From: Antedon bifida
Taxonomy: Eukaryota; Echinodermata; Crinoidea; Comatulida; Antedonidae
Direction: 5' to 3'
DNA: 64,000 bases
NCBI GenBank assembly: GCA_963402885.1
Contig: OY727096.1
Location: 20,627,820-20,691,819, forward strand
Both the position numbers and the translations under genes were made by a program. Of the stretch, positions 1 through 64,000 are shown piece after piece. Under the pieces are notes generated by a model that did not search any database, was not told the origin of the DNA, and saw only the letters and a list, made by a program, of their open reading frames with translations. Every line of letters starts with the position of its first letter. Position 1 is the first letter of the stretch.

Positions 1-2306
1 AGCTATTGAAGGTAAGATTAAAATTAATGATAATAAATTTAATAAATAAATGTAATGAGCCAATTAAGCCAGTTTGACAATTTCGGTAGAATCCCTACCA
101 AAATGGTGAAACAAACAAGGGGAAACACATATTTCAACACAACCCCTATTCATGGAATATCCCTATGAAACGGGGAACATTGCTAGGTCCCAAAGCTGTA
201 ATTTTAAAAATGTTATATATTTTTCTTGTAGTTTGATTGTCTTAATTACGCCAAGCAAAATGAATTTCCATTTTAAGTGGACCAATAACATTTCTTGAAT
301 CTTGAATCTGTGTATAATAATACAGAATGCCGAACAAAACTAGACTACTGTACTATATACACAGACTTTGGCAACATGCCTTACAACAGCTGATCATACC
401 ATATATGGAGTACAGGCAGTGTTGCATCAACAAATCACATTCAAGTAGAACAGTTAATTCTAGTACTGCATATGTTGTAACCATGGTAGCATCAGACACA
501 TTATGCTCTTAAAATACATTACAACATTAACATTAATGTTGGATTTTCTCAGATAAGGAATGTAGAATTTGTTTCATTTACGTATAACATTTTTAACTTG
601 CCTTTAAGAATAGGTGAAATTAAAATTATTATTTTAAAGAAAATAATTTATACTTATAATAATCTTAGCATCTATATATATTTTGATCGAACCTATGTAC
701 TAAATATTTCTTCCTCTAATATTAATACAGTAGGCCTAGAACTTTACCTAAGAAAACATTGTGATACAAACCAGGGGGTAATCATCATCACAGATTGCAA
801 CCTTCTTATAAGGCAAGAGAAACTTCCCGGATTATGCAAATTAAATACTTGCATATTAATTACACTTATAAACATATTTAATACTCTCATTATGTCATTA
901 TCACTATGTTTATCGATGAGTATCATGTTTGTAGGGGTGACCCAGGAACAGGGGTCTGACCGGACATTTTAGCAATGCAGCGTATGGTAGTTTAGACCAG
1001 CTTAGGACAGCTTGACGAGCAGATTGTTAGCTTAAGCATTGGGAGGTGTATAAACTCAACTCACATAGGAGCAGGTGTTGTGATTGTGATAGCAGAAATC
1101 TAAACACATATCATTCAGTTGCTGGATCCCACTTAATTAGACATAGCAAACTTTACTGCGTTAAGAATATCACACTTTCACTTTAAGAACAGCCGTTCAT
1201 ACAACCAGTATGGAATAGTTTATATAGGCCTACGGGGCCACTGAAAGTATTATTTTATAATATGGCACTTTTGGGAGGGAGGCCTAAAAATTGTAAAATT
1301 AAGTGCACGATTTGTTGATATACAGTATTGTATATTTTGCGTTACATGTTTTTTAATTTAGTGCGGAGTGGGGCAGGGAGTGGACCAGGGCAGGGAGTGG
1401 ACCAGGGCCAGGTAGGACCCCCTAGAATCCACCCATGTGTGTTGCTTAAAGTTATCAGTTATGAATTCACTTTTTATTACTTAAGAGGGAGAAATTGTGA
1501 TCAACAACAATACAACAATATCCACCAACTCACCTCAGACATTTTATCATTATTTGTAAGCCATGTGTATCTGCAGATTATTCTATTAGAGATGAACACT
1601 TATAATGAGGTATATTTCTTGAATGAAATGCCTCAATACCACAAATATGTAACTTGGCTAAACCGATGCATGCATGCAATACCAGGATCGCAATAACGGT
1701 CCTGGTGTTGGCTATGCTATCGTTTTCTTGGCCACCTAACATGTATTCCGAAGGAGACTAACATAATATAACAGTTGTATATACCTAATTGTTTACTCAA
1801 GGTCATGTACTTGACACACCTGGGTTTCCTGCTCAATGTAACTATTAACGAATGTAAGCCCTATCAAACAAAATATAGGGCATTTGCCCGTTTTATAATT
1901 TAATACAGATTATCCTATGGGCTACTAATTATTGTAATGGAGGTGTAAGCTGGGCTTTTAAATATGTGAAATTAAATTACTATAAACTACCTGTACTTAG
2001 TGGTGACAAATAAACAATATGTAAAAAAGGTTATAAAATTTGCAGGAAAGATACTGTGGGAACCAGGGGAAAAAAGTGGCAAACTTTACTTAATGTTCTG
2101 TATTTACTATTAGTTTATTTTTTGAGGATTTGGATAGAATTGCCATGTCAGCCAAGTAGTATGTGCATCTGTTTATAAATAAATATTTGTTTAAAAAAAT
2201 TCTAATTCAATCTTAATTACTTTCACCCATTATGAAACTGAATATTATTTCATTTGTTCTACCCATAATCAGTTTATGTTTTTTTTTTTTTTTCATATAT
2301 TTTTAG
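1..2306. other. Upstream region with no gene resolved
   Basis: AT-rich sequence in which I find no convincing exon. The open frames here are short, lack protein-like composition and have no paired splice sites. The missing first exon of MEI1 should lie somewhere here: the first exon I recognise starts inside a codon, and the predicted protein lacks only a short N-terminal stretch compared with the family. The GC-richer patch near 1360-1420 carries an imperfect repeat of a 'ggaccagggcaggg'-like word. Confidence 0.5.
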
Positions 2307-5300
2307 TAATTGTTGAAGTTTGTTGTCAACTGAGGAATGAAGATTTGGTGTATGGTATTGTGAATCAAGTGACAGCTCTGGTAAAACAATTATAATTCAA
2401 CTTCCTAATTTATAAATTCCTTTTGTAAATATTTGTACAAGAATGCTAATTTAATTATAAATATTTTCACACAGTTGTGACAGCCTAATTATTTGCCAGA
2501 CACTTTTATTTGCAGACAAAATCTACTTTAAAAGCAATTTATTTTGTAGTTTTGAATCATTAATCAATGTATTGTCCTAAATATATAGAAAATTGTACTT
2601 TGTAAAAGTTGTACTTTGAATATACCATTTTTTACCGTTTTATTATTTAATCGCATTTGCAAAATAACAACAAAAAAAGTTATAAAAAATCAAAAAAATA
2701 TGCAATTAACGAAAATTCGTTTTTAAGACAGATAATTATGGGCTTCCGGCTGACTTCTTTAAATTATGGTTTTATCAGATAAATATTAAAATTTTACAGT
2801 CCAATTTATGGTCGAAGTGAATAACTATTATGTGATATTAAAATGGTCTATCAACAACAAAAGTTACATTTATTTTTTCAGGGGACACTATATCTTATAC
2901 AGTAATAAGCAAAAACAATAAATTTAAGTTGTGTAATTAGTCAATACATTCTTTTTTTCTCTAACACCCGCAGCATAATTTTTGTTGCCCAACTTTAACA
3001 TTGGTAAAGTAAGATGACAAGATAAGCCAAGAGCCTGAAGTATGGCACGAGCCAAGCTATAAACATCCCACTGCGCTACTGTCTAATCTAATAACACCCG
3101 CTAGGCAGCCTAGCTCCTAGCATGTGATTGATGATGAGTTTTCATCAGGCTGTTATTTGATTAAACTGCCTGTGGCATGCGAATCCTCATCAAGAAATCA
3201 GTTGATAGGCAGTGCTGCCACAAGCCACCTCATGCCCTTATATGGTCGTTGCGAATGGCCTATACACTAGCCATTCAAATGGGAAATGTAGGGATATGCT
3301 CAAAAGATGTACACTCAGGGGAATTATTGAAATTAAGATACCATAGTTTGGTTGATTATTGTTGGAACATGGAGGTATAAATTGGAAGTTGATTGGTTTG
3401 ACATTAAAATAATAAAAAAACAATCATTACTATCATCTTTAAGGTTAATGGATTGTGTTTAATAATTTTATCAATTTATTATCATTATAATTATCTTTAT
3501 CATTTTTATTGTTGTCATTTTCACCAAATGTAATTAATTGGTGTATAATTGGTGCTGCCTACACAAAACTAGGCATTCTGTATTATAGTTATTTTAATAG
3601 ATAAATTAAATATATATTTTAATACATAAATTGAATTTATTTGAATAAATAAGTTGAATTTATTTAAATAAATAAGTTGAATTTATTTGAATAAATAAAT
3701 TGAATTTCAAATTAAACTATATGTACTGTAATATAACAATTGCTGCTATAAAATCTGTAGAATAAAGGCCTTTACATATAAATTAATAAATTAAAGTTTG
3801 AAAATTAAAGTCCACAGACATTTCGGACCTCAAAATTAAAAAGAGTTTTCAGTAAACCCTGTCTTGCATTGTTGGCATAGCATTACCAGACATAAACTAT
3901 AATTATCACTGTAATGTTTTGTATGTAATGTAATGTGTTTGAGACATAGTGCTAAATCATCCTTAGACATTATTGAAATGTGATCGTAGCTACCATATTG
4001 ATTACTTCATACTTGACTTAACAACTTTCAGTGAACCTTATTTCACATACTATAAAGCTCTACACTATCAAACTAGTTTGACAAAAAAAGTGTGATGTGT
4101 CCAAATATGGTAGTGATATGACAACATCGAGTCCATATATGGACACATCACATTTTATTGTCACCTAAATTTGATAGTGTAGACATAGAGCTTTATAAAT
4201 TGTACAGTGGTTAAATTGTTTAGTGATGAAGCCCGGTGATATCTGGTCTATAGAAATCACTTGTCTCTTCTTTGTTGCTTATGTATAGTGCCTTCAGGAT
4301 TCAAGCTTCCAAAAAAGCCTCCCTTCGCTTACTCTGATTGGTCGTTTGCTGCAATCTATTCCTCCATTGGCTGATTTACTCCAACAATCTTACAGTAAGT
4401 AATTCCTCACATAATCACATTTATTATAACAAATATATATATACAATTTAATGAAGAAAGAACAATAATTCAAACTGTATGTCAACAAGTTGAGCAGCAA
4501 TTTTTGTAAGAAATGTTTCTTGTTTATTTCAACATTATTTTTAATAGGACACTTTACAGACTACCTGTTGACAGGGCTGAAGTACCCAGATGAGAATATC
4601 CAATCAGCAATCACGTACATCCTCCTTCACCTTGCTGGGGGTCACATGACCAACATTTGCAAGGAACCTCTTGTAAAAGAGCTCATCAAAAACCTACTGG
4701 CAATCATTGCTTCTGCTACTTCTTCTGAGTTGACAATGAACTCACTGGGTAATGTTTAAAGCTCTGTCTACACTATCAAACTTTATGTGACAAAACAATG
4801 TGATGTGCCCATATTATATGGACATGATGATGTCATAGCACTACCATATTTAAGCATATCACTACCATATTTGGGCACATCACCCTTATTTTAGTTAGTT
4901 TTATAGTGTACACAGAGCTTTACATTTAAAGGGAAAGAATAAGAATATTTGTTGTGCTGCTATAGTATAATCACATGAGTACTAGAGTAGAAGTGTACAG
5001 TACTAGAAATATGTATAAATGCTTATTGGATTGGTTAAATTATCTCAATATTTAACATGGTACTAAAAATGGAGAGAGCCTATTGTCAATGTTTCTAATG
5101 GGTTAATCACTAAATAATACAAAACATGAATCTTTATTTATAGGGCTTCTAAAAAAAGTTGTTGAGAATGAGTGCTCAGTACATGAAATTATGGCAACAG
5201 ACAACTATGGACTTGCATCTTCAGCTTTTAAAAAGGTACAGCAATTTTGAACTGTATAACCATTAGAGCAATCCTGTAAATACATAAAAATTGACTATTA

Positions 5301-5362
5301 CTGGGGAAATAATGTGAAACGCTTAGATGCTTTGTGCATTGAAAGTGCTATATAAGATCGAC

Positions 5363-5394
<32 letters not shown>

Positions 5395-8300
5395 GAGTTA
5401 TCTCAAGTTTAACAACTATTTGTTAAAGACTTTGCTCTAAAGTAATTCTTCCGTTTCTGTAAATTCAGGTGCTTTTGAGTAGAAATGGCATTCATCAAAT
5501 TACAGTAGTCCAATGTTTAACCCAGCTGGTTTTGGCAGAGAAGAGTTTGAAGCAAACAACTTTCACAGAATCTTTACTGTCTGCAGACATAGCAGAGTTC
5601 CTATTTGAGTGTCTCGCCACAACAAATGACATTCTTCTGAGGTAGGCCTATCTTCATGTATAAAAATAAGGAAAATGTGTTGATGAAGGTATCCCAAGTA
5701 GTCAGTAAAGGGTTTTGATCATGGGAATGTATTTGACGCCTACAGTATTCATTGTTCAGCTTTGGTACCGTGCAGTTAATTTCAAGCGTGGCCAATTGAC
5801 TGAAACTAAAGAAAGTAACTTGTCTCCACAGCTCAATATTTTGCTGCCTCCTAGTTCTCACAGATTCACTAAATTTTTTCCACGAGTGCCATGCTGTTTA
5901 TGGAATGGATTCAGTTGTCAGGGCAACTAACCATGCCATGAAATTAAAAAATAAGGACATCTTATGTCAAGGGTAAGAAACATTTGAAAATAACAATATT
6001 TATATTAGGCTAAGTATATCTTTTTTTAACAACTTTTCTTTCATTTTAGTAAAATATTTTTTTTTAATTTCAGGCTAGAGTTAATACAGAAGATGCTGAA
6101 CAGGTACATGTTCATGTTATGTAGTTGTATCAAATATATTAGATGTTTCATTTAAAGAAATAATTTTTTTTTGTTTATTATTTCAATGCTGAAAACATAT
6201 TTAATATTATTTAGACAACCAACAAATGTTAGCCTCATTACCAGCAGCTCTCTTCTGAAAGCAATGAGTAGTCTCCTATGCAGATGTCTAAGGCATTCTC
6301 AGATTTGTATTGTCTGTTCTGCAGGTGGTGCTCTACAAGAATTACTAAGGTATTTATCAAATTGATGTTTTATAACACAGTGTGTATGATGTGGGTAGAG
6401 GCAGCGACTGCAGTCTAAGGCAGTATTCTTGAAGGACAGAAGTACTATGCCATATTCTTCATGGGAGTGGAGAAAGAATTATATTTTTTCATGCAAAACT
6501 GATCTTTATACACAATAGTTTTCGTAAATCTTCTAGAAAAGACCATCTAAAAAATCCAGTAGATTTCAACGCACTAGAGCAGCCATTGAGAGCCATCATG
6601 GACACTTGGAAAGACATTGGATCTCTTAGCAACCTCACCAAGACAAGTAGATCCTCAACCGCTTCACTCACCGGTGAAGAAAACAAAAACAAAAGATACG
6701 ATGAGAATAAACAGTGCTTGGCTGTTGGCTTGTCAGTTATGGAAAGGGCTTTCAGGTACTGTATATATGTTATAAAAATTGAGAGTATTAGATTGGGCCA
6801 TTTTACAAAGAGGTACAATAGCTTAACTTCTTAAGATGGTGCATTAAGATATGTATCACAGACATAGACAGATAAAAGTATTAAGCATGCTTTGGTTTAT
6901 CACCTAACATATTACTATAATTTTTCAGGTTGTCTATTATATGCCAACATGATCCAACAGCCAGTGCTAGTCTCTTTAAGGCTCCACACTCCCAGCTTAC
7001 AGATGACGAAGAGATGATAGATGTTGAACAATTTATAGAATTCCTACTCAAAATGTTGGATACAATTTGTATTCCACACGTAATGGTACATAAACAATTT
7101 ATAATGCATTTATTTAGATTTTCTATCAAAGTTGATTGCTTCATAGCAAGAAGAGTTGATTGTTTAATTTTCATAATAAGACAACATGCATTAAAGATTC
7201 AATATTATCATTTGCATACAGGTGAACTACAAGCACTTGGATGATGCAGAAGTGTGCAGGTGCTTCTTCAGTATCCTCTGTCAGGTTTATGAAATTTCAA
7301 CTGTGATAGATATTAAATCATTTTCAAGCAAATTAGGTAGATATACAAACAGCTATTTTAAGTTTTGTAAACTCAATAGTAAGTAAAGTTGTACAGTTAT
7401 TAGTGTTCAGTTTGTAAATAAACTGGGGTTTCTTTTCGACAGCTTCGTCATCTTTCATTCAACTTTCACTAAGTGTAAAGAATCAGTTTTGTAGCCAGCA
7501 AGCCAACTGTGATGTTAAGGACCGAGTGGATGCTTTCATACTGAACCTCTGTCACAATCTGCTACCTGATAATGACAAGAGCTGCCTAGCTAAGATGGAG
7601 TCTGTAATTGGAGATATCAATTGTAAGTCAACCAACTGTAACAGACTTTAACAACCACCTTTTATCCTACGCATTTATATTGTACATAATCCTTTCATAA
7701 TTTTTTCTTAGGCCCAGTATCCAACATTTGTGGTATCCTTCGTGGGCAGTCTTCAATGTACTTACTCCCTTCATCTGTCTCTCCTTTGGACCTACAGTCC
7801 ACATGCCTGACTTTGATGTACCTTGCTGCAATATATGGAGATCCGTAAGTAGTACATTAACTATGTAATTTATGTTTAAAGTCTAAGACAATTGAGAAAG
7901 GCAATTGAGTAATATACAGAAACTTATATACACTAAGTGTATGTAACAGAAATATTAATGTTTAAAAACTTGTTTTAAAGGTTAGCGAATGATATTGATG
8001 TATTTGAAAGTCTCAACTTGTATCTTAGCAGTGAACACTGCCTCATATCTGATCTAGACCAATCAAGTCTCACACAATTCATGTATCTGTATACAACTGG
8101 CTTTAACAGTGCAACTTTGGGACAAGAAAGTATAATAAAAGAAAAAGGTACTACTGTATTATTCAATAGATAACTATTATTAGAATAGTATATCATAGCA
8201 TGATTAGATATAATAATAATAATATAATAAGTATAATAATCTAAAATTCTCTCTCAAGAATAAAACATTTTGTTTGTCTGTCCACTTGATCTAATAGCTC

Positions 8301-11300
8301 CAGCCTCATTGATTCGAGTATTGGAGAAGATGGATTACTCCGTTATTTTTAATGACAACCCTTTGCTGATTCAATGGGTCTACATGGCACAAGATGTACC
8401 CCAGAAAATTAGAAGAGGATTTGTAAGTTACTTAACCACTCATTTGTACAAATACCAACCAGTGAATGAATAATTAAGAAAAAACAAATTAGAAATTATT
8501 TAATTTTTTTCTAGCTTGTACAGTGGCTAATACATTTACCTACAATACCAGATGACAATGGTACAGAAGAAGAAGAAAACCAAACTGAAACTAGTAAAGA
8601 TGGAGATAAGTTAAACAGAATAACAGATAGTAATACAGTGAAAATGTTTAGAAATGGTATGCCACGTCTTGACTCAATTTCTAGAAGCAAATTAATTGAA
8701 GATATATTAGTAAGTGTAATCACTAACATTTAAAACTATACTAGACATTTAAAAACAAAGAACATTTATTTATATGTACTTCTATTGTCAGTTAAGATGA
8801 TTAAATGACATAATTGAAGGTGTACAATGACAACTAATCAATGTTTTTCAGAATCAGAAATACTGTAGTTAAACAGTTAACATCTTTAACTTATCTTTTC
8901 TCTTTGGGCCGAGTGTCCCATAAGGCTACAAGATGTTCTCTCCTGTCAATTCTGTTTCTAGCTTCATCTCCAGCTCCAGCCTAATCTACAGTATCTCTCT
9001 CATGGTGGAGAAAGAGATAGAAACTTAACACATAATAATAGGAAGCTTTTCATTTTAAGGAGTCTAAAGAAATTTGGCTTCAACCCTGATGAACTATGCT
9101 CTGTCTACTGTGGGTACATTAGACCCCTCCTTGAATATGCCGATGTCGTATGGCACCCTGGCTTAACCAAATCGCTTAGCAACTCTATAGAATCTGTCCA
9201 ACGCAGAGCATGCCGTACCATATTGGGAAGGGATTTTAGTTCGTATGACAAAGCTCTAAAGGTCTGTAACATCTCATCCCTCACGGATAGGAGAATAGCT
9301 CACAGTCTCAGATTTGCCAAGGGAATATCTGAGACTGTTCATTCTGCTGATCTTTTACCGGTGACACGGTTTGAAAGTCATGGGAGGTTGCTCCGTAATA
9401 GTAATAACATTTCACAATTACCATCCAGAACCGCCCGTTTCAGTAACAGTCCAATCCCTTATTTTATCCGCCTGCTTAACGCCTGATCTTCACTCATTTT
9501 TGTATCATTTATTTTTGTGTATGTTTCAAATTTTGTATATTTTATTGGTCTATGTACATGCATGTAAAAGTTACCCACAATCTGGCCTTTGGCCACTAGT
9601 GGTAACTTGTGGCATGGTGGCGTTTTTTGATGTTTTATATGAAATAAAGAATAATAATAATAACATGACTTAATAAATATAACTGAATTGTCTTTTTAGG
9701 ATGTTATTCTAAATGAAGATGAAGCAGTTATGAATTGCTGTCTTCTTTTCATTAAATCAATCATTTACTCATCAATGGCTGCCGATCCTGTTTCTGACGC
9801 CACATGCTCAAACAAAATTAATCCAATTTCTGACTCTTCATGTGCAAACAATTCCTCATCTGATACCAGATTCTCTAACAAGATTGATTTTGATTCCGAC
9901 ATTTCCTGCCCAAATAACCTCAACTCAGCTGATACAATCTACCCAAATAACAATACTCTAAATTCTGACATGATACATTTACTACAAGAGAGACTTCCAC
10001 AAATAGTTATTGAAATGTTTCTACAAGATCATGTACATGCAGACACAGGTAAGAATAGACGTAACAACCTTCAATGTAAAACTGAAAAAAGTATATGGTT
10101 ACAGGAAAAAAAAATACTATCAAATATTGGGATTGTTTAAAATCTTTTTTTTCTCCAGAAACAAAAATATCGTCACTATTGAAGTTGTTAACTGAAATAA
10201 ACCTGAAGTCACAGAACTCGACATCCTCTATAGATTTGAAGCTTGTCTATTACGGTATTTAATTTCAAATAAAAATTCCTATTTCATTCATACATACATG
10301 TCTGCTATAGCCACTACTGATTTCTTTTACTTTTGTTTTCACAGTGACAAACATGTTGACTAAATCAATCAACTCTATAAACACCAAGTCTGTGATTGTC
10401 AACTATCTTCATTGCTTGCTCTTTGCTACTGTAAACAACCAAGACACTAGTGGTAAGGCTAAATATAAACAACCAACAAACCAATGACTTAATATCAATC
10501 TATAACCAAGATGGTAGTGGTAAGGCTAAATATAAAAAACCAACAAACCAATGACTTAATATCAATCTATAACCAAGATGGTAAATTTAGTTTGGTTTAA
10601 AGCGATAAATGTACCCATAATCAATGATGATTCTGCCATAAGTCTAATGTGTGCAAGTAGATTATACTATTCTTGATCATGAAACTAAAATCATAAAGCT
10701 ACACTAAAAGAGATTAAAATACAGACATAGCTTTATTTCTCTTCAGTAGAAGATCGAAACATTCTCAACTTTACTCAATTTTCATTTGGGAGCACACAGT
10801 GTATGCAAACATTATTTAATAGCTATATTTCAGCTATAAATGATATTGTACATTTATTTTATTTTTTTCTTCGTTTAGTTCTATCTATTCTTTTATCAAA
10901 CAAAACATTACTACAATTTTTTGAGAATATGTTACAAGATCGGCAACAAGAAGAAAGTGAAGCTCTTCAATGCTCGATATTGAGTTTACTAAGCTCACTG
11001 CTTGAACTTCAACACCAACATCGACAGAAGGCAAGTGTGAAAAGAAAAATTATTAATTTAAAAGAAGTACACCAACACTTTCTAAAATGTACGATGTAAG
11101 TAAATGTATTTATTTATTTGTAGGCATGTTTGCAGATAAAAGTAGATATCAAATGGCTGAGTGATTTGGTGTCTACCAATAAGTTATCCTTTCAGAGATG
11201 TGAGTGTTTCTTTTTTAAAATATTAATTATGATTCAGCAGTTCAAACATTAATAATCGGATAGCTTGTGATAACGCCGCACATCGTAGTTTAGGCAGTTC

Positions 11301-13074
11301 AAACATTAATAATCTGATAGCTTGTGATAACGCCACACATCGTAGTTTTTATTTTTGTGCTAATTATTATTAAAGGCATATTATGCTTTGTGCTATTTTT
11401 AGATACAGCATTAAACTTTTGGACAACAATCTTCAAGACAAACTTTTCACCAGACAACTTAATTCGACTGAGAGAGGGCGATAGACAACATGAGCTTCTA
11501 AAAGATAAAGATATGAACCTGGACGTTAAAACAGATCACTTGAGGCTTTTAATTATACATCTCCAAAACATCATTATGATGGTACAGTAGAACCTTAAGT
11601 TTGGGAACCAATATGTCAAATTAATAGAAATGTCCCCTGGGTTGGTTGTTTTAGCCTCATTTGTTTCACAGGAAAGTTTCCTCTTAATAGAAGTGTCCCA
11701 AAGGTGGGCTGCTACTATAAAGAGAACAAAAATACTCCAAAAAATGTATATAAAAAATAAAAATGTCAACTTTTTTTTTAGGATTCTGGCAGTGAAAGTT
11801 TGTTGGCCATTAAATGTTACACAAGCCTTCTGAACTATGTACATAGCAAAGACAATGAACAAGGTATATATTCTATCTACACTAGGCAACTTTTAAATCA
11901 ACAATAACCCTCTCAAAAATAAGTTCAGAAAAATTAACCAATGATGTTATATTCTTTTTCAGGCGATATTTTACTCAGACAGCCATGGAATGGAGCCCTT
12001 GTGAGGCTGCTGTTACAAGTCCAATCACCATTGTTTATATCGCCAACTCTTATTCAACTTTACAATATGGTATTTCCTAAATTTGGTATATCAAGTGTGT
12101 TTTAATTTGTGATCTGATTATATAAAGCAGTAATTTGGTAACCATTTTTAAAGTTACTGAATCCAGTTCACTGCTAAAAAGCAGCCATTGTGTTCTTAAG
12201 CCAGTTCTTTCTACTTCAGTGACCTTAACCATAATTATGGTTGCACCATTTGTTTATTATTAGCTGTTTATGAACCATAGTACCCGCAAGGTTCTGGTTT
12301 ATTTGTTATTTTTTACAGTTTATGTCCAACAAGTTCTGGATTGAGCATCTACTGAATGGGTTTATCAGCCTGATTACAGCCTTTAAAGCATGGTCACAAA
12401 TATCAATCAACTCTTATCATATGATACTGCATATCATAAATAAGGTAATAAAATCAAATGATAACTTCATACAGTAATTAATATACAAAACTACGTTTTG
12501 TACATTGCAGCTGTGGTTAACGTGCTTGCGTTCCAATCCCAAGGTCCAGGGTTCAATCCTGCCAGGGTTGTATTTCACGACTCTTTGAACTTCATTCCCT
12601 AAGCCTCAAATGAGACTTAGTTTATAAGCATGATAAATTATAAAATAGTTCCCTTCCTGTGAGTTACTTCCTGTTCGATGCAAAAAATAAATAAAAAAAC
12701 AATTACACAATTGTTGAATGTTCACGACAGATGGAACAAACTGAAGGACTGACTGATCATTGTTTATTTTCAGATTTCTGATTACCTTAGCCATGATCAG
12801 AAACACAGTTTAGCGAATACTTTAGACAAATCCAAAGAACAAATTGATCAAATGAGGAATGACGATATAAAACCAAAACTTTTGTATCCTTTGACTTTTA
12901 ACAAATTCTAAACTTTCACTCTGTGACATCTGAGAAATATACAAACGTTATATTGCTTATCACAATAATTTCAGAGACTTTAATAGCATTATTCTTCTAT
13001 CAAACTGTTCTATCATTCCTGTTGGATCTCTCAAGAGTACTCTGTTTCTGGTGACCAAGAAATTATCAAGATGA
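2307..13074 (+). CDS. MEI1: Meiosis inhibitor protein 1 (MEI1), 27 exons, 5' end incomplete
   Basis: MEI1 is a large helical-repeat protein needed for programmed meiotic double-strand breaks. Exons: 2307-2380, 4289-4394, 4548-4748, 5144-5235, 5469-5641, 5832-5972, 6074-6103, 6215-6349, 6519-6755, 6929-7085, 7222-7336, 7443-7622, 7712-7844, 7981-8147, 8298-8422, 8515-8709, 9700-10048, 10159-10254, 10345-10452, 10879-11030, 11124-11199, 11403-11581, 11782-11863, 11963-12069, 12319-12444, 12774-12883, 12975-13074. Every junction keeps frame and gives about 1248 codons, near the length of vertebrate MEI1. Recognition rests on the stretches AEFLFECLATTNDIL and HECHAVYGMDSVVR and on the CLQD...LLGRLL-like N-terminal block. 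The product is leucine-rich with no catalytic motif. The intron after 11030 starts with GC. The last exon is less certain: if the 12883 donor is not used, translation stops at 12911. A poly(A) signal 40 nt after 13074 favours the longer form. The first exon (2307-2380) is supported by a long pyrimidine tract and matching phase only. Confidence 0.85.
3630..3710. repeat. Short AT-rich tandem repeat
   Basis: About three and a half copies of a 23-bp unit of the form gaatttatttgaataaataa, differing by one or two bases. It lies in the first long intron of MEI1. The unit is itself nearly palindromic (ATTTATTTGAATAAAT). Confidence 0.8.
4051..4197. mobile_element. MITE, family 1, copy a
   Basis: A 147-bp element with imperfect terminal inverted repeats, TATAAAGCTC-TACACTATCAAA at the left and its complement at the right. 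The interior is also nearly palindromic around ATATGGACACATCACA. Two more copies occur at 4757-4922 and 16709-16839. No coding capacity. Confidence 0.85.
4757..4922. mobile_element. MITE, family 1, copy b
   Basis: A second member of the 130-165-bp TAAAGCTCTGTCTACACTATCAAA-ended family. It begins only 9 bp after the donor at the end of the 4548-4748 MEI1 exon. The interior carries ACTACCATATTTGGGCACATCAC, shared with copies a and c. Confidence 0.85.
5316..5395 (+). repeat. Retroposon 3' tail with (TTA)n
   Basis: The string GAAAGTGCTATATAAGATCGACG is followed by about ten TTA units. This 'GCGCTATATAA...' end plus a short tandem repeat is typical of the 3' ends of CR1/L2-like LINEs and their SINE partners. 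A similar end is found near 56090. Only the 3' end is present, in an intron of MEI1. Confidence 0.6.
9058..9665 (+). mobile_element. 5'-truncated non-LTR retrotransposon (LINE)
   Basis: The last 140 or so codons of a LINE ORF2 are open in one frame from 9058 to the stop at 9484-9486. They include YCGYIRPLLEYADVVWHPG and ESVQRRACRTILG, the usual motifs just after the reverse-transcriptase domain in CR1/jockey-type elements. A short 3' UTR with the word AATCTGGCCTTTGGCCAC follows and ends in an AATA/ATA repeat. It sits inside the intron 8710-9699 of MEI1, in sense orientation. A second, more damaged member of the same family lies at 53560-54560. Confidence 0.85.
10448..10581 (+). repeat. 67-bp tandem duplication spanning a splice donor
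   Basis: Two 67-bp units, almost identical, run 10448-10514 and 10515-10581. Each starts with TAGTGGTAAGG, so the second unit recreates the last coding bases and the GTAAGG donor of the MEI1 exon ending at 10452. Confidence 0.9.
11237..11350. repeat. 57-bp tandem duplication in a MEI1 intron
   Basis: Two copies of a 57-bp unit beginning GCAGTTCAAACATTAATAAT, differing at only a few positions. Intronic, no coding role visible. Confidence 0.9.
12508..12720 (+). mobile_element. tRNA-derived SINE
   Basis: A tRNA-like head with a good B box (GGGTTCAATCC within GGTCCAGGGTTCAATCCTG) is preceded by a weak A box (TGTGGTTAACGTGC). It is followed by a non-tRNA body. It lies in the intron before the 12774 exon of MEI1. 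No cloverleaf of a real tRNA gene can be formed. Confidence 0.6.
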
Positions 13075-13113
13075 AGGTTAATATAGTTAGAAAAAAAGGT
13101 GCAAAAACACAAA

Positions 13114-13119
13114 AATAAA
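13114..13119 (+). promoter_or_regulatory. Poly(A) signal AATAAA after MEI1
   Basis: A canonical AATAAA lies 40 nt past the predicted MEI1 stop at 13072-13074, in the right strand for that gene. Confidence 0.55.
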
Positions 13120-15128
13120 CAATTATTTAGATGAGATAAACATTTTTATTGCATATAAGTGCTTGCAAATATTTACATATTTCCCTATTAACACATAACA
13201 CATTTTCCTTGTTCTAATAAATACATGGAAGTAACAGGTTGAGATGAAGAAGCAAACCAAGCAATAAATGAAAAGAAATTTGTTAAAATGGAGCCCTCAA
13301 CTATGTCGAGCTTGGATTCCATCTTTAGCTGGGAATTTGATTCTTTTCCAAAAAAAAGACGTTTGTCAAGTATACTAAATTCAAGAAATGTATACACACT
13401 AAAATGTAGTTATGTTTTTATCATTGTTTTACTGAAGTTTAACTGTATCTCCTTCAATAATACTGATGTTTAACTTCTCAAATTAATATCCCCATCCCCC
13501 TCTTCTGTTATTAGGAAAGCTATTCTACAACAGTAATACTGCTATTTTCTCTGCAGTAATACTGACATTTTGCAGTAATATTGCTATATTTGCTGCTGCA
13601 ACAAAGTGTGTTATGTATCATTCCTAAACAACTTGATAAATATGATTATTTAAATATAAAAACAACTCATATAGAACATTATATTCTTAAAATAAAAAAA
13701 ACATACAGAAAACATAAATCATTTGAAAGAAAATTTAACAAGATTAGAGGTTTTAGTAATAATATATAACTCTGTTAGAATGTTGGTTTAAAAATAGTGT
13801 TTGATAAGTAAACAAAACAGAAATATGATTTTATATAAAAATAAATATCTTTTCATCTATTTTTTTTCCAAATAATACACAATTTACTCTGGTGGAGATG
13901 GTAAAAGAACAAATATTTTATTAAACATTAAGTTGGCTAAATGAACCTCTGTACAAGTAAATAAACTGAGCAAATTAAATACATATAAATTTTGAACATT
14001 AAATTACATACGAACTAAACAAATTATTATTTTGGTCATATGGATATTGATCCAATTATTAAAACCATATACAACAAAATTATGAAAATCGTTGAAAGCT
14101 GTGAGTCAATCTTTCAACGAGATATTTCTATTTTAATGGAAGCCTTTACATTAAATCAAAATTGATCAAATTCCTATGACACAAGGTTATTCATTTACTT
14201 GAAGGGCGCTGCTATCTAATAGATGGCACATCTGATGCGCATGAATGATTTAACTAAATTAATATCACTCATTACTGTTCATCACAGAAAAATATGAAAT
14301 ATTTTTATCTATTCAAATGTATACCATTGGGGAAATAGCATGAAAGAAATAATGATTTGGTCATGTGATTTTGAATTTGGCATCACAGCAGTATTATATT
14401 TTAAAGTAGTAATTTGTATTGAAAGTATACTCCTTTAGTATAATACCAGAACATAGGCTTAGGAACTTCTAGCCTTTTTTTGAATAGCCATCTGAAATAA
14501 TAAGTAACATACCTGCACAGATACGTTCCTCCCGCCGACTGTGACTCCCTTGGTGGGCTTATCTAACTTGTGAACCTTGCTTGGTGGGTTAATAACTTTA
14601 CACATGAATAGATACAAAACACATGCTTTTCGCGCATGTTATTTATTCTATCTATTTGTTTTCTTTTGTATGTGCCAATCTCATACTTGTAACCATGGAA
14701 TTATTGTATGGAATGAGTATATGAAAATTATATCAATCCAAAAAAACAACATTCAACATGTTGAATGGCCTCTCTTCAAAACATAAGAATCAAATGGCCG
14801 CTCTTCAAAACATGTGGACATAGCATTCCTCATTTATGTAATTAGGGAGCAGTTGCTAAAGCAATCAATTGTAATGCTCAAAACCCTTACTGGCTCCATT
14901 ATTTTGACATACAGCAAACTCGCAACAGCAGAAGGTTTGTGCAGAATATGCACAAGTACTTTCAGTCTTGGGTATATTGCGATCAAAAGCCCCCTATACT
15001 GTGACTACGTAAGTGCACTTAACATCAAGGTGTGAAATAATTTAATCTCAACACCTACGTTATATCGCATCGTCCACTGCCAATACCTTTCATCTTTGCA
15101 TAGACCTTCATTTCGGAGTACTTTCATT
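13120..15128. other. Convergent intergenic region between MEI1 and XPO6
   Basis: AT-rich sequence holding the 3' ends of the two tail-to-tail genes. One protein-like open stretch on the plus strand, 13241-13473, is described as a possible extra exon. The rest shows no exon, RNA gene or clear repeat, apart from a few imperfect CAGTAATA-type repeats near 13530-13600. Confidence 0.6.
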
Positions 15129-18100
15129 TCAAAGCTTCACAGAATTAGCAGGCAGGGCGCTATTGCAGAGTCTGTAGTAACGTAGATCATTCACAAACCT
15201 CTGGAGGTTTTGTATAAATGTTGGATAATCCTAGAGACAAAAGATGAAAAATTAAAAAATCTTACACTGCTTGAGTAACAAATACAACTTCTCCAGGACA
15301 AATTTTTTGTTTCTATAAACCTAAAAATCACCACTTATTTTCCTTACCCTATCTTTCTTGAAGTTCCTATCTAGAACCGACCTCTGATTTGGGTCGATCC
15401 CATCAGCGCCCTCTAAAAACTGACACAGGAATGCAACATAGAAGTTGTCAAAGTCCACGGCAGCCATGTTGTAGATAGTCAGTCCAATCTCTTCTTGGAG
15501 AAGGTCATGTGACTTGTGGAGTAGCACTTGAAGAAGTACATTTAAGAATGGTACTAACATCATCTCACGGAATATTTTCTAATGGAAGAAAAACGTGAAA
15601 TCTAGCAAGCCTTCTCTACATAGCTTCAAGATAATGAATTAGGATTTTAAACGTTTTGACAAGCTAAGTGAGTGTGGATTGAAGATGCGATACTTCCAGG
15701 ACTGCAGGTTAAAATACGTCAGGATACTTTTCACACAGCATACTGATCTTGTAAATGCTACCTACCTTATGGTACAATTTCAATTTCTCATTCAGCTTCT
15801 CCAAGCACTCCAAGTTTTGTCGGAAGACTGCTATGTCAGGTTGTAAGAAAGATTGCCCGAAAGACTGCAAAACAATTACATACATCATTTAGTTCAAACA
15901 ATAGATGACGACCTGTAGTAGATAGAAATGATAGCAACCTTCAAGATTGAATTGTAAGCATCATAACCCACAAGATACTAACCTGCATGATAACAATAAA
16001 CTCATCAGTGTGATCTACAGCTTCTGTGTCTGACTGCATTTTTGTCAGTATAGATGATGGGAAGAAATATCTCCACTTGTTTTGTAGAAGCTCAAAAAGC
16101 AGTCTGAACAGTACTAACTTGATATCAGGTGATTGCCTCTGTAATGAATGAAGGCAAGATTACTGTATATGACAGAGTAAATTGATATTTATTTTAGTCC
16201 ATTTCAAGCATGAGACAATAAAGAGGAGTAACATTGTAAACACTGAAAAGAAATGGTCCCAGGGGACATAGATTGATAGGTGTTTATCAAAATCTTTTCT
16301 AATCTAATTCTAAAAAAAATGTAGGGTAAATTAAGGGTTGGATTATATTCAAGTATGTGATTATACTCTATTTAAAGAGAGCATGTTAATGTACATATGA
16401 TGGCACTACACACGATAAAGCTCACTATGATTTGTGGATAACATGTAGTTGTCACACTTGTTCCTTCTCACACCCCAGCCAGATCCTATTGAACTATCCC
16501 TCATTTGTACAAAAAAATAATTGATTTTACCTCTGCTATGATAGGATAGATTTGATGCATACTGATATTGATAATTGTGGGTAAGAAACCTTTAAATGCT
16601 GAGCCTGGTTCTTGCAGTATCAACTCCAAAATTTGTAAAAACCTTTGAAGAAAAAAGTAAGATTTAAGAAAATATATATATATATATCAATGTTTCTCTG
16701 TAGAACTCAAGCTCTGTCTACACTATCAAATTAGTTTAACAAAAAAAGGTGATGTGGCCAAATACGATGTATGGTAGTGATATAACACATCACATTACAT
16801 TGCTTTGTCACATAAAATTTGATAGTGTAGAATTGCTTTCGAATATATCCATGTTTGGATGGAATATAGAATAGTGATTGTGGCCATGCTAAGATTAAGC
16901 TTAAAGTGGAGCTCCACCCAGAAAATTGCTATTTTTCATACATTTCAACTATTCTTTAAAAATATCATCCTTCATACTTCATATTTTTTTGAAATTTTTT
17001 TCAATGAGTATGATTTTCTTGAAAATCACGCCTTTTTGCGTTTTGGGGGGATACCTTGTAATTTCCTATTCTTTTACATGCAAAAGGGGGGTATATTTGA
17101 ATATTCCTAAAAAATTAATTTCTTCACTAAAAAAAAAATGTAAAATGTTTTTATATGTAATTTTTCCAGATCTTTTTATTTCTGGTATTGTTATTGCGTA
17201 TACATTGCGCAATTTCGCGTAAATAGACACTTTCCCCCGTTGGGTCCAACTGGGTTTTTTACTTTGCTAGGGAGTATGATCACGTGACATTTCTCACAAC
17301 ATTTTTCACACTGCAGCTGGCGATCTGTTATTGTCGCGATGTTATTTTTGACGGGCGAAAAGTATATTAAAACATTCTGGATGTGACCCTATCATGTTTC
17401 ACAGTGTAATAAGTGATTATGAGATTAATTACTAATATGTCAAATTTAACGAGATTTGAGAAAGACGTGGCTATATATTCAATAAAGCTAGGCCTAGGCC
17501 TACTAGAGTCTAGGTATGTAACGATGCTGCTTGGCCTCTAGCTGGCTGCCTGATAGCCTTACAGCAGTGAAGTTTGTTCTGGCACCCAATCTCGGCCTAC
17601 CCATGGGCCATGATAGGGTGCCTGAATAGTTGCTTTTCAGTCAGACATAAGCTTCCACATCCGTTACTATTCTTTACTATTCTGAGCAATACCAGTCTTG
17701 TTTTGTAGAGAATTTTGTGTTTCACAATTCTTAATGTGCGAGAAAACCCAGGAACGATAAATGGGACGAAACGACCAAGAATTTTCGAACCCATGACTAC
17801 AGTCCTACCTAGACATGAATTCAAGTCTAGCTAGCTAGGCTGAACAGACGATTTAGCTAGGCCTAGCTTAAAATTAATAAGCAATTTGATTAAGATTATT
17901 ATGCTGTTGTTGTACAGTGCAAATCATGATGTTACATGTAAATTATGCTGACATTTTTATCGGAAATATTACTTGGGCCTAAACAAATCGTATTAATTGT
18001 GTGTATAAACAGGGAGTTGTAAAAATTATTTTACAACTCCCTGGTATAAAATTGATTCGCCATTTTCCAACACATAATTTACCAAAGGGGAGACATTTCA

Positions 18101-21100
18101 CCAACGCGTTCACCGGCGACTAAAACGCGTTAGTCGCTAAGTGTAACGCGTTTTGCGACGTATTGTAAACTAATAACCCCTAAGTTACTGAAAAAGTGTA
18201 ATGTAGTAAAAAACACTATTTTCTGACCGATTTTTTAGAAATTAGTTTTTGGAAAATATTGCCATATCTTCCCTGTTGTTTGTATGTAATCACTTTCAAT
18301 TAAACATACTTAAACATAATATAAGCTGAGAAAGTCTGAGTGTAGCTCCACTTTAAGATAATAGTGATGCTTACTTTTCTACAACTCGTACTCCTGAGCT
18401 GCCTTCATTCAGAATAATAGCAGTCAATTGTTCCCTAAAAGAGCAGGAAAAAATATGTCATTTGCTTTGCAAATTTACAATAAAGGCAACATATTTAGGT
18501 AGAGAGAAATATAATCATTTAAGGTTCATTTACCTGGTAAATAAGTTCATGAAAACGGTTATGGTTGACTGGATACTAGCCACGCCCATCTGCACTCTGA
18601 GTCCTTGGATTATTGCAAGGTAGAAACTCATAATTTCATCAACAACATCTAAAAGAAAAAACGTAAATTAATTAGGTTACAATTTGTATTTCTTAAGTTG
18701 AAAAAAAACCTGAATATGCATCATCGTAATAAATTTATAATAAAAAATTATGCATGATTTACAGTTTTAAATAAATACTTTACTATATTTTTTTCTGATT
18801 GCACACATCCATACACGTGGGGTATCAAAATTACTTGGGGAAGAGGGATCGAACTGCTCTGGGAGGTATCTTTTATCTTACCTGCTTGGCTAATGTAGAC
18901 AGGGAATAATGCCAATGTTACTTCTAGTTTGAGCCATATAACCAAGATGTTCAAAGAGGGACTCACAAACCATAACAGGTTTATAGTCTAAAGGTCAAGG
19001 TAAATCAAGGTAAAATCTTACCTGCTTGGCTAATATAGACAGGGAATAATGCCAATGTTACTTCTATACATTCTTTTAGTGATTGGAAGACAATCTGCTT
19101 AGTCTTTGATACTTCACCAGAAACAGAATCCACATGGTTTGCCAACAGATGGAGAGTCCTCTTCATACATGGTTTAGCTGGAAAGAAATGTATTTAGAAA
19201 AACATCAACCCAGTATTGGATGATACTCCACATTTTATCTAAACACTTAAATTAATTAAAGGTGAATACATTATGAATCATTATTTCCTGGAATTCTCTA
19301 TCTGGTTATGAGGTATCCACTTACTATGTGAACAGTATTAAGAAGAGATCAAAGTGGGTTTTTAAAGGGCAAACTAGTTGCAAGTCACTGTGTTGTGCAC
19401 TGAACCGTCAAAGACCATAGGTTTTCTTTAGCCTACCACATCATCACTCTCTGTGTGTTACAACTAGCGGGTTGCAATATATGTATAGTGCAGTCATTCG
19501 GATGAGTCATTAAGCAGTTTGTCCTGTGTGCAACATGGCACAAGTGCACGTTAAAGAATCCAGTACATTCTTCAAAAGAGTAGGATTTTCTCCCAGGGTA
19601 CTGCCCAATTCACGACCAGAAGGGCCCATCTGACAAGTACAAAGACTTAGTGAGTTATCCTTGGTCCTTTGTGTGCAGCACTAACAATATTCTATCTATC
19701 AACCCCTTTTCCCACTACTACCAAGAATCAACTATAGTGCAAGAACATTTTATACTAAAATCTAATGACTTCATACCTAGTCAACCTATTGTATTTGCAC
19801 TATTACCTCTGTTCTGAAGCATTTTGTCTTTGGCAAAATTGGGAACATCTTTAATCTGGCAATACTCTGATGTGATCCTTCTCATGAAGCCCGAATGGTT
19901 TGCTGATCTCGATGCCCAATTCTGTGCATTTTCAGCCACATTAGGCCATGCTAATACCAGGATGTTGGATAAGGCACGTACAATAAGAAGCTCCACCTGA
20001 CAATACATCAAAAAGAATAAATTGGAAAGAAATTGGCTGATTGTATGTAACCCAAGAACCAGTCAATTTCCAGGTCCAGTGTACACATTGTGGATGTGCA
20101 CTTTAAAGAACCTAGTACATCTTTCGATTACTAGTACATCACAGCCACTGATCATAACTAGGCCCTTTGGCTGAAGAGGTCACCCAGTATAAATAATAAC
20201 AGATGGACCAAAAAGATTGACTGAATGGCAGGCGTTAATCACAAAAGAAGAGGAAGACAAAAACGCAGATGGAGGTACGACATCATATCTTATACAGGTA
20301 CAACAGAAAGGAATGTCAAATGACTGAAAAAGTCTCACCTCTATAGGCATTCCATTGAGTAAACCTTGGCTTACTTCTGTAAATAACTTCTGCACTAGCG
20401 GTAACTCAACAAGGAATGGTGGACGGACACTACTGGAAATTGAAAGAAACAGATGCGATGCTGACAGGAGAACCTTCTCCGGTGTCTGTAAAGAAATTTA
20501 AAAACCTTTTTAGCATGAATACAAATACTAAATGCTGTTTAAAAAGTGTGCCTTAGGAATGATATTTTACTTAAGGGAATCTGAAGAGGAAACTGAAGTA
20601 GGCAAGAGCATAAGTAACCAGTAACCAAAAAGAATAAGTACACCAAGTATACATTCCCTTACCTGTTTGGTAAACAGTGGAACAATAGACTCAATTGTTT
20701 TGGTGATTATGGGTGTGAATAGATGTTGGTATTTATCCCCTGCTTGGCGTTTACTTTCCAGATAAAACTGAGCTAGCCATTGATTAAAGGCTTGCAACGC
20801 TCCAAGACACTCAGCATGTCTATAAATAGAAAGTTACATCACTTATTACATGTGTATATTTCTTCTGCTACATTTTCTTTAGCAATGCTTCATTGGGATC
20901 CTTCCAACTTTTCACAATTTCATGTATACCTAAAATATTTTATTTATTCTTGTATACGTTACAACCTATACTTGGGGACACTTTCTCTTAACAAAAATGA
21001 GGGAAAATAGCCGACACTTTTTGGTCCTGGAGTTCCCTTAATAGAGGTTCTACAGAGAATAATACATTTGACTTTACTCCATATAATTGACATAATAACA

Positions 21101-24100
21101 TGTGTGCATTCTGATAGCTGTTTGAATATTGTAGTGTTGGGCCATTTGCTTTGTATACTTACACTTGAATGAATTCTGGTTTCAGTACTGTAGGTATTGC
21201 AGTTTTCAATTTGAACAATTGAGCTTTACCACTAAAACTATTTAACTCACAGAATCTGTAAACGTAACAACAATTATTCATTTAAATTTACATAAATTAG
21301 CAAAAAACCTTGTAAAAGGTTAGGTTAATTTTAACTTTTGTGTGTTGTGATCCATTTTGATCGCATTATTATTATTATTATTATTGGGACAAGAAAGAGC
21401 TAACACCCAAATACACAACAAATAAACTTAAAAATAACTTACTTTTCAACTAATTGTAAACCATTGTCGAACCTTGGGTGGAAGTTTTCGGTTGTGAAGT
21501 GTTCAGACATCCTTCCCAACGCTTGCAACGTGGTTGATAAATCACGTAGACTACAATGCAATCGTCTTACCTCATTCTCAGCTGTTATGTTTAATTTCTG
21601 ACCTACAAATAAGAGTAAATTTATGTTATTCAGAAAGTTAACTAGAAAGATAAAATGATAATTCTGAAATAAATAAAATAATTGCGTTACCTTCTGAAGA
21701 TTCAATTATAAAGCCACCCAGTCCAAGGTATACATCTAAATTCTCCTGAAAGATCTGAAACTAAAAACCGAAATAAAGTGTTATGGTTCCATTGAGGAGT
21801 GCGTTTTCAAAGATGGCATTTATCAAGGTACATAAATTAACACTTACCAGGTATTGGAATGCTACCCTTGGAAGTAATTCTGCTGTCTTTGCAACCACTT
21901 CAAGACAATTACATAAAAAATGTTGCCACTCTGTTTCAGCCTGCAATAAATCATAAAAAAAAAATAAAATAAATTAATTAAAAGTATTAAATATAGTATA
22001 TTTGGAAAAAGGTATTTAAGTTACGTTTGACCTATCAATCGAGTTAAAGAAATTTCATTTAAAAGAATGTTGTTGGGTTCAGATAGTGTTTACAAGAAAC
22101 TCGAGAGTTTCAAAAGGTTCTTAATGTAGGTGCTAGTGGAACTTAAACTAGAATAAGTTTTGAGCTTACGTCATCATCTACAACTTCATCATCAAGTTCT
22201 TCTAGTTGCACTTGGTTACACCGAAATTGAATCTTGAATAAAAGTGCTTCCATCAAAGATTCTAACGCTTCACTGTAGCTATTAACAACTTCATTTGCAT
22301 CTGGCGCCCTCGCATGACTCCTCGTAATTAAATAATCTAAGAAAACGTTCCAGATGTCAAGGCAGGCAAAGAGGCCTTCGTTACTAGCCTACAAAAAAGG
22401 AAGATTTATATTAATGTTAGTTAATTGGCTTGGTATTGTGGGTGTGATAGTTGCACTGTAACATGGGTAGCACCACTTTAGCTTGGGTAGAGCCACTGTA
22501 ATGCATCTTGGCAGTTCTGGGTTTAAATCCAATAATAATGAACAAATATTTAGCTTACCTGTTTAAATGTGTATTTGTAGAGTAATGATAAAAACTCTAA
22601 AATTGGAAAATGTGAATTCCCTTCAAATCTCCTTAAATGAATGCTAACAAACAGTCGCAGGAATTCCGTAAATTTCTCTACATAACTGTAATAAGAAATG
22701 TATAAAAAAATTACCATTAACAATAATACATACAGAATACCAGCCACAAAACCAAGGACCAGAGAGACTAACCAAGGATTTTCAATCCTGCTGTAAATTT
22801 AGTTAAACCTGAAAACACTCCCTTCCTGGATACAGCACTGAACTAATGAATGCAAGTCATTTGCAACCTTGGGTAAGGCGTTTTCACATTGTTCCTTAAA
22901 AGCTTAATTACATCACTGAGCTTTCGATTTGCAATGACTTAAGACCTAGGAATTGTGTAAATTAACCATATAATTTGTGAAAGTTATCATCCAACTCTGT
23001 AAAATGACAACCATAAAAAGGTTAACATGCGTACAGTAGTCTGCGACATCAGAATCTAAGGTAACCTGGACCTAGAAATGACCAATTTCGGTTCAATGAC
23101 TCGGCAAAAATCGGAAAATTAAATTCAACATGAAAATAGTACCTCATAAGTTCTACTTTAGGTCGTAATCGAAAACTCTCTATTGTCAACAAAAGTTCAA
23201 TCATACCTTTCATCTAATTCTTCAATCTTGTTGCCTACTGATTGTGCAGTGTTATCTTTGGTCATTCTTTGTAATAAATGAAAAGATTGCTGAAACATCT
23301 TCAGTAGAAACTCCTCAAAGTCCGTTGGAATGCAGTTCTTAGACATAATCTCATTAATACAACACATGGCGAGCACGCCAAGTGACGAACTTCCGCTTGA
23401 GCTAAAACTATCATTTAGACGGAACGACGATGTTCCACTTTGTACCGACTGTATATCACAGCCAAAGTTCGCAAAGTGGAAGATGGTGGTTAGGAGTCGT
23501 GTGGAAATGTGGCATGATAGAGGGATCCAGCTGAATAGATGTGCAAGACAATGGAGGGCGAGGTTACTAAGATGTTCACTGTCCTGATCAAGTGGGGGCA
23601 GCGGTTGTAAGTTCTGTTTACTTGTCTGAGGCGAGTTAAATATATTCCTAATTAATGAACTCCCTGAAAGAAGAAGATAATAAAAACACTACTAATTGAT
23701 TTAATAAATAAATATATCTATAGAACTACTGTGTATAATTTATTTGTGATGCCGTCGCCATTTGACAGTAACTATACAAATTGGATGCTAGCATACATCT
23801 TCATTCTCTTGCACAGCTCCATCCTTATGGAATGCTCTTCCACAATCAATCAAGAATGCCAACTCTATTGAGTCAAACAGTTACTGTAATCCCATCTCTT
23901 TTGCATGGCATATGAAATAACGTAATTTCTACCTAATTCAAGCCTTGTGGTCGTAGCGCTTTAGAAAAAATTTATTTTGGTTAGGAGCTATACAAAAGAC
24001 TATTTAATTATTATTAGCTCCCATTGGGCACAATACCAGCATCCCTCCTTTAATCTGCAATGAAAAATATGATGAAAAGAAATGAAATTACCTGATTGAA

Positions 24101-27100
24101 GAGGTGATGTGCCATAAGCTATGTTATTCGTGAATGCATCCTGACTGTCATCATCACCGTGTGTAGGTGATGGGGGTGGTGTTGCTGTTATAACAAGCTG
24201 CCTGTGTTTATCTAAAATACTTTCAAGTATATCTGAGAAATAAAAGTATGGCTATTGTTATCTTAATTTAATTAAAATTAATTAATTATCTTCATATCAT
24301 GCATCAGTTATACGTATGGATTACGTAGCCGTAGTATAACATCGGCAAGGGTTCGAGGCTCACTTACTCCAAGTGGTAGAACGAGTCTTCTTCTCGGATA
24401 ATGACTAAAAACCGTAGGTCCATTGTACACATCCAGCTCATGTACACTTTAAAGAACCTAGTACCTCTTACGAGACGAGTAGGAGGCTACCCTGGTGTAC
24501 GAGTACATCACAGCCACTGATCATAACTGAGCCCTCTGGGAGACCAGTCTTTGACTGCATGAATAGGTAGCCCAGTATAAAAAAATAATAACTAACAATA
24601 ACAACAGATGGACCAAAAAGATTGAAAGAATGGCAGCTGTGAATCAAAGAGGTCGCTCAGTATAAATAAACTATTTAAATTCAATAGTGACATTTGACTT
24701 ACGTGTAATGATGTTCAATACGGTGGGAACCTGATCTTGTAGTAATCTGTTCAATTCCTCTTTCCTAGAGGCACTTAAGTCTTCCCTTGGAGCTGCCAAT
24801 TCTTCTGACGTCGTGTGAAGAAGCATCAGGCCTAGAGCAGCTGTTTGTGATTGCTGAATCAACTGCAAGAAAACAATAAGTTTAGGTTAAGACATTCCTC
24901 CAAGTCTTCTTTGATAAGATCTTCTTGTCCAGTGCATCTTTCGGAAGAGTAGGGGCTACCCAGTGTGCTGGTACAGTACATACCTCAGATACATTGAAGC
25001 AATAGTAATGAGCTTATCTTAGATTCATCTCCATGATATCAGTACTCTTAACAAAATATTTATATAGAGCGATAAAAACTACTTAAAAACACTTTGTATA
25101 TCTACAGTAAATCAGTAATTTTTTAATCTCGAAATACAACAATGCTATTGTAATAACTCTTACCTGTAAGATATTACTAAAGAAGTCTGGATAAAAGTGC
25201 GGCCAATCAAGCCTTGCAATGCACACAATAACTTTGATCAATTTGTTACGGATGGAACTCGGAATGGCTTTGTGATGCGACAGTAAAAACTTGGACAAAC
25301 CATTTCGTATCTGAATCTTGTCTCCCCCTTGGATTCCAATCCACTGACGGTTTATCACATTCTGAAAAAAAAAATTGTGAAATAGAAAATGTGGCACATT
25401 CAAGCGAAATCTGACATAAGTCGCATGTGTCAATTTGTAGAGACAGCCAAAAACAATAAAAGGCTAAAAAATTACATTTTTTTTATTTTTACAGACAATG
25501 ATAGCTGAAACAGTATTTATTTACATTACACTTGGTGTTTTTCTATTTTGAGACAAATAAATAAATAAATGTTAACATTGTGTGTGGTATGTAAAAGACT
25601 ATAAAAGTAAACTAGAAATAAAGAACCCTTTCTTTGGGTCACATTAAGGGGACTCTTGTGAAATGAACGAGGGTACTGTACAGTATGGCCAATTCCTATT
25701 TAGTAGACACCTTATTAAGGGACACTGGGTCACAAAAAAGTTCTACACTGTTATTTATACTTGCAATGAATGCTTGAACCTACACATTGACATGCATACT
25801 AATGGAAGACTTAATGAAAATGGTTACTGTATACATACAATCATTTATATGTTGACTTTTTATTTGGAAAATTAGGGAAAATTCCCTTTAGATTCTAAAA
25901 ATAGAATTTAATGATACCATCATTATTTCTACAGCACAAGTTGGCAGATAAATGGGTATGTTACAGGAATAAAATATATAATTCAATTAAATAATTTATA
26001 CTTGCAAACAATTTAACAAAAATCATTATTTAAAGTAGTGCTCAGCCTAATTAAAAGTTATTCATTTATTTATTATACTAATATACTAATTATATATTAG
26101 TATATGATATATATGTATTCATTTACAGAATCATATTTGTATATTTTTAATAATAAAATGAAAATCCATTAAACAGCCTGTTTATAATATTGGCTATAAA
26201 ATATGTAATCCGAGTGCCATTTACATGCCACCTACCGAGTGGGTAGATCAAGATGATTATTAACATCGATACAATAAATTCAGTTAAATACACATTTTGT
26301 TAACAATGAGAGTCAACATATAAAAAATCTATTATGTTGTGACTTTGCATTTCAACAGTTTAAAATGGTTATTTTTAATTATCTTTAGAAAAATAGTACT
26401 GTATAATTTTTTATTTATTTTATTTTATTTCAACTTTATTTATAGAGGGTAACCCTTCCAGCTGAACCCGCAGGCCAGCTGATATTCAGGGGCCCTCTTA
26501 AAAATGACAAAATATATAAAACTATACTTAACTAATACGAATCTACTATATACATTTAAATTTAAAACTATTATATAAAAAAATAATTATCAAAAAAAAA
26601 AAAAAAAAATTCAATAAAAATTATATCAGGTTAAATAACCTAATAATAATAAATATTTTAATTCTGAATTAATTATTATGTATAAATTCCAACCCACGCA
26701 CAAATGTAATTTGACTCAAAAACACATTAGCTTTGATGAATTTTTCAGTTGATGTTTTTAAACTTTCAAGGGACTCACTAATGACATTAAAGGAAATAGA
26801 AATTCTTGAAATACCATGAAAAATTTAAACAGAATATTTACTAGGGAAAATACACTATACAAGTACACTATTAACACTGAATAAAATTAAAAACCACTTT
26901 GGGCGTGGTGGTACACTAGCATTTGATTTTCAATGACGTCATGTTAATTCAAATCATTGTGTGTACAGTATGTACTGTAGACATGCTTTTCTTCCTCTAT
27001 CGATTCCTTCATATATTTTGGCGGAATCATAAACGAAAAGCAGGTTAATACAGTACTGTAGTTCCAACATCAAGAAATGTATCTGTAGACAGCTTTACCA

Positions 27101-28941
27101 ATATCGTCAAATAATTTAAAAGTTAAATTAAATAAGTAAGTTTTGATTTTGGCCATATTTTTAAATTTATATGTAAATATAGCATCCACAATGGAAGCAA
27201 ACAATTGGGTTTTCCCCCATTCAAATTTATTCTATTTTAAGCATAGTTCGCTTACCTCAAATACACTCAATGCATACATCATTACATACTCGTTTTGTGA
27301 GTGCGTCAGGAAATAAAAGCAATGACGCCATGCTCCTGTTTGAGCACTAAAATTGTTCAATAGCTCTTCTATAAAAGAAACAAAAGTTAAAATATTTATT
27401 TGGATTGGTAATATTCAATACTTACTGGTACTTCCTTATTTGAATACAGTAACATGACAAAACAAAAAACCACACAATGAATATGTTTTAAAATAATACA
27501 GAAAGGTTATAATTTTGTCAAAAAGAAGCATTATACACTAATAACAATAATTTATTTGAACAAAAACACTTCTTAGCAGTGGTACTTGCTCAACAGTCTT
27601 ATAAGATACTGCATACTATACAACATTAAAATTAACAATTTCTATTTATTTCTAGGAAAAAAAAGTTATGCAACTCTTGTTCCTCTTATTACTGTACAAT
27701 GAAAGACTTGTCCACAATTGGGATTTCCATTATTTCACTACTATTTATAATCAGGGTGAAGAGATCAAAATATTTAAAAATGTAGTTTTTTTTAATAAGA
27801 ACAAGCTGTGATGTACTGTAAGGGCATGTGGCGTTGTACTTCTGATGGCAGGATCGGGAGTTTGAGACCAACGCTAGACGTATTGCTTGTTTTCTTAGGC
27901 AAGAAACTTTACCTACATTTGCCTCTCTCCAACCAGTTGTAAAAGGATACCTGATGATTAATAGCTGCATAATTATATAGGACGCTCTGTCCATAAGTGT
28001 TTGATCCAATGACCAGTGTAATAATATAAAGCGCTTAGACAATCTGTACATTGATTGACATACAGTATTAAAATTCTTATGGTAAAAAAAAAACTACATT
28101 TTTTAAAGGATGTTAACTGTACCTATTTCTCGTTTCCTTATGTTTGTTGTAGTTGGTGCAAAGAATTCATTCATTAATCCTTCCAAAGCTTGCAACGAGT
28201 CTGCGTCTGTAGCCTGTAGTGTACAAAAGTATTAATTATTATTTATATTCTATTTTAGGTTATTGTTATAAAACTACATTAAAAAATTAAAACAATAAAT
28301 TGTATCTGTTGTGTCCGACTCGGAAGGAGATTCACAGGCCCAAGCGAGCACGATAATTTTAAATGTATTGTAAAAAAAAGTTATGTAATGCGCAACTTAA
28401 TCAATTGAAAAAATAGGTGATGAGCTAACATAATGATGCCGAGGTAGTGCGCCTAGAAATTCTTGCGGAAATCGCGCATAACATAGCATAGTATACAATT
28501 AGGCCTACAATACAACGATTTCTACAATTTGAAATTGCACATGGATTTCCTTGCACAATTTAAACTTGAAATTCTTGGTTTTGAAATTGTGCAAATCATT
28601 CAAATCAAAAGTACATTTTATTTTGTCTATCTTTAATTTAAAAACACAGAAAGTCTCAATCAATACACCACCTCACCTGCTCATCATTGTTATAATATAA
28701 TACATAAAACAAATAAATTACTGTAAATTAAAGGCCCAAATAGTTTTACTTTCTTGGTCGTTGAAGGAGTGTAGACAATTGCTCAAGGCCAGGCCGAAAT
28801 GGATCCTTGACAAGCACGTTGGCCAAGCTAGCTCGCCGGGACGGATGAACGGCTCCTCCCATTTTCCGAGCTTCCTACCCATGCTCTTCCTCATGTGATG
28901 TAAAAACCACCCAGTCGAACACACACATTTTTGCTTACCAT
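15129..28941 (-). CDS. XPO6: Exportin-6 (XPO6), 24 coding exons, complete
   Basis: Exportin-6 is an importin-beta-family receptor that carries actin-profilin out of the nucleus with RanGTP. Coding exons in transcript order: 28939-28941, 28123-28213, 27256-27368, 25164-25361, 24703-24862, 24092-24232, 23207-23663, 22559-22685, 22170-22388, 21848-21940, 21691-21760, 21443-21602, 21163-21255, 20663-20819, 20339-20485, 19807-19996, 19022-19177, 18534-18648, 18375-18434, 16531-16642, 15983-16138, 15766-15864, 15348-15578, 15129-15230. All splice in phase to 3450 nt, 1149 aa; human XPO6 is about 1125 aa. Clear family landmarks are the N-terminal LQALEGLMNEFF, the HSQNEYVMMYALSVFE helix, RLDWPHFYPDFF, TSEELAAPREDLSASRKEEL, ITAENEVRRLHCSLRDLS, HKSHDLLQEEIG and the C-terminal VNDLRYYRLCN. 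The start codon is the last three bases of exon 1, immediately followed by GTAAGC. Helical repeats throughout; no membrane segment. The Pro/Ser/Asp-rich exon 24092-24232 is probably a loop. Confidence 0.97.
16709..16839. mobile_element. MITE, family 1, copy c
   Basis: Third copy of the family seen at 4051 and 4757: AAGCTCTGTCTACACTATCAAA at the left and TTTGATAGTGTAGAATTGCTT at the right. It lies in an XPO6 intron, 62 bp from a larger TTAA-flanked element. Confidence 0.8.
16901..18356. mobile_element. TTAA-flanked DNA transposon remnant, 1.46 kb
   Basis: The ends are TTAA-AGTGGAGCTCCACCCAGA on the left and the complement of AGTGGAGCTACACTCAGA followed by TTAA on the right. The inverted ends differ by two or three bases. 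TTAA target duplications are the mark of piggyBac-like elements (some Kolobok-type elements also use TTAA). I find no transposase frame inside, so it is probably non-autonomous. It contains a perfect hairpin (18010-18043) and a patch rich in the word AACGCG near 18100-18150. The whole element sits in the XPO6 intron between the exons at 16531 and 18375. Confidence 0.75.
18010..18043. repeat. Perfect 15-bp hairpin
   Basis: Arms CAGGGAGTTGTAAAA and its exact complement flank a 4-nt loop (ATTA). It is inside the TTAA-flanked element and therefore more likely a transposon structure than a terminator of the host gene. Confidence 0.85.
18875..18926 (-). pseudogene. Duplicated fragment of an XPO6 exon with its splice donor
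   Basis: A 52-bp stretch repeats 19015-19066 with one difference. The original is the 3' end of the XPO6 exon 19022-19177 (coding EVTLALFPVYISQA) plus its GTAAGA donor. The duplicate has the donor and about 45 coding bases but no matching upstream acceptor. Confidence 0.85.
19430..19690. mobile_element. SINE-like element in an XPO6 intron
   Basis: Sequence with TGCACGTTAAAGAATCCAGT and a 'CCATCTGACAAGTACAAAGACTTAG' body. It shares the 'GCAC-TTAAAGAA-CC-AGTAC' core with the pieces at 20040-20205 and 24300-24670, so these are related retroposons of one superfamily. The head is too weak to orient with confidence. Confidence 0.45.
20040..20205. mobile_element. SINE fragment in an XPO6 intron
   Basis: Contains GTGCACTTTAAAGAACCTAG and ACATCACAGCCACTGATCAT, both repeated in the element at 24300-24670. 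The flanking word AACAGATGGACCAAAAAGATTG also recurs at 24601-24630, so it belongs to the repeat rather than to the gene. Confidence 0.6.
23795..23990 (+). mobile_element. LINE ORF2 3'-end fragment
   Basis: Read on the plus strand, the stretch encodes APSLWNALPQSIKNANSIE, the usual last block of a CR1/L2-type ORF2, followed by GTCGTAGCGCTTTAGAAA like the 3' UTR of such elements. It is short, out of frame beyond this block, and opposite to XPO6. Confidence 0.6.
24300..24670 (+). mobile_element. tRNA-derived SINE in an XPO6 intron
   Basis: A B-box-like GGGTTCGAGGCTC is followed by a body with GTACACTTTAAAGAACCTAG and ACATCACAGCCACTGATCAT, and by a repeated AACAGATGGACC tail. It is the longest copy of the family also found at 20040-20205. 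Confidence 0.6.
27800..28065 (+). mobile_element. tRNA-derived SINE in an XPO6 intron
   Basis: The head carries a B-box-like GGGAGTTTGAGACC, and the 3' end reads TATAAAGCGCTTAGACAATCTGTACATTGATTG, similar to CR1/L2-type LINE ends. It lies between XPO6 coding exons 2 and 3. Confidence 0.6.
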
Positions 28942-30086
28942 TTTGTTGCTTTAAAGATAACCAAATATCACGAGTATGTTCCAAATGAACAGAACATCAC
29001 TAAGAATGACGTCTACGAATTTATAATTTTTATGACTGAGTTGTTACAGAATTTTAGCAATGAAGAAAACACGTTCATTAAAAAAAGTTCAGAATCTCCT
29101 TTGGCTACGTCGATTTTGTCGTACGTCAGAAATTGAGAAATTTATATTTACCGACAGGTGGCGTCCTAACCAAAATCTCGAGCACAATGTGTTTGTTTTC
29201 GTTTATTAACTCATTATTCAGGTACATAAAATAGACTAAATTGGTAGGTTGATTATGGTTGATTTTTCAGGCACAATACGTCTGTATGAAAGTCTACAAT
29301 ACTCTATAATGATTACTGAATTCTGATTTGGTAAAGTACCAGTAGTACAGCTGAGGCCTCTAACTAGTGGGATTTTGATTTTGATTAAAATAGATATTTA
29401 TATGAAAATGGCAAATTATCGTTGAAATATTCTTCAGTTTATAGGCCACCACCTACACAGTGATCCATAATGTTGGTACAGTAGGGAATGAGCTCATAAT
29501 GGGGGGATCAAACAGGCACTGTTTTACTATATACATTAATACATGTGAATGAAGCAAGTTTATTTAATTTATTCAAAAAATGCAAATCGTACTCATACAT
29601 GATGAAAGAAAGCATTTAAACAATGCAACATTATTCGTAGGCATAGTACACCTTTCCTCTAGAAATTCAAAATGGCTAAGATTTAAAACGTTATTGCAGA
29701 CAATAGAAATCATATCTACAGTGGTAGGTCGTCCGGATATTGGTAGGCCTACCAGTCACACTTTCTGTCGAGCAGTTTCCATTAAAGTTTAAATAAAGTA
29801 TTTTACGTAAGTTAATTAATATTTATTTATTGGTATATATTACATAAGAAAAACATAAAAGGAAAGACAAAAACATATCAAGTTTATTCCGAAGATCGCG
29901 CTTTTGTTACATCCTGTTATATCGATATAATCTTTACAAGCTTCTTCAAAACATTTCGGTGACTTGTTCCGGAATTTTGCATCGGTGTAACAAAAGTTTC
30001 TTACGTAATAATTGTAGGATGTTTGTGTGGTCAGGTATAGCCACTGTAGTGTCAATTAAGTGAATCAGTCACAGCAGTACCTGTCA
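28942..30086. other. XPO6 5' region and spacer before the STING array
   Basis: Holds the XPO6 5' UTR and presumed promoter just to the right of 28941. The sequence there is GC-richer (CTCGCCGGGACGGATG near 28832 lies in intron 1). Between 29205 and 29345 is a fragment matching the 3' flank of LINE copies at 41440 and 51880 (shared words ATTCAGGTA-ATAAAATA and CAGGCAC-ATACGTCTGTATGAAAG). No other gene is visible. Confidence 0.55.
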
Positions 30087-32172
30087 TCATACATCTGTTT
30101 CTCTACTGGGAATTTGCAGTCGATCTTCTCCGAATTTGTCAAAGAGAGCATCTCTCAAAAGGTGATCGTCTTCACCTAAAAAGTAAAATGACAATCATCA
30201 GATTTCAAAGGATAACATTAATAATGAATAAAATGTGCACGGTTTTTTTTAAATTTTATTTGTCAAATTGCTAAAGAGACGTATTTACGGATCTCAGGCA
30301 GGCAAACATCAGGTTTCCCCTTCTCCATATTTAGTAGATGGTTTCCTCTTTGGTAGAACAAAATTAAGCTCACCTGACAAAGTTACAATCACAAACTTCT
30401 CTTTATATTCGTCATCAATTAAGTTTCCTGACAAATAGGCGGCATTGCTCTTCACGTTTCTTTTTGTCAAGATTAGTAAACTTAGACATCTGGAACAGTG
30501 TATCAATGATGGCCACATATTCACAAATGACAAAACGTGACTTTAAAAAAATAATATTATTATTATGATCAACTTTAGATATCTTACAGTACTGAGACGG
30601 GATCACAAATCGCGTGACAGATAATAGAAAAATTAACTATGTTGTGGGAATGCGAAGACTAGAGCAAGAGAGGACAAATCCAATAATATGAAATCTTATA
30701 GGTATGAATACTTACTCTTCCTTTTCCATCGTCAATTTTGTAGACTGAAATAGTGTACTTCCTTTTAACACCAGCACGATCTTTGAGCACAGGCGGCAAG
30801 TTACTCTCAAACGTAATCCCCTCATGTCTTTCACTCTCCCCAAGCAAAGAAGGCACTTTGCAGTTCAAAGGAACAATACAATATAATACGCATTTTAACC
30901 TTTTATTTTCCAATTCTTGTTTCCATCTTTCATCCTTCTCTATAGTTCCTTTAAGATCTGATAAAATTATTTTTGTCTACTGTTATAACTATTTATTATG
31001 GAAACCCTAGTATCGAAAAACCGTTTTAAAAACAATATTTAACGAATTTTTGAAAATAAAGTATATTTACATAAAAAGCTACACTTAATTTAGGAATTCG
31101 AAATATGAATAGATTAGCCAAGACCGACAACCATAATATATTAAAAAATACAGTGTACTATAAATAATGTGTGAACCTTTTAATATGATTTCCAAAAATC
31201 CAGTAAAATAACTCCATGCAAGACCCTGTGCGACATTGATGTTACTAGATTCATGAATTTCACTGATCTCAACCACTGACAGTGTCTGTGAAATTCATAA
31301 ACACAATCAATCAAATAACAATTATTAACTTGATGACTTTTGTAGAGAGAATATTCTGAAACAAGTAATTTATACATACCTTAAAGTTAAACATGTAGTT
31401 CGTAATTATTGACACACCGACTGGTGTTATGACGTTCAGGCGATTGGTCGACCAGTGAGTATCAAAAAGATCTTTATTGTCACTTCTCATCCAAAGCACA
31501 ATAGCAATTAAGGCTACAGAACCCATGAAAAATGTTTTCGTCAAAAATACTTGAAAACAATTCTTAAACAGCAGGAGGATTAAGTTATTGTGACGACTTC
31601 GTATGTGCTTATATTCCTCGACCAACACAAAAATGCACAAAACAAATTTTGTAGTTATGGCACCGAAAAACACCATAGGTAGAGCAAATACAGATTTGTA
31701 CATACATCGCAAGTATAAGTCATCTTTGTCCAGCGTTTCCAGTGGGACTGCCATCCACACCAAAAATGAATAAACCATGAATACCAGACCAACAAAATTT
31801 GCTACAATTTGCTTATTCTTGCCACGCTTTTTTGGTACCTCTCCAAAGCCACTCTCAAAACGCTTTGTTACTACATTTCTATTGACAAAATATAATACCT
31901 TTTTTCTTTCGTTTATTTTGTAAATACTAGGCCTACATTATAGTTCATTAGTAAACAGACATTCTTCTGCAGATGTTTTGTATTTTAAGTCTAGTCTACA
32001 ATAAGCAAATGTCAATGTAATAACCGAACAATCTTACAGTTGATTTAATATAAAATATCAACATGCCTAATATTTAAAAATATAATTCGTGTCAATGACG
32101 CAGCTGCTTTAAAATAAATATCCGTTACCGGCCGGGTAACCAAAAAAGACAAAAACCTTACCGAGACGACAT
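30087..32172 (-). pseudogene. STING copy A, six exons, C-terminal frameshift
   Basis: STING is the ER cyclic-dinucleotide receptor of innate immunity. Exons: 32162-32172 (MSSR start), 31380-31878 (four membrane segments), 31177-31285, 30716-30957, 30374-30540, 30087-30175. The membrane exon has the VEEYKHIRSRHNN cytosolic loop, equivalent to human AEELRHIHSRY. The ligand domain begins GLAWSYFTGF and contains KDRAGVKRKY. Exon 5 lacks 8 bp relative to the other copies just after VRKL, giving a stop at 30415-30417; the sequence beyond (FVIVTLSG, then exon 6) stays recognisable in another frame. Compared with human numbering, Y167 is F and T263 is A. It may be a pseudogene or a truncated receptor that ends at the C-terminal part of the ligand domain. 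Splice sites are otherwise intact, so it could be transcribed. Confidence 0.88.
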
Positions 32173-33136
32173 TGTTAAACCTGCCTATATATTACTGGAT
32201 CTGAAAGTATTATAATAAACAATTTCGAATGAACAGAAAGAAAAATAAAATGATCTTACTAGAAACATTTTTGTTGAAAGATAGGTAAAAGTATAGAAAT
32301 AGTGATACTAGTTTAATGACTTACAGGTTCAATGTATACCCACCTTACTGGTATCTAGGTTAGCTATCCTCATAGTCATGCCTACCACATACCTAGCGTA
32401 TATTAATGATGACTATGTCTATATACCCCCTTGCAATGCAATGTATAGCCACTTGCTATTCTGAGCTACAATAAACTACATCCAAACTATAACGTCTTCG
32501 TTTACTTATATTATAAGACATAACATCACAACTAGTAAAAAGGAAAATTAAAAAAGCTGATCATGAACCGAGGTTATGTGTTTTAAATATTTGTTAGCAA
32601 TAAAGAATGAACTAACCTTATCTTTAAAATCTTACTGTAATAACTTTTAGCTCTTGAACATAATATTGTATAGAGTTGTTTAGAGTACAGTACATACATT
32701 ATATCACCGCTATTTCATATGTAAATTATAAACCAACACACAGAATCTAAAATGGAACTTTGTGAATTTCCCTAAAATCATGGTGTTTTTAGAGAATACA
32801 GAGGTTATAATATTGTAACCCCACATTTCATGGTGTTATAATGTGGCGTAAAATCAATAGTTGATACCAATTCATCTAGAAGGGAATTAACAACACAATA
32901 TAATACATTTCTTACATGCATACAAGATTCATATGTTTTGGAATGTGTATTGAAGTTCACCAAAAATGTTTTGAATCTCTTACTGAGGGGAGACTGTCAA
33001 GGGCAATATCGCAGTGAATGTAGTTTGGTATTTAACAATAGAGTAAACCAGGATTAACCTAACATTAAAACTCTATATACATCATTCTAGTGTATTTTCA
33101 ATGAAATAAAAAAATTTCCAAAATTCTTCAATGAGT
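32173..33136. other. Spacer between STING A and B
   Basis: AT-rich, without exons. It contains the 5' flank of copy A and the 3' flank of copy B. Nothing repeat-like was recognised with confidence. Confidence 0.5.
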
Positions 33137-35873
33137 CTAGTCGATTTGCACCCGATTGTTATTGATATTATTAAGAAGAACGTCTCTTAAAAGATTCCCA
33201 TCATCTTCACCTGAAAAGCAATAAAATATATTTATATTTACACTATATTCTAAAAGAACATGTTTGCTGTTTATTTGTTGTAACAAAGATGGTTGGATTT
33301 GGACTTCGATGTGATTTTTGTGACACCGCCCCCACCCCCAATGCCATTTTAATAAATATTCACATAGCTGTCCATCCATAAAATCCTAAAAAGCACATTA
33401 TGATTAGAATGCTTATACCTGATAAAGTCACGATTACGCATTTATTTTGACAATCTTCATTTTCGTCAATCAATTCCTGAAGTTTCCTAACGAGTAAGTG
33501 ACACTGCTCGTCGCGTACGTGTTGTTCAATAGCAGTCCACCGAGACATCTGGAACAGTGTATCAATGATGGTCACATATTCACAAATGGCAAACTTTGAC
33601 TGAAATAAAAATAATTGATACACTATGCAAGTTTACAATATAAAGCTAAAATATTCCCTACACTGTCGCAATTTCTATTAACTCTGGGGTGATTTGTTAT
33701 TCTTTGGTAGACATCAAAATCTTAATCTATAATGTAATACTTACTTCTCCTCTTCCATTGTCAATTCTGTAAACTGAATTAACATACGGCCTGTCTTTCA
33801 CACCTGCACGATCGACATACAAAGTAGGTAGCTTGTCCTCAAAGGTAATTCCTCTGTGTTTTTTAGGACACTCTCCGAGTTTGGAAGGAATTTTACAGTT
33901 CAGTGGTACAATAGCATAAAACTTGCACTGTAGGTTGCCCTTGTTCAATTCTTCTTTCCACCTTTCATCCTTCTCTATAGTTCCCTTAAGATCTAAGGAA
34001 AATAACAATATTCAAACAATTATTCTTTTTGCGCTGTTTTTGTATTTGTCTGAACCTATATGTATTAATTATTTTTGTTTTGTTTTATTTTGTTGTTTTT
34101 TTTCTAGGGAAAATTGTCAACAATTCACAAACCTTTCAGGACAATTGCTAGATATCCTGTGAAATAGCTCCATGCTAGGCCCTGTGCAACGTTGATGTTG
34201 CTAGACTCATGAATTTCACTCAGCTCAACAACTGACAGTGACTATGAAATGTAAAAAAAAGTGCGAAATCAATTATTAACAACTATATTGGATGTAATTT
34301 ACATACCTAAAAATAAATAAAATGTTACAAACCTTGAAACCAAGTGCGTAGTTCGCAATGATTGAAACACCAATTGACGTTATTATATCTGGCCAGTTGT
34401 GTGACCAGTGAATGGTAAAAAGATCTACATCGGCACTTCTCATCAGGAATATGGCACCCAATAAAATAAAAAATCCCACGATGAAATTCATCGTCAAAAA
34501 AACTTGGAAACAATTTTTAAGCAACTGGACGAAGGAGTTATTATGGCGACTTTTCTTGTGTTTGAACTCCTCGAAGAGCACAAACAAGCACATACACAAT
34601 TTGCCCAAGATGACACTGCAAAAGACGATAGGCAGAGAAAACACATGGTTGTAACTACGGATAGTGTATAATTCTTCTTGATTGAGATTTGTCCCATTAA
34701 AATTAAAGTTTCTTTCTTTTATCTTTTGAAGTGGAACTTTAGGCGCCATCCAAACTAAATTACCAACGAATACCAAAATAGCAAAGTATGCCGCGTATCG
34801 TTTCCATTCTCCTCTTTTTTTCGACAACTCTCCAAAGCCAAAATTTTCTGAAGGTGGATATCTATGAAGACAGTTAAAAAAGTGTGATAAAAATCTGTTC
34901 TCAATATCATATATCAATAATTCTTCCAAGAGTCTAGGGCATTTATTTGCACAGCACATATAATGAATTAAAACTAATGTAGACATATTTTCAATTAATA
35001 TTTCTGGAAGCCATTAAAATAATGAACTTACTTTCAGAAGGGAAATTATAAAACGTAACTGGTAATAAAAACTCCTGACGTAACTCATTATAGAACGGAC
35101 AAATTAACAGAAAGTGATATTCATCTTCTATCTCATTCCTATGACATAATTTACATATTCTGTTTCCTTTTAAAACCTCACACCACCTACCCCTTTCAAC
35201 CTCAATATCAAGAATTTCTAGACAAAATTTGGTTAAAAATGGTCTACGGTATATGTTTACATTTTTTTTGCAGACAGATAATTTTCTATATGAATTGTTT
35301 GTTTAAATTTTGTAAAATAAAGTAAACGTGAGTATGTACTAGTGCTCTTAATAAATATTTATTGTTCAATATCCTGTAAACGTAATTTAATTTATAATTT
35401 TGTTATTAATATTTTTTGCAACCATATATTCATATCCATCCATATCTCAAATCGATTAAAAATAATACATGTTTAATTTGTGTAACCCAATATTCTTCAT
35501 CTCTTTCCGCCTTTCTTAGTTGAAACAAATAGCATTTAATAATAATAATAATATCCTGGATTTATATAGCGCCTAATGTTGTGAAACCTCTAAGCGCTGA
35601 ACATTATTACCCTGGTCATTTCTGCATCAAACACGTATGGAAACATACTCCCATATTGCAGCTAGTAATCAGCGCAAAGTTGTGTCTTGATCTAAGCGGG
35701 TACCCATTTATACACCTGGGTATGAAATTCTATTCCTGTCCAAGTTGAAAAGTCTGTACCAGAATTTTAATATGTTAATTAACTAGAACTAAAATTTAAA
35801 AAAATCGTATACTGTAGCTATACAGTTTCATTACAATCAGTATAGAAAATAGGAAAAAACCTTACCCAGCCAT
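33137..35873 (-). CDS. STING1: STING copy B, complete, 382 aa
   Basis: Exons: 35866-35873 (MAG start), 34333-34861, 34133-34241, 33745-33992, 33419-33599, 33137-33210; all in phase, 382 aa, against 379 for human STING. Residues about 25-41, 75-99, 123-143 and 161-179 are the four membrane segments, with the FEEFKHKKSRHNN loop after the second. The ligand domain starts near residue 180 (INVAQGLAWSYFTGYL) and keeps the expected pocket residues: Y163, Y167, R232 and R238 (DRAGVKDRPYVNSVY), E260 and T263 (CEYVTIID), human numbering. It ends shortly after the domain with EDDGNLLRDVLL and the C-terminus RVQID, so it lacks the long vertebrate tail with its TBK1-binding segment. Known for the family: cGAMP-driven signalling and autophagy. 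This is the most canonical copy and the best candidate for a cGAMP-binding receptor. Intron 1 is about 1 kb and holds a LINE fragment. Confidence 0.95.
35030..35330 (-). mobile_element. LINE ORF2 C-terminal fragment in STING B intron 1
   Basis: The minus strand encodes RICKLCHRNEIEDEYHFLL followed by ICPFYNELRQEFLLP, the Cys-His block (CX2C, then HX5C) found after the reverse transcriptase in many LINE proteins. It is open for about 75 codons and has no ends that I can define. Confidence 0.75.
35534..35730 (-). mobile_element. SINE with (ATT)n tail, reverse orientation
   Basis: An AATAATAATAAT run is followed by ATCCTGGATTTATATAGCGCCTAAT. Read on the minus strand this is a retroposon 3' end (GGCGCTATATAAATCC) plus a trinucleotide tail. 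The body contains AAACCTCTAAGCGCTGAACATTATTACCCTGG. It lies in intron 1 of STING B. Confidence 0.65.
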
Positions 35874-37030
35874 TGTTGTTGTAAATGGTCTACTGCTGCA
35901 TGTGGATGCTGTAACTTTATATACTCAGTAGGCTTATGCAGGATAAAAAGAAAACTTAATCCCGAAGAATGAAATACTGAAAAATGATATATGACAAAAA
36001 TACAAGGAACAAGAAATCTAAGGTAAATGTTGACAATGGTTTCCAAAGTAGAAACGGACCTAGGCCTGTCACTTTCTCTTGGCGTAGCGTTATTTATCGA
36101 TCGATGTTTGTACACAGTAGAAGGCTATCTCTTCAAACAATACGGTAGTATCTAAAATTAGATTTTCCACGAGTTTATCGTTAATGTCAGTATAATATTT
36201 CATGCGGACATGACATTGTGAAACGCTGATACAAATTATAATAGGCCATGCTTTATAGGATTATAATACGTTTTAAAAAAAATAATGTATGGCTCCTTAA
36301 AAATAATACAGTAGGCTATAGTCATTTTAAAGATTCCATAACAGATTTTGTTAATTTATATTATTATATTATAAAGCATTGGCATTACAGACCTGAAACA
36401 CCACTCATAAATTGCAACAATTCTTGAATATTTATTTAGCTATTCTATTCAAAAAAATGTATATGCAATAACTACAAATAGATGATAAAAGACGCAGAAC
36501 TAAACTAAACATTATATTTAGTAATTAACATAAATGTTAAAGTTCAAATTTTAGCTAATTTGTTTATCATTTAATCATTCCTTATATTTATGTTTCCAAA
36601 TATTTGGTAAAATATTTACAGGAAAGGAAACCAATCTAACAACTGTGACCTGTGTCACGGTTGAGTCTTGATGAATGAAATGAAATATATATACTCTCTG
36701 TTTTTAAAGTTTATACACTGTTGCAGCAATGTACTTTATATACTGAAAATGGTGATGTTCACTAGAATGAACTGACCCATGAAATGAAAAAGTTAAAAAA
36801 AACCTGGTAGTCATTCACTTAAAACATTGTTTCATAATAATACATACACTATATACAAAATTTAATTTAAATAAAATAAAAAATCACAATAAATGAATCT
36901 ATTCAATTGTAGACAAAAATAATCTACATACAAATTTTAATACAGTATTAACAATCTCCACAGTCTATTAAAAACTCATGATTCTGCCCATCGTGACAAA
37001 TTTATTAGACATTCGCTTCAATACTAGTCA
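35874..37030. other. Spacer between STING B and pseudogene C
   Basis: The part next to B (36120-36180) matches the 5' flank of other copies (the word GTATCTAAAATTAGATTTTCCA). It is otherwise AT-rich with no exon found. Confidence 0.5.
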
Positions 37031-37032
37031 TT

Positions 37033-37830
37033 TATCTGTAGTCGGTTTTCTTTAATTTTGTCAAGAAGAACATCTCTTAATATAGCCGTCATCTTCCCCA
37101 ATAAAATAATTATCAACATGTTTGTTTAGGCAAAGTAAATTAAACAATTTTATAAGATTAAAACAGTTTTAGAATGCATAAAAATTAATGGCTAAGAAAA
37201 AAACACGGGGCTTAATTGAAAGAGGTCGAGTACTTTATCTGAACAAAGGGAAATCAGACTGTTGTCAGTCGAAATGTTTCAAATTTCGCCAAATTGGAAA
37301 CATCACATTATAGTTAAAAAGATTACCTGAAAATAGCACAGGCTTGAATTGTTCTCGCTACTTTTTTAAATTAATTACATAAGTTTTTTGACAAACAAGC
37401 GGCCGCTGCTCTTCATGTTTTTGTGGTCAATATTAGTGCAAAGAGGCATCTTTAAAGGTGTATCAATGCTGGTTACATACTCACAAATTGCATATTGAGG
37501 CTAAAAGAAGAAGATATTTTTACATTAAATAAATGTTATCCTTAATAAAACATAGACAGATAGTATTTAGGTTTTTTACATCAACATTTTTTGATAGATT
37601 TAGTCACTGTTGATAATGTTTGATAGAATAAATAATTCACTTGCATTGCCTTTTTCATTTTCAATTTTGTAAACTGAATTAACATAAGATCTGTCTTTCA
37701 CAACTGCACGATCGACATACTAAGTAGGCATAGGCAGCTAGCTCTCATAGGTAATTTCTCTATGTTTTCACTCTCTCCAAGTTTTGAAGAAGGAATTTTA
37801 CAGTTAAGAGGAAAATACCATAATATTTGT
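37033..37830 (-). pseudogene. STING copy C, 5'-truncated pseudogene
   Basis: Three decayed 3' exons remain. The DRAG-type exon (37630-37815) is cut off at about 37820 and carries an in-frame stop in place of V/Y just before the conserved DR. The CEYVT exon (37390-37497, QYAICEYVTSIDT) runs into a stop after VKKLM. The last exon (37033-37097) has lost the AG of its acceptor and one base, giving a frameshift after EDDG. Transmembrane and GLAWSY exons are absent; the sequence to the right, to 38290, is unrelated. It resembles copies D and B most (PLCTNID versus PLCTDID in D). Confidence 0.9.
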
Positions 37831-38297
37831 CGGTGACGTATGTGATCGATTATGGCGAGTCCGGGTCAATATTTCATTAAATTTAACCTCCTACCTCATA
37901 TTGATGGTGCACTTCAAAAACAGTGGAGGCCTATTATTATCGATGGAAAATTGAATTCCCTCCAAAACAAAATATAAATTTTGTACGATATCCGATATTA
38001 ATTAAGACAAAATAACGACTGAAAATGTTCAGAGAAAATTTATATTTATTTATTTATTCATTTTTACGAACAAAATGCAATTTACAAAAAATAAACCAAT
38101 TACCGGTATATACACAAATCAATCCCTTAACCTTTTTTTTTAAATGTTGGGTTTATCAATGTTGGAATTTCATGAGAGACAATGTATGATTAATTAACGT
38201 CAACTATGTACAAGATTCACTTGTAACGCAGATCTAAATTACGACAAAAACAACAAATACTAGAACATCCAAAAATAAGAAATCTTCAGTCATTCCT
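37831..38297. other. Spacer between pseudogene C and STING D
   Basis: No exon. An AT-rich run at 38036-38065 (TTTATTTATTTATTCA) supplies AATAAA signals on the minus strand about 235 bp after the copy D stop codon. Confidence 0.5.
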
Positions 38298-40407
38298 CTA
38301 ATCCAATTGCACCCCAACATTTTGGATATTGTCAAGAAGAACGTCTCTTAAAAGAGGGTCTTCTTTGCCTAAAAAGCAAAAAAATATTTATTTATATTTA
38401 AATATATTAGGTATTTCAGTTTAATTAGGCCTATCCTTTACTTTGTGCTGGTTTTCAGTACAGATGGGTTAATCTTTACTATGCAAACATTTCCATTTAA
38501 TAATATCGTTTGCATAGGCTTACAATAATGTATAGAAAAGTTTGTCGCTCTGAGACACAAATACAAAACAGTGCAAAGTACAACGATTCAACAATCTCGA
38601 CAAAACAAACAAAGTCATTCTCGTACTTCAGTGTCCTAAACATCGGTATAAAGCTGTTACGGAAACACTAATTTTAATAAATGTTAGGTTCAACCTAAAA
38701 AGCATGATTTAGAAACATTACCTGACAAAGTCACAATTACGCATTTATTGCGACAATCTATATCTTCTTTAATTAAGTCACGAAGTGTTCTGACTAGTAG
38801 GCGGCACTGTTCTTCACGTTTTTGTGGGTCAATATCAGTGCAAAGAGGCATCTGGAACAGTGTATCAATGATGGTTACATACTCACAAATGGCCAACTTT
38901 GACTGAAATGAAAATGTTGACATTATTAACTGCTACAACAAGCTTATAGGATGCAAGAATAGCACAAGGTACTTTGCTGCACTGCAGACATTTCTATTAG
39001 CATTGACTAATCACATAAGACATGTGAATAAACCAACGTCTTAAACTATTCACTTACAACTCCTTTTCCATTGTCAATTTTGTAAACTGAATTAACATAC
39101 GGCCTGCCTTTCACACCTGCACGATCAACATACAGAGTAGGTAGCTTGCCTTCAAAGGTAATTCCTTTGTGTTTAATGGGACAACCACCAAGTTTGGAAG
39201 GAATTTCACAGTTCAGAGGCACGATAGCATAAAACATGCACTGTAGGTTACCCTGGTTTAATTCGGCTTTCCAGCTTATACCATTGGGGTCATCATCTCT
39301 ATTTTTCTCTATAGTTCCTTTAAGATCTAAGGAAAAATGATAATACAGTTGATGTTGAAACTTAATGAGTAGTGCCTTTTATCAATACACAGTTCAGTTA
39401 AAAAAATACACACTATTTGATAAATTTGTAATTAATTACTTAATTTATTTTTGTGAAAATTTAATTTACAAACCCTTCAGAATGATTTTTAGATAGCCGG
39501 TGAAATAACTCCATGCTAATCCTTGTGCGACATTGATGTTGGTAGATTCATGAATTTCACTAAGCTCTACAACTGACACTGACAGGGAAATGAACAAATA
39601 TACACACACAAATTTACAATAAATCAATTTAGACTATTCGCTCGCTATAAGGTATGGGGTCGACTTGGTGACTTCAATGATCAATTCAATAGTGAACCTA
39701 CATTGAGTACATTGTAAACTTAATATTAGTTGCAACCATTTACCTTGAAACCAAATGCGTAGTTGGTAATGATTGAAACACCAATTGACGTTATGATGTT
39801 CGTCCAGTTTAGTGACCAGTGATTAATGAAAAGATCTTTATTCATCATCCAAAATATTCCCATAATGAAAATCAGTAAAATACAAAATCCCACAAACAAA
39901 TTCGTCCGAAATACATGGAAACAGTTTTTAAAGCAATTGGCGGTTGAGTTATTGTGGCGAGATTCTATGTGCGGCCATTCCTCGACGAACACAAACAAGC
40001 ACATAAACAATTTTGTAAAGAAGGCACTGGCAAACACGATTGGCAGAGAAAATACATGGTTGTATTTACGGTTGGATTGTAGCTCCTCTTCATCATCAAA
40101 ACTTATCCCGATCAGCAGAAAAATAATAACGAATACAATAATAACAAAGTATGCTGAATAGTTTCGTCTCGATTCGCCTCGTTTTTCTGGCAACTTTCCA
40201 AAGCCATAGCTAACTGAAGATGGATTTCTATCAAAGTAAAGTGAAAATGTAATTTCAATCTATTCTCGTTATTTATAATGCAGAATTTCGTATAGGCCTA
40301 GTTTTGCAATACAGTAAACAGATTATAAATGCGTACCCCACTAATCGTAATTACATTATCATATTTTACAATAAGTATAGAAAATACGGAAAACCTTACC
40401 CAGCCAT
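38298..40407 (-). CDS. STING1: STING copy D, 373 aa, one altered splice acceptor
   Basis: Exons by homology: 40400-40407 (MAG), 39744-40227, 39474-39582, 39058-39326, 38722-38902, 38298-38368. Membrane segments follow the copy B pattern, with the VEEWPHIESRHNN loop. Pocket residues are conserved: SYFTGY, DRAGVKGRPYVNSVY, CEYVTIID. The DRAG exon has a seven-codon insertion, rich in Asp, near its start. The C-terminus is KEDPLLRDVLLDNIQ...GVQLD, without a long tail. The oddity is exon 3: where the other copies have AG before the exon, D has TG. The nearest AG is 4 bases inside the exon, which alone would shift the frame. A weak GT 7 bases beyond the normal exon 2 donor would restore frame, giving GFKVNVSVVEL. 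So D is either spliced unusually or non-functional; otherwise it shows no damage. Confidence 0.85.
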
Positions 40408-40514
40408 TGTTGTAAAAATTAGACTAGACATACAATATCTGATAATATCCTTCAGACGAATACCTTTATGCGGTCATATGTTGACATGACGCTTTGGCCT
40501 ACAGTCTCGTTCAT

Positions 40515-40522
40515 ATGCAAAT
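40515..40522. promoter_or_regulatory. Octamer ATGCAAAT upstream of STING D
   Basis: A perfect octamer about 108 bp upstream of the D start codon, inside a block (CTACAGT-TCGTTCAT-ATGCAAATTA) that is also found upstream of E and G. ATGCAAAT is the classic POU/Oct binding site. Function here is inferred from conservation between copies, which also share ancestry. Confidence 0.4.
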
Positions 40523-41430
40523 TATCAACAAACATTGGTATCTAACACTTGTAGTTTATTTTATCTTTAACGTTTAACTATACTAACTGTTAATTTGATT
40601 AACCTTTAATCAGTACTTTTCAAGTATCCATAGCCTATATATATACATGAAAACAATCAAACAATTGTAATTGGTGACTTGTCACTATTCAGCCTTTATA
40701 TAAAAATATAAATAAATAAAAATACCCTGTTTAAAGTTAAGACCTGTATACTGTACTTATATTGTTATAAAATATTGTATTTAGTCCATTTATTTTGACT
40801 GTGTTTTCATAATAATATATGATACTGAAATTTTTTTTAATTTTAAGAAATGCAAACAAAATTTGAAACAAAAAAAAACCCATCAAACTTAATGCAGAAA
40901 TTATTTCAATCGACGCATTGCCATTAATATAATCGGCCCATTTTGTAATGCATCCACTTTTTGTGAGGTTCTTTCATGTCATGTGTGGCTCTTAATAGAT
41001 ATGTTCAATTATATGTGTAAATCTAACCCGAAATCGATTAAAATACCGGAGCTTTCATGGTTGGTGATTCAAATTCGATTGGATAATGACCCTTTTAACA
41101 CCCTCGGATATTACTGTTCGTATTTGTTTCTTTGTATCATTTACTTTGTGTTATTTTATCATCTACAATCATTCTGCCCAAAATATAATTATTATTATTT
41201 GGCGAATATTTACTAAACATTTTATTAGTCACTAATATAAAATGTGCATGGACATTTAAGGTTTATTTTATCTTTAACGTTTAACTATACTAACTGTTAA
41301 TTGTATATTAACCTTTAATCAGTACTTTTCAAATATCGATATATAAAACACAGAAAGGAAAACAATCAAACAATTGTAATTGGTGACTTGCCACTATTCA
41401 GCCTTGATAAAAAAATAATAAAAATACCCT
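40523..41430. repeat. Array spacer repeats between D and E
   Basis: Composed of blocks that recur in the other spacers. The CTTTAACGTTTAACTATACT block is at 40567, 41274, 49640 and 49801. The CAATTGTAATTGGTGACTTG block is at 40663, 41370 and 49720. GGTTCTTTCATGTCAT plus CATGGTTGGTGATTCAAAT is at 40970-41075 and again at 62080-62190. These shared blocks show that the spacer was duplicated with the genes. Confidence 0.75.
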
Positions 41431-41433
41431 GTT

Positions 41434-41960
41434 TAAAACCTAGGTTGAGTTATGGTTGACGTTTCAGGCACTATAAATACGTCTGTATGAAAGTTTACAC
41501 TACTAATTATTAGAGTATTGAATTCTGATTGGATGGTAAAGTAGAACACGGTAAAGCATAGGCGAAGTTTAATACCTTTAGTTAACCATTTTATTACGAT
41601 TTTAAAGCAGATAATAAAACAATATAATGGAATAAAATGAAACAATGATACACTTACTAACTACAAAAATTGAATAAACACTACATTGAATACATTTAAA
41701 TTTAGCTACATGAAGTTAGCAGTTAACAGTTTCTTTAAAGAGAGAGACAGTGTTCACATTTTTATTATCTTCCCTTAGCTCATTCCAAACCTTGGTACCT
41801 TTATATAAGCTACGTTTTATGTAGTTTGTTTTTGGTTTTGATACTATTAAATTCGGCTTAGTTCTAATATTATAGTAATTGTTTTTGATATTGAATTTAT
41901 TTATTAAATGCCCTAAAAGCCCCGGCGGCCCCCTGACCATATTTAATTTATTCAAAAATG
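41434..41960 (-). mobile_element. LINE 3' fragment downstream of STING E
   Basis: The minus strand encodes INKFNIKNNYYNIRTKPNL and KGTKVWNELREDNKNVNTVS-FK, the standard last block of CR1/L2-type ORF2, stopping at 41716. The 3' UTR runs to about 41440. Highly similar copies are at 51880-52500 and, 3' UTR only, at 29205-29345. Confidence 0.75.
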
Positions 41961-42385
41961 AAAATCACACACACTAAAACTGCAGACTAATAGAACTTTT
42001 CTTATAACTAAAGCAACTAAAGGTTGAAATAATACAATGCAGCCAAAATTACCGTACATAATACACCAGAAATAAACAAAAAATTATTATTATAGGATCA
42101 ACCAACTTGTTAAAGGCCTATTTATTCCATTAGTGCAACTATCATGGTTCACTAGCTATACGTATATTCATTTCATTCATCAGCTTATGTATATATATAT
42201 ATATTTGGTAAGTTTAAAGGAGAAGACAAATCAATTCATTGTTTCGCTTTATGGCCTATACTAATATCCATAGTGGCCGTGTTACCAATCGTTGTATAGT
42301 GACATTTTTCCTATGATGATATCTAAATATTCCCGAAGTGAACGGCCAGTACAGTGGATCGATGCCTTGGTGAAAACCTTATGTG

Positions 42386-44684
42386 TTATACATCAGTACT
42401 CATTGACAGTCGAGTTTCTCCGCCCTCGTTGTTCTCTTTATCTCTTTTTTTATAAAGAGCATCTATCAGAGGGTCGTTTTTTTCACCTAAAAATGACATT
42501 GATTAGCCAAGATTTCAAAAGCCTGTTGAACTTAATATTACCGGTTAATTCTTTATGTGTCAAATAGCTCAACATATAGGAGTTTTTTTTGTGTAGGTGT
42601 AGAGAAGGCCTACGTTACGCAATCTAGGCAGACAAAATATAGTGTTACTACCCTTCTCCATCTTTGGTACTCAAGGCTTACCTGACAAAGTTACAATCTC
42701 GCACTTTCCTTTCCATTTCTCGCAATTGTCGTCAATTAATTCCTGAAGTGTCCTTATGAACAGTAGACATTGCTCTTCACGTTTCTTTTGTTCAAGTTTA
42801 ATAAAGTTAGTCATCTCAAACAGCGTATCGATGATGGTCACATATCCACAAATAACAAAGAATGGTGGCTAAAAAAATAAGATTTCTTATAGTCACACTT
42901 AATTAATAGACTGATTTAAAGACTATGACTAAATTAAACTATTTTATTGTATATGCAAATACCAGTCAAATATTTATTTTAATGTCTTTAGTAGAAGCTG
43001 CGCACATGCACTTCTAAAAGTCTATACTCACTTCGTTGTTTTTTTCAATTTTGTATACTGGAATAGTGTACTCCCTTTTCATACCAGCACGTTTTTTTAA
43101 CACAGGTTGCAACTCACCCACACGCGTAATCCCTTCATTTTCATCTTCAATCAAATCAGGAACCTTGCAGTTCAGAGGTACAATAGCATAGAATACACAT
43201 TTTAGTGTTTTGTTTTTCAATTCTTGTTTCCATCTTACATCGTTCTCGACCGTTCCTTCAAAATCTGATGGAAAAGAATTGTTTTGTATTACTATAACTT
43301 TTTCTTGTGAAACACGAACCTTACAACCAATCAATGATATAAAATGATTGATTGGTGTTATTCCCATGATTTGCAAAGATATAAAATAAGAATAATACTA
43401 AATAATACTAATACTAAAAACAGTACATTTTTAAGTGAAATTAAGAATTAGTCAAAGACTAAAAAATCAAAGATTAGTCAAAGACTAAGAAATTAAAGAT
43501 TATTCAAAGACTAAGATATTAAAGATTAGTCAACAACTAATAAATTAAAGATTAGTCAAAGACTAAGCAATTAAAGATTAGTCAATGACTATAAGAAATT
43601 AAAGATAAGTGAAAGACTAAGAAATTAAAGATTAGTCAAAGACTAAGAAATTAAAGATTAGTCAAAGACTAAGAAATTAAAGAGTAGTCAAAGACTAAGA
43701 AATTAAAGTTAATTAGTAAAAATACTACTTTATAATGGTTGATAAATACTTTTTAAAATGATTTTCAGATATCCAGTTAAGTAACTCCATGCTAGGCCCT
43801 TTGCAACATTGGTATTACTAGATTCATGAATTTCACTGAGCTCAACAACTGATAGTGTCTGTGATATTTATAAATAAAATTAATCAACAAATATATTTTA
43901 ACTGGTATCAAACTTTATTTATATTATACTACAGCCTATACGTACCAACCTTAAAATCAAAAATGTAGTTTGTAATGATTGAAACACCGATTGCTGTTAT
44001 GGAATTCAGACAGCTGGTGACGAAGAACTTGTAAAAACTATCTGTACCGCTACTTATTACCAACATCACAATAACAATGGAGAATACTACTCCTAAGACG
44101 AAGTTTCTTGTCAAAAATACCTGGAAACAGTTCCTAAATAGCAGCCATCTGTTACCATCATACCGACTTTTCGTGTGATTCTGTTCCTCGATCAGCACAA
44201 AAGAGCAAAAAAAACATTTTGTAATGATGGTACAGACCAACATCACTGGCAGAGCAGATAGAGAGTTATACATACATTGAAAGACTATGTCACCTTCGCC
44301 TATCGTTTCCACTTTGATAATCATCCACACCACACACAAATAAATCATACATAATATACCAACAATAATTGCTGCAATTTCCTTGGCCTTGCCTCGCCTT
44401 TTTGGTATCTCTCGACACCCAGAAGAAGAAGAATTCCTATTGATAAATAATTCCGTAATTGGTACCGTATTGGGGGTTGGTGAATAACCATTGGAATGGT
44501 GAAACAATTACAATTATATTTTACTCTGACATAGAAGAGCCTAGATCATGGTGCTGACATTATCAGCAGTTTCCACTTAATTTAATATTAACTCCACTAT
44601 TGTAAGAGGCCTACATCATATTAGATGAGAGCTAGCTAGCTAGATTAAAGCATAGAATAATTATGAGAAACCTTACCCAGCCAT
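42386..44684 (-). CDS. STING1: STING copy E, complete, 374 aa
   Basis: Exons: 44677-44684 (MAG), 43950-44436, 43750-43858, 43032-43264, 42682-42868, 42386-42486; all in phase. The N-terminus has a short serine run, then a basic PKRRGKAKE stretch before the first membrane segment. The loop is IEEQNHTKSRYDG. The ligand domain has GLAWSYLTGYL and KKRAGMKREYTIPVYKI. The exon 5 motif reads CGYVTIID, so the residue equivalent to human E260 is glycine; R232 is kept, and the R238 region is one residue shorter. The C-terminal exon is the longest in the array (33 residues) and ends GGETRLSMSTDV, with a pLxIS-like RLSMS. It is nearly identical in plan to copy G. Intron 3 contains a 26-bp minisatellite. 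A 3.2-kb transposon begins 68 bp upstream of the start codon, which may affect expression. Confidence 0.93.
43440..43708. repeat. 26-bp minisatellite in STING E intron 3
   Basis: About ten copies of AAAGATTAGTCAAAG-ACTAAGAAATT. Each unit contains the inverted repeat TTAGTC-AAA-GACTAA, so each copy can form a small hairpin. The homologous intron of copy G carries a longer, more varied version. Confidence 0.92.
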
Positions 44685-45697
44685 TGTTGTACATACACTA
44701 TACACATTAATACAACTGTATATAAAAATGAGAAAATAAATAACAAGATATTTAGTAGAGTAGAACTAATGAAAAAAAGGGGCCAACCTCAAAAAAATTG
44801 CAACAAAAGGTTTTTCAACGGATTTTGGTAGTATTGGGTGTACTAAATAACAGAAAAAAAGTCTCAAGAATTTTGACCACCGGAAAGTGGTTTTTTTTCA
44901 AGATGGCCGCCAAAATAGATAAAACGTTAAAATGTCAATACCTCCTAAACTACTTGGTCTATTGATATGATTTTGGTACCAAAATACTCAGAACATACAT
45001 ATTTATATTTGCCCTAATAGAACATTTTGGCCAAAAATGACCGGAAATGCTATTTCTTGCATGTTTGACCTTTGACCTTGATATGTTGTATCTTGGTAAC
45101 AACTGACCGTAGGGAAACAAATTGTGACTCAAATTGTTCAGAATGTACATATTTACATTTATTGTAATGAGACATTTTGTCAAAAAATGGTTAGAAGTAA
45201 AGGTTATTGACCTTTAACCTTTATCTATGTAGAATGTCCATATCTCGGCAACTATGTGTGGTAGAGATTTAAAATTGGGCTCTAAATACTGAGCATATGC
45301 TTATTTATATTTACTCTAATGAAACAGTTTGACAAAAAATGACCAGAAACGACATTTTTTGATGATTGACCTTGATATGCTATATTTCGATAATGACTGA
45401 CTAAGACATACTATTTATGGCTCAATTTGTTCAGAATATAATTATTTTTATTTCGTATAATGGTCTAATCTACCCATGGAATTAAGAGCTTTCCTGGGTA
45501 ACTGTAATATTTATAAAGACTTTTAGAATATGAGTTCAAGTTCAAATTGTTCAGAACATACTGTATACATTCTTAATAATAATAGTGAATAAAAAACCCG
45601 AAAAGTAAACAAAAACAAATATAATAATAATTTTTAATTTCTAATTACGGTATAGCAGCAGTTGATTGGATATTGTGCATGTATTTAGTACGGCTTC

Positions 45698-45913
45698 CTA
45701 AACAACTTTTTTAACTTCGTCTTCATCATCGTCATCAATCTCTCTATCTACGTTGTTCCATTCTTCTAGTTGACACACTCCCCAAACTGAAGTACATGCC
45801 AATCCATAGCATCTACAACTGCAACATACAGTTTTACATCCAGTAGTACAGTTACAATGGATGATTTTCAAAAGTTCTTCTGAAGCAGCAGTTTCAATCG
45901 TCATTATTGGCAC
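45698..45913 (-). pseudogene. Cys-rich (CXC-type) C-terminal fragment of transposon protein
   Basis: The minus strand encodes EELLKIIHCNCTTGCKTVCC followed by SCRCYGLACTSVWGVC, and ends in an acidic DREIDDDDEDEV tail. Cysteine spacing of this kind (CNC, GCK, C-CRC-GL-C) is typical of the C-terminal domain of a widespread group of invertebrate transposon-encoded proteins. Further upstream on the same strand, near 45960-46060, are the traces LPPTSSATKCHSLRVYYQIMQW, another mark of the group, separated by stop codons. The right arm carries an inverted, more decayed copy (46900-47060). Confidence 0.7.
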
Positions 45914-46439
45914 AAATGTTTTATTAAAAACTTCCCCGACTTAGTAGCATCCATGGTATTATCTTTCTTTATCCATTGCATGATTTGATAGTATACTCTA
46001 AGACTGTGACATTTTGTAGCAGATGAGGTTGGTGGTAGTAGTTGTTGAGGTTTGATAAATTATTTACCCTCAGCAACTTTCTTATTAAACAGCTTGCATC
46101 TGTAGCTATTTGGGAAATCCAGTGACTTGGCTCCAAAACGAATAGACATGGCCTTTAATCCAAACTCCTCGATAGTTTGAAGTTTCTGATGCGGTTGAGT
46201 GAAACTATCGGCACACATCAGTGTCATATTCTAGGTTACTTTCTATCAATTTATTGATTTATTTGCCTTCCTAAAGATGTCTTTAGGCTTTGAAGAGTGA
46301 GGGTGGAAACGGACTTCATATTTCATTACATCGTCTAGAGAGATTTGTCCTAACTGAATTTGATGGAAAGAAAGAAGAATTCCTGTCAAGGCATGAGAAC
46401 AAACACAAATTTATCAACATGCTTTCATATGAGCTATAG

Positions 46440-46700
46440 AAAAAAGAGTGGAGTTGTGGCTTGATGGTTATGATGCTTGGCTACCACTCCAAGGGTCCTG
46501 AGTTCAAGTCCCGTCACATGTCAGGATTTTTTCTAAGGACCAAATTACTCCACTCCCAAAGACTTGTAATAAGACTTTGTTTACGTAGAGCATCTTGTGT
46601 ATATGTTTGTCTTGTGAACCTCTGAGGGTCCCTAATGATCAGCAATAGCTGGATGGATCACCCTCATTAAATATGGTTTAAAAAAAACCAAAAAAAACGA
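46440..46700 (+). mobile_element. tRNA-derived SINE nested in the inverted-repeat transposon
   Basis: The head GTTGTGGCTTGATGGTTATG is a good A box and GAGTTCAAGTCCCG a good B box, 35-40 bp apart as in a tRNA promoter. A body of about 190 bp and an A-rich end (TTTAAAAAAAACC) follow. The acceptor stem cannot pair, so this is not a tRNA gene. Confidence 0.75.
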
Positions 46701-46705
46701 TGTTG

Positions 46706-46989
46706 ACATTGCTCTGGCAACAGTTGAAGTCTCTGAACATAATACAGTAACTTTGATTGGAGAAGACATGGACTTACTGGTACTTTTACTGTATCATGTA
46801 AATACAACAAACCGAGAAATGTACTTCAGATTAGACAAAGGAAAAGATGGGCCTACTAGAGTGATTAATGTAACCAGATTGAAATCTGTTTTAGGATATA
46901 AAATCATCCATTGTAACTACTGGATGTATGTTGCAGTTGTAGAAGCTATGGATTGGCATGTACTTCAGTTTGGGGAGTGTGTCAACTAG
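46706..46989 (+). pseudogene. PIN-like nuclease fragment of transposon protein
   Basis: Open from about 46706: VALATVEVSEHNTVTLIGED then MDLLVLLLYH. The acidic GED-D-LL-LL block is a hallmark of PIN/FEN-like nuclease-fold segments in the same transposon proteins that end in the Cys-rich domain at 45698. After KSVLG the frame runs into the start of the right inverted arm. It is a fragment, not a whole protein. Confidence 0.6.
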
Positions 46990-47997
46990 AAGAATGGAAC
47001 AACGTAGATAGAGAGATTGATGACGATGATGAAGACGAAGTTGGAACAGTTGTTTAAGATGCCATACTAAATACATGCACAATATCTAATCAATTGCTGC
47101 TATACCATAATTAGAAATTTAAAAGTTATTATTATATTTGTTTTTGTTTACTTTTCGGTTTTTTATTTACTATTATTATTAAGATTGTATACAGTATGTT
47201 CTGAACAATTTGAACTTGAACTCATATTCTGAAGGTCTTTATAAATATTACAGTTATTTGATTCCCAGGAAAGCTCTCTATTTCATAAGTAGATTAGACC
47301 ATTATACGAAATAAAAAATAATTATATTCTGAACAAATTGAGCCATAAAAGGTGTATCTCAGTCAGTCATTATCGAAATATAGCATATCAAGGTCAATGG
47401 TCAAACATGTCGTTTCTGGTCATTTTTTGTCAAACTGTTTCATTAGAGTAAATATAAATAAGTATATTCTCAGTATTTAGAGCCCAATTTTAAATCTCTA
47501 CCACACATAGTTGCCGAGATATGGAAATTATACACAGATAAAGTTAAAGGTCAATAACCTTTACTTCCAACCATTTTTTGACAAAATGTCTCATTACAAT
47601 AAATGTAAATATGTACATTCTGAACAATTTGAGCCATCATTTGTTTCCCTACGGTCAGTTGTTACCAAGATACAACATATCAAGGTCAAAGGTCAAATTG
47701 TCAGAAATGGTATTTCCGGTCATTTTTGGCCAAAATGTTCTATTATAGCGAATATAAATATGTATGTTCTGAGTATGTTGGTACCAAAATCATATCAATA
47801 GACCAAGTAGTTTAGGAGGTATGGACATTTTAACTTTTTATCTATTTTGGCGGCCATCTTGAAAAAAAACACTTTCCGGTGGTCGAAATTCTTGAGACTT
47901 TTTTTCTGTTATTTAGTACACTCAATACTACCAAAATCCGTTGAAAAACCTTTTGTTGCAATTTTTTTGAGGTGAAACCTTATTTCTACTCTACTAA

Positions 47998-48485
47998 TTA
48001 ATAAATGCTAATATGAGAGAAACGAGGATTGAACTTTGGAACGATACTGACCCTTTTCTTGACGAATTGCAATTGGCGTTGTGCCGGTTTTACAGGATCG
48101 AGTATAATGTTGACAATGGCCTACAGTATCGTTCATTATATGCAAATTAGTATCTAAAATTATCTAAATTGGATTTTCCATAAGAATATAATACCGTTAT
48201 GTATCATGAGAACAAAAGCTTTAGAAAAAATAGTAATGTGACACGCGCATTAAATTACATTATTTCGATCGGCGCATTGCCATTAATAATCGGCCCATTT
48301 TATACAGCTCTTTTTAACATTCTCGTTTATTACTGTTCGTATTTTTAAAAATAATTTACTTTGTATTACTTTTTATCAACAATCATTATGCACAAAATAT
48401 GATTATTATTATTTGGCAAATATTTACATTATAGACATGAACACCAAATGATTAATATTTATTTTCATTTATTATAATCTGTATA
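47998..48485. other. Displaced 5' flank of STING E
   Basis: This block matches 61740-62400 upstream of copy G almost base for base (for example GACGAATTGCAATTGGCGTTGTG). It is therefore the original upstream region of copy E, pushed 3.2 kb away by the transposon. It contains the octamer at 48140. Confidence 0.85.
48140..48147. promoter_or_regulatory. Octamer ATGCAAAT in the displaced E flank
   Basis: Same octamer and context (TACAGTATCGTTCATTAT-ATGCAAATTAGTATC) as upstream of G. It now lies about 3.46 kb from the E start codon. Confidence 0.35.
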
Positions 48486-48489
48486 TCAA

Positions 48490-48905
48490 TAATACTATAA
48501 TAACCGACTTCACATCCTCCAGAAAAAAGCACTAGGAATTGTATGCAAAGTCCACTATCAACATCCTTCCCAACCGCTATTTATACAAACCAACACATTA
48601 AATATATTCGATCTTTATGAAAAACATATGGCAATACTACTCTTCCAATTTCATAATAAACAGCTCCCAATTACGTTTGACACTTACTTTCAAACAATTG
48701 AATCAACACATAATTATGATACCAGGAATTAAAAAAAATATACCACTGTACTAAAAAGAACCAAAGTAGGACAACAGAGTATATGCTATAGGGGTGCCAA
48801 GACATGGAATAGCCTTGAAAACTCAGTAAGAGAAATAAAGAGTATAGGTCTATTTAAAAAAACAATTCATACTAATCTCCTCAACAAATATTCTAATACC
48901 TAAAA
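48490..48905 (+). mobile_element. LINE ORF2 C-terminal fragment
   Basis: The plus strand reads LQKKALGIVCKVHYQHPSQP, then LFDLYEKHMA-like text and YRGAKTWNSLENSVREIKSI-LFKKTIH, with one internal stop near 48730. This is the end of a CR1/L2-type reverse-transcriptase protein. The following kilobase, to about 49560, is T-rich and without other features. Confidence 0.75.
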
Positions 48906-49589
48906 TCACAACGTATTATGAACAAAATATTTATCATTATCGACTTTTTTCTTTTTAATGGATGATCTATTCTGGTTATATATTTTAAATTGTTATAATA
49001 ATAATAATATTTTTTTTTTATTCAACTTATATTTATGATTATTGCATATTGTCTCTATTATTTACATATATATTTACTTATTGTTATTGTTTTTATTGTA
49101 ATTTTTATTTATTTTTTTTAAATTATTTTTTTCTTTTATTTTTAATTGTTACATAGGACATCACATTTTAAAGCTTTGCTTATAGTGATGCCCGATTCAA
49201 TCGATATATAACCATGTTCATTTGTAGTCCGTTGCCAAAATACAGTAATCTTCCTAAATACTATCTGCTACTTTTGATACTTACAATATTATATGTATTC
49301 ATCTTTTCCATTGATTGTAAACCTCTAATGAAACTTTATTTATTCAGTATTTTATTATTCAACTTCTGTTTTCAATAATAGTCAATATAAACAATTAATT
49401 TTTATTTTTATCATTACTGTAAATAATCACTGTATATATTTTATAATTAATATTTATATTGTTTTTTTGTTGTAAAAATCACTGTAAATATACGTTATTA
49501 TGGTTACCATTATAATACCAAAAAATGTACGATTGATTGAATAAAGTTCATATATAATGATAAACGACGCAGAATTACTAACTAAACAT

Positions 49590-50060
49590 TTTATTAGTCA
49601 CTAATATAAAATGTGCATGGACTTGTGGTTTATTTTATCTTTAACGTTTAACTATACTAACCTTTAATCAATACTTTTCAAGCATCTATATAAATAATAC
49701 ATGAAAAGAAAACAATCAAACAATTGTAATTGGTGACTTATCAGTATTCAGCCTTGATAAAAAATATAAATAAAACTACCCTGTTTAAAATGTGCATGGA
49801 CTTTAACGTTTAACTATACTAACTGTTAATTTTATTAACCTTTAATCACTACTTTTCAAATATCTATATAAATAATACATGAAAAGAAAACAATCAAACA
49901 ATTGTAAATGGTGACTATTCAGTCTTGATGCAAAAAATAATAAATAAAAATACCATGTTTAAAGTTAAGACCTGTATACTTATATTGTTATATAAAATAT
50001 TGTATTTAGTTCATTTATTTGACGGTGTTTTCATAATAGGCCTAATAATTATATATGTTA
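49590..50060. repeat. Array spacer repeats downstream of STING F
   Basis: Two adjacent copies of the CTTTAACGTTTAACTATACT...CAATTGTAA-TGGTGAC block seen in the D-E spacer and upstream of copy H (62440-62950). They end in the shared TTTGACGGTGTTTTCATAATA word. Confidence 0.75.
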
Positions 50061-50204
50061 CTGAAAAATCAATTCAAAGGTAGACAAAATACACAATAAC
50101 AAAATATGGTCAGATCACAACAAAAAGTGTCATGGGCAATTGAGACGAGGATTACGCTTGACTATGCTAATCGTAAGCACGTTTTCAGTCAACTTCTAGC
50201 CATT

Positions 50205-51300
50205 TTGTACTCGGTTTTCTTTGATTTTATCAAGAAGGACCAAGAGGGCCATCGTCTGCACCTGAAAAAAACCAATTAAACATATTTTTTAGGCAAAGTC
50301 AATTAATCAATTCTAGAAGATTAAAGAAAGATCAGCTATATGATTTTAAAAAGATTGTATGTTCTTAAATAAAACAAAGTCACACATACAATTTCAGGGC
50401 AGGGTGTTTACCTTAAAAAGGCACAATGACGCATTTATTTCGACAATCTTCGTTGCCATCAATTAGTTCCGTAAGTTTTCTGACGAGCAAACGGCACTGA
50501 TCATCACGTTTCTGTGCATCAAATTCAGCATACAAAGACATCTGGAACAGTGTATCAATGAATGTCACATACTCACAAATGGCATAATGCCACTGAAAGA
50601 AAAGAAATATTTTAGAAAAGTAACCACTTCTCAGCTATCCATTTATTATATTTGAACACTACAGTACAGATTTTACTTACAACTCCTTCTTCATTTTCAA
50701 TTTTGTAGCCTGAATTAATGTACCTCCTGGTAACACCAGCACGAGGTTTTTTAACAACCGGTAAATCACTGACAATTGTAATTCCTTTGTGTTTGTCACT
50801 GTCTCCAAGTTTGGAAGGAATGCTACAATTTGCACTGCAGGTTTCCCTGATTTAATTCACGTTTCCACATTTCATCTTTCTCTATAGTTCCTTTAAAATC
50901 TGAGAGAAAATGATAATATTCATACAGTTTAATGTAAAAGAATTAATGACTTTATATATAGTAATATAATTCAGAGAACAGACTATGTGAAATAAGACTA
51001 GTATATGCACAGTGTTTATAAAGTATTTATTTTTACTTTGAAGATTTATTATTGATTTAGACCTATTTATTGATTTTTGTTAGGCAAAAAAGCTAATTCA
51101 CAAACCTTTCAGAATGATTTTTAGATACCCGGTGAAATAACTCTATAACAATTCCTCGAAGAACACGAACAATGACATACACAATTTTACAACGAAGGCA
51201 TTAAAAAACACGATTGGCAGAGAAAATAGATGGTTGTATTTACGGACAATGCATATCTCCTCTTCATCAAAACACTTATACAAATTGAAGCGAATATAAT
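50205..51300 (-). pseudogene. STING copy F, multiply damaged pseudogene
   Basis: Close paralogue of copy H. Damage seen against H: the last exon (50205-50262) has an 8-bp deletion and frameshift; exon 5 (50415-50593) has TCA changed to TAA two codons before the donor (VPF-stop instead of VPFSG); the DRAG exon (50683-50900) lacks 23 bp, removing the YAIIPRN region; and a deletion joins the middle of the membrane exon (ending SLFVFFEEL) directly to the middle of exon 3 (SYFTGYLKIIL) at about 51145, with a stop at the junction. The first membrane segment and the start exon are missing. It cannot encode a receptor. Confidence 0.92.
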
Positions 51301-51317
51301 TGTAACAATAGGTTTTT

Positions 51318-51325
51318 ATGCAAAT
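51318..51325. promoter_or_regulatory. Octamer ATGCAAAT upstream of STING F
   Basis: Perfect octamer followed by TATA-ACAAACAATAGTATCTAAAA, the same order of words as in the 5' flanks of D, E and G. It is a relic next to a pseudogene. Confidence 0.3.
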
Positions 51326-51879
51326 TATATACAAACAATAGTATCTAAAAATAATTACACTGGTTTTTCCCATAGATTAATTAAAGTTAAGGGCATCACA
51401 TTCTCGGTCATTACATACTCAGACGGCCTTAAAAATAATTATTATTAATATATGATGTCGCTCCTTATTAATACATCTAACTTGATATATTCAGCGTTTA
51501 TGTTCAATAAATAATATAATTATTACTGTTCGTATTTGTTTTTCTAACATTTATTTTTTATCAACAATTATAATTTGTTAAAATTCCAATAAATACTTTG
51601 CATCAAGAGTACTATATAATAATTATGACAAAAGATGTATAAACGAAATATTTTATTTTGTCATTAAAACATTTTGTGCTATATTTTTATCTAATTATTA
51701 ATAAACTCCTTTTTGTATAGTATATTTTTGATTTTATATATGGATAAATATTTACAGAGAAAAAACAAAAATATATTGTTTTAATGCATATTAGACCTAC
51801 TGCTTTATTGTTATACGTATCTTAGGCTGGTGGCAGTTTATTTGACTCATGATAACATATTTGAAAATGAAATGATTGT

Positions 51880-52500
51880 TTGTTGTTATTAACTCATTAT
51901 TCAGGTAAATAAAATATAATAAGGTTTGTCGAGTTATGGTTGACGATTCAGGCACTATAAATACGTCTGTATGAAAGCCTACACTACTAATTATTAGAGT
52001 ATTGAATTCTGATTGGATGGTAAAGTAGAACACGGTAAAGCATAGGCGAAGTTTAATACCTTTAGTTAACAATTTTATTACGATACGATACGAAGCAGAT
52101 AATAAAACAATTACAATGGAATGAAATGAAACAATGATACACTTACTAACTACAAAATTGAATAAAACACTACATTGAATACACCTAAATTATTAAGCTA
52201 TATGAATTTAGCAGTTTCTTAAAAAGAGAGACACTGTTCACATTTTTAATATTTTCCCTTAGCTCATTCAAAACCTTGGTACCTTTTATATAAGCTACGT
52301 TTTTTGTAGCTATGTTTTTGGTTTTGGTACTATTAAATTCGGCTTGGTTCTAATATTATAGTAATTGTTTTTGATATTGAATTTATTTAATAAATATGGA
52401 GGTACAAGGGTGTTCATAATTTTAAACATAATAATAGCTTGATTTATATATAATCTTTCAAGTTCATCCAATTTAGACTTTGTAGAGCTCAACATTTTTT
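51880..52500 (-). mobile_element. LINE 3' fragment downstream of STING G
   Basis: The minus strand encodes KLDELERLYINQAIIMFKIM and LLNKFNIKNNYYNIRTKPNL, the end of a CR1/L2-type ORF2, then a 3' UTR to about 51880. It is the paralogue of 41434-41960, so it was duplicated with the E/G gene unit, or both are independent copies of one young family. Confidence 0.78.
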
Positions 52501-53275
52501 AACGTAGAAGACATTTGCCGTATTCATGTGCCCGGTAAACTGATTTAAATTAACCAACTTGCTCTAAAAGCCCTGGCGGCCCCCTGACCCCCAGCCCATG
52601 TGAAATCAATATTATGAAATTAGTCCTAATTATATAACTCCGCACCCACCCAAATCAAATCCTGCGTACGGCCCTGATTGCTTCTGTTCTGTTTCAAACT
52701 TACTAATTCTTGAGCAGAACAAACACTGTCGTAAGCATATTGATCAAAATAATACTGATTTAAAACAAGTTGAAGATTCCAGTATTTAATTTTGTCAAAA
52801 ATGAAAATCGTACTCACACACTAAAAGAAAACAATGGCAAATTAGATATAACTTCAGATTAATAGAGCGTTTCCTATAGCTAAAGGTTGGAATAATATCA
52901 ATGCAGCCTAAATTACCGTACATGATAGACCAGAAATAAACAAATAATAATAATTATTATTATTATAGGATCAACCATCTTTGTTAACTATCATGGTTCA
53001 CTAGCTCTACGTACGTCATTGCATTAATCATTCCGTAAGTTTAAAGCCCTTAAAACATTCATTTTTGTAAAAATAGAAAAAGAAGAAAAAATTACGTCAT
53101 TATTTCTTTTATGACCTACAGTAATAGCCATAGTAGCCATGTTATTCACCAATATTTGTATAGTTACATGTTTTCAAAAGTATTTGAATTAAGTTAATAA
53201 ATATCCCAGAAGATTCCCTTGAAAGTGGTGCACTGCAGTGTGGCTCGTATGTCTGGTGAGTGAAAACCTTAGGTG
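52501..53275. other. 3' flank of STING G
   Basis: Matches 41900-42380, the 3' flank of copy E (shared: AAATTACCGTACAT, TATAGGATCAACCA, TAACTATCATGGTTCACTAGCT). No gene. Confidence 0.65.
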
Positions 53276-56200
53276 TTATAGATCAGTTTCTATTGGCACT
53301 CGAACTTCTCCGTTCTTCTTATAAAGAGCATTTATCAAAGGGTCGTTGTCTTCACCTAAAAAAATTACATTGATTAGCCCAGATTTCAAAAGCATGTGAA
53401 CTTAATATTACCGGTTTATTTTTGTATGTATAAAATTAGGCCATAGGAGGTTAGTGTTAAGGTTCGCTTAGGTCGATACGGAACTCAACTCTAAAGGGAA
53501 GGTTTAGAAGGCCTATGTTACGCAGGCAGACAAACGGATGGTTTAGCCTTCTTCATAATTGGTAGGCGCCTGGTAGAATTCCATCCTTAATTCTTAAAGA
53601 GATCGCTCTTGATCTAAGACCCCTAACAGATGTTTGAACTGCTCGTGGGAAGGAAATCTCCCCTCCCAATGGAAATCAGCTGTGACTGTTCCTATCCCCA
53701 AGGTAACTCCACCAAAATTGATAAATTAGGACCTATCTCTCTAACATCTGCCTTTGCAAAAGTGGCAGAACAATTTGTGTGCGAGTGAATGGTTTTTGAT
53801 ATCCGAAGTAGGTCCGGTTAAATGTAAGACAGTATGGCAATGTCAAAGGTGTGTCAACTGCCCACTACTTTAGTGCGTCTAGTTCATGATATGTGCGCTG
53901 CAGCTGAGGAAACTAACAACATTGAGACGGTTGTTCTTCTTATGGACTTTACTAAGGCCTTTGATCGAAATTGAGCACAACATCGTAATCAATAAAATCA
54001 TCGAGATTGGTGTCCGTAGGTCGATCTTCCAATGGATTCTTCAGCTACAGACGTGTAAAGTATAATAATTCCCTTTTTAATGTTATCATGTTAAAAGCTG
54101 GTGTCCTCCCAAGAGACCAAGTTAGGTTCATTGCCTTTCAAATAATGATTGATGCTATTAATGGCGCTAATTCAAAAGCTTTAAAATATGTTGATGACCT
54201 TTCAGTATATGAAAATCGTAAAGTAAACCTTAATGAGTTCCACGACTGGTGTAAAAATAATGCAATGGATCTTAAACATTCTAAATGCCAGACTCTACAA
54301 ATTTGTTTTTACTCCGTAATAGGAACCAAAATCACAATTACCATCCTGAACTGCCCGCTTTAGCAACAGCAGCCCAATCCCCTATCCGCCTGCCTAATGC
54401 ATTGTGTTTTTTTGATATTTAATCTTTTTATGTATTTCAAACATTGGTGTTTTTTATATCATTAAGGACCTGTATTAAAAGGTTACACGCAATCTGGCCA
54501 TTGGCCACATGTTGAACGTTGCTATATTGTTTTTTTGAATAAAAGTATATAAATAATAATGTTAACAATAATTTCAAAAGTGAAATAAAAATGTTAGGCT
54601 CACCTGACAAACCTACAATCTCGCATTTTGCTTTGTAATATTTGTCAATTAATTCCTGAAGTGTCCTGACAAACAGTAGGCATTGCTCTTCACGTTTTTT
54701 TTCTTCAAGTTTAATATACTCAGACATCTTAAACAGTGTATCGATGATGGTCACATATCCACAAATAACATACAGTGGTGGCTAAAAAATAAGATTTATT
54801 ATTTTGCTACTCGGAGACTGCGGCAATTAACAAACTCATAGAATAATAAATAAAGACGTATACAACATAAGTTCTGGCTTAAATAGTTTAATTAGTAAAT
54901 GAACATTCACCCATGTAAAACTGCACATAAAAGTCATAAGAAAATATAAGTTATATAGCAATAATTCTAAGTAAGCACAACAGGGATGCTCAGAGAAAAA
55001 TAGCCCTATTGCCATAAGTGTCTAAATATTGGGCGGGAGGGAGGGAAAATTGTCTTCAACTTAATTTGATCGTGTTAACAGAGAGGGTGCTTGTAAAAAC
55101 TGTATTACTGACAGTTGATTCTCAACGTTTGTATTAATTAATAATCATAAAAAATATAAACGTCTTAGTGGTGTATCGTTACATGTACCTTACTATTCCA
55201 ATCGACTATGACAGGGACAATTTTAAAAAAGTATTAAAACGTAAATGTTTACTGTATTTAGTGGTATACTATTGATAGGCCTATAAAACATTAAACACAA
55301 TATTTCGTTACTGTTCCCATCCTCTTCCCCATCCCTCAACTCTAATGTTATATACAAAACACAAATTGGGTTTGTTTAAATGAGTTCAAATAAAAAATTT
55401 GGACTCATTTTTAATTCTTCGGAAGTAGGTCTAATTCCCAGGGTGCTAATTTTCGTTGACTACATAAATCATCGTGTCTATTTATTCGTTTCTGTAAACG
55501 ACAATGTACTATATAGTCCTGCGGTACGTACATTTGAAATCGCCAGTTTTTTTTTTACGCTGAAATTACTGTGTATTCGAGAACCATCTGTGGACACGGA
55601 CGACCTAGATGGTACGCGAGCAATAAATTCACTTTTAAAAATAATCTGTATTAATTTTTAAAAATAAATATTAACTGAAGAAAATGCAAACATAGGTTTT
55701 TATAGCAATACTAAAAGTTTTTAAATTAATCAATTAAAACTAAAAACCTACAAAATATGATTCCGTTTATACTTTATTAACTATATATATATATATATAT
55801 ATAACAAATAATCCTCAATTAATAATAATCAATATATATATATCTTGTTCTTTACACTTCGTCTCGTTCACTGCGTTCATCTAATAAACTTCTCCTTCAT
55901 GTTCCTAAATGGAAACTTCAGACATCGTGCATTTTCCTGTGCAGCACCCATTTTGTGGAATAAACTGCCAATCGACATAAAGACATCTGAAAACATCAAC
56001 ACTTTCAAAACACGACTAAAAACCCATTTTTACACAGAGGCATTTCCTGCTTAACTTTGTCAAGCGCCTTTGAACATTATTATGGATACTGGCGCTATAT
56101 AAATCTGATTGATTGATTGATTAACCAAAATGGTTGACATTTTTCGGGGAAAAGAATCATCAAAGACAGAAAGTGAAGAATCTCTCTCTCCAATTATTAC

Positions 56201-59200
56201 ACATTATTTAGGCCTACTATTAAATATTGTTTTATTACCTACATACTTTATTTTTTACATTAAACATTACTTTGTTTAATAAAAGAAACCATTTGGTTGG
56301 TACTTGTTCTGCTTGCTCTAGAGGTGTTTCTGGGACACCGCATTGGATACACTGTGAGGTAATGGAAGTAAATTGGCGCTTGAAAGCAGGCAGGGGAATG
56401 GGGAATCCCCGTTGGCGACGCTAATTGCTGGTTCGAGGAGCGCGATCGCGCAGGCGCTCCTTAAAAATGATGGACTGATCGCTTTCGGAAATTCCCTTTT
56501 ATTGTGTAAAAAGAGTGATGGTCACAAAGAGGAGACCTACGCAACTTGGATCAAGGAGGAGTTAATTAGAACTCTATGGTGGCTGATTTCCGCCAAAGAA
56601 AAAAATTATTTTATAATAATACGGCGTTATAACGCCCTATAGGGCGTTATAACGCCGTATTAGGTCGTTATAACGCCCTAATTATACAATCCGTTCACAC
56701 GTACATGCGCATGCGTAGTACATCAACAAACCCAGAGCCATAAAGAGTTGCGACTTTGAATGGATTGAATCAATTTGTTGAAAGGTTTTTGTTAAAACAA
56801 TAATAACATTATTTTGCGGAAATCAGTCACCGTAGAACTCCCTATGTAAGCAGGCCTAGAATAACCATGGAGCTATAGCTCCATGGAATAACCATAACAC
56901 TCTACACATCACGCGTGGCGAACGTCCCCTACGAAAGCAACACATGCGCACATAGCTAAAATGAACTAACTTTTTCTGCGGGGCTAACTATAGTCAGAGA
57001 GACGGCAAATGAAAAATCACGAATTTTCTTTGTAAAATAAATTTGAAAATTGAAAATACACTGGAAACGGCGGGATTACTAGCTATTTATATGTTCTTGC
57101 TATTTAGTAATAAAAGTAACATTTGCCTGCTGGATATACTACAGAAAATGCAAAAAATCATAAAAAAGGCTAGGCCTATGACTAGGCTAGTCTGGTTTGA
57201 AAGGGCACTTCAGGAAAAGAGGGGTTCGTTCGAACCCTACGAACCCCCCTGGCTACGTACGGGCTTGAAATCCATGCGTTTTTGGTTTTTTTTCTTTTAG
57301 TGTTGTTTATTGGCGATGTGTTAGTACAACTTTGCTCCCATTGCAGTGCACGGTAGTGGAGCCCTTGGATTAGCCTTGGGTGGAATTGGTGCTGATGCTC
57401 AACATCTGCCATGAATGATGAAGTATCTGCGTATACTTTCATGGGGAGCATCGTTGTATTAAAGGTGATTTTTGTACCTATCAGTCTCTTTGGAGACTCT
57501 TCCAGGGAGTCCTGGTTGAATCATTTTTTTAAATCTCAGTTTCATGTGGGTAAGTGAACATTCATTCTTCCTTGTTTCCTGCACTTTGGTGGGCTGCCGC
57601 GGGCTATTTTTCTCTGAGCATCCCTGTTGTGCTTACTTAAGAATTGGAAAAGTATTGCTATATAAATTATAACTTATATTTGCTTATGACTTTTATGTGC
57701 AGTTTTACATGGATGAATGTTCATTTACTAATTAAACTATTTAAGCCAGAACTTATGTTGTATGCGTCTTTATTATTCTATGAGTTTGTTAAAGATGTAT
57801 TGTTCCTTGAAACACAAAAAAATGAAAGTCAAAATATTCTAAATTTAAATTGGCCATATCAAAGTAATATTAAAGTTATGCACTTTAAGTCGAAAATTTG
57901 AGCCAAAAACAACAAATTTACGTAATTAACAGGTAAATTAATTTGATTACATTTCGTCTGGAAAATCGTCGTGAGCGAAAGTAAACAAAGATTTCAAACC
58001 ATGAGTATGCATTATGCATGATGCTAATTAGGATTGTTTACAACCCGTCACGGTTGAGAAGGTGTTCTCACACAGATCGCGAGGAAGTTTTATGATTATG
58101 CATACAGAGTAGCCAAACAAGCGCGTTGCATTATGAGATATGTTTTGATCGAAAACTTTCACTGGAAGTCAAAGTTATTTTTTGAACAAAAAAACGTCTG
58201 TATTTCAGTTAAATGATTTTTTTTTCGACTAATTTTTGGTGAAAGTTAATAACTATTATGATACTTCAAAATGACCCACTTTTTTCGAAATCTTTTTTTT
58301 TTATATTTTTTTTGGAATTAGTCAAAGGGACAATACTTCTTTAATTGCCGCAGTCTCCGAGTAGCAAAAATCAAGAATTGGGTTGGGAACACAATTCTAT
58401 TTTGAGAACGGAGAGGGCGGGATTTTCGACCTCTTTGATCAAGCACCCTCTCTGTTAACACGATCACATTAAGTTGAAGACAATTTTCCCTCCCTCCCGC
58501 CCAATATTTAGACACTTATGGCAATACGGCTATTTTTCTCTGAGCATCCCTGTTGTGCTTACTTAGAATTGGAAAACTATTGCTATATAACTTATATTTG
58601 CTTATGACTTTTATGTGCAGTTTTACATGGGTGAATTTACTAATTATTTATTTATTTCATTTGTTTATTGGTCATCACTTTTTATTATCAGTGGCACACA
58701 CTGTCGTTAGTGGTGCAACCAAAATAAAACAATAGCACAATTGAGCAAAATATTGTAAGTAAACAAAACAAAAGCAACATAAAAATATATTATATATATA
58801 CATATTTAAAGCTATACTCCAAACTATAAAACATGGAGGGTAGTTCCATGTATAAACTAAGCACAAGTAAATAAAATAAAGAAAAATTTGTTAAAAATAC
58901 AAATAAAACAATATACTTGGTGGTAGGTAAATAGGTCACATAATTTTGTAAAACCTGTTCCTATAGACCCAAGAAGTGGTCAGATATTGCTTACAATGTT
59001 GGTCAAAAATAAAAAATAAATTGTCAAGGAACAAGTGGTGTTTATATACAATAGATTCCTTATCTTCTTCACAGGTAGAGTGGAGCCCGCAGTAATTTAG
59101 TTTGTTTTTAAGTTCTATATACAACTCATATCTTATTTGTGAAAGACCAGCACATTCCAAAAGAAAGTTGCATAATTTACACATGGCAGTAAATTCAGCT

Positions 59201-61678
59201 GACCATGACAATTTTCTTCCTTCGAGTTCAAGGGAGTTTGTACGGGCTTTTCAAACTTTAGTTCTCCTTTATATTTTACATAATCACTTAGGAATGACTT
59301 TGATTTTGATTTAACATACCATTTCTTATAGTCATTACTCTTGTTCTCTGTTTTAAATTGTTTTAACCAAGTGGCATCAGGTTCAGTGTTTCAATAAATT
59401 ACACCTACGAAGATTGCCTTTTATAATACATAACCACTTCCATTTTAAATTATCCATCTAGTATTCGCCATCTTTTTAAGTCTATTAGGTCTAAAGTTAT
59501 TATAAAAGGACGTTAAAGATTTCCAACCTAATTCGCCATACAAAGCTTCATTTGCAACATTTCTGGGGCTTTTTAATATAATTTTAGCCATTAAATATTG
59601 TTTAAGATTTCCGATTTTTCTGTTGATGTCTTACTGTTACAAAACCACAATGAACAAGCATAATTAATAGTTGGCAATTCAATAGTATTCCATAGTAAAT
59701 TTCCATAGTATATTCTGTTGAAATCATCTTGATCATTAATAATAGATTTTATGTAGGGCTTAAGCAATAATTCTATAACTTTTTTTAATAATTTCATCTA
59801 TAATAGTCACACTTACATAATATATACTAATTCAAATTAAACTATTTAATGGTATGCAAATATAGCAGTCGAATATTTATTTTTAATAGTAGAAGCTAAA
59901 CTAGGCAGACCAGAGCACATGCACTTCTTAAAGTCTATACTCACTTCGTTGTTTTTTTCAATTTTGTATACTGGAATATTGTACTTCCTTTTCATACCAG
60001 CACGATTTTTGGACACAGGTTCCAACTCACCCGCAAGCGTAATCCCTTCATTTTCCTCTTCAATCAAAGAAGGAACTTTACAGTTCAGAGGTACAATAGC
60101 ATAGAAAACACATTTTAATTTTGTTTTCCATTTTACATCGTTCTCGATCGTTCGTTTAAGATCTGATGGAAAAGATTTGTTTTGCATTATTATTATTATT
60201 ATTATAACATGATTTATTGGTGTCATCCCCATTAAAGATTTTATCAAAGACTATGAAATTAAAGATTAGTCAAAGACTAAGAAATTAAAGATTAGTCAGA
60301 TACTAACAAATTACAGATTAGTCAAAGACTAAGACATTAAAGATTAGTCAAAGACTATGAAATTAAAGATAGTCAAAGACTATGAAATTAAAGATTAGTC
60401 AGATACTAAAAAATTAAAGATTAGTCAAAGACTAAGACATTAAAGATTAGCCAAAGACTATGAAATTAAAGATAGTCAAAGACTATGAAATTAAAGGTAG
60501 TCAAAGACTATGAAATTAAAGGGAGTCAAAGACTAAGATATTAAAGACTAGTCAAAGACTAAGATAATAAAGATTAGTCAAAGACTATAAAAGTAAAAAT
60601 TAGTCAGATACTAAGAAATTAAAGATAGTCAAATACAAAGATATTAAAGATGAGTCAAAAACTACGATGTTAAAGATTAGTCAAAGACTGATGGCAAGAC
60701 CCAAAATACAGTGTAGCAAAAATACTATTATATAAATACGATAGATAAATATACCTTCTAGAATGATTGTCAGATATCCAGTAAAGTAACTCCATGCTAG
60801 GCCCTCTGCGACATTGATATTACTAGATTCATGAATTTCACTGAGCTCAACAACTGATAGTGTCTGTGATATTTAAAAATATAATTAATCAAAAAATATA
60901 TTTTAACTAGTATCAAACTTTATTTATATTATACTATAGCCTATACGTAACAAACCTTAAAATCAAAAATGTAGTTTGTAACGATTGAAACACCGATTGC
61001 TGTTATGGAATTCAGACAGCTGGTGACGAAGAACTTGTAAAAACTATCTGTACCGGTACTTATCACCAAAATCACAAAAACAACGAAGAATACTAATCCC
61101 AAGACGAAGTTTCTTGTCAAAAATACCTGGAAACAGTTCTTAAATAGCAGACGCTTGTCACCATCGTAACGACTTTCCGTGTGATTTTGTTCCTCGATCA
61201 GCACAAAAGAGCAAAAAAAACATTTTGTAATGATGGCACCAAACAAAATCACTGGCAGAGCAGATACTGAGTTGTACATACAGTGAAAGAATATGTCACC
61301 TTCGCCAAGCGTTTCCACTTTGATAGTCATCCGCACAACACACAAATAAATCATACATAATATACCAACAATAATTGCTGCATTTTCATTGGCCTTGCCT
61401 CGCCTTTTTGGTATCTCTCGAAACCCAGAAGAAGAAGAATTCCTATTGATAAATAATGCCGTAATTGGTACCATAATATTGGGGGTTGGTGAATAACCAT
61501 TGGAATGGTGAAACAATTACAATTATATTTTACTATAGCATAGAAGAGCCTGACGTTATCAGCTCCTTCCACTTAATATCAATACCACTCCACTTAATAT
61601 CAGCCCCACTATTGTAAGAGGCCTACATCATAATATATAGTCAGCATAGAATAATTATGAGGAACCTTACCCAGCCAT
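53276..61678 (-). CDS. STING1: STING copy G, complete, 359 aa, with two inflated introns
   Basis: Exons: 61671-61678 (MAG), 60956-61442, 60755-60863, 59945-60162, 54604-54781, 53276-53355; all phases agree and there is no stop in 1080 nt. The membrane exon closely matches copy E (PKRRGKANE, IEEQNHTESRYDG). The ligand domain has GLAWSYFTGYL, KNRAGMKRKYNIPVYKI and CGYVTIID; as in E, the residue equivalent to human E260 is glycine. The C-terminus is EDNDPLINALYKKNGEVRVP then IETDL. The exon 4 product lacks about five residues (between WKTK and LKC) found in E. Intron 4 is 5.16 kb, against 167 bp in E, because of a composite insertion, and intron 5 (1.25 kb) holds a LINE fragment. Splicing across 5 kb is normal for animals, but expression of the full transcript is unproven. 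Confidence 0.9.
53560..54560 (+). mobile_element. LINE fragment with reverse-transcriptase motifs in STING G intron 5
   Basis: The plus strand shows, with frameshifts, PIPKVTPPKLINKLGPISLT, VVLLMDFTKAFDRIEHNIV and the catalytic block KYVDDLSVYENRK, then HDWCKNNAMDLKHSKCQ. The end (NYHPELPALATAAQSPIRLP) and the UTR word GCAATCTGGCCATTGGCCAC match the MEI1-intron LINE at 9058. It is internally deleted and dead, opposite in sense to STING G. Confidence 0.85.
55845..56130 (+). mobile_element. LINE 3' end with TGATT repeats
   Basis: Encodes FRHRAFSCAAPILWNKLPID then IKTSENINTFKTRLKTHF to a stop at 56052-56054, the final block of CR1/L2-type ORF2. The UTR ends GGCGCTATATAAATCTGATTGATTGATT, the typical CR1/L2 3' end with a short tandem repeat. 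Confidence 0.85.
56569..56840. mobile_element. 272-bp MITE with internal 46-bp perfect palindrome
   Basis: Ends GAACTCTATGGTGGCTGATT and the complement of GAGTTCTACGGTGACTGATT match at about 21 of 25 positions. Inside, 56617-56662 is a perfect 46-bp palindrome built from CGGCGTTATAACGCC, followed by one more GGTCGTTATAACGCC half. No coding capacity. Confidence 0.8.
59050..59800 (-). mobile_element. Decayed LINE ORF2 fragment
   Basis: The minus strand has NRIYYGNLLWNTIELPTINY followed by ACSLWFCNSKT near 59620-59720, and MCKLCNFLLECAGLSQIRYE near 59110-59180. These are two blocks of a reverse-transcriptase C-terminus in the right order, in different frames and broken by stops. Confidence 0.65.
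60237..60692. repeat. Expanded 26-bp minisatellite in STING G intron 3
   Basis: About 18 variant copies of the AAAGATTAGTCAAAG-ACTA-GAAATT unit also found in copy E, with shorter (about 24-bp) sub-variants lacking TT. Its position in the intron matches the E array, so it predates the E/G duplication and later changed length. Confidence 0.92.
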
Positions 61679-61739
61679 TGTTGTACATACACTGGATACA
61701 CAATAATACTGTATATAAAAATGAGGGAAAAAAAATAAC

Positions 61740-63053
61740 AAGATATTAATAAATGCTATTATGAGAGAAATCGAGGATTGAACGTTGGAACGATACTGAC
61801 CCTTTTCTTGACGAATTGCAATTGGCGTTGTGCCGGTTTTACAGGATCGAGTATAATGTTGACAATGGCCTACAGTATCGTTCAATATATGCAAATTAGT
61901 ATCTAAAATTATCTAAATTGGATTTTCCATAAGAATATAATATCGTTATGTTTCATGAGGACAAAAGCTTTAGAAAAATGAGTAATGTGACACGCGCATT
62001 ATTACATGATTTCGATCGGCGCGCGCACTGTCATTAATAATCGGCCCATTTTATACAGCTCTTTTTAACACTTGTTGTGAGGTTCTTTCATGTCATATGT
62101 GGCTCTTTAGGCCTATATGTTCAATTATATGTGTAAATCGAACCCGAAATCCATTAAAATACCGGTGCTTTCATGGTTGGTGATTCAAATAATGACTCTT
62201 TTTAACACTCTAGGATATTACTGTTCGTAATTTTAAAAATCATTTACTTTGTATTCCTTTTTATCAACAATCATTCTGCACAAAATATGATTATTATTAT
62301 TATTATTTGGCAAATATTTACATTATAGACATGAACACCAAATGATTAATATTTGTTTTTATTTATTCTGTATATCAATAATACTATAATGATAAATGAT
62401 GCAGAATTACTAACTAAACATTTTATTAGTCACTAATATAAAATGTGCATTTAACTATATACTAACTGTTAATTTGATTAACCTTTAATCAGTACTTTTC
62501 AAGTATCTATATATATATATAAAATGCATAAAAGGAAAACAATAGGACATGTATACTGTACTTATATTGTTATAAAATATTGTATTTAGTCCATTTATTT
62601 TGACGGTGTTTTCATACTAATAGGCCTATAATATGATACTGAAATTATTGTTAGTTCTAAGAATTGCAAACAAAAATTGAAAAAAAACCAAGTCACCAAA
62701 ATCAATTCAGAAATTGGTGACTTGTCACTATTCAGCCTTGATAACAAAATATAAATAAATAAAAATACCCTGTTTAAAGTTAAGACCTGTATATACTGTA
62801 CTTAGGCCTATATTGTTATAAAATATTGTATTTAGTCCATTTATTTGACGGTTTTTTCATAATAATATGATATGATACTGAAATTATTTTTAATTCTAAG
62901 AATTGCAAACAAAAATGGAAACAAAAAACCCCTCACCAAAATCAATTCGAAAGTAGACAAAAAACACAATAACAAAATATATGGTCAGGTCATGGGCACT
63001 TGTGACGAGGATTACTACTGCTAACCATAATAAGTTTTCAATATGGTCAACTT
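61740..63053. repeat. Spacer between STING G and H
   Basis: 61740-62400 is the 5' flank of G and matches 47998-48480 beside E. 62080-62230 matches the D-E spacer at 40970-41130. 62440-62990 repeats the CTTTAACG/TTTGACGG blocks and the AGTAGACAAAA-ACACAATAACAAAATAT word also found just downstream of F (50080). It shows the repeat order of the ancestral unit. No gene. Confidence 0.75.
61889..61896. promoter_or_regulatory. Octamer ATGCAAAT upstream of STING G
   Basis: Perfect octamer 211 bp upstream of the G start codon, in the block TACAGTATCGTTCAATAT-ATGCAAATTAG. Confidence 0.4.
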
Positions 63054-63822
63054 CTAGCCACTAATTTGTACCCGATTTTCTTTGATTTTATCAAGAAGGA
63101 CATCTCTTAACAGAGGGCCATCGTCTGCACCTGGAAGAAAAACAATTAAACATATTTTTTAGGCAAAGTCAATTAATCAATTCTAGAAGATTAAAGAAAG
63201 ATCAGATATATGATTATACAAAGAAGATTGTATGTTCTTAAATAAAACAAAGTCACGCATACAATTTCAGGGCAAACACACTGGTTTGTGTTTACCTGAA
63301 AAAGGCACAATGACGCATTTATTTCGACAATCTTCGTTGCCATCAATTAGTTCCGTAAGTTTTCTGACGAGCAAGCGGCACTGATCATCACGTTTCTGTG
63401 CATCAAATTCAGTATACAAAGACATCTGGAACAGTGTGTCAATGATGGTCACATATTCACAAATGGCATAGTGTGACTGAAAGAAAAGGCTCTATTGAAA
63501 TATTTTTAAAAAGTAACCACTTCCTAAGTATCCATTTATTATATAATATGAACTAGCACTACAGTACAGATTTTACTTACAACTCCTTCTTCATTTTCAA
63601 TTTTGTAGACTGAATTAATGTACCTCCTGGTAACACCAGCACGAGGTTCTTCAACAACCGGTAAATCACTGACAATTGTAATTCCTCTGTGTTTGTCGCT
63701 GTCTCCAAGTTTGGAAGGAATGCTACAGTTCCGAGGTATAATAGCATAGAATTTGCACTGCAGGTTCCCCTGATTTAATTCACGTTTCCAGATTTCATCC
63801 CTTTCTATAGTTCCTTTAAGAT
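63054..63822 (-). CDS. STING1: STING copy H, 3' part only (runs off the window)
   Basis: Three exons are visible: 63581-63822 (DRAG type), 63296-63476 (CEYVT type) and 63054-63130 (C-terminal). They are in phase and undamaged, so copy H is probably an intact gene whose membrane exons lie beyond 64000. The pocket reads PRAGVTRRYINSVYKI, with R232 kept and an arginine near R238, and CEYVTIID, with E260 and T263 kept. Two differences from B and D are YAIIPRNC in place of YAIVPLNC and a proline in place of the Asp before R232. The tail is GADDGPLLRDVLLDKIKENR then VQISG, ending in a pLxIS-like RVQIS. It is the intact counterpart of pseudogene F. Confidence 0.88.
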
Positions 63823-64000
63823 CTGAGAGAAAATGATATAAATAATAATATAAATATTCATACAGCTTAATGTAAAAGAATGAATGACTTTATATATTAG
63901 TAATATAATTCAGAGAACAGACTATGTGAAATAAGACTAGTTACATGCACAGTGTTAATAAAGTATTTATTTTTACTTTGAAGATTTATTATTGATTTAT

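Follow-up and report, generated by a model that had tools for sequence, protein, structure and literature searches.

Does a tandem series of STING genes in the crinoid Antedon bifida represent a family of working receptors, and do its members differ in the ligands they might recognize? The question arises from a first-pass annotation of a 64,000-nucleotide stretch of contig OY727096.1, hereafter the window, which described eight STING loci (A to H) lying head to tail on one strand. In most animals, a single STING receives every cGLR signal. Li et al. (2023, PMC9980059) report one STING in 88% of animal genomes, corals and oysters being the exceptions they name.

We found the positions and strand of the eight loci to be correct: all share the minus strand in head-to-tail order, within 30,087-63,822 of the window. 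The total of eight was not, since two more copies follow beyond position 64,000, namely I (66,758-69,268 in the window frame) and J (73,260-78,068), both on the minus strand and with intact frames. The array thus amounts to ten STING loci in 48 kb, and its confinement to the 64-kb window is ruled out. As a control, tblastn searches (E<1e-3) were run with 18 exon sequences taken from the array as queries. With self-hits counted, 169 matches were obtained in the 30- to 79-kb interval, none of them (0/169) on the plus strand, and no match was obtained in positions 1-30,000 of the window, in the 79- to 132-kb interval, or in any of 10 two-base-block shuffles. At a looser threshold (E<0.5), four weak matches appeared in the first 30 kb (E values of 0.06 to 0.34) and one weak plus-strand match (0.39) at 62.5 kb. 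An exportin-like sequence flanks the array. Genome-wide searches of the assembly revealed no further STING locus anywhere outside the array; the STING_TM profile gave a single match genome-wide, which fell below the cut-off.

Exon mapping bore out the six-exon plan that had been proposed for the loci. Exon 1, a coding mini-exon of 8 nt, reads ATGGCTGG with GTAAG directly after it and encodes M-A-G; in I and J it is ATGCCTGG. The membrane domain is carried by exon 2, the GLAWSY motif by exon 3, and the bulk of the ligand-binding domain by exons 4 and 5, and the short exon 6 ends with the stop codon. In all six intact copies the introns are GT-AG with matching phase. Because exon 1 encodes three residues only, nothing precedes the membrane domain in these copies; their gene models carry no TIR fusion, and a start farther upstream is possible.

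Frames are intact in six of the ten loci (B, E, G, H, I, and J), whereas the remaining four (A, C, D, and F) are damaged or without a splice site. The states assigned earlier, with B, E, and G complete, D nearly so, A frameshifted, and C and F dead, agreed with our models. On the minus strand throughout, the exons of the intact copies, numbered from 1 to 6, are as follows: for B (33137..35873, 382 amino acids), 35866-35873, 34333-34861, 34133-34241, 33745-33992, 33419-33599, and 33137-33210; for E (42386..44684, 374 amino acids), 44677-44684, 43950-44436, 43750-43858, 43032-43264, 42682-42868, and 42386-42486; and for G (53276..61678, 359 amino acids), 61671-61678, 60956-61442, 60755-60863, 59945-60162, 54604-54781, and 53276-53355, with a 5.2-kb intron separating exon 4 from exon 5. 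Copy H, previously seen as intact up to the window end, proved complete (382 amino acids) once exons 1 to 3 beyond position 64,000 (65082-65089, 64280-64811, and 64040-64148, together spanning 64,040-65,089) were joined to exons 4 to 6 inside the window (63581-63822, 63296-63476, and 63054-63130; span 63054..63822).

The damaged copies are broken in different ways. Copy A (30087..31878; exons 2 to 6 at 31380-31878, 31177-31285, 30716-30957, 30374-30540, and 30087-30175) has a frameshift in exon 5, and nothing resembling the exon 1 of other copies was found for it. Copy C (37030..37811) is a dead remnant: what is left are stretches of exons 4 to 6, interrupted by stops and shifts. In copy D (38298..40407; exons 1 to 6 at 40400-40407, 39744-40227, 39474-39576, 39058-39326, 38722-38902, and 38298-38368), every exon is open and, as judged by eye, exon 3 has no adjoining in-frame AG acceptor. 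Copy F (50205..51268), whose nearest relative is H, is dead as well: its membrane exon is partial, exon 3 is damaged, exon 4 is frameshifted, and a stop lies at the end of exon 5.

The first-pass annotation had assigned the loci to STING from their motifs and proposed an HMM search of the spliced products as a check. In that search, all six intact spliced proteins scored 105-133 bits on PF15009 (STING_LBD), for which the cut-off is 27 (3e-30 to 1e-38). PF23417 (STING_TM) was matched above its curated cut-off of 28.1 bits by B, H, I, and J (29.5-40.5 bits; 4/6 intact copies), while E (28.0 bits, 3e-6) and G (25.0 bits, 2.5e-5) fell just under it. Matches to STING sequences in the PDB reached 3e-37 for B and 3.5e-27 for E. 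Together, the Pfam ligand-binding domain and the PDB matches confirmed the family identity. The DRAG and CEYVT motifs on which the assignment had rested are present, albeit not uniform: CEYVT reads CGYVT in E and G and CEYVA in A, and DRAG reads KRAG in E, NRAG in G, and PRAG in H and F. The PF15009 match stops 5 to 7 residues before the protein end in B, H, I, and J and 29 residues before it in E and G; as predicted proteins, the intact copies are without a vertebrate-type C-terminal tail. Identity with the human and Nematostella ligand domains is 32-40%. The membrane and ligand domains are shared with these proteins by homology, as are S162, R232, R238, Y240, and T263; the absence of a vertebrate-type tail and, in E and G, the altered E260 and N242 set the crinoid copies apart.

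Could the ten loci be uncollapsed haplotypes that were assembled in tandem? Two-gene blocks, E-F and G-H, do recur in identical order, and some short blocks exceed the long ones in likeness, with 328 bases at 94.5% and, in upstream regions, about 168 bases at 97.6% (I/J) and about 255 bases at 95.7% (H/I). However, repeated blocks of at least 1 kb are only 77-91% identical, topping out at 86% for E/G and 91% for I/J; dS ranges from 0.39 to 1.29 across copy pairs, I/J and E/G excepted; and no second STING locus was found on any contig. Given this divergence and the genome-wide searches, we rejected the artefact, which we consider extremely improbable; a genuine array is strongly favored.

We next consider what has maintained the copies. 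The array probably represents a tandem STING receptor family specific to this lineage, produced by repeated local duplications, after which some copies decayed. From their sequences, the six intact members look like ER-membrane cyclic-dinucleotide receptors lacking the vertebrate C-terminal tail. Among 13 older pairs of intact copies, dN/dS of the ligand-binding domain is 0.27-0.50, a signature by which this domain is under purifying selection. This counts against a birth-and-death process without new function, in which the copies would be largely redundant, retained for dosage or drifting, and the E/G changes would reflect relaxed constraint. Such a process is nonetheless a possibility to which we give some weight, well short of an even chance: four of ten loci are broken or miss a splice site, the pocket-base residues are the same in all six intact copies, the position aligned with Gly166 is lost in J, and dN/dS rises to 0.83 in the E/G ligand domain and 0.82 in the I/J membrane domain. 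The E/G value is as compatible with relaxed constraint as with adaptation. Against redundancy, E and G have E260G, N242I, and I235M in common yet keep R232, R238, Y240, and T263. In the tree, E and G branch together from a long, supported stem, and A is their sister. Because J lacks the Gly166-aligned residue and shows other odd changes, fewer than six of the copies may be working receptors, although six frames are intact.

It is less probable still, indeed unlikely, that the extra copies serve mainly ligand-independent STING roles (membrane channel or autophagy) or act as heterodimer decoys. The lack of a vertebrate-type tail in the intact copies would suit such roles, as would the dN of the membrane part, which exceeds that of the ligand part in 27/28 pairs; but judged by dN/dS, constraint is stronger on the ligand-binding half, also in 27/28 pairs, and the main contacts there are retained.

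Whether members of the family differ in the pocket was examined by alignment. Human S162, Y163, Y167, R232, R238, Y240, T263, and T267 are conserved in all six intact copies; for R238, the placement in three of them (E, G, and H) depends on a one-residue gap. Glu260, a guanine-contact residue and not a family-defining criterion, is present in B, H, I, and J and also in A and D, and is Gly in E and G. E260G and I235M are restricted to E and G, while N242I is shared by these two with the frameshifted copy A. Judged from the alignment, the E/G change is the one clear pocket difference among the intact copies.

A broader range of sensed cyclic dinucleotides had been suggested as the effect of the array, an idea that is partly supported. 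The E/G change (Glu260 to Gly, Asn242 to Ile, and Ile235 to Met) would speak for this; the published 2'3'/3'3' determinants, being invariant among the copies, would not. Li et al. (2023, PMC9980059) connect Ser-to-Asn at human position 162 and Thr-to-Ser lower in the pocket with switching to 3'3' ligands; both residues are unaltered in 6/6 intact copies, and the 2'3'-type pocket base does not vary among these copies.

Under the favored reading, repeated local duplication would have yielded STING copies of which some later decayed, and the intact ones would be expressed and functional. The cGAS-like enzymes (cGLRs) would sense nucleic acids and produce cyclic dinucleotides, and B/H/I-type copies would bind 2'3'-cGAMP-like ligands. 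Since the Glu260 guanine contact is dropped, the E/G class might retain the phosphate and stacking contacts and either prefer another base composition or be less selective. Output could proceed via TBK1, NF-kB, or autophagy-type signaling. We tentatively propose, as a conjecture well short of the main reading, that one genome holds two classes, with B, H, and I reading guanine and E/G reading an adenine- or pyrimidine-bearing cyclic dinucleotide (for example, cUA- or cAA-like) from some of the expanded cGLRs. If so, parallel cGLR-STING channels would be wired by base specificity within one array.

The accompanying expansion of cGAS-like enzymes, guessed at before, is present at the sequence level. 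Of 53 Mab-21 matches in the genome, 40 ORFs were examined, and 16 of the 40 carry the cGLR motif GS..EG..[DE]FD together with the third acidic motif. Thirteen of these 16 loci share the chromosome with the STING array. IRF exons were located on two contigs, and TBK1_CCD1 has two matches in the genome.

STING expansion itself is already known from corals and oysters; the crinoid adds a new lineage, with an unusual pocket class. As described in PMC9980059, Stylophora pistillata has 7 STING paralogues and 42 cGLRs (Li et al. 2023), and its ligand-binding domains are 54-75% alike with pocket residues varying among paralogues. The crinoid resembles this coral in having multiple STING paralogues alongside many cGLRs and pocket differences between paralogues. 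In the crinoid, ten loci (six intact) sit in one 48-kb tandem array, ligand-binding domains of the intact copies are 49-92% alike, and the Ser-to-Asn and Thr-to-Ser changes of coral Sp-STING3 are absent while Glu260 is Gly in E and G. According to the same paper, bivalves such as Crassostrea virginica have 3-10 STING genes where cGLRs number >20; the joint STING and cGLR radiation is similar, in another phylum, and in contrast to the bivalves the crinoid gene models have no TIR fusion. PMC13043383 states that cGAS and STING are missing from sea urchins; set beside the crinoid array, this would suggest that STING was lost on one branch of the echinoderms and radiated on another. Neither STING in crinoids nor a tandem STING array appeared among the matches listed in the open-licence literature. 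Ten tandem loci would place a deuterostome lineage among the exceptions, and within one array, related receptors that have the guanine contact can be compared with others that lack it, so that STING base specificity becomes directly testable.

Upstream regions (500 bases before exon 1) of 7 copies were scanned for promoter motifs, with single-base shuffles as the control. No ISRE was found in any of the 7 and no motif was common to all of them; B has two IRF half-sites against 0.74 expected and H one kB-like site against 0.06, the rest being near expectation. The mitochondrial contig fits code 9, common to echinoderms and flatworms (AAA as Asn, AGR as Ser, and TGA as Trp), on which ground a cnidarian or bivalve origin of the DNA was discarded. 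When COX1 was compared with a COX1 sequence in the PDB, its four AGR codons stood opposite Ala, Gly, Ala, and Thr, none opposite Arg, and AAA stood opposite Asn in 4/5 cases, the fifth being at or beside a gap.

An exon-by-exon comparison bore out the eight STING loci that the first-pass annotation had placed on the minus strand at 30,087-63,822 of the window, and it revealed two extra copies, I and J, past the window, with the array ending at position 78,068 in window numbering. In total, ten STING loci (A to J) are found in 48 kb, at 20,657,906-20,705,887 of contig C9, on which the window covers 20,627,820-20,691,819. In the array control at E<1e-3, 169 matches were obtained in the array, self-hits counted, and none on the opposite strand, in either flank, or in ten shuffles; at a loosened threshold of E<0.5, a few weak matches appeared outside the array. 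The whole assembly (315.6 Mb, 27 contigs) was also searched. All 15 matches to PF15009 in six frames and all 35 matches to copy E as the query (E up to 10) fell inside the array, and PF23417 gave a single match, in copy B and under its cut-off. No STING was found outside the array by the PF15009 and copy E searches, which a strongly diverged STING could escape, since introns were ignored and the best candidates alone were scored. Exportin-like exons at window 23197-25463 (minus strand; Xpo1 Pfam, under cut-off), which we take to be exportin-6-like, adjoin the array at its low-coordinate side, and this flank may be usable as a synteny anchor.

The first reading of the sequence content and of the STING identity also proved correct. 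When the HMM check was run, the spliced products of all six intact-frame copies (B, E, G, H, I, and J) matched PF15009 at 105-133 bits (cut-off, 27), and their PF23417 scores were 25-40.5 bits (cut-off, 28.1), E (28.0) and G (25.0) falling marginally under. STING chains in the PDB were matched by B at 3e-37 and by E at 3.5e-27. No TIR domain is present ahead of the membrane domain in the intact-copy gene models, in which no sequence precedes that domain. After the PF15009 match, 5 to 7 residues are left in B, H, I, and J and 29 in E and G, so a vertebrate-type tail is not seen; a passage of PMC6723221 states that the STING C-terminal tail arose in vertebrates only.

The gene models share one plan: the membrane domain is encoded by exon 2 and the GLAWSY helix by exon 3, most of the ligand-binding domain comes from exons 4 and 5, and exon 6 supplies the end. 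Mini-exon 1 encodes M-A-G and reads ATGGCTGG, followed by GTAAG, in B, D, E, G, and H, and ATGCCTGG in I and J; it lies at 35866 in B, 40400 in D, 44677 in E, and 61671 in G. The 23 bases that run from ACAACAATGG into the intron are identical among B, D, and E and differ by 1 base in G and by 4 in H. This stretch around the 8-nt coding exon, intron side included, is near-invariant in B, D, E, and G despite strong divergence elsewhere in the copies. The six intact copies have predicted open frames of 359-382 residues and GT-AG introns of matching phases. Exons 4 and 5 of copy G are separated by a 5.2-kb intron, and mobile-element insertions may explain the stretched introns of this copy. Every exon of copy D is open, and its exon 3, judged by eye, is without an adjoining in-frame AG acceptor; an unusual splice may be possible there. 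Copy A is frameshifted in exon 5, and no exon 1 resembling those of the other copies was found for it. Copy C consists of remnants of exons 4-6 with stops, and copy F retains part of exon 2, with exons 3-6 damaged. A reverse-transcriptase fragment (PF00078, under cut-off) was observed at window 53989-54363 on the plus strand, opposite to copy G and between its exons 5 and 6.

Could the copies be uncollapsed haplotypes? We rejected this explanation, as the copies are too divergent in both block identity and dS. In a self-comparison of 29-79 kb, blocks of at least 1 kb were 77-91% identical, I/J being the highest (91%) and E/G next (86%); blocks shorter than 1 kb reached 94.5%, and short stretches upstream of H/I and I/J were 95.7-97.6% identical. 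The dS values were 0.39-1.29 in every pair other than I/J (0.07-0.11) and E/G (0.11-0.16). A two-gene block is repeated, as E-F and G-H. In a full-length maximum-likelihood tree of the eight readable copies, with human and Nematostella as outgroups, support was obtained for the eight copies together, for I+J, for E+G, and for A as sister to E/G, with no resolution of the relative branching of B, D, H, and the I/J pair. No inner branch within the array is longer than the E/G stem (0.60). With a tree built from the ligand domain, support at the I/J fork (88/98) was marginally below full. For B-I, B-J, H-I, and H-J, dS of the ligand domain is about half that of the membrane part (B-I, 0.54 versus 1.20), a possible sign that the 3' exons underwent gene conversion.

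Ligand-domain dN/dS was 0.27-0.50 across the 13 older pairs of intact copies and, in the young pairs, 0.83 for E/G and 0.45 for I/J. Of the 28 pairs, with A and D counted, 27 had lower dN and dN/dS in the ligand part than in the membrane part; E/G was the exception. The raised E/G values may stem from relaxed constraint or from adaptation.

In the alignment, human S162, Y163, Y167, R232, R238, Y240, T263, and T267 are retained in all six intact copies, the placement of R238 in E, G, and H hanging on a one-residue gap. A passage of PMC9980059 attributes the preference of one coral STING for 3'3' ligands to two replacements, S162 by Asn and Thr by Ser; neither was seen in the six intact copies. 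Changes of E260 to Gly and of I235 to Met occur in E and G only, and N242 to Ile in E, G, and the broken copy A. E260 is present in human, Nematostella, and chain 8efn, the STINGs compared at this position. As described in part of PMC9780328, the guanine base of 2'3'-cGAMP touches Glu260 and Thr263, and the adenine side relies on a main-chain carbonyl alone; an excerpt of PMC7288161 lists E260 as a contact for cGAMP (porcine) and c-di-GMP (human), not for c-di-AMP (porcine). Given Gly in place of this guanine-side contact, we infer that guanine recognition would be reduced or absent in E and G. Copy J has an open frame and may nevertheless be drifting, as suggested by loss of the residue aligned with G166 and by further odd changes.

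PF03281 (Mab-21) gave 53 genome matches, 40 of which were covered by motif reading for cGAS-like receptors (cGLRs). GS..EG..[DE]FD was found in 16 of the 40, and all of these also carry IDIVP, IDLVP, or VDVVP as the third acidic motif; a 17th carrier under a looser pattern, L053, was rejected as a chance match. Thirteen of the 16 lie on C9, 4-5 Mb away from the STING array (ten at 15.71-15.85 Mb and three at 16.47-16.52 Mb), and C12, C1, and C7 hold one each. Open frames span 327-374 codons stop to stop in 11 of the C9 loci and 275 and 237 in the other two. Calculated isoelectric points were 8.3-9.6 for ten aligned C9 proteins, and the long L035 and L059 proteins came out at 6.0 and 4.9. In L035 (760 codons) and L059 (969), the motifs lie toward the later part of the frame, behind long N-terminal portions. 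A second Mab-21 type, GS..(E/D)G(M/I)P......D(V/I)D, was read in 12 of the 40 (L040-L042, L044-L046, L048, L050, L052-L054, and L056) as single open reading frames that span 372-721 codons, most of them near 700, and are partly clustered (C9 28.49-28.74 Mb, C14 20.90 Mb, and others); a pattern scan of these 12 yielded no third acidic motif, the doubtful L053 aside. Neither motif type occurs in the other 12. Two contigs, C11 and C13, carry IRF exons, and the TBK1 coiled coil was matched on C15 and C16. The cGLR-like, IRF, and TBK1 genes are candidate STING partners.

STING and cGLR expansion is already known, and the array is a fresh case of it, in a lineage that the literature searched on the subject does not name for a STING array. 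The E/G pocket class merits attention for ligand binding, and any function of the array is one that we infer from sequence.

The mitochondrial contig, C27, has 15,844 bases. Its COX1 frame requires TGA as an amino acid, Trp under code 9, which is common to echinoderms and flatworms. Under that code, four of the five COX1 AAA codons align with Asn of a PDB COX1, the fifth lying at or beside a gap, and the residues opposite the four AGR codons are Ala, Gly, Ala, and Thr, never Arg. ND1, ND2, and ND6 are opposite in strand to COX1, COX2, COX3, ND3, ND4, ND4L, ND5, and CYTB, names other than COX1 being assigned by reading frames. Genes on both strands are unlike a flatworm mitochondrion, and ND1 and ND2 are inverted in sea stars too. 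The same three genes are on the light strand in a feather star mitogenome, as described in part of PMC10013537, and a passage of PMC8820819 gives a crinoid mitogenome of 15,887 bases and 72.73% A+T, to which C27 is similar (73.2% A+T over 9 kb). We assign the animal to the echinoderms with high confidence and to the crinoids with moderate confidence, the sea star inversion making the class less certain. A putative ND4L between ND4 and ND5 on C27 is overlapped by a tRNA-Arg call.
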